A model generated the notes under the pieces. That model had not been told where the DNA came from, searched no databases, and saw only the letters and a program-made list of their open reading frames with translations. Below are positions 1 to 55,571 of a stretch of DNA of 55,571 nucleotides, in pieces. The first letter of the stretch is position 1. Each line of letters starts with the position of its first letter. The DNA comes from an uncultured Blautia sp. Lineage in GTDB: Bacteria > Bacillota > Clostridia > Lachnospirales > Lachnospiraceae. The position numbers were made by a program, and so were the translations under genes. The DNA lies in contig CAKRRX010000003.1 in NCBI GenBank assembly GCA_934394595.1, positions 1-55,571 of the forward strand, given 5' to 3'.

Positions 1-1151
1 TGCATATTTTTCCCCACGAATATTCCAATTCCGCCCACTGCCAGTATTGCTGCTCCTACAGCCACATATTTTTTCCAGTTGGAAGAGGTCGAAGACACCT
101 TTTTTGCTGTAGAGGACACTTTATCTTCTGTACCTGATTTTTCTTTTTTACTTTCAGAAGGCTTTTGTGATTGTGTTTTTGCTATTTCGGAAGAAGCAAA
201 AGGATTTTCCTGAGCCGGTGCAGGGGGAATCTCACGTGTTGTCTTTTTCAGCTTCTGCAGATCATTGTACAGTTCATGCATTGTTCCATAGCGATTCTCC
301 GGCAGGTATTCGCAGGCTTTTAAAATAATGGCCTGGAATTCCTTGCTTCCATTGCAGGGGGCTGGAAGCGGAGTTCCCTGAACACGTTTCATCAGGGCAG
401 CTTCCCGGTCACTGAAGCTGATCTTCTGATCAATAGGTGGATAAAAGGGCAGACGGTTATTATTCATCAGTCGGTAAAGCACGATTCCCAGCGAATAAAT
501 ATCTATCTGCTCATTATAAGGCTTGCCAAGATAAACCTCCGGTGCCATGTAACTCTCGGTTCCTTTCTTGGAAAGTCCCCCTGTAGTTTTCTCAATGGTA
601 CGGGCGATGCCAAAATCTCCCAGTTTAAAGTGCCCGGTATGATCTACAAAAATATTTTCCGGCTTAACGTCCCGGTGTACCAGCCCGTTATCAAAGGCAT
701 AGGTAAGAGCGCTGCTGATCTCACTTCCGATACGGATTGTGGTATTTTCATCTATAGGGTGGTTTAACATCCATTCTGTCAGAGGAGTAAGCAACTCCAT
801 TTTGATCAGAATATCCCAGCCCACGCCATCTTCATGAGCGATGACCGTGTGATCCTCATATGCCACAATATTGGGATGATCTTTCAAAGAAACCATAACT
901 TTAATTTCCCGAAGAATCTCATCTACAAATTCCCGGAAATACTGGGTAACCGATTTCTCATCCATTCCTTCACTCATAACGGTTTTTACATCTGAAACGG
1001 ATCGCGGAATGCGGATTACCTTCAATGCAGATTTCGCAGTGATCACCGAATCATTTTTCTCTATTTCAAAAACCTTTCCCGTGGCTCCTTCCCCGATCTC
1101 ACGGGTGATCTGCCAGTCGTTAAACACGAAATCTCCTATTGCGTAGTTCAT
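1..1151 (-). CDS. Serine/threonine protein kinase, membrane-anchored (3' end outside window)
   Basis: An open frame runs from an ATG at 1151 off the left edge, giving 383 visible residues with no stop. The kinase fold is clear. There is a glycine loop IGEGATGKVFEI (about residues 17-28), a catalytic loop VHRDVKPENIF, a DFG motif in KLGDFGIAR, and an APE motif in MAPEVY. A Lys/Ser/Thr-rich juxtamembrane stretch follows, then one hydrophobic segment (about residues 357-380), so the kinase domain lies in the cytoplasm and whatever follows is outside. This is the architecture of Hanks-type PrkC/Stk kinases, but no PASTA repeats are visible because the gene is cut. A strong GGGGGAG ribosome site precedes the ATG. 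It lies 64 bp downstream of the CYTH gene and may be co-transcribed with it. The substrate is unknown. Confidence 0.93.
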   Translation of the reverse strand, partial: MNYAIGDFVFNDWQITREIGEGATGKVFEIEKNDSVITAKSALKVIRIPRSVSDVKTVMSEGMDEKSVTQYFREFVDEILREIKVMVSLKDHPNIVAYEDHTVIAHEDGVGWDILIKMELLTPLTEWMLNHPIDENTTIRIGSEISSALTYAFDNGLVHRDVKPENIFVDHTGHFKLGDFGIARTIEKTTGGLSKKGTESYMAPEVYLGKPYNEQIDIYSLGIVLYRLMNNNRLPFYPPIDQKISFSDREAALMKRVQGTPLPAPCNGSKEFQAIILKACEYLPENRYGTMHELYNDLQKLKKTTREIPPAPAQENPFASSEIAKTQSQKPSESKKEKSGTEDKVSSTAKKVSSTSSNWKKYVAVGAAILAVGGIGIFVGKNM

Positions 1152-1215
1152 ACTCTCCCCCATTTGTTTTATAAATTTATAACGCTATACTTCTCTACTG
1201 AAAAAAACATTTTTC

Positions 1216-1797
1216 CTATTGACAGATACCAATCTCACCAGGCTTATTTTCCATAAGCATTCCCAGATACGATGTTCTCACAGTATCCTTCATGCTATAG
1301 CCAAGCTCTGTCAATATCTTCCCCATTCTTTCCAGGCATTCTGCTCTTTTTTCTTCTGATTCTGCTATTACTTCCAGTTCCAGAAAAGCTCCCAGATTCT
1401 TTACCAGATCTACACAGGCTGTCATGTCCCCCTTTTTCAGGTAATTCCTGCGTTTGCTGACAACGGCAACAGGCTGAAAATCCAGATGGAGCAGGATATT
1501 TTTCATAACATCTGCCTCTTTTATTTTTGTTTCCAGTTCCATGCGGGACATGGAAATCTGATCCAGCTTCGAGCCTTTGAAATTGATCTGCGCCTGTTTG
1601 TTTCCCGTCAGCAGATCGGTACTTTTTCGGATACGAAGTGCTTCATCATGTTGTTTCATATCGTGATACACACTGTTAAAATAGGTGTCCTCTTCCAGAA
1701 TATAGGCGGTTTCCAGAAATCCCATATCCTTTAGCTGTTCCAGAATCTGTCCCCGGGATTTTACGGGCAGCTTGATTTCAATTTCATATTGGTTCAT
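1216..1797 (-). CDS. CYTH domain protein (class IV adenylate cyclase / thiamine triphosphatase family)
   Basis: This 193-residue protein opens with the family signature ExExK (EIEIK at residues 5-9). It also has alternating charged strands (LRIRKS, INFKGSK, ELETKI, KRRNYLKK, CVDLVKNLGAFLELEV) typical of the CYTH triphosphate tunnel. Family members hydrolyse or cyclise triphosphates (thiamine-PPP, PPPi, ATP) in a metal-dependent way; the exact substrate cannot be read here. The length matches single-domain CyaB-like proteins. The ATG overlaps the stop of the upstream small gene (ATGA), which indicates translational coupling, and GAGGT lies just upstream. A Ser/Thr kinase gene follows on the same strand. 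Confidence 0.88.
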   Translation of the reverse strand: MNQYEIEIKLPVKSRGQILEQLKDMGFLETAYILEEDTYFNSVYHDMKQHDEALRIRKSTDLLTGNKQAQINFKGSKLDQISMSRMELETKIKEADVMKNILLHLDFQPVAVVSKRRNYLKKGDMTACVDLVKNLGAFLELEVIAESEEKRAECLERMGKILTELGYSMKDTVRTSYLGMLMENKPGEIGICQ

Positions 1798-1955
1798 GAT
1801 TCTACCTCAAAAATTCCATAGCCCATTTCAATATATCCCAATACATCTGCTTTTTTAAAAATATCAACAATTTTTTCGATAGAGCAATGCCATCTTTCTG
1901 ATGCGAGCCGTATAATTCTTATTTGCATAAAAGTAATTTCAGATTTTTCACTCAT
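1794..1955 (-). CDS. Small DUF3791-like protein
   Basis: This 53-residue frame starts at an ATG preceded by a perfect AGGAGG. It ends in a TGA that overlaps the ATG of the CYTH gene by 4 bp, so it is very likely translated. The sequence (FMQIRIIRLASERW, then SIEKIVDIFKKADVLGYIEM) resembles DUF3791 family proteins, which are usually about 65-75 residues. This copy ends early, so it may be a shortened member. DUF3791 genes often sit beside DUF3990 genes in putative toxin-antitoxin loci, but no partner is visible here. The family assignment is from memory of the pattern; the existence of the gene rests on the ribosome site and the overlap. Confidence 0.65.
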   Translation of the reverse strand: MSEKSEITFMQIRIIRLASERWHCSIEKIVDIFKKADVLGYIEMGYGIFEVES

Positions 1956-1989
1956 ATTGGCTGCCTCCTATGTTCAAGAGTCTATAAAA

Positions 1990-1995
1990 ATTATA
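1990..1995 (-). promoter_or_regulatory. Candidate -10 box for the DUF3791-CYTH-kinase genes
   Basis: TATAAT is on the minus strand 34 bp upstream of the small gene's ATG. The -35 region is poor (TTGTTT at 17 bp) and overlaps the terminator of the MATE gene, so only the -10 is supported. Confidence 0.4.
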
Positions 1996-2001
1996 CCACG
2001 T

Positions 2002-2047
2002 AAAAAGGAGTCAAACAACATCTTTCACAGGATGTTGCCGACTCCTT
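2002..2047 (-). terminator. Rho-independent terminator after the MATE gene
   Basis: The minus strand reads AAGGAGTC, then an inner AACATC...GATGTT stem, then GACTCCTTTTT. The two nested stems followed by a T run lie about 90 bp past the MATE stop. Confidence 0.8.
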
Positions 2048-2133
2048 CATGAAATCGTTACTGTTCACAGCAACACACTTCGCGATGCACAAAAATCATG
2101 CATTTCCATGATTTCGCGCCGCAATTCTACAGA

Positions 2134-3495
2134 CTAAACCGCTCTTTTTGCTTCCAGCTTTTTCATATGCAGCAAATATACGATGAGGATCGCACCGCCG
2201 GTAAAAATCCAGGAGGCTACGTAAACATTCATCAACATATCGAAAGTCGGAACCATCTTGAAAATGGTCACCAGCCAGATCATACGGAATACTACAGTTC
2301 CAAGGATGGTGATAATGGACGGCTCCAGGGATTTTCCCATGCCTCGAAGAGCTGCGCTTTCCACCTCGTAGGTAGCAGTAAGTCCCTCCAAAGAGCATAC
2401 CCGGTGCATACGGATCAGACCGAAAGCCGCCACTTCTGCGCTGGTGGTATAAATACTTACAAAGAAATCATCCCAGATCATAAATACAATACTTAGAAGT
2501 TCCGTAAATCCCATTCCAAAAAGCATACACAGCCAGAATACCTTTTTGCAGCGTTTTAAATTTCCGGCACCAAAGTTCTGACTGGTAAAGGTCACGGCGG
2601 CCTGGGCAAAAGCAGCTGCAATATCATATGTAAAATATTCAAAATTCAGCGCCAGTGAAGAGCCTGCAATCGCATCCTCTCCAAAGGAGTTGATTCCGCT
2701 TTGGATAAATACATTGGAAACAGAGAAAATCGCCCCCTGTATTCCTGCGGGAATTCCAATTGCCAGAACCTTAGACAGCTCACTTTTATTGATGCACATT
2801 CTGGAAAAACAAAACTGAAATTCATCCTCTCTTTTGCGAAGATGGTGGATGACCAAAGCTGCACTTAGCACATTGGAGATTACAGTTGCAATAGCCACAC
2901 CGGAAACTCCCAGATGAAAACAGATCACCAGAAACAGGTTCAAAATCACATTTACAATTCCGGAAGTAAGCAGGTAATACATGGGTCTTTTGCTGTCCCC
3001 GTAGCTGCGCAAAATAGCAGAACCGAAGTTATAAATTGTCATAAAAGGCAGACTGATAAAATAAATACGAATATACAAAAGTGCCTCATCCATAACACTT
3101 TTCGGTGTTCCGGAGGCCTCCAGTACCACCCTTGCTGACAGCATGCCGATGATCATAAGCAAAAATCCAAGGATTGCTCCAAAGGTAAGTATGGTATGAA
3201 GCATACCGTTGATCCGCTCACGCTTTTTCTGACCGATCAAAGTCGCCAGAGCTGCATTAGGCCCAACAGACATACCCACAAGTAAGTTTACAAAAATACC
3301 CACAAGTGCTACGCAGCTTCCCACTGCAGCCAGAGCTCGGTCCCCTGCAAAACGGCCAACCACTGCCACATCTGCGGAATTAAATAACTGTTGTAAAATG
3401 CTGCTGAATGCCAGCGGTATGGCAAACAGGATAAGCTTGCCTGCAAGACCACCATTCAGCATATCCATTTCTTTTGATTTTTTTACGTTTTCCAT
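2134..3495 (-). CDS. MATE family efflux transporter
   Basis: This 453-residue polytopic membrane protein has about 12 hydrophobic segments in two similar halves. Its N-terminus (KLILFAIPLAFSSILQQLFN, then ADVAVVGRFAGDRALAAVG) is the classic start of the MATE/NorM-DinF fold. The family exports drugs or metabolites in exchange for Na+ or H+; the substrate is unknown. The length is typical (about 450). The start follows a weak AAGGAA site. It lies 32 bp downstream of the yitT-like gene and is probably the last gene of a dinB-yitT-MATE operon ending at the terminator at 2002-2047. Confidence 0.93.
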   Translation of the reverse strand: MENVKKSKEMDMLNGGLAGKLILFAIPLAFSSILQQLFNSADVAVVGRFAGDRALAAVGSCVALVGIFVNLLVGMSVGPNAALATLIGQKKRERINGMLHTILTFGAILGFLLMIIGMLSARVVLEASGTPKSVMDEALLYIRIYFISLPFMTIYNFGSAILRSYGDSKRPMYYLLTSGIVNVILNLFLVICFHLGVSGVAIATVISNVLSAALVIHHLRKREDEFQFCFSRMCINKSELSKVLAIGIPAGIQGAIFSVSNVFIQSGINSFGEDAIAGSSLALNFEYFTYDIAAAFAQAAVTFTSQNFGAGNLKRCKKVFWLCMLFGMGFTELLSIVFMIWDDFFVSIYTTSAEVAAFGLIRMHRVCSLEGLTATYEVESAALRGMGKSLEPSIITILGTVVFRMIWLVTIFKMVPTFDMLMNVYVASWIFTGGAILIVYLLHMKKLEAKRAV

Positions 3496-3527
3496 TTCTT
3501 ACGGAATTCCTTTTCTACTTAAATGTA

Positions 3528-4388
3528 TTAATTTAACACTTTTGGCTGGTAACGCAGATCTGAAACATTATATACTGTCACAAAAGCTTTCGGATCTTCG
3601 TGACTGATAAAATTCATCAGCTTCTGATACTCCGTCTTATCCACAATGGTAATGATCTCATTTCGTTTTTCCATATTATACGCACCAATGGATTCATAAA
3701 TAGTAGCACCACTGTGAAGATCCTCAATAATAAATTTTCGAAGCTCATTTTCCTTGTTGGTGATAATACACACTCGTCTTTTGATATTATGGTCGAAAAT
3801 GAAATGATCCAGAACTATACCATTGAAATACGTTCCTAGAATACTTAAAACTACTGTTTTTTTATCGTACACCAGTGCTGCTGAAAGAGCTACACACATA
3901 CCGGAAAAAGACATAGCCTTTCCCAGATCCATGTGAAGATACTTGTTCATGATCTTTGCCACAATATCCAGTCCGCCGGAAGAAGCATTTCTGTTAAAAA
4001 GGATGCTAAGCCCTATACTCACCAGCAGAATATAACAAAGAACATCCAGCTCCTGACTTCCTGTTAAGGACTCAAAGTCAGGGAATATTTTTTCAAAAAT
4101 CCCGAGGAAAACTGGCCCCACAATACTTGTATAAACTGTTTTAGTTCCAAATTCCCGCCCACAGGTAAAAAAACCGATAATCAGAAGTACAATGTTCAGA
4201 ATCATGGTGATTACAGACAAATGCAGAGGGATAAAGTTGGAAAGTACAATACCAAGACCGGAAATACTGCTCACTGATGCATGACTTGGCACCAGAAAAA
4301 AGTATACCGCTGCTGCAGTGATCGCCATTGCTGCTGTGAGAATCACTGTTTCCTTTATAATATCCAAATAATCTGCCTGTTTTTTCAT
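3528..4388 (-). CDS. YitT family membrane protein (DUF161 + DUF2179)
   Basis: This 286-residue protein has five or six transmembrane segments in the first 200 residues, including family motifs such as LFNRNASSGGLDIVAKI. A soluble C-terminal DUF2179 domain follows (CIITNKENELRKFI to the end). Both the architecture and the length fit the YitT family, a conserved Firmicutes group whose function is not established. The start is 3 bp after the dinB stop, which implies one transcript with dinB upstream and the MATE gene downstream. Confidence 0.92.
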   Translation of the reverse strand: MKKQADYLDIIKETVILTAAMAITAAAVYFFLVPSHASVSSISGLGIVLSNFIPLHLSVITMILNIVLLIIGFFTCGREFGTKTVYTSIVGPVFLGIFEKIFPDFESLTGSQELDVLCYILLVSIGLSILFNRNASSGGLDIVAKIMNKYLHMDLGKAMSFSGMCVALSAALVYDKKTVVLSILGTYFNGIVLDHFIFDHNIKRRVCIITNKENELRKFIIEDLHSGATIYESIGAYNMEKRNEIITIVDKTEYQKLMNFISHEDPKAFVTVYNVSDLRYQPKVLN

Positions 4389-4391
4389 CCC

Positions 4392-5669
4392 TTACCTTCC
4401 TCTTTTCCTATATATTTTTTTCATCTTCGTTATTGATCGCTCATTTTCCATTTGCGCTTTTGCCTTTCGTCCGATTCCCGCATTACTGTTCATGATGCTT
4501 GCCCGGGTGATCTTATCATTTCCAAATTTTATGCGAATGGCATCCAAGGTTGCATCCAGCTTCCGGTGTTGTTCTTTTTTCTTCGTATCTTCAAAAAGTG
4601 ACATCTGCTCAAAGCCATCCTCTGTAAGACCGGTCAGCGACACTCCGATCAGGCGCAATGGCTGTCCTTTCCAGAATTCTGCAAACAGCTTCCTGGCGTT
4701 TTCATAAATCTCATCTGTCACATCCGTAGCACCTTTCAGCTTTGTCTGATGAGATCTGTTTTTGAAATCCAGGGTACGAAAAGTCACCGAAATACAGGTG
4801 CATTTTTTCCCTTTTCTGCGCATTCTGGTGGCTACAACATCACACTGCTCCAGAAGGATCGGCAGTATCTGATCCATAGATACGATATCGTCATTAAAGG
4901 TTTTTTCCACACTGAAGCCCTTGCTTTCTTCCGGGACTTCCAAAACCGGGGACTGGTCAATACCTCTGGCATACTGATACAGCTGATGTCCTGTCTTTTC
5001 CCCCAAAAGGGTCTGAATTACTGATTCCTGCTCTTTTGCCAGTTCTCCTATGGTATAGATTCCAAAATCAATCAGCTTTTTCTCGGAAGCCTTTCCCAGA
5101 AACAAAAGCTCTCTTACAGGAAGAGGCCACATTTTGGCAGGAATCTCTTCTGGAAATAAAGTATGTACCTTATCTGGTTTCTCAAAATCTGAGGCCATTT
5201 TTGCCAGCAGTTTATTTGTGGAAATTCCTATATTTACCGTAAATCCAAGATCCTGGCAGATCCTGTCTTTTATCTCATAAGCAGTCTTGATGGGATCCGG
5301 GTAAATCAGTGAAGTCCCTGTCATATCCAAAAACACCTCATCAATAGAAAAGGACTCCATTGCAGGGGCGTAGGATTTGCAGATTGCTTTAAACGCCTGA
5401 GAGTTTCTGGTGTAAAGAGAAAAATCGCTGGGAACCACTACCAGATTCGGACATTTCCGAAGAGCCATAGCTACCGGCTCTCCGGTCTGCACTCCATATT
5501 TTTTTGCAGGAATAGATTTGGCCACTACAATGCCCGTACGGGTCTTTGGATCACCGCCAATTGCAGAAGGAATTTCTCTGAGATCCGGCAGCCCCTCCTT
5601 CACTCTTTTTGCAGCCTCCCAGGAGAGAAAGGCGCTGTTTACATCAACATGAAAGATCAGTCGTTCCAT
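4392..5669 (-). CDS. dinB: DNA polymerase IV (Y-family)
   Basis: This 425-residue protein carries out error-prone translesion synthesis. The catalytic palm shows FHVDVNSAFLSWEA near the N-terminus and the metal-binding SIDEVFLD (about residue 105), followed by helix-hairpin-helix and little-finger regions. The length is somewhat above the 350-residue E. coli enzyme but common in Clostridia. A longer frame starting at TTG 5687 exists, but its first codons are themselves the ribosome site (GGGAGGTGG), so the ATG at 5669, six bases further, is the supported start. No LexA-type box was recognised upstream. A yitT-like gene follows after 3 bp. Confidence 0.95.
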   Translation of the reverse strand: MERLIFHVDVNSAFLSWEAAKRVKEGLPDLREIPSAIGGDPKTRTGIVVAKSIPAKKYGVQTGEPVAMALRKCPNLVVVPSDFSLYTRNSQAFKAICKSYAPAMESFSIDEVFLDMTGTSLIYPDPIKTAYEIKDRICQDLGFTVNIGISTNKLLAKMASDFEKPDKVHTLFPEEIPAKMWPLPVRELLFLGKASEKKLIDFGIYTIGELAKEQESVIQTLLGEKTGHQLYQYARGIDQSPVLEVPEESKGFSVEKTFNDDIVSMDQILPILLEQCDVVATRMRRKGKKCTCISVTFRTLDFKNRSHQTKLKGATDVTDEIYENARKLFAEFWKGQPLRLIGVSLTGLTEDGFEQMSLFEDTKKKEQHRKLDATLDAIRIKFGNDKITRASIMNSNAGIGRKAKAQMENERSITKMKKIYRKRGR

Positions 5670-5853
5670 ACCATCCACCTCCCACAAATTTCTCCAAAAG
5701 CCATAACTCCGTCTATTTTCTTTACATTTCCAAAGTAAATTACAGTAAAGAAGCCAGAAACATACAGAGGATTTTGGCAGCTTTCATACTCCATAGGTAA
5801 AGTGCAATCTGTAAGCTTTTCCTCCGTCAGTTCCCAGCAGTTCAGTTAAATCC

Positions 5854-5883
5854 AGTATAGCACACTTGTATAAATTCTGTCTA
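5854..5883 (-). promoter_or_regulatory. Candidate sigma-A promoter for dinB
   Basis: On the minus strand TAGACA is followed by 18 bp and TATACT, about 185 bp upstream of the dinB ATG. Five of six bases match consensus in each box. Confidence 0.6.
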
Positions 5884-5965
5884 TATTATTCTTGTTTTTT
5901 ATTCAAATTGCACGAGTTATCCGAAACGTCATACAGTACAGCGAAAATTACGTATTTACTGTACT

Positions 5966-6024
5966 TAAAACAAAAAGGACTGTGCCAAGCCTGTTCTAAG
6001 AAAAACGGGAGTGACACAATCCTT
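5966..6024 (-). terminator. Rho-independent terminator after galK
   Basis: The minus strand reads AAGGATTGTGTCA, a loop, then TGGCACAGTCCTT and TTTGTTTT. The 13-bp stem with two G-U wobbles and a T-rich tail lies 30 bp past the galK stop. Confidence 0.85.
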
Positions 6025-6053
6025 AATTTTTTAGCTAAATGTAATTTTCAGCT

Positions 6054-7289
6054 TTACTGAATGTGGGCAGCACCAACTGCACGGATATCCATTGGATATA
6101 CATTCTCTTTGCCTACATATCTGGAAATATATTCAACATAATTCTCCATCTCTTTTTCCGGAACCACTGCTGCGATCACACCTGCAAATCCGCCTCCATG
6201 GATTCTGCAGATACCACCGCCAATCTTATTCAGGAAAAGCTGGGTAAGGGCAAGAACAAGAGGAATCTTCTGCTCATGGCAGTCTTTGATGCAATAACAG
6301 TTCTGAAGCAGTTCCCAGGAAGAATTTCCAGATTCATCCATAAGCTTCAAAAATTCAGCATAATCTGCTTTCCCAATGGCATCTGCTGCTCTTTCCACAC
6401 GTGCAGTTTCTTCAAAGAAATGGATTGCACGAAGGATAGCTCTGTCATCTTTGATCTCATTTACATGAGCAAGAAGCTCATCCAGTGTGGTCTCATGAAG
6501 AAGCTCAACTCCCAGAACCTTTGCAGCTGCTTTCATCTCTCCTGGAATCTCGGAGTATTCCTGGCTTAAGTCTGCATGGCCTTTTCCGGTATTCACGATC
6601 ACAAGTCTGTGGCCGAATTTTCCAAAGGAAAAATCAAGCTTACTGTATTTCAGGTCATTTCTGTCAGCAAAATCAAAAAGAACCGGACCACCCACTGCAC
6701 ATGCCATCTGATCCATCATTCCGGAAGCTTTGTCCCAGTACACATTTTCAGCATACTGACCAATCTTTGCATAATCGGTATAGGTCATCTTGCTGTCATT
6801 AAAGAAATAATCAATGATAACACAGATCAGCATCTCAAAAGATGCAGAAGAACTTACACCTGCTGCTGCGATTACATTGGTGCTTACATAGGCATCAAAT
6901 CCAGCTGCCTGAAATCCATTCTTTCTGGCAGCTTCCATCATACCGGCTACCAGCGCAACGGTTCCCTTTGGATAATTTGCTCTGCTGATACAGTCGAGGT
7001 CTACCACAATCTCATCTCTGTAGCCTTCGCTTGTGATGTGGATCACATTTGTTCCATTTGGTGCTGCTGCACCGATGGTGTCCAGGTTGATGCTTCCTGC
7101 GATAACCTTGCCGCCATTGTGGTCTACATGGTTTCCAATGATCTCAGTTCTGCCTGGGGAAGTAAAGTAATCTACATGATCATGTTTGTAAAGTTTGGCA
7201 AATTTCTCTGCAAGTGCCTCAAAGCGTGCAGCGCATTGGGTACTCTCCCCATAAATTTTTTCAAGACTGTTTTTTTCCGGTAAATTCAT
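6054..7289 (-). CDS. galK: Galactokinase (GHMP family)
   Basis: This 411-residue protein phosphorylates galactose at C1 with ATP in the Leloir pathway. It has the three GHMP landmarks: the sugar-binding signature GRTEIIGNHVDHNGG (about residues 46-60), the ATP-binding AAAGVSSSASFEM loop (about 139), and the C-terminal HGGGFAGVIAAV glycine motif. The signature is unusual: most enzymes have GEHTDY where this has GNHVDH. The sugar specificity (galactose or a relative such as GalNAc) is therefore less certain. The start has AGGAGG upstream. It diverges from an AraC regulator that could control it. No galT or galE is adjacent. Confidence 0.88.
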   Translation of the reverse strand: MNLPEKNSLEKIYGESTQCAARFEALAEKFAKLYKHDHVDYFTSPGRTEIIGNHVDHNGGKVIAGSINLDTIGAAAPNGTNVIHITSEGYRDEIVVDLDCISRANYPKGTVALVAGMMEAARKNGFQAAGFDAYVSTNVIAAAGVSSSASFEMLICVIIDYFFNDSKMTYTDYAKIGQYAENVYWDKASGMMDQMACAVGGPVLFDFADRNDLKYSKLDFSFGKFGHRLVIVNTGKGHADLSQEYSEIPGEMKAAAKVLGVELLHETTLDELLAHVNEIKDDRAILRAIHFFEETARVERAADAIGKADYAEFLKLMDESGNSSWELLQNCYCIKDCHEQKIPLVLALTQLFLNKIGGGICRIHGGGFAGVIAAVVPEKEMENYVEYISRYVGKENVYPMDIRAVGAAHIQ

Positions 7290-7354
7290 GATTCAGGCCT
7301 CCTATTTCTACTTTTATTTTTTTTCTTTCTTTACACGTTTAAAAGCCTGATAAT

Positions 7355-7360
7355 ATTATA
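7355..7360 (-). promoter_or_regulatory. Candidate -10 box for galK
   Basis: TATAAT on the minus strand lies 65 bp upstream of the galK ATG, in an A/T-rich 273-bp divergent region. No good -35 is visible, which is compatible with activator-dependent transcription. Confidence 0.45.
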
Positions 7361-7421
7361 ATACACATAAAAAAAATTACCTTGACTAAACTGCGGAATA
7401 TGTAAGAATATAAGGAAAATA

Positions 7422-7451
7422 TTGCGTTTTCCTTTCTGCCAGGTGTATAAT
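7422..7451 (+). promoter_or_regulatory. Promoter for the AraC-type regulator
   Basis: TTGCGT, 18 bp, then TATAAT on the plus strand, 112 bp upstream of the regulator's ATG. Because the -35 coincides with the TTG of the longest possible frame, that TTG cannot be the translation start. Confidence 0.7.
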
Positions 7452-7562
7452 AAGCCTGTTAATACAGGGAAATTTATGCGTTTTGAATTAATTTCGCAAC
7501 AGCAGACAGCACTGCCGGATACCCTGCTTTTACAATCTTACAAATCACTCAGGAGGTCCGAT

Positions 7563-8444
7563 ATGCAGATTCTCACCAATCAGTTTCAAAAAGAATTAAA
7601 ACAGCATGGCAGCGAACATTTCCCGTTCCTGGTAAGCTACCAGAGGCTTTCGGAATATGACTCCTGCTCTTTTATGTGGCACTGGCACCCTGAGATTGAG
7701 ATCACCTATGTGCAGTCCGGCACTATCTGTTATCGTGTCAATAATCTTACCTATCATCTGAAAGCCGGGGATATTGTGTTCTGTAACTCCGGCGTTCTGC
7801 ATTCCGGGGCCATGGAACTAAGCCAGGAGGATTGCTCCTATATTCCTGTCACCTTTGATTCCAAACTGATCTACGGATTTTTTCAAAGTGCTATCAATAG
7901 CAAGTATGTGGATCCTGTGATTCAGGATTCCCTTCTTCCAGCCATTTGTATCGATCAAAGTGAGCCGTGGCACCTGCCATTCCGGGAGCATCTTCTTCAC
8001 ATGATCACCCTGGATGAACAAAAGCCTGAATTCTACGAGCTGGACATTACCATCCATCTGCAGCAGATGTGGCATCTTCTTCTGGAGCATATTACCTACG
8101 AACCCCAAGCTTTTAAGGCAAATCCCCGGGAATATGACCGGATCAAAAAAATCATGGCTTATATCGAACAAAATTATAACAGCCATATTGCCTTACATGA
8201 CATTGCCGGACACATCCACCTGTGTGAAAGCGAATGTACTCGGCTGTTTAAACGTCATATGAACACCACCCTTTTTTCCTATCTACAGGAATACCGGATC
8301 GAGCGAAGCCTGGAATATCTAAGCAGCAATGCATCCATCAAAACCGTGGCAGAAAAGGCAGGCTTTGACGATCCCAATTATTACTCCAAAGTATTCTCCA
8401 GGGTAAAGGGCTGCAGTCCACGGGAATATCGAAAAAGGTTGTAG
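7563..8444 (+). CDS. AraC family transcriptional regulator with cupin sensor domain
   Basis: This 293-residue protein has an N-terminal cupin-like domain (WHWHPEIEITYVQSG, then LKAGDIVFCNSGVLHSG) that usually binds a small sugar-like ligand. The C-terminal pair of AraC helix-turn-helices covers about residues 190-290 (ALHDIAGHIHLCESECTRLF; SIKTVAEKAGFDDPNYYSKV). The start is the ATG with AGGAGG seven bases upstream; a longer TTG-initiated frame overlaps the promoter and is rejected. It is divergent from galK, so galK is a plausible target, but this is inference. The gene ends 16 bp from the convergent stop of the next gene. Confidence 0.92.
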   Translation: MQILTNQFQKELKQHGSEHFPFLVSYQRLSEYDSCSFMWHWHPEIEITYVQSGTICYRVNNLTYHLKAGDIVFCNSGVLHSGAMELSQEDCSYIPVTFDSKLIYGFFQSAINSKYVDPVIQDSLLPAICIDQSEPWHLPFREHLLHMITLDEQKPEFYELDITIHLQQMWHLLLEHITYEPQAFKANPREYDRIKKIMAYIEQNYNSHIALHDIAGHIHLCESECTRLFKRHMNTTLFSYLQEYRIERSLEYLSSNASIKTVAEKAGFDDPNYYSKVFSRVKGCSPREYRKRL

Positions 8445-8460
8445 ATTTCATGTGTGCTTT

Positions 8461-10206
8461 TTACAGAGAATTGTCATCCCGGATGGGTAAGATCATATTT
8501 TCCAGTGCATAACAAAGCTTCGGGTGATAGATCACAAAATGAATGGACGGTGCTTTGTTTTTGGAAACCATACACCATTTTTCTTCGTGACAGGTAATCT
8601 GAATATTGTGGAATCCCTTTACTTTCGTAAGAATGAACTGATAGTTTTCCTGTATTCGGGCATATCCCAAAGCAGCATTTATGCAGGCTCTGTATTCCTC
8701 ATAGGAAAGAGGGATGTCCTTTTCCAGGAAGCAGTCTGCCAGTGGTAAGACCACGGGATATCTGGCATACTCCTCTTCTACAACTTCAGACAGCTCATCT
8801 ACAACAAAATCGTGGGCAAAAATCGTTTCCATTCGTTGAATCTGTTTTTTCTGTATCTCCAGGATCCTGAAGCAGGTTCCATGATCGATCTGATTGTTTT
8901 CCAGAATCTTTTTTAGTAATTCCTGAGGAATCGCAAACAATGGTGGTGCTGCAAGAATTCTTCTCCGTCTGCCTTCTGTGTGGCTGTCCTTTTCAAGGAA
9001 GTCATACAGAAGGTCTTTTTTCGTTTCTCTGTAAATCTTCATAAGAGGGCTGGCTTTTTTCAGAAGATACTCCGTATTTTTCCTGCAGCAGGCAACCTCC
9101 TCTTTTCGGCTTGTAAGGTAATAATGTGCGTGATCATGATGCCCGCTGATACAGTCTCCTGTCATTGCTGCCTGTCCGGAAGTATAGTGAAGATGGGAAT
9201 AAATTTTGTTCTGAATCCCTTTTAGATAATATGGCGAAATCTGACCGGTCATATAAAGGGGGATCCAGTTTTCCAGGCCAAGCATCATATCTTTCATAGG
9301 CCGTTCCACATCATGGATAATATGGATATGAAGGCCTTTTTTTAATACCATCGCAAGGCCGAACATATATTTTTTTGCAAAATCCTTATCTGCTGCCATG
9401 TCCTCCACAGGCATATCGCTGCACAGATGCAGTGGTTCCATAGATTTGGAAAGAACTGTCTGCTTCAGGAAATCCAGTTCCCCTTCACGCATCTCTTTCA
9501 AGCCATAATACTGTCTGGATACAGGCATCTGGAAAGGAACCTTTGGAATCTTGAAGCTGTCAAAATGAATGGCCCGGATATAATCATCCAGATCAAAGCT
9601 GTCCATTTTATGTAGAAATCCTGAAATATAATCTGGTTTTTCTGTATCCGCCTGACACAGCCAGCTTTTCAGAGTCTGAAGATACTCTTGTGGTTGTTTC
9701 AGCTGGTTCTGTGTACAGCCGGTAAGAGAAACAACCTTACTGATTTCCTCTTCACTGGAAAAATTTCTTGCCAGATATCCGCAGATTTTTTCTGTAAATG
9801 CACCTGGATCAGAAGGGCTTCTTTTTCCTGCACGGAGCTTTGAAATATAGGAAGGGTCATAATGAAGAGCCACTGCCATTTGGGAAACATTGACTTCCAG
9901 CTCTCTTAATAAAAGGTCAAATTTTTTGTAATAAAGCAGAGATTTAGATTCCTGTGGAAGAGTAGCCCGGAAATCACGCAAAATCTTCTCTGCATCCATA
10001 TCATTTCTGCCTTTTTGGGTACCTGCCAGCACAATTCCACTAGCCAGACGTTTCAGATTTTCGCTGTCAGAAGATGGAATCCTCTCACCTTTTCTGTAAC
10101 GGCTGATCGTGGTCTCGGAGATATCGCTATTTTGGGCAAGCTCTTTTGCAGTACAGGGAATCTCCTCTATGTAGCAGTTCAATAATTCCTGAAATGTCAT
10201 ATTCAT
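8461..10206 (-). CDS. Large regulator with two N-terminal helix-turn-helix domains
   Basis: This protein has about 581 residues. Two XRE-like HTH segments are visible: residues about 10-55 (TAKELAQNSDISETTISRYRK) and about 95-140 (NVSQMAVALHYDPSYISKLRAG). The remaining roughly 430 residues match no family I recognise; they are rich in aromatic and charged residues with no membrane segment. The first possible codon (TTG 10218) lies in the ribosome site GGGAGGA, so the start is the ATG at 10206 or the one at 10200; spacing (4 versus 10) does not decide. A -10 TATACT lies at 10242-10247. It stands alone between its own promoter and the convergent AraC gene. Confidence 0.8.
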   Translation of the reverse strand: MNMTFQELLNCYIEEIPCTAKELAQNSDISETTISRYRKGERIPSSDSENLKRLASGIVLAGTQKGRNDMDAEKILRDFRATLPQESKSLLYYKKFDLLLRELEVNVSQMAVALHYDPSYISKLRAGKRSPSDPGAFTEKICGYLARNFSSEEEISKVVSLTGCTQNQLKQPQEYLQTLKSWLCQADTEKPDYISGFLHKMDSFDLDDYIRAIHFDSFKIPKVPFQMPVSRQYYGLKEMREGELDFLKQTVLSKSMEPLHLCSDMPVEDMAADKDFAKKYMFGLAMVLKKGLHIHIIHDVERPMKDMMLGLENWIPLYMTGQISPYYLKGIQNKIYSHLHYTSGQAAMTGDCISGHHDHAHYYLTSRKEEVACCRKNTEYLLKKASPLMKIYRETKKDLLYDFLEKDSHTEGRRRRILAAPPLFAIPQELLKKILENNQIDHGTCFRILEIQKKQIQRMETIFAHDFVVDELSEVVEEEYARYPVVLPLADCFLEKDIPLSYEEYRACINAALGYARIQENYQFILTKVKGFHNIQITCHEEKWCMVSKNKAPSIHFVIYHPKLCYALENMILPIRDDNSL

Positions 10207-10270
10207 TCTTCCTCCCAAAGCTTCTTTTACTGCTTACTTACAGTATAACCGAAAACTTCCCAGAAGAAAA

Positions 10271-10309
10271 GAAATTGCCATATATGTCTGTGACAAATAT
10301 GGCAATTTC
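10271..10309 (-). terminator. Terminator after the spore protein gene
   Basis: A 13-bp perfect inverted repeat (GAAATTGCCATAT / ATATGGCAATTTC) is followed on the minus strand by TTTTCTTC. It lies 67 bp past the spore protein stop. On the plus strand CTTTTTC also follows, so it could work in both directions. Confidence 0.8.
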
Positions 10310-10376
10310 CTTTTTCTGCTGCAGCGATTTGCTTTGTATCTCTTTTAAATTCGCTACATCATTTTACACTGATATT

Positions 10377-10613
10377 TTAGTACTGCTGGCCACCCTGAGA
10401 ACTCTGACCTGAGGACATAGAGCGTTCCTGAGCTTCGATCATTTTCTTTACCATATAACCACCTACGCTACCATTCTGTTTGGAAGTAAGGTTTCCGTTA
10501 TATCCATCTGTAAGCGGCACACCCAGCTCATTTGCAACCTCAAATTTGAAACGATTTAATGCGCCCTTTGCTTCCGGTACTGCTGCTTTGTTAGAAGAAG
10601 TATTGTTTGCCAT
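10377..10613 (-). CDS. Alpha/beta-type small acid-soluble spore protein
   Basis: This protein has 78 residues. It carries both SASP family signatures: FEVANELGVPL (about residues 24-34) and SVGGYMVKKMIE (about 49-60). The first holds the Glu at the germination protease site. These proteins coat and protect DNA in dormant spores and are degraded by GPR protease during germination. This is direct evidence that the host sporulates. Two in-frame ATGs lie 3 and 9 bases past AGGAGG; the second (10613) has the normal spacing. A TATACTA element at 10662-10668 resembles a sigma-G -10, but the -35 is not convincing. Confidence 0.95.
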   Translation of the reverse strand: MANNTSSNKAAVPEAKGALNRFKFEVANELGVPLTDGYNGNLTSKQNGSVGGYMVKKMIEAQERSMSSGQSSQGGQQY

Positions 10614-10731
10614 AATCATTTTCCTCCTTGGTTCATGAAGTTTTATTTGATGTTACATTGCTAGTATATGTGATCACCTCAAAAATACACTGGGAATTTA
10701 TCACAGATTATGTTTTTGAAAAATAATGTTA

Positions 10732-10777
10732 AACAGGCCCTGCAAAACCAATTTAGCAAAGTTTCGCAGAGCCTGTT
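10732..10777 (-). terminator. Terminator after the giant surface protein gene
   Basis: The minus strand reads AACAGGCTCTGC, a loop, GCAGGGCCTGTT, then a T-rich tract, 20 bp past the stop. Confidence 0.75.
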
Positions 10778-10796
10778 CCTTTTTCAGAGTTTTTTA

Positions 10797-13700
10797 TTAT
10801 TTAACAGTAACCTTTACTTTCTTGTACATACCGTTCTGTGCATAACAGTAAATGTAGCATTTGCCTTTCTTGATTCCTTTAATCTTACCATTCTTATCTA
10901 CTGTTGCAACCTTCTGGTTTGAAGAGATGTAACGTACATTTCTGGTATGTTTCAGGTAGTTTTTGCCTGTTGTTGTAATGGAAGCATTTACTTTATTTGT
11001 TTTGCCTTTCTTTACAGTTACTGCTTTTTTGTTGACTGTGATGGCGCTGACTGCGGCATATTTACCACCAGCTGTGGTTACATGGATATTTGCAGATTTT
11101 GCAATCCTGCCATCTTTATCATATGCAACGATAAAGTATTTATATGCTGTGTTTTTGCTAAGCTTTTTCTTTGTCCAGGATTTATAATTTCCGGAAACCT
11201 TTTTTAGAAGCTTATAGCTGTCACCACATTTAGCACCGTAAATTCTATATTCGGTAGCGCCTTTTACTTTATTCCAGGAAAGGCTGACAGATGTCTTCTT
11301 GCCCTTTGCTGTGAGCATGAGAACCGGAGCTGTCTTAGCAGCTGCAGGAGTTGGTGTAACAGTCGGCTGCGGTGTTTCTGTTGGCTGTGGTGTTACAGCT
11401 TGCTCCGGTTTCCTGGTGGGTTCCGGCTCAACTGGCTTCTGTGCTGCTTTTACTTCTAACTCAGCAATTGGTAAAACAGCATAGGCATATGGTGTCTTGG
11501 AAACATAAATCTGATACTTTCCACCCTTGTCTGCTTTGAAAGTAACGATACCGTTTTCATCTGTGATTCTTTCCACTGTCTCACCGGTTTCTGTATTCTT
11601 CAAAACGACTGTGCAGTCTTTTGCAGCATCTGATCCAGTATAACCTGCAGTCATTATGGTTACAGAAAATTCTTTTCCACTTTCAACGGAGTCTGGAGTA
11701 TTGCTGAAATATAAATATTTATCTGTTCCTTTGTTTGTATCACCATAAAGGAAAATTTCCAGTTCATCTCCGGTTTTCAATACTGTATCATTTGCAACTG
11801 TGCCGTTTCCTGCTTCATCTGTTGGAAATACATTATTTACATAATATCCAATATAAGAGGTCTGTACCCCAAATATACCGTTAAGCCACCCCTTGTTGCT
11901 GATATTCAGGTAGTCAGATGGATTCTCTTTGAATTTTTCACCATATAACGCAGCATGAAGTGCGTAAAGCGCATCCGCTACAGTTACCTGTTTTTTCATA
12001 TTCTCAGGTTTCTCATAGCCATAAGCGGCTGCATCTGTTGCTTTTACTGTAATTTTTTCATGGGTTCCAAGCTTGTTTGCATCTTTATTGATACGTACGG
12101 TAATGTCTGCTGCCATCGGAATCTGGGCATCCATTGCTGTACTTTCTGCTACTTTGAGATCCTTGATTGCTTTGTTCAGCTCTTCTTCTGTTACATTCTC
12201 TTTATTCAGAGCTTCTGTTGCTGCATCAATTGCTTTCTGAAGAGCATCCTTTGTTCCTGCCGGATACTGTCCTGCTTCTGTTCCCTCTTTCACGGAAGCA
12301 AGAAGATCTTTTGCACTCTGAATCTCTTTTTCCAGTCCATCTGTAGCAGGTTTTGTTCCTTTGATGGTTACCGTTACGGAAACAGGCTGTTTGTAGAGCT
12401 TCTGCAAAACGGTATTGTCCGGATGTTTTTCTGCTACATCTTTATAAAGCTCGCTGCTTAACACAGAAGAAATCGTAATTTCGGTATCTGTCTCTCTTCT
12501 GTTTACTACCAGATTTTCATGAGCGACTACTGCATTATTGGAAGATTTGAATTTATTATATCCTGCGCCTTCCATTTCCCATGGGTCTTTGAACTGATCG
12601 TCCGGAATAATACCTTTTCCGGATTTTTCATCACTCTTATAAATCCATTTTGCATTTCCATTTTCATCAAAAATCATTTCCTGGAATGAATGGAGATTAC
12701 CTGTGATGGAATCCTTATCTGCGTACTGATTATCATTGATACCATCAAAGTAATGTGCTTTTGCATACTCCATCATATCCAGCTGACTCTGAACTTCTGC
12801 CTCAGTAACATGCTTCACTGTAACAGGAATTTTTTTGGATACCGTTACGCCGTCACGGGTAAAGGTTATTACAAGATCTGCCGTTACATCTTCGTTGCTT
12901 GCAAAACGGTCAACCACAGCACGATAGCCGTTAATTTTGATCACATTTTCATTTTCGGAGGTTACTGTGATTTCTTTGTTATTAAATACATAGTTATTGT
13001 TTTCATCTTTGATTCTTGTATACCGTGGAAGCTGGAGATCACCCTTGCATGATTTCAGATCAACGTCTTCCTTTGTATTAGCATCTTTGATTTCGTTTTC
13101 TGTATAATATTTATTTAAAATAGCAAGCAGATCTTCTTCTGTTGGACCTGCTACACCAGTACCTTTGACGGTTACTTTAAATTCCTGGGTATAGGTTGCA
13201 AATAAGTCTGCTTTTTCACCTGAATATGAATTCAACTGAGAAGAATTTGCCTTAAATGTAGCTGTCAGGGTTACTTCTGTGTCTTTAGCCTGGGGATGGA
13301 TTTCTCCTGTCTTAGGATAAATCATGGAATCATAGGCACCATTTTTGAAACTGATCACATTTTCATCGGAAGATGTCCAGAAAATTTCCGACCATGCCGT
13401 TCTTACACTGGAAGTCATACAGCGAGGGAGAGTCAGATTGGAGGTAACCTCATCAGAAGATATATTGGAACCTTTGATCTTATCCCAGGTCAGTTCATCT
13501 TTCTCTGCCTTCATCTTATCATTAAAATAATCGCGATCCCAGCATACTGTTGCATTTCTTTCTATTGATACGGCTTTCGCACCGTTTTTCTCAAAAATGT
13601 AAGTAAGACCTACATTTGTAAAGTTTAAACCATACTGCTGAGGTGCTTCTGCTCTATAATGGATAACGCCATCTTTATCAATAACAGCAGGTGTATCGGT

Positions 13701-15677
13701 AGATTTAATGGAAACCTTCACATCTGAAGCATCTACATCTGTATATGCTCGAATTTTAGCAGTTACCATGTCCAGGATATTTTTATCTGTTGCATAATCC
13801 GGACGAAGGGCCCCCATTTCTGCATCAAATTTTGCTTTGACCGCATCAACGGTTCTCTGATCTTCTGTGTCAACCGGTTTCCTTGTCAGTGCAACAGAAA
13901 TTGTATCTGTATCCTTGGAACCATCTGGAGTATAGGTTTTTCCGGTAACATCTTCATAACCATCTGCCTTTACAGAACAGGTGTATTCTACTCCTTTCTT
14001 CATAGTGTAGGTTCCATCTGCATTGGCTTTCAGTTCCTCTGTATATGGATTCTGATAATAGGTATCATAATCTTCGTAGGTTACTTTGATTTCAGCGCCA
14101 GAAACCGGAGTATCACCATCCATTGGCTGAATGGTTACCTTACACTCAGAAATGTCAGCAGCTGTCTTTTTCATGGTTACTGGAAGATTGATGATTTCTT
14201 CTGTACCACTTGGTGTGTACTTACCGGTAGCTGGCTCATAGCCATCTGCTGTGATCGTGTAAGAATATTCGGTTCCTTTCTTCATTGCATAAGAAAAATC
14301 GGAATTTGGTTTTAAAGTAACCGTGTCATATTCCTCATAATAATCATCATATTCCTCATAAGTTACTACAATACTGGGATTTGACACAGCATTACCTGAA
14401 GAGTCTGCCGGTTTAATAAATACAGAATATTCTGTGATGTTTTTGGTAAGATTTACTGTAATGGTCGTATCTTCAGTCACATTAATTGCAACATTATATG
14501 CATCATTATAATTATGCGCACTTACCACATAATAATAAGTATTACCAGAAATCAGATTATAACTTCCATCCTCTTCTGCAGTTACACCACCAGTATCATA
14601 AACAGATTTTTTTACACGGATAGTTGCATTTTCAATTGCTTTTCCACTCGCCTTGTCTATTACGTTAAATTTTACATTACTATATGCAATTTTTTCCAGT
14701 TTAACGGTTATCTCAGTGTTTGCAACATAAGGATCTGCAGGAGTAAAGGTAAAATAGCTTTTCTTATACTCTTTATAGCCATCTTTTTGAACAGTTAAAG
14801 AATAAGTACCATTCTCTTCCATTTTATAGGATCCATCAGCTTCAGCAGTCACTGTATTTGATGAATATCCCTTTATAAGAGTAACAATTGCATTTGAAAC
14901 TGGCTGTTCATTTTCATCCACAACCTTAACAGTCATTGTATAGTCGGGCTTAGCCGGTTCCGCAGCTTTTATTACGATTGTATACTCCTGACTGGCTAAT
15001 GCAGCATTTTTTGCTAATTCCTTATCATTAATAGTGTCAACAGAAGTTCCTTTCGGAAACAAGCGAAGAGTGGCTTTAAAGCTCTGATCTCCTTGCTCTG
15101 CTGTTGGTCGATTAATAGTTAAACGTGATTGTGCTGCAGGCTTCTTTGCTTTCACTAAAGAAGAGTCCTCCAAATACCATCCGGAAGCATAAGTATCTGA
15201 AGAGCTTTCGTTTCTAAAACTTATACTTGTTATATTACTTCCATTACCATTTGTTTTTAATCCAACTGTATAAGTAAGTCCATCTGCACTTTTGGAAACA
15301 CCAGTTCCACCATTTGTAATGATTTTGACTGTAGAGCTATTAATATACTTGCTTTTCAAATATTCCGCAGCCGCAGCCTTCTCCTCATCTGTTGCGTTAG
15401 CCGAAGTTCCCATTTCTCCATCTGCGTACAGCTCCACAGCGGCATCGGTTCCATCCTCTGTGGCTACCTCTGCTCCGTCGTCTGTAAATCCCATGCCGTC
15501 GGAAAATTCCTCTGAGGTATCCCAGTTTTCCTGATTTGCATCCTCTGAAACAGCCTCAGCAGAATCTGCAAAGAAATCTGCCTCGGAAGCAAATGCAGTT
15601 GTCGGCACCATAGTGGTTATCATCATAGCAGCCATGGTGATGGACATGAGTCGTTTTGTTAATTCTTTTCTCTTCAC
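10797..15677 (-). CDS. Giant secreted surface protein with repeat, FIVAR, DUF4430-like, FN3 and Big2 domains
   Basis: This 1626-residue protein starts at GTG 15677, preceded by AAGGAGGAG. The upstream part of the open frame is the riboswitch and is not translated. A signal peptide ends near PTTAFASEA (about residue 30). In order come four tandem carboxypeptidase-regulatory/PEGA-like repeats of about 90 residues (about 244-602), long beta-rich modules, a helical FIVAR segment (about 1115-1180), a DUF4430/transcobalamin-C-like domain (about 1190-1320, with VTVADALYALHAALYG and SYIGYYVNNVFP), a Pro/Thr linker, FN3 (about 1449-1536) and Big2 (1539-1626). No LPXTG or membrane anchor is seen. The riboswitch upstream implies expression under B12 limitation. 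A role in B12 capture is inferred. Confidence 0.88.
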   Translation of the reverse strand: MKRKELTKRLMSITMAAMMITTMVPTTAFASEADFFADSAEAVSEDANQENWDTSEEFSDGMGFTDDGAEVATEDGTDAAVELYADGEMGTSANATDEEKAAAAEYLKSKYINSSTVKIITNGGTGVSKSADGLTYTVGLKTNGNGSNITSISFRNESSSDTYASGWYLEDSSLVKAKKPAAQSRLTINRPTAEQGDQSFKATLRLFPKGTSVDTINDKELAKNAALASQEYTIVIKAAEPAKPDYTMTVKVVDENEQPVSNAIVTLIKGYSSNTVTAEADGSYKMEENGTYSLTVQKDGYKEYKKSYFTFTPADPYVANTEITVKLEKIAYSNVKFNVIDKASGKAIENATIRVKKSVYDTGGVTAEEDGSYNLISGNTYYYVVSAHNYNDAYNVAINVTEDTTITVNLTKNITEYSVFIKPADSSGNAVSNPSIVVTYEEYDDYYEEYDTVTLKPNSDFSYAMKKGTEYSYTITADGYEPATGKYTPSGTEEIINLPVTMKKTAADISECKVTIQPMDGDTPVSGAEIKVTYEDYDTYYQNPYTEELKANADGTYTMKKGVEYTCSVKADGYEDVTGKTYTPDGSKDTDTISVALTRKPVDTEDQRTVDAVKAKFDAEMGALRPDYATDKNILDMVTAKIRAYTDVDASDVKVSIKSTDTPAVIDKDGVIHYRAEAPQQYGLNFTNVGLTYIFEKNGAKAVSIERNATVCWDRDYFNDKMKAEKDELTWDKIKGSNISSDEVTSNLTLPRCMTSSVRTAWSEIFWTSSDENVISFKNGAYDSMIYPKTGEIHPQAKDTEVTLTATFKANSSQLNSYSGEKADLFATYTQEFKVTVKGTGVAGPTEEDLLAILNKYYTENEIKDANTKEDVDLKSCKGDLQLPRYTRIKDENNNYVFNNKEITVTSENENVIKINGYRAVVDRFASNEDVTADLVITFTRDGVTVSKKIPVTVKHVTEAEVQSQLDMMEYAKAHYFDGINDNQYADKDSITGNLHSFQEMIFDENGNAKWIYKSDEKSGKGIIPDDQFKDPWEMEGAGYNKFKSSNNAVVAHENLVVNRRETDTEITISSVLSSELYKDVAEKHPDNTVLQKLYKQPVSVTVTIKGTKPATDGLEKEIQSAKDLLASVKEGTEAGQYPAGTKDALQKAIDAATEALNKENVTEEELNKAIKDLKVAESTAMDAQIPMAADITVRINKDANKLGTHEKITVKATDAAAYGYEKPENMKKQVTVADALYALHAALYGEKFKENPSDYLNISNKGWLNGIFGVQTSYIGYYVNNVFPTDEAGNGTVANDTVLKTGDELEIFLYGDTNKGTDKYLYFSNTPDSVESGKEFSVTIMTAGYTGSDAAKDCTVVLKNTETGETVERITDENGIVTFKADKGGKYQIYVSKTPYAYAVLPIAELEVKAAQKPVEPEPTRKPEQAVTPQPTETPQPTVTPTPAAAKTAPVLMLTAKGKKTSVSLSWNKVKGATEYRIYGAKCGDSYKLLKKVSGNYKSWTKKKLSKNTAYKYFIVAYDKDGRIAKSANIHVTTAGGKYAAVSAITVNKKAVTVKKGKTNKVNASITTTGKNYLKHTRNVRYISSNQKVATVDKNGKIKGIKKGKCYIYCYAQNGMYKKVKVTVK

Positions 15678-15712
15678 GTTGCTCCTCCTTTTAAAAAAAA
15701 TATTTTTGGCAA

Positions 15713-15749
15713 ACAAAAACAGAGCCTCATTGTCCACATGAGCCTCTGT
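15713..15749 (-). terminator. Riboswitch-controlled terminator, copy 2
   Basis: The minus strand reads ACAGAGGCTCAT, a 7-nt loop, ATGAGGCTCTGT and TTTTTG. The 12-bp stem has one internal G-G mismatch and lies between the aptamer and the ribosome site. It is nearly identical to the hairpin at 33044-33080. Confidence 0.85.
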
Positions 15750-15876
15750 CCTATACAACGCGTTGGATATACTGACTCGAAACGTCTCAACACGTCTCAC
15801 ACAGCAAAAAGCAGTTCCGGAATTTCACCGGATTTCCTTAAACCGACCCCTAAAAGATCCGACCACGTCTGGTTTT
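15750..15876 (-). promoter_or_regulatory. Cobalamin riboswitch aptamer, copy 2
   Basis: The minus-strand leader contains the cobalamin-riboswitch core: AAGGAAATCCGGTGAAATTC followed by CGGAACTG, then GCTGTGTGAGACG, then a B12-box-like AGTCAG...CC. Rfam-type B12 aptamers share GGAA-n-GGTGaaAnTCC-n-ACTG and AGYCAG. The canonical CCCGC is replaced by a T-rich stretch, so this is a divergent member. The downstream terminator implies an OFF switch: B12 bound, transcription stops. The same element lies at 33081-33225. Confidence 0.8.
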
Positions 15877-15889
15877 TCTGTTTGATACG

Positions 15890-15918
15890 ATTATAGCATC
15901 ATAAAAAATATCTGTCAA
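15890..15918 (-). promoter_or_regulatory. Consensus sigma-A promoter for riboswitch copy 2
   Basis: Perfect TTGACA, 17 bp, perfect TATAAT on the minus strand. The TGA inside the -35 box is the stop codon of the upstream beta-propeller gene. The giant surface gene can therefore be transcribed independently of the upstream operon. Confidence 0.92.
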
Positions 15919-18900
15919 TTTTTAACTTTCACAGTTACAACAAAGCGTTTCTTCCCGGATTTCACCGTAATCTTTGCAGTTCCTTTTTTCCTGGCAGTTA
16001 TCACACCTTTTAAGGTTACCGATGCCACTTTTTTGTTGGAAGAAGTGTAGTTTACTTTTTCCTGAGAAGTAAAGGGTGTGATCGTTGGCTTCAAAGTATA
16101 TTTCTTACCCCTTTTCAGAGTTATCTTGGATTTCAGGCCTGTGATCTTCTCTGTTTTTACTGCTGTTTTCTGAACGATCACGTTAATGGTCTGCTTTTTG
16201 TTGCTGGCAAGAGTTATGGTGACCTTTGCTTTTCCGGCTTTTAACCCTTTGATGGTTCCTTTCTTACTTACGGAAACTACTTTTCGATTGCTGGAAGTCC
16301 AGCTTTTTATGGAGTCCCCATTGGCAAGACCGGTTACCTTTAGTTTGGAGGTAGACTGTTTTACTTTCAGCTTGACAGTTTTTGCATTCACCTTTATGGT
16401 CGGTGCAAGCTTGCTTCCTACGGTACGTGTTTCTGTGCGTCCTTTGTTGCTGCTGCGCTGCTGTTTTTCAGGTACAAATACTGTAGCTTGTGATACCGTT
16501 TTCCATGGGCCGAACACCTCAGGAATTTGCGTAGGTGTGGGAGTCGGTGTTGCCGTAGGTGTGGGAGAAAGCGTATCCGTCCGCTGTATCACAAGGATAT
16601 ACTCCGTCTTCTTCCCGGATTTTGCAGTTACGGTAAGTTTTACTTTTGCTTCTGCTAAAGGTTTACCAGGATCAAAATACATGGCAATCCTGTGTGCATT
16701 CCCACTTCCTGTCACTTTTCCAAGTACTACTACCTTACCGGTTCCGCTGATTCCCTCAGCAGTAACTGTAGCAGTACTGTCTGACAGTTCCGCAAAAATA
16801 TTCAGAAATTCCCTGGTTCCTTTATAGATCACCCGGTAGCTGGTTGCTGCACTGTTAAAGGCCGGGGAAATCTCCAGATGATTTGCCACATTGGAATAGG
16901 TATTGCTGGTACTTACCACCATATTTTCAAAAACAGGTACCGAACGGTCCCAGGCAAGATGGAATAAATAGGATCTGCTCTTGCCAGCTGCATTCACATT
17001 TACTGTCACATCTGCGGAACCGGAGCTTGTATCCACAGTATAAGTACCAGTACAGGACTGACCATTTACAGTCATGGTGCATCCAGTCGGTGCTTTCAGT
17101 GTAAAGGTCACTTTTTGGGCATTTTCCGGAATTTTCAGCTTATACTCTAAAGTATCCTTCCGAAATGCAGACGGCCAGGTAACAGCTCCGCCATCTGAAA
17201 TTGCGCTGACACTGTCCAGGTATGCACCATTTGTCTCCAGCGCCATCAGATAATTGGAATCATTTTTATAATAAAGGGTTCCATCTTTATCTACGCAGAT
17301 CGTACTGATACAATATTGCTGCTGGTTCGCTGCAGGGCGGAAAAGCTCTACTGCCTTTCCGGATGTACGTCCCGGCGCATCCTCCAGCATATAAATTCCT
17401 CCGGGAAGAGAATTGTAGGTAAAGTACAGATAAACTCTTCCATCTGCCACACCATCCCCGTCAAAATCCTGATTTTCATAAGCAGTGGAAAGAAGGGGCG
17501 CTGCCTGGGGGTAACCGGGGATTGCTACAGAATAAGCTTTTGTGATGCCAGAATCAGATTCATTCAGTACATCGAAATGATGGCCTCCATCGGAGCTGAA
17601 CTGGCCTCCGCTTCCGGCTACACCAATATAAATCCTGCCTTTGTATACCACCGGGGAGCCTGTTGACATTCCTCCCAGGTTATAACCAGTCACATTTCCA
17701 AATGTGCCGTCTGCATTCATATGGACACGGTACAGATAACCTCCTTTAGTAGTAAAATAAGCATAACCATTGTTATAAACTACAGTGGAGCGGATGTCTC
17801 CAATCAGACCGGTAAGCTTATCCAGAAGCATTCCGGTATGGGTATTGACAGAATACAAAATGGAGGGATTGGAATTGATCTTTTCGCCGTTTTTATCTGC
17901 AACCCCATTATCCGACCCGAATACAAGATAGTCACCGGATACGTAAGCTCCAGCCCAATAAAATCCGCCTTTGTGATTGTATTTCCAGGTACAGTATTTG
18001 ACCTCATCCCCTCTTGCAGGATCCTCATCTGTCACTGACAGGCAGAAATATGTGCCTGCGGTTGTCTTGGAATTCCAGGTACCGGTATAAAGATATCCAT
18101 CCTTATAAGTAATGGGAGAAATAGTTTGTCCTCCAACAGATTCACTGATCCAGAGAGAGTTCAGGCTTGTGGCACTGATTGCCTGGATCTGGCCTCCTCC
18201 GATCTGTGCAAAAAGCATTCCTTCCCCATAGCACAGAGGATTCATGGCATACTCCATACCGCCTTTTAACTGCTCACTTCTGGCAATGATCTCTCCTGAG
18301 TTTTTGTCAAGCTTATAGATAAACTGTCCGGATGCCACATAAATAGTTCCTCCCAGGATCAGCGGCGGTGTTACAGATGCCTCCACGCCAACTCCGATTT
18401 GTTTCGCCCATTTTTGTACTGTGGCATTGGGATCTGTAGGTGTCTGGGTGTCAGTAAGGCCATTATTATTCTCGCTGTTGCGGAAACTGATCCACTCATT
18501 ATCTGTAAGCTCAGTCTGTTTGGCATCCTGTTTTTTCAGGGTCACTGTGATTTCTGACTGCTGTCCTCCTGTAAAGCTGCCCTGTGCGGAAATATAACCA
18601 TATCTGGAAACATTCCAGCTGTAGGTTTCTCCCTGGAGAATACTGTCATAAATCCGCCAGGAACTGCCAGAAGAAGAGAGACGATTCCCGTCTGCCCCAT
18701 AGACACTGATCACTGCATCATCAGGAGTTACCTGAAATGTTACAGTGGCATTTGACTGTTTATGGATGGTAATAGTGTAAGTTCCCTGTGAAGTGTAATT
18801 CTGTGTCTCATATGCCGGATCTGCATATGTATTTTCTTCTTCCATAAAAAAAGTGATCACGGTATCCCCAGTCTGAGACAACATAATATCTGTGGCTGGA

Positions 18901-19847
18901 GTGTCTGTGGAAAAAGAAATATCGGTAGCTTCTACAGCTTCTGCTACCTTGCTGGTCACCTTAAGGCTGTACCAGTTGTCAGAAAATGCCGCTGCCGTGA
19001 AGTGTATGGAAGAAACAGATGCAGGCACTGTGGCTTCATAATTCCTTGTCTTACCGGTGGTATCAAATTTGGGCTGAAGAATATTTTTTGCCAGATCTGT
19101 GTCTGTGGGAAGAAAGGCTTTGATATCCTGCAGATCCAGGCGACGTTTTACCAGAATCCGGTAAATCTGCCTATTCTCCTGTGTACCTGCTGTGATGGTA
19201 TATACAGCGCCTTTGGAACCATCCTTTCCTGCAGCAAAAATTCCTGCACCAAGATTATAGCGGATTCCCTGGGTATATCCGTCCACAGCCATGTCTTTTG
19301 TTTGTCTCTGGCCCTTCAGATCTGTAGCTTCAATTTGAACTGTGGCTCCCTCCGGTGCAGATGAGGACAGGTCTGCTGTAATCCAAAATGCGGAAGAATC
19401 CATATGGGAACCATATTCTGCAACATACACTTTTCCACCAAATTGTACATCCAGGTCTGCCTGTCTGGTGAGAGTGAATGGAGAGGACGTATTGTTGCTG
19501 TCATACAAGGTCAGGTGTTCCAGATAGCCATACTGATCCTGCAGATCCTCAGGAACAGCATCTGCAGCGGTGGCAGCACTCTCCCATCCTGCCAGTTCAT
19601 CGGTCTGCTGAGAGTCAAAAAATTCCTCATCGAACAGAATACCGTCTTCTGTATTTCCATCAGAAAAGCCTTCTGCATCTGAAAAATCAGCTGTCAGATT
19701 GTCCTCTTCACCGAAATTTTCTTCCACTTCCTTTTCCGGTGAAACAAACTCTGCTGCATAAACACTTCCTGCATATGCCGGCAGATTTCCAGCCAGAAGT
19801 GCCGCAGATAAAAGGCCTGTAAGCCATTTTTTCATTTTCGGTTTCAT
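15915..19847 (-). CDS. Secreted beta-propeller surface protein with cadherin-like and Big2 domains
   Basis: This protein has 1310 residues. A signal peptide (KWLTGLLSAALLAGNLPAYA) is followed by acidic and beta-sandwich modules. A PEGA-like segment lies near residue 400. A PQQ/YVTN-like beta-propeller spans about residues 480-890, with blade motifs such as GGTIYVASGQFIYKLDKNSG and DGYLYTGTW. A cadherin-like sandwich comes next, then a Thr/Pro linker and two Big2 domains (about 1152-1310). The ribosome site GAAGGAGG is strong. It follows the Pro/Thr-rich gene by 48 bp. In Bacteroides the propeller BtuG binds B12 on the cell surface; a similar job here is analogy only. No wall-sorting signal is visible, so attachment may be non-covalent. 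Confidence 0.87.
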   Translation of the reverse strand: MKPKMKKWLTGLLSAALLAGNLPAYAGSVYAAEFVSPEKEVEENFGEEDNLTADFSDAEGFSDGNTEDGILFDEEFFDSQQTDELAGWESAATAADAVPEDLQDQYGYLEHLTLYDSNNTSSPFTLTRQADLDVQFGGKVYVAEYGSHMDSSAFWITADLSSSAPEGATVQIEATDLKGQRQTKDMAVDGYTQGIRYNLGAGIFAAGKDGSKGAVYTITAGTQENRQIYRILVKRRLDLQDIKAFLPTDTDLAKNILQPKFDTTGKTRNYEATVPASVSSIHFTAAAFSDNWYSLKVTSKVAEAVEATDISFSTDTPATDIMLSQTGDTVITFFMEEENTYADPAYETQNYTSQGTYTITIHKQSNATVTFQVTPDDAVISVYGADGNRLSSSGSSWRIYDSILQGETYSWNVSRYGYISAQGSFTGGQQSEITVTLKKQDAKQTELTDNEWISFRNSENNNGLTDTQTPTDPNATVQKWAKQIGVGVEASVTPPLILGGTIYVASGQFIYKLDKNSGEIIARSEQLKGGMEYAMNPLCYGEGMLFAQIGGGQIQAISATSLNSLWISESVGGQTISPITYKDGYLYTGTWNSKTTAGTYFCLSVTDEDPARGDEVKYCTWKYNHKGGFYWAGAYVSGDYLVFGSDNGVADKNGEKINSNPSILYSVNTHTGMLLDKLTGLIGDIRSTVVYNNGYAYFTTKGGYLYRVHMNADGTFGNVTGYNLGGMSTGSPVVYKGRIYIGVAGSGGQFSSDGGHHFDVLNESDSGITKAYSVAIPGYPQAAPLLSTAYENQDFDGDGVADGRVYLYFTYNSLPGGIYMLEDAPGRTSGKAVELFRPAANQQQYCISTICVDKDGTLYYKNDSNYLMALETNGAYLDSVSAISDGGAVTWPSAFRKDTLEYKLKIPENAQKVTFTLKAPTGCTMTVNGQSCTGTYTVDTSSGSADVTVNVNAAGKSRSYLFHLAWDRSVPVFENMVVSTSNTYSNVANHLEISPAFNSAATSYRVIYKGTREFLNIFAELSDSTATVTAEGISGTGKVVVLGKVTGSGNAHRIAMYFDPGKPLAEAKVKLTVTAKSGKKTEYILVIQRTDTLSPTPTATPTPTPTQIPEVFGPWKTVSQATVFVPEKQQRSSNKGRTETRTVGSKLAPTIKVNAKTVKLKVKQSTSKLKVTGLANGDSIKSWTSSNRKVVSVSKKGTIKGLKAGKAKVTITLASNKKQTINVIVQKTAVKTEKITGLKSKITLKRGKKYTLKPTITPFTSQEKVNYTSSNKKVASVTLKGVITARKKGTAKITVKSGKKRFVVTVKVKN

Positions 19848-19895
19848 AGTGTGCCTCCTTCTCTTAGAATGTATTTGAAAAACAATTACATTGTT

Positions 19896-21704
19896 TTACT
19901 CTCCCTGCAGCTTTAATAATTTGCGGAAACGGCGCTTTGCCCCTGCAAAGAACAGCAAAAACACAATTCCGATTACAGCAAATGCAATTAAAATTTTGGT
20001 AAGGAGCTGTGTCTGACGCCAGCTGCGGGCGATTCTTCCGGTAACTCCCATATGGGAGGTCTGTGTGTCTGCAGGTGTCGCTGCGACTGTTTTTGTATCT
20101 GTATCAAAGGTCTTCGTATTTTCAGATGCTTCCGTATCCTGCTTTGGGGTTTCAGTAAGTCTTACATTCTTTTTTGCATTTTTTTTTGCATTCTTTGTGG
20201 ATGGGGACACCTTGTCATAGCTTATTTTCGCAGAATCTGAATACGCCCTGGAACTGATCTTATTGGTACCATTTATCTGTTTCAGATCGGACAGGGAGCC
20301 TTCCCCGCCTTTTCCCGGAAGAACGGCCTGAGATTTGTTTCCACCATGATCGGAACCATGGACCAGATTGGCCTGAGAGCTGTTCCTGATATCCGGTATA
20401 TGAATGACAAGGGGAGTGCTTACATTGCCGGCCTCATCCTTTACAGCTAAGACGATGTCCTTTTCTCCTGCTGTCAGTCCGGTAAGGCTGATGGTGTTGG
20501 TTCCTGCCTGTACCTCTGTTCCAAAGCCACTGGTATCCAATGTCGGAGTCTTTGTCCCTGCATCGACCACCTGATAATAGCATTTCCCCTTTTCCTGGGT
20601 TTTGTATACTACAGATGCCTCTTCTGTGGAGATTCTGCTGGCACTTATTCTTTTTAGCACCGGAGCTGTCACATCTGTTAGTTTTAAGGTTACATAGGTG
20701 TCTTTTTGTGTCCCATCTTCTGCAGTTACCTGGATGCGGACTGTGGCTTCTTTTTCCTGATCTGCAAAAAAGATTTTCCAATATGGGCGGTTCTTTTTCT
20801 CTATGTTTTCTTTTATGGTCTCATCCTTTTCTACTGTGGAGGGCTTAACTCCACTGATGGCATAAACTTTTACAGAAGCTTCTGGATCATTCACTTCCGT
20901 CCAGATATTCAGGCTCTGTCGTTCTCCCTCATAGACAGCCTGATATCGATCCTGCTCCGGGGAAAAATCGGGACTTAATTTCAGGATCCCTTTTCCATAT
21001 TTATCAGAGCTGGACACATACAGGCCCTTCAGTGTAGCATCCTGATTCAGAAGCCGGATCTGATACTCTGTGACAGATGAGTCGGCTGTGATCTTCTGGT
21101 GTACCTCCTGATATCCGGCTTTTCGCACGTAAATCTCATATTCCAGTTTTTCCTGGAGTGTGTAGCTGCCTGTGGAATCCGGCGTGAGAATATTACCTTC
21201 ATGATCCAGTACTACCACCAGGGCATCCTGGGGATCTACTTTGATCCTCACCGAAATTTCTGCAGGAACAGGGCTGAGGGTAGGATCTGGAGTTACCGTA
21301 ACAGTGGGCTCTGCAGGTGTCGGTGTCACAGTAGCAGCAGGTTCATTGGGCTTCGGTGTTACTGTGACTGATGGCTGGGTAGGTTCTGGTGCTTCTGTGG
21401 GAACCGGTGCTTCTGTGGGAACCGGTGCCGCCGTTGGAGCCGGTGCTTCCGTGGGAACCGGTGCCGCCGTGGGAACCGGTGCTTCTGTGGGAACCGGTGC
21501 CGCCGTTGGAGCCGGTGCTTCCGTGGGAACCGGTGCTTCCGTGGGAACCGGAGCCTCTGTAGGGGCTGGAGACTCCGTGGGAAACGGTGCTTCCGTGGAG
21601 GCTGCCTCTTCTGCATAAACATCATTTATCCAAATGGCATTCTCTGCAGGAATATTTCCGGCAACCAGTGCCACGGTAAGCGTACTCATTACAAATCTGT
21701 TCAT
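19896..21704 (-). CDS. Pro/Thr-rich surface protein with C-terminal membrane anchor
   Basis: This protein has 602 residues. It starts at an ATG directly following the stop of the DUF4430 gene (TAAATG). A signal-like N-terminus (STLTVALVAGNIPAENA) is followed by about 14 repeats of a PTEAPVPTEAPA type (about residues 38-125), a wall-spanning linker. Next come a PEGA-like domain (about 150-215), a cadherin-like sandwich (about 220-345) and an Ig/FN3-like domain (about 345-435). A charged low-complexity region and one membrane helix (ILIAFAVIGIVFLLFFAGA) with a basic tail complete it. It is probably anchored in the membrane and projects through the wall. It sits in the cobalamin-regulated cluster; its function is unknown. 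Confidence 0.85.
   Translation of the reverse strand: MNRFVMSTLTVALVAGNIPAENAIWINDVYAEEAASTEAPFPTESPAPTEAPVPTEAPVPTEAPAPTAAPVPTEAPVPTAAPVPTEAPAPTAAPVPTEAPVPTEAPEPTQPSVTVTPKPNEPAATVTPTPAEPTVTVTPDPTLSPVPAEISVRIKVDPQDALVVVLDHEGNILTPDSTGSYTLQEKLEYEIYVRKAGYQEVHQKITADSSVTEYQIRLLNQDATLKGLYVSSSDKYGKGILKLSPDFSPEQDRYQAVYEGERQSLNIWTEVNDPEASVKVYAISGVKPSTVEKDETIKENIEKKNRPYWKIFFADQEKEATVRIQVTAEDGTQKDTYVTLKLTDVTAPVLKRISASRISTEEASVVYKTQEKGKCYYQVVDAGTKTPTLDTSGFGTEVQAGTNTISLTGLTAGEKDIVLAVKDEAGNVSTPLVIHIPDIRNSSQANLVHGSDHGGNKSQAVLPGKGGEGSLSDLKQINGTNKISSRAYSDSAKISYDKVSPSTKNAKKNAKKNVRLTETPKQDTEASENTKTFDTDTKTVAATPADTQTSHMGVTGRIARSWRQTQLLTKILIAFAVIGIVFLLFFAGAKRRFRKLLKLQGE
21386..21600 (-). repeat. In-frame tandem repeat coding Pro-Thr-Glu-Ala-Pro
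   Basis: Imperfect 18-bp units (plus-strand core GCTTCTGTGGGAACCGGT and GCCGCCGTTGGAGCCGGT variants) are repeated about 12 times. Such repeats vary in copy number between strains by slippage. Confidence 0.85.
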
Positions 21705-23078
21705 TTACCAGTCCCCCCATACTTCTCCCGATGCTCCACCGCCGATATCTGCGCCGGAATAAAGGGAAAAACGTAATCGTACTTCATCTCCATCTGCCGG
21801 AAAATAAGCAGACATTCCAACATTCATATATTCTCCATTTACAGAGTACATCCACCCGGAATCCATGGTAAAATCAAATTCCCCAATCCAGTTGGCATCA
21901 TGGTCAGACAGCTGACAGTTTACTTCCTGCAAATGTACAAGGAGATCTTCCGGAATCATCGCACCAGCAGCAATGCCCCCTCTTCCAATTGCCTTCAGAT
22001 AAAAACCACTGGTGGCATTTCCGTCGTTTCGCCAGTCAAAGCCGGTATTTTGAAGGAGTCTCAACAAAACCGAGGAAAGCTGTTCCCCCTGATAAAATTC
22101 AATGGAGGTTGCCGGAAGGATAGTTCCAAGCCCAATGGTTCCAGCCTCAATGCTGATGGTGACAGAACCAGCTGTTTCCGGAACTTCCTCATTTCCCTTA
22201 TAAAGGGTAAATACCGGAAGGGTGGTAGTCCAGCCCTCTTCGTCTGTGGCACTGATCTCTATAGTATTGACACCCTCTGTTAGCTCCAGCCGGTAAGCCA
22301 GGATTCCCTGTGCAGGCTGTCCCTGCATGGACAGCCTCTGACCGTTTCCTGTTACCTGCAAAGAAGAAGCTCCCATATTGTTTCCATAATGATCCGTTGC
22401 CTGGATATAAAAAGTCCGGTAGGAGGCGTTTACTGTTTCCCCATCTGTAAGGTCTGTTGCAATCACCGGATATTTATCTTCATCAGGATCCGGCGCCTGG
22501 GTAGGTGCAGGCGCTTCCGTGATCTGTGGTTCTTCCGGGCTGTCCGGTATCTGAGCCCCCTGCTGGTTTTTATCATCATTTTTTTCAGAGGTCTTGGAAC
22601 CCTCTCCCTGATGTTCTGGTTCCTCCTGCTCATCATAATGTATGGTATTACTCTGATCTTTTTGGTCATTATTGTTATCGTTTTCAGAAGGCGTTTCCGT
22701 AGGTTGAATTTCCGGGGCTGCCGTAGGACTTGGTTCAGGCGTTACGGTGACCTCTGGTGTTTTGGCAGAAGAGGCCGGACTCTGGGTAGGTGTGGGCGTT
22801 ACTGTAGGCTCTGGCTCTTCTTCCGGAAGTATCTGTGCCTGTTCCATCACCTGCCTGTCATTTTCCCCTTTTCCTTCATCTTCTCCTGCATATGCATATC
22901 CGGTTCCCAGATATCCTTTCAGAGAGCTGTCTGCATGGATTCCCTGAACTGGATCTTTTTCTACCACGGGAGTCTGTTTTTTTACTCCAAGTACCAGGAC
23001 AGCTGCAAAAAGGAGTATTCCAAGTATAGGAAATACAGCTGTCAAAATCTGTTTTTTCCTGTTTTTCTTTTTATTCAT
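21705..23078 (-). CDS. Membrane-anchored DUF4430 (transcobalamin-C-like) protein
   Basis: This protein has 457 residues. An N-terminal membrane helix (ILTAVFPILGILLFAAVLVLG) is followed by a Pro/Thr/Glu-rich stalk (about 85-200) and an Ig-like domain (about 205-295). A C-terminal DUF4430 domain (about 305-457) shows SSVLLRLLQNTGFD and then GWMYSVNGEYMNVGMSAYFP and EVRLRFSLYSGADIG. DUF4430 shares its fold and InterPro family with the C-terminal beta domain of transcobalamin and intrinsic factor, which covers bound cobalamin. It lies 24 bp after the transglutaminase-like gene and is coupled to the next gene by TAAATG. A role as a surface B12 binder is inferred from domain, riboswitch and ECF context. 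Confidence 0.87.
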   Translation of the reverse strand: MNKKKNRKKQILTAVFPILGILLFAAVLVLGVKKQTPVVEKDPVQGIHADSSLKGYLGTGYAYAGEDEGKGENDRQVMEQAQILPEEEPEPTVTPTPTQSPASSAKTPEVTVTPEPSPTAAPEIQPTETPSENDNNNDQKDQSNTIHYDEQEEPEHQGEGSKTSEKNDDKNQQGAQIPDSPEEPQITEAPAPTQAPDPDEDKYPVIATDLTDGETVNASYRTFYIQATDHYGNNMGASSLQVTGNGQRLSMQGQPAQGILAYRLELTEGVNTIEISATDEEGWTTTLPVFTLYKGNEEVPETAGSVTISIEAGTIGLGTILPATSIEFYQGEQLSSVLLRLLQNTGFDWRNDGNATSGFYLKAIGRGGIAAGAMIPEDLLVHLQEVNCQLSDHDANWIGEFDFTMDSGWMYSVNGEYMNVGMSAYFPADGDEVRLRFSLYSGADIGGGASGEVWGDW

Positions 23079-23102
23079 AAAATTATTCCTATTTCACCGA
23101 AT

Positions 23103-25421
23103 TTAATAAAGTCTCTCCAGATATTTCAGGATCCATCTGTCAAACCAGCTTCGTGCTTTTTTTAATTCCCGAAGCATATGCCGGATACATCTTTGTGTAT
23201 CTCTTTTTTCAGCAGGGGTTATGGGATGGGGGCTGAATGCCGCCTTTTTTCCAATACTGCTGACCTGCTGATAAAGCTCTTTTGTTTCAGAAGAATAATC
23301 CTCTTTTCCATGGTCATAAAGTTCTCTTGCATACCCCGCCATAGCCCGCACAGCAAGGCGGCTATCTGCTGCTCCAAACCGTTTTTTCCGCTTGCAGTTG
23401 GCCGCAAAACGCATACAATAGACTGTCAAAATAAATACCAGGCAAAAGACATCAAAAACCATCAAAAACAAAACCAGAAGCTTCTCCATTCCAAACAACG
23501 CAAGCTTCAGGCTCCAGTTAGTACGGATATTCTCATCTGCCAAAGGCGTTTCTTCTGTTTCCGGAACAGAAACAGCTATTTGTCCCTTCGCTTCCAATCC
23601 GGTTTTCAGATCTGCCTCTTCCATCACACCGTAATAAGAGGGGGTCATTTCCAATGGAATCCAGCCTAGTCCATCCAGATAGATTTCTGTCCAGGCATGA
23701 CCGTTTTTTCCGGAAATTTCAATAGTATCCCCCGATTTTTTCCCAGATACATCTTCTTGAGTGACCAGATAACCTTCCACATAACGGGCTGGGATCCCGT
23801 AATAGCGGAACATCAGTGTAGCTGCTGTGGCAAAATGCACACTGTGACCGATTTTTGAGCCGGTAAGAAAATACTCGGTAAAATCTTCCTTCCCGTTATA
23901 AAGCTCTGTGGCGTTGCTGCAGGTAAGATTTTTTTCCAGATAAGTACGGATCCGGGAAATCGCAGTGAAATAATCTATATGTCCCTGTTCCCGGTTGCCT
24001 CCATCTCCCAGTTCCTGACGGAACAATGCTTCCAGATTTCCCGGAATTGCGGTATCCTGCTGATACACAAAGGCGTTATAATAGCTTTCTTCCTCCCGGT
24101 ACTTCTTTTTTGTTTCTGCATATAAAGCCTGATAGGTTTTTGCTGCAAGCTGTGTAAAGTCTTTTACCTGATTTTCCAGAGAAGAAAATCGATACTCTCT
24201 GCATCCGAACACACCTCTGGCTTTTAAGGTACTGTCTGCAAGCGGACTTTCTCCCTGGTACCCTTCCGGCAGTTTCTGTAATTCATAAGGAGTATAAAGA
24301 TATTTGCTGCTGGCCTTTTCATTTTGGATGGCAACAGTGCCTGCCATTTCAGCCAGATTTCCCCCATCTGTCAGGGCTTTCGCTGTACTGATCTGTGTTT
24401 CTCCATAAAAGCCATCCTGATGAAGCCAGTAAAACAGATTTTTTTCCTGGTAAGCATCCTCTGTGGAAATACTTTTCCAGGAAGAGCCGTCGTAAACACT
24501 TCCCACGAATCCCCTCAGATAAAGTGAGGATGGCTTTTCCATAGTTACCTTCAAAGCCGTCTCATCTGATCCGGTCCAGGAACCGGTTTCCTTTAATTTT
24601 CCCTCTGGCAGGGAATTAATCTTTTTCCCTTTCTGATAGCGAAGATCACAAAGCCAGGACTCTGCCTGCTCCTTTGCATTTGTTACGAGCTGAGAATCCT
24701 GATAATCTGCGGCAGGAAGGATGCTTCCAAGAAAAATCCCGGCAATTACCGCTGTCGCCATGCAGAATACAGTACCGGCTAAAAATCCGGACAGTTTTTG
24801 GGATGCACTGCTTTTTAAGTCGGAAAAAAATCGCATATAATTTATTTCCAGAATGATTCCGGCATAAAAAGCAAGGCATATCCTGATATCAGGAAGCAGC
24901 CTGATGCCTGCCATAAGTACAGGAAGAAAGCAGGCCTGAATGAGAACCAGCAATGAAATACGCAATTTCAGGATCAAATATCCCACAGTTCCCACGGCAA
25001 TACCCAAAAACACCAGAAAAACTGTCCTGGAAAATGTCTGTTCAGAGTCATTTAACTGGAATACGGTGACATAAATCCCGGCTTTTTTTCCAAGGACTTC
25101 AGACAGCCGATTCCAGACCCAGGTTCCGCCCCTGATAATCCTGCCTGAAAAAGCCAGTACAGTACAGCCAGCCACAACTGTGGAAAGAATTCCGGTAAAA
25201 ACCATGTATTTCTTCATTCTTCCCACAAAAGAACAAAAAAACGCACTCATAAACACACTGAGCAAAAAGGGAGTTTTGGGAATCCCTGATGTAAGGGAAT
25301 CCAAAAGGATCAGCATTCCGATCCCATTTGCCAGAAATATCAGTGCAGTTTCCAGAAGCATACCGGGCAGCTGTCTGTATCCTTTTCCTGTTTGTTTTTT
25401 TTCTGTGATCCAAACTTCCAT
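23103..25421 (-). CDS. Transglutaminase-like membrane protein (TgpA-type), catalytic Cys replaced by Ser
   Basis: This protein has 772 residues. About seven N-terminal membrane helices (residues 20-250) are followed by an extracellular transglutaminase-like core, a C-terminal membrane helix (KLLVLFLMVFDVFCLVFIL) and a cytoplasmic tail, as in TgpA/YebA proteins. In the core the usual G-x-C-x-x-F-A reads GHSVHFATAATLMFRYYG, with AGT (Ser) at the nucleophile position. The His is kept in NGHAWTEIYLDGLGW; the usual Asp is Glu (PLEMTP). Activity is therefore doubtful. The start is the ATG at 25421 after AAGGAGA; the longer frame lacks a ribosome site. It overlaps the DUF58 gene by 82 bp. MoxR-DUF58-TGase is a widespread trio of unclear function. 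Confidence 0.9.
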   Translation of the reverse strand: MEVWITEKKQTGKGYRQLPGMLLETALIFLANGIGMLILLDSLTSGIPKTPFLLSVFMSAFFCSFVGRMKKYMVFTGILSTVVAGCTVLAFSGRIIRGGTWVWNRLSEVLGKKAGIYVTVFQLNDSEQTFSRTVFLVFLGIAVGTVGYLILKLRISLLVLIQACFLPVLMAGIRLLPDIRICLAFYAGIILEINYMRFFSDLKSSASQKLSGFLAGTVFCMATAVIAGIFLGSILPAADYQDSQLVTNAKEQAESWLCDLRYQKGKKINSLPEGKLKETGSWTGSDETALKVTMEKPSSLYLRGFVGSVYDGSSWKSISTEDAYQEKNLFYWLHQDGFYGETQISTAKALTDGGNLAEMAGTVAIQNEKASSKYLYTPYELQKLPEGYQGESPLADSTLKARGVFGCREYRFSSLENQVKDFTQLAAKTYQALYAETKKKYREEESYYNAFVYQQDTAIPGNLEALFRQELGDGGNREQGHIDYFTAISRIRTYLEKNLTCSNATELYNGKEDFTEYFLTGSKIGHSVHFATAATLMFRYYGIPARYVEGYLVTQEDVSGKKSGDTIEISGKNGHAWTEIYLDGLGWIPLEMTPSYYGVMEEADLKTGLEAKGQIAVSVPETEETPLADENIRTNWSLKLALFGMEKLLVLFLMVFDVFCLVFILTVYCMRFAANCKRKKRFGAADSRLAVRAMAGYARELYDHGKEDYSSETKELYQQVSSIGKKAAFSPHPITPAEKRDTQRCIRHMLRELKKARSWFDRWILKYLERLY

Positions 25422-26515
25422 GTAATGGTTTCTCCTTGATCTGGTGTGCCGGACATGCCGCAGCACACAACCGTTACTTCCCCTCTGTCTTTCAAAGGCT
25501 GAACGTCCTCTCCGGGATTCCCTGTAAGATAAATATAATTTGCAAAATTCTGAGGTCCCGGATTTTTCAAATATTCCTGCACCACTTTGCAGTGACTGTT
25601 TCCCCCTTGTCTGAGAAAGAGATACAACATCGTTTCACAATCCTGAGCCGTGGTGATTTTCTGCATATGGATCTGTCCGGATACAGCGTCTGTCACCCCT
25701 GCCTGACAGGAAATCCTCTGTTCCAAAAAGCTGTGTAAAACAGCACTGAAAACTTCTGCAAGTGTCTGGGAAACTCCCGGATCTTTTTTATTCAGAAAAC
25801 TGTCAGCCAGTATGAGAACCGTATCGTCCACCGGAAAGCTTTTTTCCCGGATCATCATACTGTCCAGCTTGCCGGAAAGCTTCCAGTGAATCTGACGGAT
25901 GCTGTCTCCATCCTGATATTCCCTGATATCAAAGGTCTCTCCCGGATCCTCCCCCGGACGGCTTCCCGAATACCGAAAGCTCTCCATATCAAAGCCTTCT
26001 CTGGTAAGGAAGGCAAAATCCTGTTTCTGTTCTGGTGGCATGATCACGGTGCAGCCCTTTTCTTCCAGTTTTTTCTTTCTGGACAGAATTCCAAAAAAAT
26101 CACTGCATTTCCATTCTGCCACCCAAAAGTTGATGCATCCACACCAGCTGCTCACAGCCTGAAACTCTATTTCCTCTTTTCCTTTGCTGCCAAGAGAAAA
26201 AGAAAAAGGAATTTTCCCGGTCTCCCCGGTATAACTGTTTTTCCAGAAAATATATCCCTTTCCAAGAAATACCGGCAGAACCGACTGATTTTTCACTATC
26301 AGTTTTCCTTTGAAAGTACTGGCCTGCTCTGCTGCCTTTGGAAGAAAAAAAGAAGCTGTTGTCTTTTTTCCGCAAAATGCTCCCAGAATCAGGGAGCCTG
26401 CTGCAACAATAAAAAAAATCAAGAGGACAGCTACAAAGATCCATGAGCCTGTAAACACTGCTGCCAGTGCCATGCACAACAGCCATAAAATCCATAAAAT
26501 CCTGTTTTTCATCAT
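25340..26515 (-). CDS. DUF58 domain protein
   Basis: This protein has 391 residues. Two membrane helices at the N-terminus (ILWILWLLCMALAAVFTGSW and the next) are followed by a beta domain and the DUF58 core (FDIREYQDGDSIRQIHWKLS, then MMIREKSFPVDDTVLILADS). The latter resembles a von Willebrand A fold. DUF58 proteins accompany MoxR ATPases and may be chaperoned by them. It overlaps the moxR-like stop by 4 bp (ATGA) and the next gene by 82 bp, so the three genes are translationally linked. Confidence 0.92.
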   Translation of the reverse strand: MMKNRILWILWLLCMALAAVFTGSWIFVAVLLIFFIVAAGSLILGAFCGKKTTASFFLPKAAEQASTFKGKLIVKNQSVLPVFLGKGYIFWKNSYTGETGKIPFSFSLGSKGKEEIEFQAVSSWCGCINFWVAEWKCSDFFGILSRKKKLEEKGCTVIMPPEQKQDFAFLTREGFDMESFRYSGSRPGEDPGETFDIREYQDGDSIRQIHWKLSGKLDSMMIREKSFPVDDTVLILADSFLNKKDPGVSQTLAEVFSAVLHSFLEQRISCQAGVTDAVSGQIHMQKITTAQDCETMLYLFLRQGGNSHCKVVQEYLKNPGPQNFANYIYLTGNPGEDVQPLKDRGEVTVVCCGMSGTPDQGETITWKFGSQKKNKQEKDTDSCPVCFWKLH

Positions 26516-27447
26516 CCCTCAACCTTTGGCAACGGTACCTTGGCCAGAATTTCCTCCAGAACCTTTCTGGCGCTTAATTCTTCATATCTTGCACGGGGAT
26601 CCAGAATCATACGATGCGCCGACACATCCAGAAATACCTTCTGTATATCCTCAGGCACCACATAGTCCCGATCCTCCATAAATGCGGCAGCCTTTGTCAT
26701 ACGACATAATGCCAGCGTACCTCTTGGACTCAGGCCAAGAGAGATCATAGGATGATTTCTTGTAGCCTCTGCCAGAGTAGCAATATATTCCAAGATGGAA
26801 TCTGCCATATAAACCTTTTGCACCTGTTTTTGCAGTTCCAGTACTTCTTCCTTTGAAATGACCGCAATGGCTTTTTCCAGAGGATTCTCCTGCTGACGGT
26901 CGCGAAGCAGTTCCACCAAAGCGTCATGGTCCGGATATCCCATGGAAAGGCTGACCATAAAACGGTCCAGCTGAGATTCCGGCAGCATCTGGGTACCGGA
27001 AGAACCTGTTGGGTTTTCTGTGGCAATGACCACAAAGGGCTGGGGGACCAGATGAGTTTCCTGATCTACTGTAACCTTTCCCTCTTCCATAACTTCCAGT
27101 AGGGCTGACTGGGTTTTGCTGGAAGTACGGTTGATCTCATCTGCCAGAAGCATATTGCACATCACAGCTCCAGGGCGGTAGAGAAATTTTCCACTTCCCT
27201 TATCATACATGGTAAAACCTGTCACATCAGAAGGAACCACATCCGGCGTAAACTGGATCCGGTTAAAATCCATTCCCATCAACCGGCAAAGAGCCAGAGC
27301 TGTTGTGGTTTTTCCCACTCCCGGGACATCCTCAAGAAGAACGTGTCCCCTCGCAAGGACTGCCATGATGATCTTATCTGTAGTTTCCTTTTTTCCTTTT
27401 ATGATAGTTCCAAGCTCCCTCTGGAGCTGTCTGATCTTATCTGCCAA
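26512..27447 (-). CDS. MoxR-type AAA+ ATPase
   Basis: This protein has 311 residues. It shows Walker A (VLLEDVPGVGKTTTAL), Walker B (MLLADEINR), sensor 1 (FVVIATENPTGSSGT), an arginine finger region (LPESQLDRFMVSLSMGYP), and the lid domain typical of MoxR/RavA proteins. MoxR ATPases act as chaperones for partner vWA or DUF58 proteins; here DUF58 is directly downstream with a 4-bp overlap. The start codon is TTG at 27447, supported by AGGAGG nine bases before it. It lies 29 bp after the toroid lipoprotein, within the cobalamin-regulated operon. Confidence 0.94.
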   Translation of the reverse strand: MADKIRQLQRELGTIIKGKKETTDKIIMAVLARGHVLLEDVPGVGKTTTALALCRLMGMDFNRIQFTPDVVPSDVTGFTMYDKGSGKFLYRPGAVMCNMLLADEINRTSSKTQSALLEVMEEGKVTVDQETHLVPQPFVVIATENPTGSSGTQMLPESQLDRFMVSLSMGYPDHDALVELLRDRQQENPLEKAIAVISKEEVLELQKQVQKVYMADSILEYIATLAEATRNHPMISLGLSPRGTLALCRMTKAAAFMEDRDYVVPEDIQKVFLDVSAHRMILDPRARYEELSARKVLEEILAKVPLPKVEG

Positions 27448-27476
27448 TTTGTGTAGCCTCCTGTTTTTATCCGGCT

Positions 27477-28475
27477 TTAATCCGTCATGTCATAAAAAGC
27501 GGATTTTCCATTTTTGAATCTCTGGTATGCCACCAGTGCACAAAACCCCTGATCCGTTGCCATAGGATCTGCCTCTCCATCTGTCAGATGGGAAAAGCTG
27601 CCATCCTTCTGGTAAAAATCCATCAGTACGTCATAAAGCCCTTTTCCATTCTTCTGAAAACGTTCATCTGTTTCGCAGTCAATCCCGTAGGTGCTTAGGG
27701 TTAGGATTACCTGGGAAATGGATTCTGAACTTTTGTCTCCATAGGAAACATAACCTCCGTCTTTATCCTGGGCATCTGCAAGGACTTTAATTCCTTTTTC
27801 AATCACTTCTTTTACCTGTTTTTCATCCTGATAGGCAGCAAGGCTCTGTAACGCCATTGCGGTGATATCCACATCAGCCAGTTCTGCGCTGTCATCCAGG
27901 GAAAAGCCCCCGTCTGGCTTCTCCTGTTCCAGTATATAGGCCAGATATTTCTGTTCCAGTTCTCCATTTGGGTCTGCCTGATCTGCATTTAATGCCAAAA
28001 GGGCAAATACAGCACCATTTATTCCCTGTGCAGTCACAGCTTCATAATCTTCCAGCGGTGCCTGAATATCAAAGCCGCCAATATCTGTGGGATCCTCCCC
28101 GATGGCTTTTGCAGCCAGCACTGCGCGGGAATACTCGGTATAGCGGTTTTCACTTAAAATCCCATTCTGTTCTTTTAACCTTTTTTCCAGATTTGCCCTG
28201 TATTTTTCGAAATAATCATCTTCTGCCTTTTCCCCGGATCTGGCGAGAGGAATCACCACCCACTCTCCACCAAGGGAGTCTGATACAGGAGCTGTCACAG
28301 TTTGTTGCTCATACTGGGCTGTTTTGGTCACTGCTGTAGTCAGATCGGGCTTTTTGTCTCCACAACCGCTTAAGGTACAAAGGGAAAACACAGCCATAGC
28401 CATACCCATAGCATATCTGAGTGCTACTGTTTTTGTCATATTTTTATCAATCGTATGCATCTTTTTAATAAGCAT
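27477..28475 (-). CDS. Lipoprotein with alpha/alpha-toroid (intrinsic factor / terpene cyclase-like) domain
   Basis: This protein has 332 residues. It starts at an ATG after AAGGAA; the longer frame has no ribosome site. The N-terminus carries a lipobox, LSGC, for diacylglycerol attachment. The body is made of helical repeats with Gly-rich turns (KPDGGFSLDDSAELADVDIT, KDGGYVSYGDKSSESIS, KDGSFSHLTDGEADPMAT) followed by LALQSLAAY-type helices. This is the alpha/alpha toroid of prenyltransferases, terpene cyclases, and the N-terminal domain of intrinsic factor/transcobalamin. The catalytic DxDD or QW patterns of cyclases are not evident. Position directly after the ECF S component, under a cobalamin riboswitch, favours a B12-binding role (inference). 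Confidence 0.85.
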   Translation of the reverse strand: MLIKKMHTIDKNMTKTVALRYAMGMAMAVFSLCTLSGCGDKKPDLTTAVTKTAQYEQQTVTAPVSDSLGGEWVVIPLARSGEKAEDDYFEKYRANLEKRLKEQNGILSENRYTEYSRAVLAAKAIGEDPTDIGGFDIQAPLEDYEAVTAQGINGAVFALLALNADQADPNGELEQKYLAYILEQEKPDGGFSLDDSAELADVDITAMALQSLAAYQDEKQVKEVIEKGIKVLADAQDKDGGYVSYGDKSSESISQVILTLSTYGIDCETDERFQKNGKGLYDVLMDFYQKDGSFSHLTDGEADPMATDQGFCALVAYQRFKNGKSAFYDMTD

Positions 28476-28514
28476 AAATTCCTTTCTGCGTCTTTCCATA
28501 AAAACACGATTTCC

Positions 28515-29423
28515 TCATTCCACAGGCTGGATCAGACCATATTTTACCTTGATTCGCTCCAGTTTTTCCAGAAGAGGCCTGCTTAAAAGCCAAAGAAAGA
28601 TTACCGTAGAAATGGCATGTACCAAATCTACCGGAGCTCCTGAAATATAGTAGGCAAGGAGAGTGCTTTTTGTAATATAACCATAGGACATCAGGATGCT
28701 CGCCGGATTCATAATTCCGCCGTATATGAGAAAAACGCTTAAAAATCCATAGATACAAAGTTCTGCTTTCCGGGCTTTCAAAATTCCCTTCTGGTACAGG
28801 ATTCCCGCCAGAAAGCCAATCATCCCAAAAGCAAACATCTGCCAGGGAGTCCAGGGTCCCTGCCCCATAAACATATTGGAAACCAGCATGGTAAGGCTTC
28901 CCACCAGAAAACCGGCTTCTCCACCAAAGGACACTCCTGAGAGAATCACCAGTGCTGCAACCGGCTTAAAACTTGGAACCATGAAAAAAGCGGCTCTTCC
29001 TGCCACACCAAGTGCGGAAAGCACGGCGATCACCATGATTTCCCGAGCCTTTGGCCTGCGTCCTTCGAACATCATAAAGAAGGGAAGCATAGCTGTTATC
29101 ACCACGATCAGGCTGCACAGGAGGTATTTGCGGCCGCTCCATATCTTCACGGAGAAAAAAAGGAGCAACGGCACCAGGATCAGCATGAGCCCCAGAGCAA
29201 ACCAGGTACGGGAACTGACTTTTCCCTTTCGTTCCAGCTGCTGTATGATCAGGCCATCGGAAGGAAGGGCATACTCTTTTAGCTCATCCTCTGGAGAGAT
29301 TCTTTTTTTTAGGATTTTTTTACTTTTGGATATGTTTTCTGTCTTTTCTGAAACAGGTTCCGAAGAGTTTTCCTCTGAAAAAAAATCATCCAGAAACTGA
29401 TCTAGCTTTTGCTCTGTAAGCAT
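28515..29423 (-). CDS. ECF transporter S component, CbrT-like (predicted cobalamin)
   Basis: This protein has 302 residues. A charged cytoplasmic N-terminal extension of about 70 residues is followed by about seven membrane helices. Landmarks are VLSALGVAGRAAFFMVP, FKPVAALVILSG and GQGPWTPWQMFAFG, which I associate with the S components often found under B12 riboswitches (CbrT family). S components bind the vitamin and join the EcfAA'T energising module. It overlaps the ATPase gene by 22 bp and precedes the toroid lipoprotein. Cobalamin as substrate rests on the riboswitch and family resemblance; cobinamide or another corrinoid is possible. The long N-terminal tail is unusual. Confidence 0.88.
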   Translation of the reverse strand: MLTEQKLDQFLDDFFSEENSSEPVSEKTENISKSKKILKKRISPEDELKEYALPSDGLIIQQLERKGKVSSRTWFALGLMLILVPLLLFFSVKIWSGRKYLLCSLIVVITAMLPFFMMFEGRRPKAREIMVIAVLSALGVAGRAAFFMVPSFKPVAALVILSGVSFGGEAGFLVGSLTMLVSNMFMGQGPWTPWQMFAFGMIGFLAGILYQKGILKARKAELCIYGFLSVFLIYGGIMNPASILMSYGYITKSTLLAYYISGAPVDLVHAISTVIFLWLLSRPLLEKLERIKVKYGLIQPVE

Positions 29424-31129
29424 GCGACCACATCCCTTCCGGTGACAGCATCGGGAAACATCTGTCTTGCCATTCTGTTTGCTGCTGTTGTATAAAAATT
29501 ATTTCCGGCAAAAAATTCCCGTGTATTTTTGCTGGTAGCCACACTGCCTTCAAAAAAAAGGCCTGTGGTATCTGCATATTCTGCTACAAATTCCACATCA
29601 TGGGAAATGATAAAGATGGTCATGCCATGGGCCTGAAGTTTTTTCAAAATTTTTCCAAGCTCTTCTTTATACTCAGCATCCATTCCTTTTGTAGGCTCAT
29701 CCATCAGCAGAAGCTTCGGACGCAGAAGAAGTACTTTTGCAAGAGCCAGGCGCTGCTGCTCGCCTCCGCTAAGATCGTAGGGATGTCTGTGGAGCAGTCC
29801 GTCCAGACGAGTAAGGCTTACGATTCCTTCTATTGCCTGTTCCTTTTTCATCTGAAGGGGATACTCTGGGGATAGCTTTTCCTTTTTTCCGCCGATCACA
29901 GAATATAAATCCTCCAGAACTGTCTTTCTCAGAAAAATACTCTGGGGATTCTGAGGCATTACCCCAAGATAACCACAATACAGTTCCTTGTCCTTAAAAG
30001 AACGGATATCTCTTCCATCCAGATAAATCCTGCCTCTGTACGGCTGGTTCACACGGCTCAGCAAAGACAATGTGGTACTTTTTCCTGTACCATTTCCACC
30101 TACCAGAGCATAGAATTCTCCTTTTTTTACCTGAAGGGACAGATCCCTGACCACATCCGGGCTATCCTTTTCATAACGAAACCATACATCCTTCATCATA
30201 ATAGCGCAAGGCTGCTTTTCCCGATGAAAAAAGCCAGTGGAACTGTTATAGGTGTTCTCTTCTTTTTTCATATCCTGTTTTTGGGGAAGAATTCCCTTTT
30301 TCCCGGCATAAAGTTCCAGCCACCTGCGTCCTTCACTGACTGTTAGGGGACATCTTTCTTTACTATCTGTCTCTGCATAAATCTGCATCGGCACAGGCAT
30401 GGACAAAAACATACTGTGTTTTTCCCTTCCCAGATTTTCGCCGATTTCCCGGGGCGTTCCTTCCAGAAATACAGTACCCTGATCCATTACAAACACTTTG
30501 TCTGCATAAGGAATGATATCCTGGAGGCGATGTTCTGTGAGAATCACAGTAGTACCAATATCCCTGTTGATTTTTTTGACGGTTTCAAGAAAATCAGATG
30601 CTGCAATAGGATCCAGCTGAGAGGTAGGCTCATCCAGAATCAGAAGGGAGGGATGCATCGCCATTACAGATGCAAGATTCAGAAGCTGTTTCTGCCCTCC
30701 TGACAGCTCTGATACATTTTTATAAAACCACTGGTGGATACCAAAATAGCTGGCCATTTCTGCCACACGAAGACGAATGGTGGAATTGTCACAGCCAAGG
30801 CTTTCCAGGCCAAAAGCCAGTTCATGCCAGACCTTGTCTGTTACGATCTGGTTGTCCGGGTTCTGCATCACAAAACCAATTTCCTGACTCTGTGTCCGGT
30901 GGTCGATCTCATCCAGGGATTTCCCACGGTATAAAATATGGCCTTCTGCTTTTCCGGCAGGAGACAATACTGTCTTCAGCTGTCTTAACAGAGTACTTTT
31001 TCCGCAACCACTTCTGCCACATATTACATTTAAGGTTCCCTCCTGGATATTCAGATTTACATGCTCCAGGACTTTTTGGGAACTATCCGGATAGGCAAAG
31101 CCAAAATTATTTATCTCAATTATATTCAT
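29402..31129 (-). CDS. Fused ECF ATPase EcfA-EcfA'
   Basis: This 575-residue protein holds two full ABC domains. Domain 1 (about 1-235) has Walker A GRSGCGKST, signature LSGGQKQ and Walker B LLILDEPTSQLD. Domain 2 (about 310-545) has GGNGTGKST, LSGGEQQR and LLLMDEPTKGMD. It energises vitamin uptake with EcfT and the S component. Most Firmicutes encode the two ATPases separately, so the fusion marks a dedicated (group I) system. The start overlaps the ecfT stop by 4 bp. Confidence 0.95.
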   Translation of the reverse strand: MNIIEINNFGFAYPDSSQKVLEHVNLNIQEGTLNVICGRSGCGKSTLLRQLKTVLSPAGKAEGHILYRGKSLDEIDHRTQSQEIGFVMQNPDNQIVTDKVWHELAFGLESLGCDNSTIRLRVAEMASYFGIHQWFYKNVSELSGGQKQLLNLASVMAMHPSLLILDEPTSQLDPIAASDFLETVKKINRDIGTTVILTEHRLQDIIPYADKVFVMDQGTVFLEGTPREIGENLGREKHSMFLSMPVPMQIYAETDSKERCPLTVSEGRRWLELYAGKKGILPQKQDMKKEENTYNSSTGFFHREKQPCAIMMKDVWFRYEKDSPDVVRDLSLQVKKGEFYALVGGNGTGKSTTLSLLSRVNQPYRGRIYLDGRDIRSFKDKELYCGYLGVMPQNPQSIFLRKTVLEDLYSVIGGKKEKLSPEYPLQMKKEQAIEGIVSLTRLDGLLHRHPYDLSGGEQQRLALAKVLLLRPKLLLMDEPTKGMDAEYKEELGKILKKLQAHGMTIFIISHDVEFVAEYADTTGLFFEGSVATSKNTREFFAGNNFYTTAANRMARQMFPDAVTGRDVVACLQSKS

Positions 31130-32112
31130 AAACCCTGTAATTCCTCATAAATTTTCCGGTAGGTAATGTCTGTGCTGCATTCTATTTTTCTTTTACTTCT
31201 TCGAAAACGGATCTGCTCTGTCAATTCCAGAAGCACCGGAAGAAAACAAAAGATACCAAAACACAGATAAGTACCCAGAAGCATTCCATGGGAAAGGGTT
31301 CCGGGAGCTTTGTAGCCCTGGATCACAAACCCGGCAATGATAATTCTGGGATTGTAGTTTGCATAAGCTGCCCCACTTAAACAGCCTGCTCCAAATCCAC
31401 CACATAAAACCAGCATAATTGCACCAAGCAATCTGTCCCTTGCAGTAAAGCGATAAACAGAAAATGCCTTCCGCCCTCTAAGTCCGTAACCTCTGCTTCT
31501 CATAGAATCGGAGGTCTCAATGGCATTTTCCAAGGCCCAGGTGATCAAAACGGAGAGCATGTTCAGACCATGGCGAATACGTGCCAGAACATTCCCTTCT
31601 GAAATGTCCCTTCCCATTCCTTTTTGTCCATTTCGGATCACCTTTAACTGTCTCAGAAACCTTGGCACAAAGCGCAATGCCATAGACAGTATCAGTGATA
31701 AAACCGGAATCAGGCGTCCAAACAGATAAATGAATTTATCTGTAGTCATCACCTTATTGTAACAGGCAAACCACTGTATCACTATGAACATCACAGCTCC
31801 AAGAACTGCTCCATATACAAGAGCTTCAAGGGTGATCCAGTTTCCGCTGCTTTCAACATAATATAGCATGGTAACGCCATAATGGTTGAACAGCGGATTC
31901 ATCAAGGTCACAGCCAGAAGTCCGGGCAGAGTAAACAAAAAGCTTTGCTTTAAAGTCTTTGACCTGCCGTTTAGCACTATGGAATATGAAAGCGCACCAA
32001 GATAAGAAAGCCCGATCCACAGCGGGTGTTGTTCAAACATGGTAAACAGCAGCACCACGGCAAAGTAAAAAAAGTTCAGCAGAGGATGACATCTGGAAAA
32101 TGCATCTGCCAT
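31126..32112 (-). CDS. ECF transporter transmembrane component EcfT
   Basis: This protein has 328 residues from ATG 32112, which follows GGAAGGGG; an upstream ATG at 32160 lies inside the LRR gene and lacks a site. Several membrane helices and the coupling region are visible: ALRFVPRFLRQLKVIRNGQK and SDSMRSRGYGLRGRKAFS. The latter holds the small-residue/Arg motif that docks onto the ATPases. It scaffolds the S component and EcfAA'. It is followed by the fused ATPase with a 4-bp overlap and preceded by the LRR gene with a 22-bp gap. Confidence 0.93.
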   Translation of the reverse strand: MADAFSRCHPLLNFFYFAVVLLFTMFEQHPLWIGLSYLGALSYSIVLNGRSKTLKQSFLFTLPGLLAVTLMNPLFNHYGVTMLYYVESSGNWITLEALVYGAVLGAVMFIVIQWFACYNKVMTTDKFIYLFGRLIPVLSLILSMALRFVPRFLRQLKVIRNGQKGMGRDISEGNVLARIRHGLNMLSVLITWALENAIETSDSMRSRGYGLRGRKAFSVYRFTARDRLLGAIMLVLCGGFGAGCLSGAAYANYNPRIIIAGFVIQGYKAPGTLSHGMLLGTYLCFGIFCFLPVLLELTEQIRFRRSKRKIECSTDITYRKIYEELQGL

Positions 32113-32134
32113 ATTTTCCCCTTCCTGATACACT

Positions 32135-33013
32135 TTACCGACTGACGACTTGTCTCTCACTGATATACTCCCTCTTTAATCCATATTCCTCACAATAGGC
32201 ATCCATCTTACTGCCCTTATAGCAGCCGATGGTACAGCTTTTATTTACGATCCAGGGACCTATATGCTGTGGGTCATGACAGACTTCCAGATATTCCAGC
32301 CTGCTGCATCCATGGAATACCCATCTGCCTATATAGGATACACTCTCCGGAATGGAAACTCTTCTCAGATTCTTGCAACGGAAAAAGGCACTGTCTCCAA
32401 GTATTTCCAGGCCTTCCGGAAGTTCCAGGGTCTCAAGTCCGCAAAAATAGAAAGCTTCTTCCCCAATCTCTTTCATTGTCTTTGGAAATTCAAACTGTTT
32501 CAGCTCCTTACAGCGATAAAAAGCCCTTTTCTGGATGACCTCTGCTCCCAGTGGAAGGGTCACTTCATTTAGCCGCACGCAGGAATCAAATATTTCTTCT
32601 GGAATTTCCCTGCATGGGGACTGGGGATTAAAACAGACTTTTCTTAAATTGTTGCATTCTCTGTAGCACTGAACCCCTAATTTTTCCAGGGAAGCCGGGA
32701 AAATTGCCTGTCTGAGATTATGGTTTTCTGCAAATGCTCTTTTCTTGATCTCCGATAACGTCTCCGGAAAGCGGATCTGCTTGCGAAACTGACATCCTTC
32801 AAATGCCTGCTTTCCAATGATCCGGCATCTTGAAGGAAGAATCACTTCTTTTATTTTTCCATTTCCCATAAAGCATTTATCATCAATAAATATATATTCC
32901 TGCGGAATCTTTCTGACCAGTTCTCCCTCCTGTTCTCTTGCTCGCTGTGCAGTATAAGTACGACTGTCAAAACGAAGTGTTTTCCAGCCTGTTTTTTCCT
33001 TGTGTAAATACAT
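32135..33013 (-). CDS. BspA-type leucine-rich repeat protein (cytoplasmic)
   Basis: This protein has 292 residues, starting at ATG 33013 ten bases after AAGGAGA. At least seven LRR_5 repeats of about 23 residues fill residues 45-270, with units like IGKQAFEGCQF, IQKRAFYRCKEL, IGEEAFYFCGL and LGDSAFFRCKNL. No signal peptide, membrane helix or anchor is seen, so it is probably intracellular, unlike most BspA-like proteins. It is the first gene after the cobalamin riboswitch and leads the ECF operon. The function is unknown; a protein-protein scaffold is the simplest guess. Confidence 0.88.
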   Translation of the reverse strand: MYLHKEKTGWKTLRFDSRTYTAQRAREQEGELVRKIPQEYIFIDDKCFMGNGKIKEVILPSRCRIIGKQAFEGCQFRKQIRFPETLSEIKKRAFAENHNLRQAIFPASLEKLGVQCYRECNNLRKVCFNPQSPCREIPEEIFDSCVRLNEVTLPLGAEVIQKRAFYRCKELKQFEFPKTMKEIGEEAFYFCGLETLELPEGLEILGDSAFFRCKNLRRVSIPESVSYIGRWVFHGCSRLEYLEVCHDPQHIGPWIVNKSCTIGCYKGSKMDAYCEEYGLKREYISERQVVSR

Positions 33014-33043
33014 AGTTTGTCTTTCTCCTTGGTTTTTAAGCAA

Positions 33044-33080
33044 CAAAAACAGAGCCTCATTGTATACATGAGCCTCCGTC
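33044..33080 (-). terminator. Riboswitch-controlled terminator, copy 1
   Basis: The minus strand reads ACGGAGGCTCAT, a 7-nt loop, ATGAGGCTCTGT and TTTTTG. It shares the same G-G mismatch and stem as the hairpin at 15713-15749 and ends 30 bp before the LRR gene. Confidence 0.85.
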
Positions 33081-33225
33081 CTCTATGCAACGCGTTGGAT
33101 TGCTGACTTAAAACGATTCCGCAAATGTCCCTGATGGACAAATCGTCTCATACAGAAAAACAGTTCCGGATTCTCACCGGATTTCCTTAAATTGATCCTG
33201 GCGGATCAAACCACGCCTGGTTATT
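33081..33225 (-). promoter_or_regulatory. Cobalamin riboswitch aptamer, copy 1
   Basis: The minus-strand leader contains TTAAGGAAATCCGGTGAGAA, TCCGGAACTG, CTGTATGAGACG and AGTCAGCAATCC, in the order of the B12 aptamer. Compared with copy 2 it carries an extra variable stem (GTCC...GGAC). With the terminator downstream it should switch off the ECF operon when adenosylcobalamin or another cobalamin is bound. The family call is by motif recognition. Confidence 0.82.
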
Positions 33226-33263
33226 CAATTGTGTAATTGCAGTTCTATATATCTGCTGTCACA

Positions 33264-33292
33264 ATTATAACAGTTTGGCCATTTACTGTCAA
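33264..33292 (-). promoter_or_regulatory. Consensus sigma-A promoter of the cobalamin operon
   Basis: Perfect TTGACA, 17 bp and perfect TATAAT on the minus strand, about 30 bp before the aptamer. An imperfect palindrome TTGGC...GCCAA (33275-33302) brackets the -35. Confidence 0.95.
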
Positions 33293-33322
33293 TAATAGCC
33301 AAATTCTTTCCGTCATTTTCTG

Positions 33323-33856
33323 TCATTTTTCAGAAGAATCCGCTTCCTGGTAAGGATTTCCTATATCAGAGCCCAGATCACAGGTGTAGATCCAACAGAT
33401 CTGATCCCCGGCTTCCGGCTTATACTCTGAACAGCCTTTATTTGGAAATTTGTCATTGACGCTGTACATCCAGCCGGAATTTTTCCCACAGTCAAATTCG
33501 TACAGCTGATTGATTCCCTCTACGTAGTAGCTTTTATACAGAGGAGTGTACCTGGATGAAAGCTGGATGCCCTGCTCCTGACATACTTTTTTCAGAATAT
33601 CAAAAACCGTATCACCTGTTGTAAAGGTTATCTCCACAGGCTTCAGGACCCATCCGTCCTCAGGAACAAACTCTGTCTTACTTTCTTTTAACTGATCCAT
33701 GTTTGCAAGGATTGCCGAGCTGTCAATGGAAATCGTACAGACAGCCTGTTCTCCACCAGGTTCTTTCCCACAGCCAGAAAGGGCAAGGACAAAGATCAGA
33801 TTCAGGAAAAGAAAGAGGTTCCGATACTTTAGAACCACTTTTGTTATCACATTCAT
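33323..33856 (-). CDS. Lipoprotein consisting of a DUF4430 (transcobalamin-C-like) domain
   Basis: This protein has 177 residues. A signal peptide with lipobox LSGC (about residues 26-29) is followed by a single DUF4430 domain: DTVFDILKKVCQEQGIQLSS, YYVEGINQLYEF, SGWMYSVNDKFPNKGCSEY, then a C-terminal IYTCDLGSDIG. The same GWMYSVN and GSDIG elements occur in the protein at 21705-23078. DUF4430 is the fold of the cobalamin-covering beta domain of transcobalamin. The ATG directly follows the eutP-like stop (TAAATG). The gene is upstream of the riboswitch promoter and so is not controlled by it directly. A function in corrinoid capture for the microcompartment pathway is inferred. Confidence 0.88.
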   Translation of the reverse strand: MNVITKVVLKYRNLFLFLNLIFVLALSGCGKEPGGEQAVCTISIDSSAILANMDQLKESKTEFVPEDGWVLKPVEITFTTGDTVFDILKKVCQEQGIQLSSRYTPLYKSYYVEGINQLYEFDCGKNSGWMYSVNDKFPNKGCSEYKPEAGDQICWIYTCDLGSDIGNPYQEADSSEK

Positions 33857-34387
33857 TTATTTGATTCCTTCCGGGTAAGTAACCCCCTCTGGCAGGGGAT
33901 CCCACTCATTTAATCCCAGGTTCTGCTTGAACTTCGCCTGCTCCAGGGTAAGGGTTGGGGGATCTTCCTCCAGATACTCCATAAGTTCATCAATTCCCTC
34001 ACGTGTTACATTGTTTACCATAAAAATACGTTCACATCCGGCATTGATCAGCCACTGGCGCACCATGGGAATATTAGCATATGGCGAATCGATTTTTGTA
34101 ATGATACCAATAAGAGGACGCAGGATAAAGGAGCGGCAGCTGGCTCCAAACAAATTGAACGGTTCATCTGCGGCCTGGACAATGGCTACCACATCTGCCT
34201 CAAAGGAGAAACAGGCAAGTCCCACACTGAAGCGCTTGGACTCTGCATACTCTCCCGGAGAGTCGATAGTATCATCATTGGAATTGGTATACTGTGTTTT
34301 GATATAGTGAAGTTCTTCCCCCTTCAGTGCCTGTGTCAGGGATGTCTTTCCGGCTTCACTTCTGCCCATTAAAAAGATTTTCTTCAT
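33857..34387 (-). CDS. eutP: EutP/PduV-like small GTPase
   Basis: This protein has 176 residues. It shows a Ras-like P-loop GRSEAGKTSL (residues 8-17), a switch II-like DSPGEYAES, and TKID for guanine recognition. These are the landmarks of EutP/PduV, found in ethanolamine and propanediol microcompartment operons, where they are thought to act in compartment positioning or as acetate kinase-like enzymes. It lies 23 bp after a EutS-like shell gene and is coupled to the DUF4430 lipoprotein. No ethanolamine lyase or diol dehydratase genes are in the window. Confidence 0.92.
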   Translation of the reverse strand: MKKIFLMGRSEAGKTSLTQALKGEELHYIKTQYTNSNDDTIDSPGEYAESKRFSVGLACFSFEADVVAIVQAADEPFNLFGASCRSFILRPLIGIITKIDSPYANIPMVRQWLINAGCERIFMVNNVTREGIDELMEYLEEDPPTLTLEQAKFKQNLGLNEWDPLPEGVTYPEGIK

Positions 34388-34410
34388 TGATCTTCCTTAT
34401 CTGTATCACT

Positions 34411-34839
34411 TTAGCTTTTGTAGACCGGACAGGTCTTAAACCCCAGTTCCTGGTCAAAAAATTTCACAACTTCCTCCACTGCTGTCTGCACCTGGGAAAG
34501 ACCTCCTGTCAGGATCAGGGAACCACAGAAACGATCCATAAATCCAATCTGCACATCGGCACTTTTCATAGCCACGTCTGCTGCAACCACCACAGCTTCC
34601 CATGGAGTAAAACGGATCAGGCCTATGGATTCACCTGTATGATCTTCCCCCTCATGAACTCCGATGTGAAGTCCAAGGTTCTCATAAATACAGGCCTGGG
34701 AAGGACTGATCACATGTGCCAGGCACACTTCCTTCCCCGGAACCCTCACACGAGTCATACGCAGCTTTTTTCCCTTAAGATGCTCATAATCATCGTGGAA
34801 CAGCATTTCCAGAAGTTCTTCTTTCGTCATTCGGGTCAT
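34411..34839 (-). CDS. EutS/PduU-like microcompartment shell protein, copy 2
   Basis: This protein has 142 residues. A 40-residue basic/acidic N-terminal extension precedes a circularly permuted BMC domain: CLAHVISPSQACIYENLGL, SIGLIRFTPWEAVVVAADVA, KSADVQIGFMDRFCGSLILT. These hexameric shell proteins form facets of ethanolamine/propanediol compartments. It is about 45% similar by eye to the gene immediately upstream, so the pair arose by duplication. The start has AGGAAG upstream. Confidence 0.93.
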   Translation of the reverse strand: MTRMTKEELLEMLFHDDYEHLKGKKLRMTRVRVPGKEVCLAHVISPSQACIYENLGLHIGVHEGEDHTGESIGLIRFTPWEAVVVAADVAMKSADVQIGFMDRFCGSLILTGGLSQVQTAVEEVVKFFDQELGFKTCPVYKS

Positions 34840-34850
34840 GGATACACTTC

Positions 34851-35216
34851 CTATCTCTTTGTAATATTGCAGACTACATAGCCAAGGGAGTCACGGAAAT
34901 AATCCACGATCTCCGTCATGGCAGACATCACATCGGAAATCTCTCCAGTGATGATCAGTGTTCCAGTAAAACGATCCGCAAATCCCAGATATACATTTCC
35001 ACTTTTGACTGCAATATCTGATGCAATCACTGCGGATTCAGGTGGTGTCATATTCATAATTCCAATTGCTGAGGAGCGGTAGTCCAGCTGCGGGTTCAGT
35101 CCCAGCTTCTGATAGATGATCGGTGCCGGGCCTCCCATCACATGGGCGAAGGTGATCTCCTTACCTGCTACTGTCTCCTGTACAATTCTAATCTGTTCTC
35201 CATGATCATTTGCCAT
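34851..35216 (-). CDS. eutS: EutS/PduU-like microcompartment shell protein, copy 1
   Basis: This protein has 121 residues, close to the 111-116 of canonical EutS/PduU. Motifs are ITFAHVMGGPAPIIYQKLGL, AIGIMNMTPPESAVIASDIA and VYLGFADRFTGTLIITGEIS. It forms permuted BMC hexamers with a small beta-barrel pore cap. It is the first gene of a small operon, eutS-eutS'-eutP-DUF4430 lipoprotein, with its own promoter candidate at 35257-35285. Confidence 0.94.
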   Translation of the reverse strand: MANDHGEQIRIVQETVAGKEITFAHVMGGPAPIIYQKLGLNPQLDYRSSAIGIMNMTPPESAVIASDIAVKSGNVYLGFADRFTGTLIITGEISDVMSAMTEIVDYFRDSLGYVVCNITKR

Positions 35217-35256
35217 TTATATAATTCCTCTCTTTCGGAAATTCTCTCATCGTTTT

Positions 35257-35285
35257 ATTGTATCATCCTCCGAAAGAAATAGCAA
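35257..35285 (-). promoter_or_regulatory. Candidate promoter for the eutS-eutP operon
   Basis: TTGCTA, 17 bp, TACAAT on the minus strand, 40 bp upstream of eutS. An inverted repeat CTTTCGGA...TCCGAAAG overlaps it and the leader. Confidence 0.55.
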
Positions 35286-35350
35286 GCATCTGTGCAAATC
35301 TTACAATATTTAAAAATAATTCCCTCTATTTTTCTAAACTCATGAAAATA

Positions 35351-36295
35351 TTAATCTCGTCTCAAAGAAAATATATATTCCAGAGGAAGCAGACGAATTT
35401 CTTTATAAATTTTTTTCACAGCGTACTGGCTGCTTTCATCATCCATAATCACTGCTGGTGTACGGATCAGAAACGCCGGCTGCTTTACAGACTGAATATA
35501 ATACTGCTCCAAGGTTCCCATTTTGGCTCTTCCCGTACCTGATGCAGGTTCTTTTTCCAGATGATAAGCAGAGGTTCGCTGCATATGTCTTGCCAGACGA
35601 TGGGATCTTGGAAGCAATCCAAGCCCCTGCTCGCTGTGATAATAGACGATTTCTCTTCCGGATTGTCCGAAATCCAGCAGTCCCTTTCCCCCATATTCCT
35701 GAAAGATCCGAATCAGGGCTTTTGTCTCATTTTCACTGGCAGGCTGTTCCCCCAGCCTGCTTCTTCTGTAATAGGCTGTAGGAAAATTGTGGGAAAGATC
35801 CATTCCTCTTGCATTATATCCAAAGTCTCTGGCTGGAATGCTCTGCATCCTTAACATCTGCCGAAATATGGGATTGCGAATGACAGTAAAATCGGTGCGG
35901 CAGATTTCATATCCATCTGGGTTTTCAATGGGAATCATACAGATCCGGATTTCATCCAGCAATTTTTTTACATCATAAAAATCCTCCAGCTGCCACCTGC
36001 ATTCGTAGGCGATACAGTATTCCTGTATCATTTTCAGCAAAAGTCCCGGCAGAAGCTTTTGGGTTCCGTCAAGACCTGTGACACAAAAAATCACTTCGGA
36101 TCCCTTTCCCACTTCCAGCATTGGGATCATTCTCTCATCGTGACTGCTTCCAATTACCCGAAACTGACAGAATTCCTGATATCTCTGGGAAAGTTCCCAT
36201 AGTGTGTAATATATTTTTTCATATGTAACAAATGTTTTGGGATTGATAACCGTTTCTGACAATGCCTTTTTCCTCCTGCCAGATGTGTATTTCAT
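35351..36295 (-). CDS. M14 carboxypeptidase-like protein with missing zinc ligands (pseudoenzyme)
   Basis: This protein has 314 residues. The M14 frame is clear: a GSSHDERMIPMLEVG strand, IPIENPDGYEICRT (NPDGYE motif) and NARGMDLSHNFPTAYY (the N-R-G-x-D-x-N-x-N-type substrate loop), then SENETKAL. However, the first zinc motif, normally HxxE after a strand, reads VTGLDGTQKL, and the third ligand, normally in DLHS, reads LDFGQS. The catalytic Glu near the C-terminus is not evident either. No signal peptide is seen. It probably binds rather than cuts peptides. The start follows TGAGGATA. It precedes the eutS operon with a 134-bp gap. Confidence 0.85.
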   Translation of the reverse strand: MKYTSGRRKKALSETVINPKTFVTYEKIYYTLWELSQRYQEFCQFRVIGSSHDERMIPMLEVGKGSEVIFCVTGLDGTQKLLPGLLLKMIQEYCIAYECRWQLEDFYDVKKLLDEIRICMIPIENPDGYEICRTDFTVIRNPIFRQMLRMQSIPARDFGYNARGMDLSHNFPTAYYRRSRLGEQPASENETKALIRIFQEYGGKGLLDFGQSGREIVYYHSEQGLGLLPRSHRLARHMQRTSAYHLEKEPASGTGRAKMGTLEQYYIQSVKQPAFLIRTPAVIMDDESSQYAVKKIYKEIRLLPLEYIFSLRRD

Positions 36296-36330
36296 GGTAT
36301 CCTCAGCCTACCGTAAAATCTGGCAGTATC

Positions 36331-36336
36331 ATTATA
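36331..36336 (-). promoter_or_regulatory. -10 box for the M14-like gene
   Basis: TATAAT on the minus strand, 35 bp upstream of the ATG; the -35 would fall inside the terminator of the preceding gene and is poor. Confidence 0.45.
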
Positions 36337-36342
36337 TGCAAA

Positions 36343-36367
36343 GAGACAGGTCAAAAAGACCTGTCTC
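36343..36367 (-). terminator. Terminator after the surface protein gene
   Basis: Perfect inverted repeat AGAGACAGGTC / GACCTGTCTCT with a T-rich 5-nt loop, followed by TTTGC, 13 bp past the stop. Confidence 0.8.
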
Positions 36368-36380
36368 TGAAAACTTCTCT

Positions 36381-38612
36381 TTAAATTTCTTTCTTTCTCT
36401 TTCTTACAAGGACATAACCACCTGCGATCAGGGAAAGGCTTGCCAGCATCATCATAGTGGCAATCGGCGAATTGTCGGCTGTTCTCGCATTGGTTGCAGA
36501 AGAAGAACCGGTATCGCTATCGTCTCCGTCGTGATTCTCCGGATCAGAAGAATCGTCTCCGTCACCGGAATCATCTCCGCCACCGCCGTAATCATAACCA
36601 CCGCTGCCACCGTTTCCATCTGTAGCAGTAGGTGTGATAGTGCCACTAGGAGTAACGGTAAAAGTGATCTCCTTGGAGGAGAACTTGTAGGTCATGGACT
36701 CTACAATATCTGTAGCCTGCCACTGTGTTCCATCATAGGTATATTTCTGGAAGAAGATATACATATTGAAGGTAGCTGCACGCTTGATACCAGTTTTATG
36801 TCCAATGGTACCGATTGCCTGTCTCTGGCTGGATTTAGGATCGGAATAACTGCTCCAGTACAGCGGAACCCAGCGCACATCGCCCTTCACCGGATTCTTA
36901 TTATCAGAACCGGCACCTGTAACAGTAAAGCTGTAGGTCTTGCCAGGATAGAATGCCAGCGGCTTCTCCAGTCCCTTTACTGTACTCTCGGAAACCTTAG
37001 GAGTCAGTGGTGCTCTTGTGGTCGGTGTAGGGGTATTATCTGGCTCATCCTTACTCTGAGCCTTTAATGGAAGGACTTTGGAGTTGGCACTTTCCAGGCC
37101 GTTTCCATCTTCACCGTAAATTACAACGTAATAGTCTGTGGCAGAATTCAGGCCTGTCAGCGGAACTCCTGCGCCTGCGGAAGTACCTACATCACCAGTC
37201 TTCACGCTCTTGCCTGCATTGGCTTTTGCTTCCTCAAAGGTAGGGATCTTATCGGTCTGCTTCACAACGGCAACATAATATTTACCTAACTCAGTGGCAT
37301 GGAATTTCACCAGAGCTTCTGTATCTGAAGTCCAGCTTACACCTTCACCATTAGCTTTTACAACTTCAATCTTCATGGTAGACTTCACAGGAGTAGTCGG
37401 AACGGTCAGCTTACCAGTAGCAGCGTCTACTGTATACTTCTCTCCACTCTCCGGTACATATATCAGTTGTGCAAGGGCATCTGCCATACTCATGACGTTA
37501 TTGGAAACCTGTACAATAGCTCGTCCATCTGCCGGATCTGCCACATGGAAGCGGACACTTGTACCGGACAGTTCGCCAACAACATTGATAGAGCTGTTAT
37601 TTGCAAGGACAATGGCTCTGTCATTAGTATCATCTGCCACAGCAATAGTACCCTGTACCAGAAGATTCCCCTCATTGTATATGATCGCTCCACCATCTGC
37701 ATCACACTGATTGTCTGCGATATTTCCACCGGAAAGAGCAACAGTGCCGCCCATATTGCGGATCACGGCTCCCTGGGCATTGGTATGGTTATTGATCAGA
37801 TTTACATTGGTGGAAACACCAAGATTGCTGTCTGTCTCCACAAGGATCATAGAACCCTCTGATATAGAATTGTCAGCCTGTGCGCCATCTACAGTCAATG
37901 GATACACCTCACCACTGGTGCTGTCGCTTGCTGTGCCAAACTGGAAAGAACTTCCTCCAGTCACCTTAAACATATCACCCTTGAATCCGGAAGCACGCTT
38001 AATGGTGGCATCTGCAGATCCGGCTGCAATGGAGATATTTCTCTTCTCTGCGATGGCCACGGTATCGGATATCTCTACAGTTCCGGAAATCACAATCTGG
38101 GTAATAGAATTTTCTGTGCCGTCTGTATTGGCAGGGCTCTCATTGATCACCTGCGCCAAAGTCTTGCCTGTCTGCTCAGTAAGATTGCCGGCTGCATCAC
38201 GGATATAAATCTTGCCTGTTTCTGTCTGTGCGGACTCTCCACTATCCTCCGCCTGGGTCTGGGCATCTGTCTGTGTCGCAGCCTCAAAAATCTCTGAAGG
38301 AGTGGTCTCCGGTGCTTCTGTAGGCTCTGCCGCCGGTGTATCTGTAGCAGCTGCCGGATCCGCAGCGGGCTCTGCTGCCGGTGCTTCTGTAGGCTCTGCT
38401 GCCGGCGTCTGTGTGGTGTCCTCAGCTGGTATACTCTCCTCAGCCTGTACCGGTTCAGCAGCAGGTTCCCCTTCCTCTGCTTCAGCAGATACATCCTGAG
38501 TTTCCTCTATGGTCACGGCATCGGTACCAGCCTCGCCAAATACAGCTGCAGGAGCCATTCCAGTCACAATGGTACCAGCCATCAATAATGCTAAAAGTTG
38601 CTGTTTCTTCAT
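36381..38612 (-). CDS. Wall-anchored surface protein with beta-helix repeats
   Basis: This protein has 743 residues. A signal peptide (LLALLMAGTIVTGMAPAAVF) is followed by an Ala/Pro/Glu/Thr-rich stalk (about 35-125), a beta-helix-like stretch (NLINNHTNAQGAVIRNMGG, then NIADNQCDADGGAIIYNEGN, about 265-330) and FN3-like and further beta domains. A Gly/Asp-rich linker and a C-terminal TADNSPIATMMMLASLSLIA with KRKKE tail complete it. The end has the shape of a sortase signal, but the canonical LPXTG is replaced by a TADNSP-type motif. The ribosome site AAGGAGG is good. It is probably an adhesin or matrix protein, transcribed alone. Confidence 0.88.
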   Translation of the reverse strand: MKKQQLLALLMAGTIVTGMAPAAVFGEAGTDAVTIEETQDVSAEAEEGEPAAEPVQAEESIPAEDTTQTPAAEPTEAPAAEPAADPAAATDTPAAEPTEAPETTPSEIFEAATQTDAQTQAEDSGESAQTETGKIYIRDAAGNLTEQTGKTLAQVINESPANTDGTENSITQIVISGTVEISDTVAIAEKRNISIAAGSADATIKRASGFKGDMFKVTGGSSFQFGTASDSTSGEVYPLTVDGAQADNSISEGSMILVETDSNLGVSTNVNLINNHTNAQGAVIRNMGGTVALSGGNIADNQCDADGGAIIYNEGNLLVQGTIAVADDTNDRAIVLANNSSINVVGELSGTSVRFHVADPADGRAIVQVSNNVMSMADALAQLIYVPESGEKYTVDAATGKLTVPTTPVKSTMKIEVVKANGEGVSWTSDTEALVKFHATELGKYYVAVVKQTDKIPTFEEAKANAGKSVKTGDVGTSAGAGVPLTGLNSATDYYVVIYGEDGNGLESANSKVLPLKAQSKDEPDNTPTPTTRAPLTPKVSESTVKGLEKPLAFYPGKTYSFTVTGAGSDNKNPVKGDVRWVPLYWSSYSDPKSSQRQAIGTIGHKTGIKRAATFNMYIFFQKYTYDGTQWQATDIVESMTYKFSSKEITFTVTPSGTITPTATDGNGGSGGYDYGGGGDDSGDGDDSSDPENHDGDDSDTGSSSATNARTADNSPIATMMMLASLSLIAGGYVLVRKRKKEI

Positions 38613-38668
38613 CTAAAAAGTCCTCCTTGTATATGAGTCCCCCGTATTAAGTATTAACATCAGTTGTC

Positions 38669-38697
38669 AGTATAGCACATTCTCATCCAAAAATCAA
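38669..38697 (-). promoter_or_regulatory. Promoter for the wall-anchored surface protein
   Basis: TTGATT, 17 bp, TATACT on the minus strand, 57 bp upstream of the ATG and immediately past the proA stop. Confidence 0.7.
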
Positions 38698-38699
38698 AC

Positions 38700-39950
38700 C
38701 TATGGACGAACCTGACCATTTCCGTAGATAATATATTTTGTGGATGTCAGTGCCAGAAGTCCCATAGGTCCTCTTGCATGAAGCTTCTGGGTACTGATCC
38801 CGATCTCTGCGCCAAATCCAAACTCAAAACCATCTGTGAATCTGGTGGAAGCATTTACATAGACAGCTGCGGCATCTACCTCATCCAGAAATTTCTGGGA
38901 ATGGGCATAATCATTGGTGATAATCGCCTCAGAATGACCGGTATTGTAACGGTTGATATGAGCAATGGCTTCCTCCACAGAATCTACCACCTTTACAGAA
39001 AGAATGTAATCCAGGTATTCGGTTCCCCAGTCCTCTTCTGTGGCCATTACAGCATCCGGGATAAGAGCTTTCGCCCTGTCATCTGCACGCATCTGTACAT
39101 GCTTCTGACGAAGCTTTTGGGCCAGCACCGGAAGGAACGCATCCTTCACTTTCTCATGAACAAGAAGAGACTCGCATGCATTGCACACGCCTACCCTCTG
39201 GGTCTTGGCATTGATCACAATATTAGCTGCCATCTCAAGATCTGCGGTCTCATCAACATAAATATGACAGTTGCCGGTACCGGTCTCGATCACCGGAATG
39301 GTACTGTTATTCACCACCGCCTGGATCAGGCCTCTGCCTCCTCTTGGGATCAGAACGTCTACATACTGATTCATCTTCATAAATTCAGATGCAGTCTCCC
39401 TGGAGGTATCCCGGATCAGCTGAATAGCATCTGCTGTGATTCCATTTTCCTCCAGAGCTGTACGGATACTGTTTACAATCGCTTCATTGGAATGGATGGC
39501 ATCACTGCCGCCCTTTAAGATCACCGCATTTCCGGTCTTAAAGCAAAGAGCAAAGGCATCTGCTGTCACATTTGGCCGAGCCTCATAAATGATTCCGATC
39601 ACACCAAGAGGAACTCTCTTCTGGCCGATCAGAAGGCCATTGGGACGCTTTTTCATACCAATCACTTCTCCAATGGGATCCTCAAGGGCCGCTACCTGTC
39701 TGAGTCCCTCTGCCATGGCTGCAATCCTCTCTGACGTAAGCATCAGCCTGTCCACCAGTCCCTCTGGCATATGATTGCTGCGGCCATTATCCACGTCTAT
39801 GACATTGGCCTGCAAAAGAGTATCTGTATTCTTAACCAAAGCATCTGCTACTGCTTCCAGTACCTGATTCTTCTTAGCTGTACCAAGACTTCTCAGGATC
39901 ACTTCCGCTTCTTTTGCCTTTTTTCCAAGCTGTTCCAGCATTTCATTCAT
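38700..39950 (-). CDS. proA: Gamma-glutamyl phosphate reductase
   Basis: This 416-residue enzyme reduces gamma-glutamyl phosphate with NADPH to glutamate semialdehyde, the second step of proline synthesis. Motifs are [31 protein letters not shown], the catalytic-Cys region [14 protein letters not shown] and the C-terminal [17 protein letters not shown]. Full family length. Its ATG directly follows the stop of the cyclo-ligase gene, with GGGAGG upstream, so it is the last gene of proB-ynzC-cyclo-ligase-proA. Confidence 0.97.
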
Positions 39951-40514
39951 CTATAAATCCTCCCTTCTGTAAAAAGTATCCTTCTCTGTGACAATAATCT
40001 GTGGATAAATATCTGTAGGCCACACCGGTACCTGATCCAGAATCTGAAAATCAAATGCCACTGCCACCCTCAGGATATCCGGATTCTTTTCCAGAAAACG
40101 GTCATAAAAACCGCCACCATAACCAACCCGGTTATTCTTCCTGTCAAAAGCTACACCCGGCATGATCATCAGCGCCTGATCCCAGTGGACGATCTCTCCC
40201 TCCACTGGCTCAGGAATGCCGAAATATCCAGGTGCAAGCTGCTCAAAATCCGTAAGTCTGTAAAAAACCATATCTTTTCCCACAACCTTGGGCACAGCAA
40301 CTTCCTTGCCAGCTTTCCAGGCTTCTTCGATCAAAAAACCTGTCATCACCTCATGATTGTAATCTGCATATGCCATGATACGCTCTGCCTGGCAAAATTC
40401 CGGCAGCGCAGCCACCCGCTTTGTGATCATACGGCTTAAATCCTCTATCTGCTGATCTGTACATGCCCTTCTGGCTGCGAAAATCTGCTTTCTAATGGCT
40501 TGTTTTTCTTCCAT
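39951..40514 (-). CDS. 5-formyltetrahydrofolate cyclo-ligase
   Basis: This 187-residue enzyme converts 5-formyl-THF to 5,10-methenyl-THF using ATP. Motifs are KQAIRKQIFAARRA at the N-terminus, then ALMIMPGVAFDRKNNRVGYG and GGFYDRFL near the C-terminus, the family signature. The ATG at 40514 overlaps the end of the ynzC-like gene and has a modest GGTGAG site; a longer frame from 40562 lies inside that gene and is rejected. The length is typical. Confidence 0.93.
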   Translation of the reverse strand: MEEKQAIRKQIFAARRACTDQQIEDLSRMITKRVAALPEFCQAERIMAYADYNHEVMTGFLIEEAWKAGKEVAVPKVVGKDMVFYRLTDFEQLAPGYFGIPEPVEGEIVHWDQALMIMPGVAFDRKNNRVGYGGGFYDRFLEKNPDILRVAVAFDFQILDQVPVWPTDIYPQIIVTEKDTFYRREDL

Positions 40515-40713
40515 ATTTCTCACCAAGATTCGTAACGGTTCCATCCGTTTCTTTAATGTCAATGTTATCCAGCTGATTACGCAGGTTCATCTTAATGGTG
40601 GCAATATATTCCTTGCGAAGCTGTGCCTGCTCAATCTTCTCTTCCTCTGTAAGACCAACACTTTGTGCCTTGTGATGAAGTGTATTGATCCTGTCAATTT
40701 TACTGCTGTCCAT
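40492..40713 (-). CDS. DUF896 (YnzC-like) protein
   Basis: This 73-residue protein reads IDRINTLHHKAQSVGLTEEE, then QAQLRKEYIATIKMNLRNQL, a two-helix protein of the DUF896/YnzC family (YnzC is LexA-regulated in Bacillus; function unknown). The ATG at 40713 is nine bases past AGGAGG; the ATG two codons earlier is only three bases away. It lies between proB and the cyclo-ligase gene. Confidence 0.9.
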   Translation of the reverse strand: MDSSKIDRINTLHHKAQSVGLTEEEKIEQAQLRKEYIATIKMNLRNQLDNIDIKETDGTVTNLGEKYGRKTSH

Positions 40714-40763
40714 AATCATACTCCTCCTGTAAATAAACTGTGTAATATAGACTATCCTGTTTA

Positions 40764-41621
40764 TCACAATAATTTCTCAATATAATCAATGAGGAAAAAT
40801 TCTTCCTCTTTGCGGCCTACGAAAAGTGTCCCGCATTTTTCTCCTTCCACTATCCTGTGGATATTATGAAAATCACAGCCATTGGCAATCACCATATCTG
40901 TGCCTGCTGCTGTGGCAATTCTGGCTGCGGTAAGCTTGGTAGCCATTCCGCCAGTGCCGACTTTGCTGCCGGTAGAGCCCTTTCCCATGTCCAGAAGAGC
41001 TTCATCCAGTGTCTCCACTGTATCAATAAACTCTGCTTCCGGATTGGTATTTGGATCATCTGTAAAAAGACCGTCAATATCAGACATCAATATCAGAAGG
41101 TCTGCCCCGATCAATGCAGCAACCACTGCTGAAAGGGTATCATTATCTCCAAACTTCTCCAATGACTGAAGCTCATAGGTAGAGATGGAGTCATTTTCAT
41201 TTACAATGGGGATCACGCCCATGGATAACAATTCATTGAAAGTGTTTTCCGCATTTTTTCGGTTGGCATTATTTACCATGGTATTCTTGGTCATCAGGAT
41301 CTGACCTGCCATCTGGTTATATTCTCCAAAAAGCTTCTGATAGATCATCATCAATCTGGCCTGTCCCACTGCGGCACATGCCTGCTTCTTCCTGGGCTCC
41401 TGTGGCTTCTCGGTAAAACCAAGGGCTGCAGCACCTACTGCAATGGCTCCAGAGGATACCAACACCACATCTTTCCCCTGATTTCGCAGATCTCCAAGTT
41501 CTCTTACCAGCACTTCCAGCTTCCGAAGATTCAGGCGCCCGGTCTGGGAATGGGTAAGGGAAGAGCTTCCGATCTTGATGACAATTCTCTTTTTATCTTT
41601 CAGTCTTTCCCTGTAATTCAT
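40764..41621 (-). CDS. proB: Glutamate 5-kinase without PUA domain
   Basis: This 285-residue enzyme phosphorylates glutamate at the gamma carboxyl, the first and usually feedback-inhibited step of proline synthesis. Motifs are IVIKIGSSSLT, VLVSSGAIAVGAAALG, VIPIVNENDSIS and GSTGSKVGTGGMATKLTAA. It ends after the amino-acid kinase fold and lacks the C-terminal PUA domain of the 367-residue E. coli enzyme; short forms are common in Clostridia. The ATG at 41621 is seven bases after GGAGAG; the upstream ATG is inside that site. Confidence 0.96.
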   Translation of the reverse strand: MNYRERLKDKKRIVIKIGSSSLTHSQTGRLNLRKLEVLVRELGDLRNQGKDVVLVSSGAIAVGAAALGFTEKPQEPRKKQACAAVGQARLMMIYQKLFGEYNQMAGQILMTKNTMVNNANRKNAENTFNELLSMGVIPIVNENDSISTYELQSLEKFGDNDTLSAVVAALIGADLLILMSDIDGLFTDDPNTNPEAEFIDTVETLDEALLDMGKGSTGSKVGTGGMATKLTAARIATAAGTDMVIANGCDFHNIHRIVEGEKCGTLFVGRKEEEFFLIDYIEKLL

Positions 41622-41655
41622 CGTTTTTCTCTCCATTTATATATTTCAATTCCAT

Positions 41656-41684
41656 ATCTTACATCATTTTTTGCAGTTCGTCCA
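41656..41684 (-). promoter_or_regulatory. Candidate promoter of the proB-proA operon
   Basis: TGGACG, 17 bp, TAAGAT on the minus strand, 35 bp upstream of proB. Confidence 0.5.
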
Positions 41685-41730
41685 TTGTTTTTCTGGTGTC
41701 ACCGGCAATTTTCAGAAAAATTTAAGAAAA

Positions 41731-41751
41731 GCCTTGCTGTATCAGCAAGGC
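41731..41751 (-). terminator. Terminator after the DUF3048 gene
   Basis: Perfect 9-bp stem GCCTTGCTG / CAGCAAGGC with a 3-nt loop, followed on the minus strand by TTTTCTTAAATTTTT, 36 bp past the stop. Confidence 0.88.
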
Positions 41752-41787
41752 CTCTCATTTTACCTGAATTCAATTGTCACAGCCGGA

Positions 41788-42831
41788 TTACTGTAAAATA
41801 ACAGAATCTACAGAATCATTCAATACGATCTCTACCCAGGTTTTACCAGGATTCAGCTGGATCTCCTGATTATTGGAATCATAATAATGGGTAGTTCCCC
41901 ACTGGGAATCCTTGGTCCAGTGAATGTCAATGGCTTTGCCACGGGTAATGTACTTGCCCTGGCCGCCGGACATGGTGTCCACATTCAGATATCCATTCTC
42001 ATCATATGGCTGGTATGCAGAATACTGCAAAATAATATTGTCACAGGTAAGCTGCTCGCCGGTATTCTGGTCTACATGAGGCGCATCATACTGGAAACGG
42101 CTGTATTCCTTTGTGTCTGCATTGTATTCAAACCATGGATGGTTGTAGGTAAAGTTATCAAGTTTCACAATAGATGCCGGGATTCCCTGGTCCAGAGTCA
42201 CCTCTGTACCCTCTGGTGCAAACTGGAAATGTCCGGTGTAGTCCTCTTTGTACTGCTGGCTGTATCCCTGGCTGTCAATTCCAGCCTGAAGATGAGCAGC
42301 ATCTGTATAAGCATTGTGAGGTGCCACACGGTCTGTACTTCTGTAATATGCATTTCCAAGAGTCAGACCATTAAGATTGTCGATCAGGTGCTGATCCAGA
42401 TACTGAAGTGCGTATACAGCCTGTCCATAATGGGCATAAATGGCATCGTACTCATTTGCATAAAACAGGTAATAGTCACGGCAGCTTCTGACAGAACCGA
42501 TTCTCGGAATATTGTCATAATCCTCAATCAGTGCCATAAGACGGGTAATGCTGCCCTCTACCGGTGCCTCATAGATCACTCCTGCATTGGCAGTACCACT
42601 CTGAGGGGCACCATTGACATCATTGCCAAGCATAACCGCAATAGGACGTCTCCTTCCAATACTCTCCGGCACATCCTCACCTGTAAGGTAACTCTTTACC
42701 ATAGCTGTGCCGTCCGAAGTGGTGGCTTCCATATCCACTCCACCCTCTTCTGCCTGTACTGCTACTGTTGATCCTGCAAGTGTGCAGGAAAGCAACACTC
42801 CTGTGAGAAGCTTAAATATCTTTTTTTTCAT
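41788..42831 (-). CDS. Secreted DUF3048 (YerB-like) protein
   Basis: This protein has 347 residues. A signal peptide (LLTGVLLSCTLAGSTVAVQA) lacks a well-placed lipobox, unlike YerB. The DUF3048 N-terminal domain shows RPIAVMLGNDVNGAPQSGTA, VIYEAPVEGSITRLMAL and IGSVRSCRDYYLFYANEYDA; the C-terminal domain ends IHWTKDSQWGTTHYYDSNN. The family is common in Firmicutes and its function is unknown. The ribosome site AGAAGGAG is good. It follows ybeY by 66 bp. Confidence 0.92.
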   Translation of the reverse strand: MKKKIFKLLTGVLLSCTLAGSTVAVQAEEGGVDMEATTSDGTAMVKSYLTGEDVPESIGRRRPIAVMLGNDVNGAPQSGTANAGVIYEAPVEGSITRLMALIEDYDNIPRIGSVRSCRDYYLFYANEYDAIYAHYGQAVYALQYLDQHLIDNLNGLTLGNAYYRSTDRVAPHNAYTDAAHLQAGIDSQGYSQQYKEDYTGHFQFAPEGTEVTLDQGIPASIVKLDNFTYNHPWFEYNADTKEYSRFQYDAPHVDQNTGEQLTCDNIILQYSAYQPYDENGYLNVDTMSGGQGKYITRGKAIDIHWTKDSQWGTTHYYDSNNQEIQLNPGKTWVEIVLNDSVDSVILQ

Positions 42832-42897
42832 GTCGTTCTCCTTCTTTGTGATATATTTAACCTTGTAACTGTAAAAGCAGCTATAGGGTTAGGAACA

Positions 42898-43395
42898 CTA
42901 TCTGGTAATGCCAAGCTCATCCAATGCTTTCGCCTGTCTGGCCTCCATATCTGCGGCTTCTTCGGGAGTCATATGGTCATATCCCAGAAGATGAAGCATA
43001 CTATGGGCTACTAAGAAACAGAATTCTCTTTTCACACTGTGTCCGTATTCCTCTGCCTGGGCTGCGGCACGCTCTGCTGAAATCATGATATCTCCCAGAA
43101 GCAGCTCTCCTGTATCCAGGTCAAAGCAGGACTCATCTTCCTCTGCTACGGAATAATCTGCCGGTGTCTCAAAAGGCAGCATAGGAAAAGAAAGCACATC
43201 TGTCGCAGACTCAATCCCTCTGAATTCTGTATTGACACGCTTGATTTCTTCATTATCTGTAAGGACAAGATTGACCTGCGCATCCCATGGACATGCTTCC
43301 ATATCCAGTACCTTCTCTGCCACCAGCTTTGCAAGAGCAGAACAGTCAAGTCCAAGGTCAAAATCTGTTTCACATTCATACTGTATTGTTACCAA
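42898..43395 (-). CDS. ybeY: Endoribonuclease YbeY
   Basis: This 165-residue protein has the zinc motif HSMLHLLGYDH (H-x3-H-x5-H) near residues 131-141 and the upstream LSFPMLPFE strand. YbeY acts in 16S rRNA 3'-end maturation and ribosome quality control. It follows phoH, the usual neighbour in bacteria, with 137 bp between; a weak -10 (TATAAT, 43472-43477) in the gap may give it its own transcript. Confidence 0.96.
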   Translation of the reverse strand: MVTIQYECETDFDLGLDCSALAKLVAEKVLDMEACPWDAQVNLVLTDNEEIKRVNTEFRGIESATDVLSFPMLPFETPADYSVAEEDESCFDLDTGELLLGDIMISAERAAAQAEEYGHSVKREFCFLVAHSMLHLLGYDHMTPEEAADMEARQAKALDELGITR

Positions 43396-43532
43396 AACTA
43401 ATTCCTCCTGAGGAAAAATTTATATCTTTTATGTCTGTTTTATTTTATCTCTTTACAAAAGTTTCGTCAATATTATACCGGATATTTATCAATTTTCTGT
43501 AAACTTCAGTTATCCAACCACACCAGTCTTTT

Positions 43533-44561
43533 TCATCTGTTCTCTCTTCGCTCCCGGCGAACAACTCGTTTCTGAGTCTTTTCATTGGCTTTTGCCTCTT
43601 CCTTTTCAAAGGCCTTTACAATATCCTTTACAATCTTGCAGCGGACAACGTCACGGTTTGTCAGGGAGATTGTGGCAATGTCGTCAACATTTTTCAAAAT
43701 GGAAGCACATTTTTGAAGACCGGAATCCGCTTCCTTGGAAAGGTCGATCTGGGTTACATCTCCGGTCAGGATCATTTTGGAACCCACTCCAATACGGGTA
43801 AGTGCCATTTTCAAAATCGGAAGTGTGGCATTCTGACTCTCATCAATGATGATCATACTGTTATTCAGGGTACGTCCACGCATATAGGCAAGGGGCGCCA
43901 CCTCAATGATTCCACGTTCCCGAAGCTTGGCCGCCTGATCCGGGCCAAATACATCATTTAATGCATCGTACAAAGGCTTCAGATAAGGATCTACCTTTTC
44001 CTGAAGGTCTCCTGGAAGAAAACCAAGCTTTTCTCCGGCTTCAATTGCCGGACGACTGAGGATGATACGCTCAATCTCATCGTTGCGGTACAATTCTGCC
44101 GCATATGCCACTGCCAGGTAGGTCTTACCGGTTCCGGCAGGTCCGATGCAGATGGTAACGGTGTTATTTTTCAGGGCATTGATATAATTTTTCTGGCCAA
44201 TGGTCTTGGTACGGATGGGGATGTTCTTATAATTCAGGGTAACCGCATCTCCCAGAACCTTTCTGGTGCTGTCTGCGATATCCTCTTCCTGGGAATCCTC
44301 CTCATCTGCTTCATCCAGAAAACGGTGGATCATGTCCACAGAAAGCTGCTGCTGTTTATTCAGTGCCTCCTGCATGGCACGGATAATATTTGCAGCTGCG
44401 CTGATCTTTCCGTCATTGGTGCCGCTGATGGTGATGCAGGAATTTCTCTGGGTAATGGACACAGCAAGGCGTTTCTCGATCACCTTGATCAGATTATCAT
44501 TAATTCCGAAAAGCTCCTGCAAAATGTCAAGTGAGTCAATCTCTATGCTGGTTGATTTCAA
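43533..44561 (-). CDS. phoH: PhoH-like ATPase
   Basis: This protein has 342 residues. An N-terminal KH-like region is followed by the PhoH ATPase domain: Walker A GPAGTGKTYLAVAYA, then LSRPAIEAGEKLGFLPGDL, MRGRTLNNSMIIIDESQNAT (Walker B) and TGDVTQIDL. It is an RNA-linked ATPase that is usually next to ybeY, as here. Translation starts at TTG 44561, seven bases after GGAGGAG. It is only 14 bp after the signal peptidase gene, so it shares that transcript. Confidence 0.95.
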   Translation of the reverse strand: MKSTSIEIDSLDILQELFGINDNLIKVIEKRLAVSITQRNSCITISGTNDGKISAAANIIRAMQEALNKQQQLSVDMIHRFLDEADEEDSQEEDIADSTRKVLGDAVTLNYKNIPIRTKTIGQKNYINALKNNTVTICIGPAGTGKTYLAVAYAAELYRNDEIERIILSRPAIEAGEKLGFLPGDLQEKVDPYLKPLYDALNDVFGPDQAAKLRERGIIEVAPLAYMRGRTLNNSMIIIDESQNATLPILKMALTRIGVGSKMILTGDVTQIDLSKEADSGLQKCASILKNVDDIATISLTNRDVVRCKIVKDIVKAFEKEEAKANEKTQKRVVRRERRENR

Positions 44562-44575
44562 AAGCTGCTCCTCCT

Positions 44576-45190
44576 CTATACATCCTGTTCTTTTTCTTTC
44601 TTTTCCCGCATCTGGCGCACTGCCTCTTTTATAGCAGCCTCCTCTTCCTCACGGGCGATCTTTTTTGCCAGGGAAACGGTACTTACAAAATTGGTGATCA
44701 GGATCACAGCAAGAGGAACCAGGATCACCGGAATAAAAATCAGTGGATTGGACACCAGCCTGGAAATCTTTCCAAGGATAACCGATGACCAGGTCACTTT
44801 CCCGATCAGGTACTGGGAATCCACATTATATGCGTCTACTACATTATTTCCATCGCCCTTTGTGGTATAAACATAATGATCTGATTCTTTTTCGATGGAA
44901 ACCACACGGTGGGTGTTTACCGCACCGTCAAGAGCCGGATCTGATGAATAAAAGGAAATCACATCTCCTTCTTGAATCTGTGCCGGATCTGTTTCTTTTA
45001 CAAGGATCATTGTGTCCACATCATAAGTAGGTGCCATACTGCCTGTTGTTATCCGAAGCAGAGTAAAACCGCCTATACTCGGCGGCTTTCCCGGCTTGGT
45101 AAAAAGTACCATGATCAATATGACAACTGCTGCGGCAATGATCACCACAGAAATAAAATTCACAATGGAACATAGGATTTTTTTTACCAT
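44576..45190 (-). CDS. SipW-type signal peptidase I, copy 2
   Basis: This protein has 204 residues. An N-terminal membrane helix is followed by the catalytic Ser box TGSMAPTYDVD (about residue 50) and the His box AVNTHRVVSIE, typical of the Ser-His (archaeal/ER-type, S26B) signal peptidases such as SipW, then TKGDGNNVVDAYNV. A second membrane helix (IFIPVILVPLAVILITNF) and a highly charged cytoplasmic tail follow. SipW enzymes process TasA/camelysin-like substrates. It lies 6 bp after the DUF2357 gene. Confidence 0.93.
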   Translation of the reverse strand: MVKKILCSIVNFISVVIIAAAVVILIMVLFTKPGKPPSIGGFTLLRITTGSMAPTYDVDTMILVKETDPAQIQEGDVISFYSSDPALDGAVNTHRVVSIEKESDHYVYTTKGDGNNVVDAYNVDSQYLIGKVTWSSVILGKISRLVSNPLIFIPVILVPLAVILITNFVSTVSLAKKIAREEEEAAIKEAVRQMREKKEKEQDV

Positions 45191-45196
45191 CTGTTA

Positions 45197-46945
45197 TCAG
45201 TCATCCTCTTTCGTATTGGTATTCTTACGTTCCCGTCTGTCCTGTAGGGCATTTACGATATAATGGGATAAAGTATTTGCCTGGGCTTTTGCAAGGGCTT
45301 TTTCTTTTTCCCTGCGAAGGGTCTCCAGCTGTTTCTGCAGTTCTTCCATGGACTGGGCAGACTGCTTCTTGATACGCTCCACATCTTTGGCTGCTTTTTT
45401 CTGGGCGGCATCTACTTTGCTCTTAATTTCCTGCTGTGCAGCTTTTTCTTTTTCTGCTGCTTGTCTGCGGGCATCCTCGGTATCTTTTCTTGCCTTTTTT
45501 CTGGCAAGGGTAATTTCTTTGTCTGCCTTTTCACGGGCTGCGGCCACTTCTGCAGATGCAGTATCTTTTGCAGCTTTTTCAGACTCCACTGCCTTATCCC
45601 GCTCTGCAAGGGCAGTTTCTGCCTGGGCAATAGCTGCAGTTCTTTCTTTTTCAGCCTTTTCAAGCGCTTCCTCTGCATTAATACGAGCATCTTCCAGCTG
45701 AATCTCCAGAGTGGTTTTCTGGGCTTCAATCTGGGATTTCTGCTCTTCCAGTTCTTCCAGCTGCTGGCTTAAAGAGGTAAGCTGCCACTGAAGATCTGAC
45801 AGGGAATCCTCCAGCTGGGATACAGAATTTTCCAGTTCTTCTCTTTTTGCAGTCTCCTCTGCAAGCTTCGCCTCTGCGTCCAGCTGTGCCTGGGTCACTT
45901 CTTCTATAATTACCTTGCGGACTTCCACATCCGGGATGTTGTAATCGTCCACAATCTGCTCTTCGATTTTCTTAATAAATTTAGGCTTAACAGGATCTCT
46001 GTGCTTAGTCTCGATTTCTGTCATCTGACGGGGATCGGATTCCAGCAGACTCTTAAACACGGTATAATTGGTGATCAGGTTGGTATACATCTGTAACAGA
46101 TACTCTTCATCGAACTCCAGAGCGGAATCCTGTTCCTCGATGGTATAGCCCACTTCATCATAGCTTTCAATAAACTGCCACAGCTTATAACAGGCACGGT
46201 AATCCGGATCCTTCATCATAAGGTTGGTACGCTGGATGGGGCTGTATACTCTGGCACATCCGTTCATCAGATCACAGAAAGAACTGTTACGAAGAGTCCT
46301 GGACATTCTGCGCACACGATCAATTCGTTTGAAGACATCCATATTGTCGCTGTCATTCTCTACAAAACTCTGGCGGTTCTTGATGGTCATCTCGACCTTA
46401 TAGGAAATCTCCTCATAAGCATCATCAATCTTGCTCTCCATACTCATGACATTACAGGTTTCATCTCCTGTGGACCAGAAGATTACATCTGTACGTTTAT
46501 CTACAAAGGCGAAGAGCCGCTGAATCAGATGATAGACAAAACGGTTCTCATACAGGTCATAGCTTTCCTCTGTGGAAACATTCAGGATATGGGTGGGCCG
46601 AATCTCTCCAGCTGCATTTGTAGTGATAAATTGGGTATTCTGGCTTAAGTGACGTACACTGTCTGCTGTGATCTTCCTTGCCAGAGCCACTGGAACCACT
46701 TCCTCAGCGGTGGTGATAAAACGTCTGGGTTTATCTACGATATTAAAGATCGCATCGATTCCCTCTTCCACAACTGTGAGCCAGCTTTCGTCCACAACCT
46801 TGTGAAGGATCCGGTTTTTCTGCTGCAGAGTATTATTTCCGGCCTGGACCATTTCAAACAGATATTGAAAATACCGGTCCTCTTCCAGTGTCTCCCCTAC
46901 CTGTTCCGTATATTTCGCATACAGCTCATTGATTGTATCTGCCAT
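45197..46945 (-). CDS. DUF2357 protein with long coiled coil, McrC-like without nuclease domain
   Basis: This protein has 582 residues. The first 340 residues resemble the DUF2357 region of McrC-family proteins (NVSTEESYDLYENRFVYHLI is the characteristic helix, about residues 123-142). From about residue 355 to 560 it is an almost continuous Ala/Glu/Lys-rich coiled coil. The PD-(D/E)XK nuclease that normally follows DUF2357 is not present. No signal peptide or membrane helix is seen, so it is cytoplasmic. The ribosome site GAGGAG is strong. It is downstream of a membrane-anchored McrB-like AAA+ gene, mirroring the mcrB-mcrC order, and between two signal peptidase genes. Confidence 0.85.
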   Translation of the reverse strand: MADTINELYAKYTEQVGETLEEDRYFQYLFEMVQAGNNTLQQKNRILHKVVDESWLTVVEEGIDAIFNIVDKPRRFITTAEEVVPVALARKITADSVRHLSQNTQFITTNAAGEIRPTHILNVSTEESYDLYENRFVYHLIQRLFAFVDKRTDVIFWSTGDETCNVMSMESKIDDAYEEISYKVEMTIKNRQSFVENDSDNMDVFKRIDRVRRMSRTLRNSSFCDLMNGCARVYSPIQRTNLMMKDPDYRACYKLWQFIESYDEVGYTIEEQDSALEFDEEYLLQMYTNLITNYTVFKSLLESDPRQMTEIETKHRDPVKPKFIKKIEEQIVDDYNIPDVEVRKVIIEEVTQAQLDAEAKLAEETAKREELENSVSQLEDSLSDLQWQLTSLSQQLEELEEQKSQIEAQKTTLEIQLEDARINAEEALEKAEKERTAAIAQAETALAERDKAVESEKAAKDTASAEVAAAREKADKEITLARKKARKDTEDARRQAAEKEKAAQQEIKSKVDAAQKKAAKDVERIKKQSAQSMEELQKQLETLRREKEKALAKAQANTLSHYIVNALQDRRERKNTNTKEDD

Positions 46946-47071
46946 CTTGCTTCTCCTCGTCTATTTCCATAACTCTTCCAGAGCTTTTCCCTGATACTCC
47001 CTGCAAGCTGCACACACTTTCTCCCGGAATTATTCCCGGGCTGGCTGTGGCAGCCTCTGCAGTCCCCGTTT

Positions 47072-48778
47072 TTAATACAGGTTCTGGATTCTTCTTAAGT
47101 AGGACTTACTGTCCTGCATTCCCTCTTTACCAAAGGTCTTGTCGATATAGTTGATCAGCCCTGTGATCTCATCTCTTACAAAGGTCACATTCATACTCTC
47201 GAATTTCTTTAATACTTTTCGGGCTACAATGTAATCCATACCATCCAGTTCTGTGCCGCCGCAGGCAACATAGACCGGGATAAAGTCATACATCTGCTTC
47301 ATAATACGGTTACCAAAGGACAGCTTAAATCTGGTAACCAGATAGCTGTCAAGCTTCTCCATTTTATCCATAAGATCCTCGCTGATAGGATGCTCCACCT
47401 TTGCCTTCTGGAAAAGATATTCCAGATGCTCAGCCGTAACCTCGCAGGGCGGCTGAGGCTCACATTCAAAGGCATCTGCTCTCTCATTCAGCTCAATAGG
47501 CATTGCACGGTCATATACCTTGTCGGTAATGGTAAAGGTAGAATCGTCGTTATTTGCAGTTCCCACAAACCAGATCCTGTCAGAAACCTGAATCTTACCT
47601 GCATCCATGTTCTGAGGATCTCCTTCCCAAGCAGTAGGAACAAGATCCAGCACCCACTCATCCTTGCTTGGCATTTCCAGAACGGAAAGCATCTCTGCAA
47701 AGTAATACTCAATACGGGCAAGGTTCATCTCATCCAGCACGATCACAGTCGGCTCCTGGCGGTAACCTGCCTCATAAAGGGCTCGCAGGAACTCTGTCTC
47801 ATTAAACCGCTTGGAAAACTCATTAAAATATCCAAGAAGCTCTGTACGGTCACGGAAAGAAGGCTGTACAGATACGATCGTCGCCGGATTGTACAGATAA
47901 CGGCTGAAGGAATACGGAAGACTGGTCTTACCAGTACCGGAAATACCCTCCAGGATCAAAAGCTTGCTGGCTGCCATACCTGCCACAAATCTGCGGACGA
48001 TCTCAGGGGTATAGTAAAGGTCCATCTGGCTTGCAGCAAACAGACGGTATCCTTCTGTAAACTGCTCCAGTGTGATGTCATTGTCAAAATCAGGCAGCTG
48101 ATAATCTGCATACTTCTCGTCCACCAGTGTAAGCTTCGGGAAACGATGCTCGATATTCAGCTTCGCCTCGGAAATCACTGCATTTATCACAGGCGCCCCT
48201 GACACAGAAGCTGCAGATGGTGCCCCAGCTATGACAGAACCTCCAGCTACAGTAGTACCCGCCACTGTGGCTGCTGTCTGGGCTGCGGCCTGGGAAGCTG
48301 CCTGGGAAGCCGCCCCCTGTATGCCCTGCCCGGTCACATTACCCACAGTAGGAAGCACGTCATCAGTGAGCGCAGAAGCTCCCATATATGGGATGCGCTT
48401 GGTGCCGCCCATTGCATTTACCTTCAGGGCAAGAATACTGTTCTTCTCTTCCATCAGAGAAAGAACCTGCTTGTTCAGACGTCCGATTTCTTTATACAAT
48501 GCCGCATTGTCTGTCTTATCTGCCTTCAGCTGATGGCGAATAATGGCACGGCGGATCAGCAATACCACGATCAGTATCGGGATTGCAAACAAAATAAGCA
48601 TCAAAAGCACAGAAAGGATCTTCGCAGGAAGGATCAGGGTAGGAAAATAGGTTCTGAAAATCAGGAAATACTCTGCCCATCCGGTAATAAAAAGCTTCAC
48701 AAAAGCCACAAACCAGGTCACGATGTTGTACACCACCTGTGACAGAAGCTCATAGGCAAACTTAAGAAATTCACTCAC
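47072..48778 (-). CDS. Membrane-anchored McrB-like AAA+ ATPase
   Basis: This 568-residue protein starts at GTG after GGAGGAG. Two N-terminal membrane segments (about residues 10-75) are followed by an Ala/Gly/Val-rich linker (about 145-200). An McrB-like AAA+ domain has Walker A LEGISGTGKTSLPYSFSRYL (about 273), Walker B TVIVLDEMNLARIEYYFAEM and sensor 1 IWFVGTANNDDSTFTITDKV. The MNTADRS loop that defines McrB GTP specificity reads ANNDDST, so nucleotide choice is uncertain. McrB normally partners McrC for DNA restriction; here the DNA-binding domain is replaced by a membrane anchor. It lies 5 bp after a signal peptidase gene. Confidence 0.88.
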   Translation of the reverse strand: MSEFLKFAYELLSQVVYNIVTWFVAFVKLFITGWAEYFLIFRTYFPTLILPAKILSVLLMLILFAIPILIVVLLIRRAIIRHQLKADKTDNAALYKEIGRLNKQVLSLMEEKNSILALKVNAMGGTKRIPYMGASALTDDVLPTVGNVTGQGIQGAASQAASQAAAQTAATVAGTTVAGGSVIAGAPSAASVSGAPVINAVISEAKLNIEHRFPKLTLVDEKYADYQLPDFDNDITLEQFTEGYRLFAASQMDLYYTPEIVRRFVAGMAASKLLILEGISGTGKTSLPYSFSRYLYNPATIVSVQPSFRDRTELLGYFNEFSKRFNETEFLRALYEAGYRQEPTVIVLDEMNLARIEYYFAEMLSVLEMPSKDEWVLDLVPTAWEGDPQNMDAGKIQVSDRIWFVGTANNDDSTFTITDKVYDRAMPIELNERADAFECEPQPPCEVTAEHLEYLFQKAKVEHPISEDLMDKMEKLDSYLVTRFKLSFGNRIMKQMYDFIPVYVACGGTELDGMDYIVARKVLKKFESMNVTFVRDEITGLINYIDKTFGKEGMQDSKSYLRRIQNLY

Positions 48779-48783
48779 AGTAT

Positions 48784-49551
48784 TTACTCCTCCCCGTCAG
48801 AGTCACTCTTCTTTGCTCTGGCAAGTTCCTCCTGGGCCTGGGCACGGATTGCTTCTGCTTCCTCTCGTATACGCTTTGCTTCTTCAAGGGCAGCCTTTGC
48901 TTCACTATTAGCCTGCTGCGCCTGTTCCTTTTGTTTATCATCAGCTTCTTTGGATGCCAGTCTTCTTGCTTCGTCCTCCTTGGCTGCTTCCACTGCCAGG
49001 GCTCGCTTCAGGTTGATACTGATCATGATCAGATGATAGATCTGATATATAAAGAACAGAAGCATTGGAAGAACGATCACTACCAGAAAGCCAAGACTGC
49101 TGGAAAGAAAATCCATTACACGGCCTACTCCCGGAAGCTTTCCAACATATTTACCAACAATATCTCCATCTGAGATCACATGCTGGTCAGCAATTCCGTT
49201 ATTATTATCACCGATGGTGGTATAGCTTCTTACATCCCCAACAGACTCGATACTTTTAATACGGTGGGTATTAAGCGCATATTCATTGTCAATAATGGTA
49301 TGGAAGGTAATGATATCGCCTTCTTTCAAGGCAGAGGGATCACAGGTATGTATAAAAATCAGATCCCCGGAATCAAAAGTAGGTGACATAGAGTCGGACT
49401 GTACGGCCAGAGGCGTATAGCCAAGAATATTGGCCACATTCTGATTATCTCTGGAGGCCATAGTGGTAAAGGCATAAAGTGCAGCCACCAGAATGATGAC
49501 CCACAAAAGGACACTGATCACAACAGTACCTATACGTTTTAATACTTTCAT
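48784..49551 (-). CDS. SipW-type signal peptidase I with coiled-coil tail, copy 1
   Basis: This protein has 255 residues. The start at ATG 49551 follows GAGGGAG; the longer frame runs through the promoter. It has a membrane helix (VVISVLLWVIILVAALYAF), Ser box SDSMSPTFDSGDL, His box ALNTHRIKSIE and TIGDNNNGIAD, then a second helix. About 80 residues of Ala/Glu/Lys coiled coil on the cytoplasmic side end it, longer than in known SipW. It is the first gene of the sip1-mcrB-DUF2357-sip2 run. Confidence 0.93.
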   Translation of the reverse strand: MKVLKRIGTVVISVLLWVIILVAALYAFTTMASRDNQNVANILGYTPLAVQSDSMSPTFDSGDLIFIHTCDPSALKEGDIITFHTIIDNEYALNTHRIKSIESVGDVRSYTTIGDNNNGIADQHVISDGDIVGKYVGKLPGVGRVMDFLSSSLGFLVVIVLPMLLFFIYQIYHLIMISINLKRALAVEAAKEDEARRLASKEADDKQKEQAQQANSEAKAALEEAKRIREEAEAIRAQAQEELARAKKSDSDGEE

Positions 49552-49645
49552 TTGTTTTCTCCCTCTTAACAAAAATCTATGCAGAATCAAAAACCAGCTT
49601 TCAAAGTGAAAAAAAGGCTTTTGAACCCTGACACCATATAAAGCT

Positions 49646-49674
49646 ATTTTATTACGAAGTAAAGGCCAGGTCAA
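49646..49674 (-). promoter_or_regulatory. Promoter of the sip1-mcrB-DUF2357-sip2-phoH genes
   Basis: TTGACC, 17 bp, TAAAAT on the minus strand, 95 bp upstream of sip1 and just past the stop of the last AWF paralogue. Confidence 0.75.
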
Positions 49675-49680
49675 TACTAA

Positions 49681-50466
49681 TTACTGCCCGGAAAAACTCC
49701 TTCCATTTTCATCTGTACCAGTAAAGCGAAGCCGGATCTCATAGTCTGAAGACCTCAATTCATCTGTACACACCGGATCTGTACCCTCCAGCCAGATGTG
49801 GACCAGAACTGGCTTGTCCACACCCTGCTTCAGATCAAACATGGCATTATCATCGGACGTTGTCATGGCCTCTGCAGATGGGAGTCCGAAAACAGAGGCC
49901 CCCGAACTGCTGTCACTTGTATTTCCCATGCCCGGATCATATACCCAGGTCTTGCCATCTGCAGTAAAAGAAATCCTCATGGCCTCCGGAAGCGCCGCAT
50001 TTTGGGAAGAGATCAGGGTTCCATCCAGTGTACCATCACTACTGTTTGCGCTGGTAAGATGAACGGTCATATCTTTCTCCGCCATAAAATGCAGGGTAAA
50101 TTCCAGATAAGCTCCCTTGGTTGCATCTACGGTACTTCCATTTTCATAGGTAAATACACTGTAATCTGATGTGGTCACCGGATCCAGAGGTGTTTCCTGC
50201 ATGGAAAAACCCTTTTCCTGCTGTATCCTTTGTGCGATAGACTCAAATGACAGGGTTTTCACATACTGATCAATCGTGCTATGAGCATCCAGATCCATTC
50301 TCAGATCCACATCTGTGATAATATCCAGACTCATGGAACGGACCCTGGTATTATCTGCAATGGAAAACCATGCCACAGTAGCTGCGGTAACTGCTACCAG
50401 TGCCAGAAGTACCAGAAGCACAGATGTAAGAAGACGTTTTCTCATGGTCTTATCTTTTTTTCTCAT
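49681..50466 (-). CDS. SipW-substrate-like secreted protein, AWF paralogue 4
   Basis: This protein has 261 residues. A basic N-terminus, one membrane helix (LLTSVLLVLLALVAVTAATV) and then AWFSIADNTRV form the signal typical of SipW-processed proteins. The mature part is beta-rich and ends with VHIWLEGTDPVCTDELRSSD, then LRFTGTD, a motif shared with the three upstream genes. Here the first Cys of LEGCD is Thr. The gene overlaps the preceding stop by one base (TGATG). It is probably a surface fibre or matrix subunit; the function is not known. Confidence 0.82.
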   Translation of the reverse strand: MRKKDKTMRKRLLTSVLLVLLALVAVTAATVAWFSIADNTRVRSMSLDIITDVDLRMDLDAHSTIDQYVKTLSFESIAQRIQQEKGFSMQETPLDPVTTSDYSVFTYENGSTVDATKGAYLEFTLHFMAEKDMTVHLTSANSSDGTLDGTLISSQNAALPEAMRISFTADGKTWVYDPGMGNTSDSSSGASVFGLPSAEAMTTSDDNAMFDLKQGVDKPVLVHIWLEGTDPVCTDELRSSDYEIRLRFTGTDENGRSFSGQ

Positions 50467-51329
50467 CAGCTGCCCTCCTTCTGGCTAACGGCGCCGTAAA
50501 AGGCCAGGTGAAGATTTGCATTGTCAAAGCTCACAGAATCGGAACAATCCGGATCGCAGCCTTCCAGATAAAAATAGACATCCAAAGTATAGATCTTATT
50601 CAGTTCCATAATATAAAGTGCCTTGCCTGGAAAAGTGATCCTGTCTGAACTAAAAGTGACGGTATAGTCTGTTACCGGGACACTGGGATCCGCTGCGGCC
50701 TGGACACTGCCTCCCTGATATCGAAGCACTTGATTTTTTCCAAGGTTGCGGCCATTAATAACAGTATTGTAGACCTGCTGGCTGGACGAGCTTTCGTTTT
50801 CGCTAAGCCGCAGGATCACAGGAGACGAGGTATTTCCGTCAAATACCAGTCCCAGTCTGCCAGCATTTAACAAAGTTCCACTGGATGCCTGTCCCAAAAG
50901 GCCGTCACTCTGATCAAGATACAGATTCAGCTGTGTACCGTCTGCCCACCCGGAACCTGCTGCACGAAGATACACTCTTCCGTGATAGTAATACTGCTCA
51001 TTCTCCACTTTCTGAAAATGAACTGCCTTGTCTGAAACTGTAGCAGGACAATATACAAAATTTTGCAGATCTGCAGTGGAAACAGGCATCAGATAAGTAG
51101 CCTGTGTCCCATTGACCTGTGTAATCCCCACTGTCTGGCCACTTTGAAAGCTGCTTCCACCCCGACTGCTCAGCTGCAGTTCCAGAGTCTCCTCTCCTGT
51201 CCTGGCAGATGCAGTACTTGTGGATACTGCACGGTTGGAAGTAAACCAGGCATAGGTAGCTGCCCCCAATGCCAATATTGCAAATATGGTCGTCACACCC
51301 AGGAACCAGATCCTGAAGACGTGTTTCAT
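50466..51329 (-). CDS. SipW-substrate-like secreted protein, AWF paralogue 3
   Basis: This protein has 287 residues. The membrane helix GVTTIFAILALGAATYAWF and SNRAVST form the SipW-type signal. The body is Ser/Gly/Gln-rich beta structure, with the C-terminal motif VYFYLEGCDPDCSDSVSFDN then LHLAFYG. It also shares an internal LMPVSTADLQNFVYC stretch with the next gene's LKPISTADLERFY. It starts 15 bp after paralogue 2 and ends overlapping paralogue 4. Confidence 0.83.
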   Translation of the reverse strand: MKHVFRIWFLGVTTIFAILALGAATYAWFTSNRAVSTSTASARTGEETLELQLSSRGGSSFQSGQTVGITQVNGTQATYLMPVSTADLQNFVYCPATVSDKAVHFQKVENEQYYYHGRVYLRAAGSGWADGTQLNLYLDQSDGLLGQASSGTLLNAGRLGLVFDGNTSSPVILRLSENESSSSQQVYNTVINGRNLGKNQVLRYQGGSVQAAADPSVPVTDYTVTFSSDRITFPGKALYIMELNKIYTLDVYFYLEGCDPDCSDSVSFDNANLHLAFYGAVSQKEGS

Positions 51330-51344
51330 CCTCTTTCTCCTTTC

Positions 51345-52217
51345 CTATTTTTTATCTGCTGTGTTTGTGTCCACACCGGCAAAAGCCAGCTGGATTTCAG
51401 AATTTTTATTCTGTACCGGATTGGTACACTGTTCATCACAGCCCTCCAGGTACAGCCAGTATTCAACAGAAGCTACTTCATCCTTCTCCAGAGAAACAAG
51501 CAGCTGTTTTCCCGCATTATATTCATTTTCGCTGCTTCCTGCCTGTGCCATATAATCCGAAATATTTCCGGCAGGATCATCGATATAGGTGGGTTCTCCA
51601 GCTGAAGAAACAGAAGAAACAACCGCAGAATTTCTGGCTATGGTCCTTTTAGACTGTGCGTTTCCGGTAGAACCCATGTCATCCAATTTAAAAATCATCT
51701 TCCGAGAACCCTTAGATGAGGTGATCTTAAGCCCCAGTCTCATAGCTGCCAATGCCTGAGGATCACTTCCAAGCCTTAATTTTTCCTTGTCAAAATATAC
51801 GTTACAGGGAGCATTCTGGCACTGCAGATACACAGTACCGTGAAATGCACTTTGATTTACTTTACTGTCTGCGTTTGTATAAAGAACTGTAATCCCATCT
51901 TTATTTTGGGCGGTTCCCTGATAAAAGCGTTCCAGATCAGCTGTGGAAATTGGCTTCAAAGACTGAGGATTTCCCTCCAGAACCAGATTGCAGCTTTTTT
52001 CGAAAGGACCGCCGCGGCTGGTGGAGATCAGAAGAACGGTATCTCCGGTTCCTATGGTACCTGCCATAGGTGTCACATTGGTAGAGGACAGCCCGGAAAG
52101 TGTAAACCATGCATAGGTAGAGCCAGTCAGCGCTACCAGAAGCAACAGAATCCAAAATATAGAGAACTGAAAGGATCTTTTCAGTTTTTTAACCTCTTTG
52201 TTTGCATCTTCATTCAC
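51345..52217 (-). CDS. SipW-substrate-like secreted protein, AWF paralogue 2
   Basis: This protein has 290 residues from GTG 52217, six bases after AGGTG; an earlier GTG lies inside the ribosome site. The helix FSIFWILLLLVALTGSTYAWF is followed by a beta-rich body and the C-terminal YWLYLEGCDEQCTNPVQNKN then QLAFAGVD. It also has ISTADLERFYQGTA, as in paralogue 3. Third of the exported family in reading order from the left edge, second in transcription. Confidence 0.82.
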   Translation of the reverse strand: MNEDANKEVKKLKRSFQFSIFWILLLLVALTGSTYAWFTLSGLSSTNVTPMAGTIGTGDTVLLISTSRGGPFEKSCNLVLEGNPQSLKPISTADLERFYQGTAQNKDGITVLYTNADSKVNQSAFHGTVYLQCQNAPCNVYFDKEKLRLGSDPQALAAMRLGLKITSSKGSRKMIFKLDDMGSTGNAQSKRTIARNSAVVSSVSSAGEPTYIDDPAGNISDYMAQAGSSENEYNAGKQLLVSLEKDEVASVEYWLYLEGCDEQCTNPVQNKNSEIQLAFAGVDTNTADKK

Positions 52218-52253
52218 GGGAATCACCTCTTTCTGGGATTTACACCATTTCTT

Positions 52254-53159
52254 TTATTCCTGACGATTTACCCCTGCAAAAGAAAGTGCCAGGTTTTTCA
52301 GGGTCTGGCTGCAAAGATTGGCAGTACAGTCTTCGTCGCATCCTTCCAGCCAGATATAGATTTCAATCTCCACGGATTGTCCTGCCTTACCATTTCCCGC
52401 ACCGGAAAGGGTACACAGCTTCAGGGAATTGTTTTTCAAAGTTACAACTCCGGTGTCTTTATTATAATTGCAATATGCGTTCTGGTCATATGGGGTAAAA
52501 GGGACGGTGGTTCCATCGGTCCTGGAGCTGTCCAGCACATAACCCTCCTGGCCTGTGGCAGTATTGTATTCTGCTTCCGGATTCTTCTTGCTGCTGATTG
52601 CAAAAATATACTCTCCATCTGCAGCCTGATTTCTTCCTGCCTGATGCACTACAAGACCTACGCGGATAGCAGAGGAAATGGGGTTGTTCTCATCACTGTC
52701 CTCAAATCCGATATCTGACAGATAAATATCAGTGGAATCTCCATTGGTGCGAAGAAACAGGCTGGTATGGTAATAATCGCTCTGCTCACCCGTCCCGAAA
52801 ATGCTTGCCATCATACCGGTTCTGGTGTCACCGCCGGTAAAACCTGTGACCTTCTGGAATCCGCCGCTGATCCGGTTGGTAGATACCGGGACCAGCCGCC
52901 CCAAAAAGCTGTCCAGCACTGCAGCCGAGCCATAGGTTCCGTTATAAGAATTGCTGATCTGCAGATTCACACCGGCTCCTGCTGCCATCCGCACATTAGT
53001 GGTATGCCGGCTGGTATTGTAAACATACCAGGCATAGGTGGCCGAAACCACTGCCACAAAAGTGATCAGAAGTGCCACCATGGTAACGCTGAGCCTGCGG
53101 CGCAGTTGCGTGGAATCTGAAATTGTATTCTGGGTTTGATTTACTATTCGGTTACTCAT
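52254..53159 (-). CDS. SipW-substrate-like secreted protein, AWF paralogue 1
   Basis: This protein has 301 residues and is the first gene of the exported set. The helix VTMVALLITFVAVVSATYAW and YVYNTSRHTTNV form the signal. The mature region starts NLQISNSYNGTYG and ends IYIWLEGCDEDCTANLCSQT then LALSFAGV. The ribosome site AAAGGCG is weak, although the promoter is strong. Confidence 0.82.
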   Translation of the reverse strand: MSNRIVNQTQNTISDSTQLRRRLSVTMVALLITFVAVVSATYAWYVYNTSRHTTNVRMAAGAGVNLQISNSYNGTYGSAAVLDSFLGRLVPVSTNRISGGFQKVTGFTGGDTRTGMMASIFGTGEQSDYYHTSLFLRTNGDSTDIYLSDIGFEDSDENNPISSAIRVGLVVHQAGRNQAADGEYIFAISSKKNPEAEYNTATGQEGYVLDSSRTDGTTVPFTPYDQNAYCNYNKDTGVVTLKNNSLKLCTLSGAGNGKAGQSVEIEIYIWLEGCDEDCTANLCSQTLKNLALSFAGVNRQE

Positions 53160-53207
53160 GAATTCGCCTTTTGTTTAAACTAACTAATTTTTGTACATAT
53201 AAAATCA

Positions 53208-53236
53208 ATTATAGCAGTTTCGAATTTTAATTTCAA
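53208..53236 (-). promoter_or_regulatory. Promoter of the AWF paralogue operon
   Basis: TTGAAA, 17 bp, TATAAT on the minus strand, 48 bp upstream of paralogue 1 and downstream of a terminator. Confidence 0.85.
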
Positions 53237-53252
53237 TAAATCAGTGAAATAA

Positions 53253-53291
53253 AATATACGTAGGTGTCCACAAAGAACATCTACGTATATT
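53253..53291 (-). terminator. Terminator after the 53.3-54.7 kb gene
   Basis: The minus strand reads AATATACGTAGATGT, a loop, ACACCTACGTATATT and TTATTT, a 15-bp stem with one mismatch, 53 bp past the stop. Confidence 0.8.
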
Positions 53292-53343
53292 GAATGATTC
53301 TTATATGCGTTGATTCGGAATCTTAACCCCCGTCTCCTGTGAT

Positions 53344-54693
53344 CTACTTCAGTATGATCAAAAACTGATATGTAGTCCCCTGCTGAAGATTCAAAACATC
53401 TTCTGTACAGAAAACATTTCCATCGTCTGCAGCATAATAGATGTTCTTCAGCAGCTTGTTACTGTTTAATGCATAACGACCGGTAATGTCCGGCGTGGAC
53501 TGAACAACAAGCCATTTCTTTTTTCCCTCCAGCATGAGGGTGGTCATCTCCTCCGGCTTTATCTCACTTGGTGAACTCTTACCCAACACAATACTCTGTG
53601 TGTCCTCATACCTGTTTCCAGTTGCAGCTTCCTCAACAGTAACATGGTAAGTTCTGTTAACTGTTTTCTCTGTGTCCCTTACGTCTTCATATTCAACAGA
53701 TAAAATATATCGTTCGTCTTCCTTATCGAATTGTTTTTCTGTCCCATCCATATACGTAAGTGTCACAGAATATGTTTCCAGATCATTTAAATAGTCTGCA
53801 AACACTGCCGGAATTGTCTCCAGATCCTGATCCAGATTCAGTCTCACAGCCTTCAGTGCGGACTCCGGCGTTTTTTCTTCTGTCTCTGATGAAGAAGGGC
53901 TTTCTGACTCTTTTTCACCTTCTGGCTCTGTTATGGTTTCATCCGGTTCCGAAGGCTCTGTCTCCTGCGGCAGTGCAAACTCTGACAGATAACCAAGCTC
54001 CGTATAGTTCTCTGCATGAGAAATCACAAGAATATAATCCGAGTTTTCTTTTAAGTTTACGGACAGTATTCTGCCCTCTTCCTGGAAGTCTATTTCATCT
54101 TGAATTTTCTCTTCATCTATTATCTCATTTTTTTCCGAGTCAAAATAATGCAATTCTACATCTGACTCTTTTAATGCCTGGTTGAAAACAATGGTGCATA
54201 CCATCCGGGAAGCACTTTTCATATGAAGAAGATAGAGATCATCGTAAGACTTCAAAAGAGCAGTCTCTTTTTGTTCCTGAATTGGCAGTAGTGCCGAAAC
54301 CGGCACACTCACACTTCTGTTTGAGAAAACAATTTCAGCCTGTTCCTCCACTGGTGTATCCATGGAATCAGAACCTTCAGAAATCCATTGCCCACCTGCC
54401 GTGTCTGGTATGTCTGTCGTGTCTCCTGATAGATTTCCTTCAGTATTTCCTTCTGTATCTTCTCTCTTTTCTGAAGTATTCTGATTTTCCGAATCCTGCG
54501 GCAAACTTACTTCAGCATTCAAGTCCCCTTCAGACTGAAACTCTGTATTATCTGTCGCTGCTTCAGCAGCTTCTTCTGCTTCCTGTATTTCTGCTGCCAA
54601 CGCAATCACTTGTGTGTCAGCTCCCATACCGACCATTTCAAAGCAGGCTGCTAACAAAACGGCTCCAGCCCGAAGGAAAAACTTTCTTTTCAT
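53344..54693 (-). CDS. Secreted acidic protein of unknown function
   Basis: This protein has 449 residues from ATG 54693, eight bases after GGAGATG. A signal peptide (FFLRAGAVLLAACFEMVGMG) is followed by a Glu/Asp/Ser-rich low-complexity region (about 35-110), a beta domain (about 115-235), a Pro/Glu/Ser linker (about 240-280) and a second beta domain with YSVTLTYMDGTEKQFDKEDE, ending QQGTTYQFLIILK. No anchor is seen. I recognise no family. It lies between the AWF operon and another putative surface gene. Confidence 0.8.
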   Translation of the reverse strand: MKRKFFLRAGAVLLAACFEMVGMGADTQVIALAAEIQEAEEAAEAATDNTEFQSEGDLNAEVSLPQDSENQNTSEKREDTEGNTEGNLSGDTTDIPDTAGGQWISEGSDSMDTPVEEQAEIVFSNRSVSVPVSALLPIQEQKETALLKSYDDLYLLHMKSASRMVCTIVFNQALKESDVELHYFDSEKNEIIDEEKIQDEIDFQEEGRILSVNLKENSDYILVISHAENYTELGYLSEFALPQETEPSEPDETITEPEGEKESESPSSSETEEKTPESALKAVRLNLDQDLETIPAVFADYLNDLETYSVTLTYMDGTEKQFDKEDERYILSVEYEDVRDTEKTVNRTYHVTVEEAATGNRYEDTQSIVLGKSSPSEIKPEEMTTLMLEGKKKWLVVQSTPDITGRYALNSNKLLKNIYYAADDGNVFCTEDVLNLQQGTTYQFLIILK

Positions 54694-54747
54694 GTGTAAC
54701 CATCTCCTAAATATGCTCATGAGCATACGTATCCATAAAGTGTTTCT

Positions 54748-54776
54748 ATCTTACCATAAACAATCGTACTTATCAA
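54748..54776 (-). promoter_or_regulatory. Promoter of the secreted acidic protein gene
   Basis: TTGATA, 17 bp, TAAGAT on the minus strand, 55 bp upstream of the ATG. Confidence 0.7.
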
Positions 54777-54801
54777 CCAGACTTCTGAAAATAGCATTTT
54801 T

Positions 54802-55571
54802 TCACTTTTTATCAAAGTCTCTCGTAGAAATAACACCATTATAAAATTTTGCATTGGTGTAGATCAGGTAATCTGATACATCCTCCACTAAAGCTGTCCT
54901 GGACCTGTTTGCAAGATGGGCTGTCAATATCACCTTGTAATTGGCATATTGAGCCAGATTACCTAACTTTTCAAGTTCTTTATCTGACTTGACAAAATAA
55001 GAGAAATCAATCTTAAGGGGTTCCGTGGCAAGATTTTGTACCTGACCAGGCGTCAATGGTATCATAAAGTCATACTTTTGGGCAGGGTTTTGTGTGCTTC
55101 CATTATTTACGCTTACCGATGTGATGTAATCCGACATATTCACATCCATATATTTACCATTGTTGTCTTTCTTCTGCAATTGCAGGCTTCCTATCAGATA
55201 ATAAGGATAAGATTCATCCCCTTCCTCTGTCGTGTTCAGTCCTGCTACATCCATCGCATTATAAATGCCCTGCGTCGTAATAGTAACACCACCATTAGCA
55301 GCCACCTCTTTTCCATTAATACCAAGCTGGCTTACATTTCCATCCTCTGACACGGTGTCATATGCATAATAAGTAATTCCCACAGAGTTTATGGTTTCGC
55401 GATAGAACTTTTGACTGTTTTCATTTGAACTGCTCATTAAACTTCCGTCAAGACTGTTTTCACTGTAGGCAATTGCCGCATTCACCGAAAATGAAATTCC
55501 GGATGTTGAATCATTCCCCTTTCTCATAGGGAACTGGGCATCCATCTCTCCTGCATAGTTTAATCTCAGCT
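54802..55571 (-). CDS. Probable surface protein, 5' end outside window
   Basis: The frame is open to the right edge (upstream codons read LRLNYAGE before MDAQFP), so the true start lies beyond the window and 255 residues are visible. The content is Ser/Asn/Thr-rich and beta-like (SFSVNAAIAYSENSLDGSLM, VGITYYAYDTVSEDGNVSQL, YVILTAHLANR-type strands), ending STRDFDKK. No membrane segment is visible in this part. It may belong to the same exported system as the downstream AWF genes, but this is inference only. Confidence 0.7.
   Translation of the reverse strand, partial: LRLNYAGEMDAQFPMRKGNDSTSGISFSVNAAIAYSENSLDGSLMSSSNENSQKFYRETINSVGITYYAYDTVSEDGNVSQLGINGKEVAANGGVTITTQGIYNAMDVAGLNTTEEGDESYPYYLIGSLQLQKKDNNGKYMDVNMSDYITSVSVNNGSTQNPAQKYDFMIPLTPGQVQNLATEPLKIDFSYFVKSDKELEKLGNLAQYANYKVILTAHLANRSRTALVEDVSDYLIYTNAKFYNGVISTRDFDKK

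Follow-up and report, generated by a model that had tools for sequence, protein, structure and literature searches.

The locus described here raises the question of whether a Gram-positive bacterium could capture vitamin B12 at its surface with the two halves of an intrinsic-factor-like protein carried on separate chains. The window, i.e., the whole 55,571-nt stretch of DNA that was analyzed, is from an uncultured Blautia sp. Given which genes are present, how closely they are spaced and what they are homologous to, together with the linkage, fusions and riboswitches seen in relatives, we consider this region to be a B12 acquisition locus with a probability of about 0.75; its split toroid and DUF4430 chains would close on one corrinoid and pass it to a CbrT-related importer. 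The observation underlying the original prediction mostly holds, in that its gene content stands, while its riboswitches and a DUF4430 domain assigned to the protein of 10797–15677 do not stand as firmly. The biological inference drawn from it is well supported: likely B12 riboswitches accompany a toroid, DUF4430 and an S component resembling CbrT.

Layout of the locus and its importer

The main operon is on the minus strand, as are all features of the window given below, and runs from 33,013 to 15,915, from an LRR gene through a propeller protein, with intergenic gaps of no more than 48 nt. It contains genes for a CbrT-related S component, EcfT, EcfAA', a toroid lipoprotein, MoxR, DUF58 and transglutaminase-fold proteins, a membrane-anchored DUF4430 protein and surface proteins; the gene of a further DUF4430 protein, a lipoprotein, is just upstream. 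The first operon gene (32135–33013) encodes an LRR_5 (BspA-type) protein (PF13306, E = 1.1e-53) with no apparent signal peptide. Among 79 related loci (L numbers below), which are the best 79 of 492 relatives found and whose genes were labeled by phmmer with the window proteins at E up to 1e-4, this gene is confined to L001–L004.

All parts of the dedicated ECF importer that had been claimed were identified. The EcfT (CbiQ-like) transmembrane subunit (31126–32160; PF02361, 24.5 bits) scores 0.5 bit under the CbiQ Pfam cut-off of 25, and the EcfAA' double ATPase (29402–31129) matches PF00005 in two stretches (E = 3.5e-61). EcfT and the two ATPase domains share the operon with the S component (28515–29423), which carries a 123-residue N-terminal extension, followed by a region (residues 124–297) that matches 6fnp_A (E = 6.1e-14). 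This CbrT structure is its sole PDB match at E up to 10, in agreement with the CbrT-like assignment made originally. The S component passes the thresholds of two broad Pfam families as well, PF07155 and PF12822, and is far below the cut-offs of the NCBIfam riboflavin and folate S-component models. PDB entry 6FNP is ECF-CbrT of Lactobacillus delbrueckii (PMC5997447), with a homologous S component (E = 6e-14). According to the available text of that report, the shared ECF module there serves several S components and no extracellular binder is named for it, whereas the ECF genes of the window share one operon with surface proteins.

The large surface proteins that had been noted are all present. 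The first (19896–21704) is Pro/Thr-rich, with an N-terminal signal, a C-terminal membrane anchor and a CarbopepD_reg_2 match below cut-off. The second (15915–19847) is a secreted cadherin-like/Big_2 protein (PF12733, PF02368) with a likely beta-propeller at about residues 294–872, where PQQ_2 reaches 18.5 bits, under its cut-off of 27.6. Relatives of this protein pass PQQ_2 in L038 (44.0 bits) and L005 (41.7 bits), and are fused with DUF4430 in L015 and with both DUF4430 and a toroid in L038. The propeller region of the window has no BtuG match among PDB sequences at E up to 0.1, and gave only short, weak matches. The third (10797–15677) is a large secreted protein with three CarboxypepD_reg domains, a FIVAR-like region and Big_2; its residues 552–1124 match an ORF of L039 that also holds DUF4430 and a toroid.

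The region contains three further genes that the original prediction left unnamed, encoding a MoxR-type AAA ATPase (26512–27447; PF07726, E = 2.9e-54), a DUF58 protein (25340–26515; PF01882, E = 2.4e-6), and a TgpA-like membrane transglutaminase-fold protein (23103–25466; PF01841, E = 1.7e-21; PF11992, E = 5.3e-12). The catalytic triad of transglutaminases is Cys-His-Asp. The window protein has Ser at the position of the catalytic Cys, which is absent from 13 of 13 aligned proteins and replaced by Ser, Asp or Glu; the L001 protein has a Cys one residue earlier.

Candidate riboswitches and their promoters

Two cobalamin riboswitches had been claimed to bracket the genes. An Rfam scan of the window gave no riboswitch over the gathering score, and the matches described here are from a scan with a lax threshold: riboswitch 1 (15714–15864) matches the AdoCbl model RF01482 (32.4 bits, E = 0.038, gathering score 50), and riboswitch 2 (33077–33230), ahead of the main operon, matches RF00174 (17.4 bits, E = 3.2, gathering score 31.5). 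Both nevertheless remain credible because of their perfect promoters and their covariation with Blautia-type elements, and despite the sub-cut-off scores we regard them as likely cobalamin riboswitches.

The riboswitches start 26 or 34 nt downstream of perfect TTGACA-17-TATAAT promoters. The promoter-like site of the main operon (33264–33292) has a TG before the −10 hexamer, and both this site and that of riboswitch 1 (15890–15918) agree with the consensus at 12 of 12 positions; promoter-like sites in general are no commoner than in shuffled sequences. Both riboswitches can be aligned with elements found at the equivalent position of four Blautia-type loci, and 95.5% of cells in the conserved core stems of the alignment are paired. 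Eight core pairs are altered on both sides, a number reached by none of 500 shuffles, and two core helices are invariant and so uninformative either way. The counterpart of riboswitch 2 in L003 (4583–4718) passes RF00174 (32.3 bits against the cut-off of 31.5); the counterpart in L001, matched by coordinates, is below it at 28.5 bits, and those of L002 and L004 are not over it in a direct scan.

Each leader ends in a conserved hairpin and T run, with compensatory changes among six sequences. For riboswitch 2, the terminator-like hairpin and T run (33044–33083) are the likely expression platform; the terminator-like hairpin of riboswitch 1 is part of the element itself (about 15714–15753). A simple terminator scan lists neither hairpin; the stem contains a single unpaired position.

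Elsewhere, 23 cobalamin riboswitch matches, one of them (L044) below cut-off, fall inside 20 of 37 loci, compared with 0.96 expected at random. These counts come from 40 examined stretches, of which 37 are around riboswitch matches (one, in G006, spanning several) and three are long upstream stretches (G005, G009 and G010); the 37 were selected either as contrasts or because their coordinates pointed to a locus. Direct cmscan searches of 23 loci, which are the part of the survey that covers opposite-strand elements, place all 15 cobalamin riboswitches found on the operon strand. Seven of the 23 had been picked for their prior riboswitch matches, and the other two sets were positive in 1 of 7 and 4 of 9 cases.

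Comparison with the intrinsic factor family

The alpha/alpha-toroid lipoprotein that had been claimed (27477–28499) is identified by PF00432 (Prenyltrans, E = 6e-8), a lipobox (LSGC) and an AlphaFold2 model with a pLDDT of 92.4. At E up to 0.01 it matches PF00432 and PF13243, and not PF01122, which we take to be the animal intrinsic factor/transcobalamin family. In a Foldseek search with the standalone model, class II terpene cyclases lead and transcobalamin (2v3n) is at rank 8 (E = 8e-4), and transcobalamin and intrinsic factor are absent from the best 50 VIA-align matches listed. The toroid fold as such is not diagnostic of B12 binding, as terpene cyclases, epimerases and hydrolases match equally well or better. 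A SEED role name presumably exists for an additional lipoprotein of a predicted cobalamin ECF transporter; the phrase "predicted cobalamin ECF transporter" was not found in the literature searched.

DUF4430 proteins had also been claimed, and two exceed the curated cut-off of PF14478 (23.8 bits). The strongest is a DUF4430 (transcobalamin C-terminal-like) lipoprotein (33323–33856; E = 4.4e-22, 78.7 bits; lipobox LSGC), which lies just beyond the end of the region as originally delimited (33302). The other, which had been named, is a membrane-anchored protein with an N-terminal hydrophobic segment and a C-terminal DUF4430 domain (21705–23078; E = 1.7e-8, 35.2 bits). The domain originally assigned to the 10797–15677 protein is marginal: the whole protein has no DUF4430 match at E = 0.01, a fragment (11568–12170) reaches 15.2 bits against the cut-off of 23.8 (E = 0.031; near 11,780–11,980), and a profile of DUF4430 domains from related loci has no match in the protein. 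An ORF of L029 matches this stretch (E = 4e-5), and its DUF4430 lies elsewhere. Since the loci profile was seeded by the window's own two DUF4430 proteins, their strong scores with it are not independent proof. Against PDB sequences, the DUF4430 profile gave no transcobalamin match, and a single DUF4430 sequence gave no match at all. DUF4430 is mentioned in the available text of a paper on teleost transcobalamins (PMC4350170).

Toroid–DUF4430 fusions occur in 28 of the 79 loci, with the toroid preceding DUF4430 in 20 of the 28. One fusion was modeled (pLDDT 92.1), and its 15 highest-ranking Foldseek matches (E = 9e-9 to 4e-7; 450–480 columns) belong to transcobalamin, haptocorrin and intrinsic factor. 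The apo model of this fused relative superposes on intrinsic factor only domain by domain, with an overall rmsd of about 20 Å; its domains are placed differently, and the model does not predict that they close into a clamp. The likeness to animal intrinsic factor, transcobalamin and haptocorrin is that of a toroid plus a DUF4430-type domain, both of which are matched by the fused bacterial relative. The window differs in that its toroid has no PF01122 match and looks closer to terpene cyclases, and in that, as had been proposed, the two folds are on separate polypeptides encoded by separate genes. These two proteins are likely the counterparts of the intrinsic factor halves, on separate, predicted membrane-anchored chains.

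The central idea is already known, and the claim that no Gram-positive equivalent built in this manner was known is not supported. Burroughs, Balaji, Iyer and Aravind in 2007 (PMC1796856) described bacterial toroid–SLBB fusions in both orders and transcobalamin-like SLBB operons with CbiO/CbiQ, mentioned a FIVAR fusion and a beta-propeller fusion, and predicted that B12 is scavenged at the surface of Gram-positive cells. Their SLBB proteins resemble those described here in the DUF4430-type beta-grasp, toroid fusions, surface site and CbiO/CbiQ operons; the available text, which predates the CbrT structure, does not refer to a riboswitch, MoxR, transglutaminase or dockerin. As far as the literature was searched, what is new here is the division into separate lipoproteins, control by riboswitches, the connection with CbrT, the recurrent likely beta-propeller partner, and the presence of MoxR/DUF58 and a transglutaminase-fold protein without the catalytic cysteine. 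The BtuB/BtuG/BtuH machinery of Bacteroides (PMC6143338, PMC10404256, PMC8941943 and PMC6977713) likewise has riboswitch-linked, B12-capturing surface proteins, and BtuG is a beta-propeller, as the partner protein of the window likely contains; the binding folds are different, and the window system has no outer membrane.

Linkage, alternatives and significance

The survey of co-occurrence that had been suggested bears out the association, with toroid, DUF4430, EcfT, S component and B12 riboswitch recurring together across Firmicutes. In the 79 loci, DUF4430 is linked to the toroid on the same strand in 75, EcfT in 61 and the S component in 55; these counts are neither independent nor complete, because the set includes several close kin, as judged from gene maps and identities (such as L005/L006, L035/L036 and L020/L040), and some loci are cut by contig ends. 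DUF4430 is within 400 nt after the toroid in 53 of 79, and relatives of the DUF4430 lipoprotein directly follow the toroid gene in other loci. No counterpart of this lipoprotein was seen in L001 and L003 as fetched, where only the membrane-anchored DUF4430 protein is kept.

Under our reading, scarce corrinoid would let the riboswitches permit continued transcription, so that the downstream genes are made; the DUF4430 lipoprotein is not behind riboswitch 2, since its gene is upstream of it. The toroid lipoprotein, together with either the DUF4430 lipoprotein or the membrane-anchored DUF4430 protein, would clamp B12 as in intrinsic factor and hand it to the S component for ATP-driven import by EcfT/EcfAA', by analogy with ECF-CbrT. 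The large surface proteins, including the one with a likely beta-propeller, may present the binding parts across the cell wall; more speculatively, MoxR, DUF58 and the Cys-less transglutaminase-fold protein might serve in assembly rather than crosslinking. We count against B12 capture the sub-cut-off scores of the window riboswitches, the position of the DUF4430 lipoprotein gene and its lack of a counterpart in L001 and L003 as fetched, the proximity of the toroid to terpene cyclases, the lack of PF01122 and PDB transcobalamin matches, the rmsd of the fusion model, CbiD in Blautia-type genomes, and L002 and L004, which have no ECF genes within the fetched 21 kb.

The most serious alternative retains the same mechanism and changes the ligand, which, instead of B12 itself, would be either a precursor (cobinamide) or some specific cobamide with a non-cobalamin base, salvaged by partial makers of the cofactor. 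Of 37 genomes, 12 have CbiD, among them the four of Blautia type that may therefore produce corrinoids, and CbrT also transports cobinamide (available text of PMC5997447). Against this, CbiD was not found in 25 of the 37 (genome completeness not stated), and so many hosts probably require a complete corrinoid; we regard salvage of this type as fairly unlikely. Less probable still is that the ECF proteins import B12 without help from the rest: the toroid, DUF4430 and the surface proteins would not bind it, and would make up a complex for adhesion or in the wall that is regulated by B12 and shares nothing but the promoter. Big_2, CarboxypepD_reg and cadherin-like domains are typical of adhesins, we know of no B12 role for MoxR, DUF58 or transglutaminase-fold genes, and the L002 and L004 stretches without ECF genes keep the toroid, DUF4430 and surface genes. 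However, toroid, DUF4430 and EcfT are linked in 61 of 79 loci, from Clostridia, Tissierella, Paenibacillus and Christensenella, despite rearranged gene order, and the fusions reproduce the intrinsic-factor domain pair. Finally, it is highly improbable that the toroid is a squalene-cyclase/prenyltransferase-type enzyme with DUF4430 binding its lipid or another soluble ligand: drimenyl diphosphate synthase and squalene-hopene cyclase rank nearest to the toroid by sequence and fold, and all 38 aligned relatives retain Asp211, but the fourth position of DXDD, the catalytic motif of cyclases, is Ile, Leu or Met in all 38, and the toroid relatives are secreted lipoproteins or SLH-anchored, and are linked to riboswitches and to an S component resembling CbrT.

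A broader and more tentative proposal, which we hold somewhat short of even odds, is that Gram-positives run a riboswitch-controlled, modular surface machine for corrinoid capture. Its toroid, transcobalamin-type beta-grasp and beta-propeller would be split, fused, or held by SLH and dockerin-type domains according to lineage; the pseudo-transglutaminase would act in assembly along with MoxR/DUF58, and corrinoid would leave the machine through a CbrT-type importer. Intrinsic factor and transcobalamin of animals would then be an offshoot. B12 capture outside the Gram-positive membrane is poorly described, and from the locus one could clone, as single domains, the parts of an intrinsic-factor-like clamp along with its importer, so that the prediction of 2007 can be put directly to the test, as can the bacterial origin proposed for intrinsic factor.

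Gene order and conservation of the locus

On the minus strand, from 33,013 to 15,915, lies a run of genes whose neighbours overlap or stand no more than 48 nt apart. It begins with an LRR_5 protein, EcfT (31126-32160), the double ATPase EcfAA' (29402-31129), the S component (28515-29423) and an alpha/alpha-toroid lipoprotein (27477-28499). These are followed by a MoxR ATPase, a DUF58 protein, a TgpA-like transglutaminase-fold protein (23103-25466) and a membrane-anchored protein with a DUF4430 (transcobalamin C-terminal-like) domain (21705-23078), and the run ends with a Pro/Thr-rich surface protein and a cadherin-like/Big_2 protein (15915-19847). The next gene encodes a surface protein of 1,626 residues (10797-15677). 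Two leaders precede the run (33077-33230) and this last gene (15714-15864). Directly upstream of the first leader is a DUF4430 lipoprotein (33323-33856), which has the LSGC lipobox in common with the toroid. We consider the locus likely to be a B12 capture and import system, with binding predicted.

Of 7,997 candidates scored, 2,003 match the toroid with E no higher than 0.001. The 79 distinct loci compared here are the best of 492 relatives, from hosts that include Blautia, Oscillospiraceae, Clostridium, Romboutsia, Tissierella, Christensenella and Paenibacillus. An even sample of 150 genomes was taken from the family to which one Blautia host (L004) belongs; 27 of these have a toroid match with E of 1e-20 or lower. 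DUF4430 lies on the toroid's strand in 75 of the 79 loci (the exceptions being L009, L022, L048 and L072), and follows it within 400 nt in 53, with a median gap of 16 nt. EcfT and EcfA are each found on that strand in 61 loci (both in 58) and an S component in 55; in 34, EcfA and the S component are joined in one ORF. Since module order differs between the Blautia and Oscillospiraceae types, this linkage is not merely shared descent of one arrangement. Among the four Blautia-type loci, the stretches fetched for L001 and L003 contain no DUF4430 lipoprotein. L002 and L004 keep the riboswitch-like leader and the LRR, DUF4430, toroid, MoxR, DUF58 and transglutaminase-fold genes, and the 21 kb fetched for each contain no ECF genes. 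In L021, a single ORF of 1,507 residues (L021:6392-10912) has the domain order DUF4430-toroid-DUF4430-toroid, its second toroid being preceded by SLH domains.

Genes for EutP/PduV and two EutS-like microcompartment shell proteins (33857-35216) stand directly upstream of the DUF4430 lipoprotein, and they occupy the upstream flank in L001 and L003 too. B12-dependent microcompartments would fit these genes; no further microcompartment genes were seen among the neighbours scanned. Elsewhere in the window, a secreted protein of 743 residues (36381-38612), whose LPXTG-type anchor scores weakly (13.9 bits against a cut-off of 20), is encoded upstream of a zinc carboxypeptidase gene. By eye, 44576-53159 holds an ORF resembling a signal peptidase and a number of short ORFs for secreted products with AWF/AWY motifs past the signal; together they recall SipW/TasA-type matrix genes.

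Likely riboswitch leaders, and cobalamin riboswitches in relatives

The original prediction placed two cobalamin riboswitches around these genes. At Rfam gathering scores the window contains none, but with a lax threshold one leader matches AdoCbl (32.4 bits, E 0.038) and the other Cobalamin (17.4 bits, E 3.2). A perfect sigma-70 promoter stands just before each, and elements at the equivalent position in all four Blautia-type loci align with them over the full leader length. The alignment has 42 consensus pairs with 95.5% of cells paired, and both sides have changed in eight pairs, which was matched by none of 500 shuffles; that same alignment also supplied the consensus structure, which biases the slid control in its favour, and the number of further pair types is not above shuffles. 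The L003 element exceeds the Rfam cut-off (32.3 bits) and the L001 element, identified by coordinates, reached 28.5 bits when the whole genome was searched, while those of L002 and L004 are not over the cut-off. Promoter placement, covariation and the L003 counterpart together raise both leaders above chance. Each ends in a hairpin and T run, which a simple terminator scan did not list; the natural reading is an off-switch acting by termination.

In the relatives, a search with RF00174 covered 37 genomes (of 38 loci considered, L013 was left out) and gave a match in 36 (over the cut-off in 35). When 40 fetched stretches were mapped onto the 37 loci, 23 matches fell inside 20 loci, where random placement would give 0.96; 22 of these matches, in 19 loci, pass the cut-off. 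Seventeen of the 23 stand 67-571 nt ahead of an ORF for a toroid, a DUF4430 protein or a fusion (in L015, a propeller-DUF4430 protein), four precede the next labelled ORF by 1.4-5.7 kb, and two overlap the mechanically set start of such an ORF. In 23 loci scanned directly, 15 cobalamin riboswitches turned up, every one of them on the strand of the operon and the best at 143 bits; by set, one of seven, seven of seven (chosen as positives) and four of nine (unchosen) loci were positive.

Importer, surface proteins and accessory genes

The claim of a CbrT-like S component is borne out: in the PDB it matches 6fnp_A (E 6.1e-14, residues 124-297) and nothing else with E of 10 or below, and 6FNP is described as the L. 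delbrueckii cobalamin importer ECF-CbrT (PMC5997447). The protein exceeds the cut-offs of the broad Pfam riboflavin-type and general ECF S-component families (43.0 and 37.7 bits), and falls far under those of the NCBIfam riboflavin (26.3 vs 99) and folate (26.1 vs 60) models.

Fusions elsewhere tie both large surface proteins to the binding parts. The likely beta-propeller of 15915-19847 (residues ~294-872) has relatives in 13 loci, fused in L015 with DUF4430 and SLH, and in L038 within an ORF of 2,911 residues that also contains DUF4430, toroid and SLH. Residues 552-1124 of 10797-15677 match an L039 ORF (E 3e-90) that holds both DUF4430 and toroid. BtuG, a Bacteroides B12 binder, likewise has a propeller fold. 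Dockerin-type domains belong to surface proteins of the Oscillospiraceae version: one is above the cut-off in the L005 propeller protein (L005:5336-9886), and a weaker match below the cut-off lies in L112, upstream of that protein. L016 also has a weaker match below the cut-off. The dockerin-type domains hint that this version may use a dockerin-held scaffold; cohesin-like stretches were seen only by eye.

MoxR, DUF58 and transglutaminase-fold genes co-occur in 11 of the 79 loci, where they may serve the system. The catalytic Cys position is Ser in the window and Ser, Asp or Glu in all 13 aligned transglutaminase-fold proteins (window included), suggesting from sequence a pseudo-enzyme in B12 loci. 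In the L001 protein a Cys stands one position before this, and the eight proteins outside the Blautia type have lost the catalytic His too.

Earlier prediction and host corrinoid synthesis

The original prediction proposed a split, intrinsic-factor-like B12 capture system and knew of no described Gram-positive counterpart of the Bacteroides Btu surface machinery with this build. Its central idea is sound, and is not new, because Burroughs et al. 2007 (PMC1796856) predicted this kind of system, of which the locus is likely a variant. FIVAR and propeller fusions are already mentioned in that text, from which riboswitch, MoxR, transglutaminase and dockerin are all absent. Our literature search, which covered few subscription papers, found no experimental follow-up, nor any report of B12 binding by such proteins. 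What the window adds is the split double-lipoprotein form, an S component of the CbrT type, further partners and probable control by riboswitches. We infer that the two folds clamp around B12 and hand it to the importer.

CbiD is a marker of anaerobic corrin synthesis. It was found in 12 of the 37 genomes, including all four of the Blautia type, and not in the other 25, genomes of unstated completeness. With this distribution, many hosts would depend on corrinoid uptake; in Blautia, the system may be used for salvage or for obtaining a preferred cobamide.
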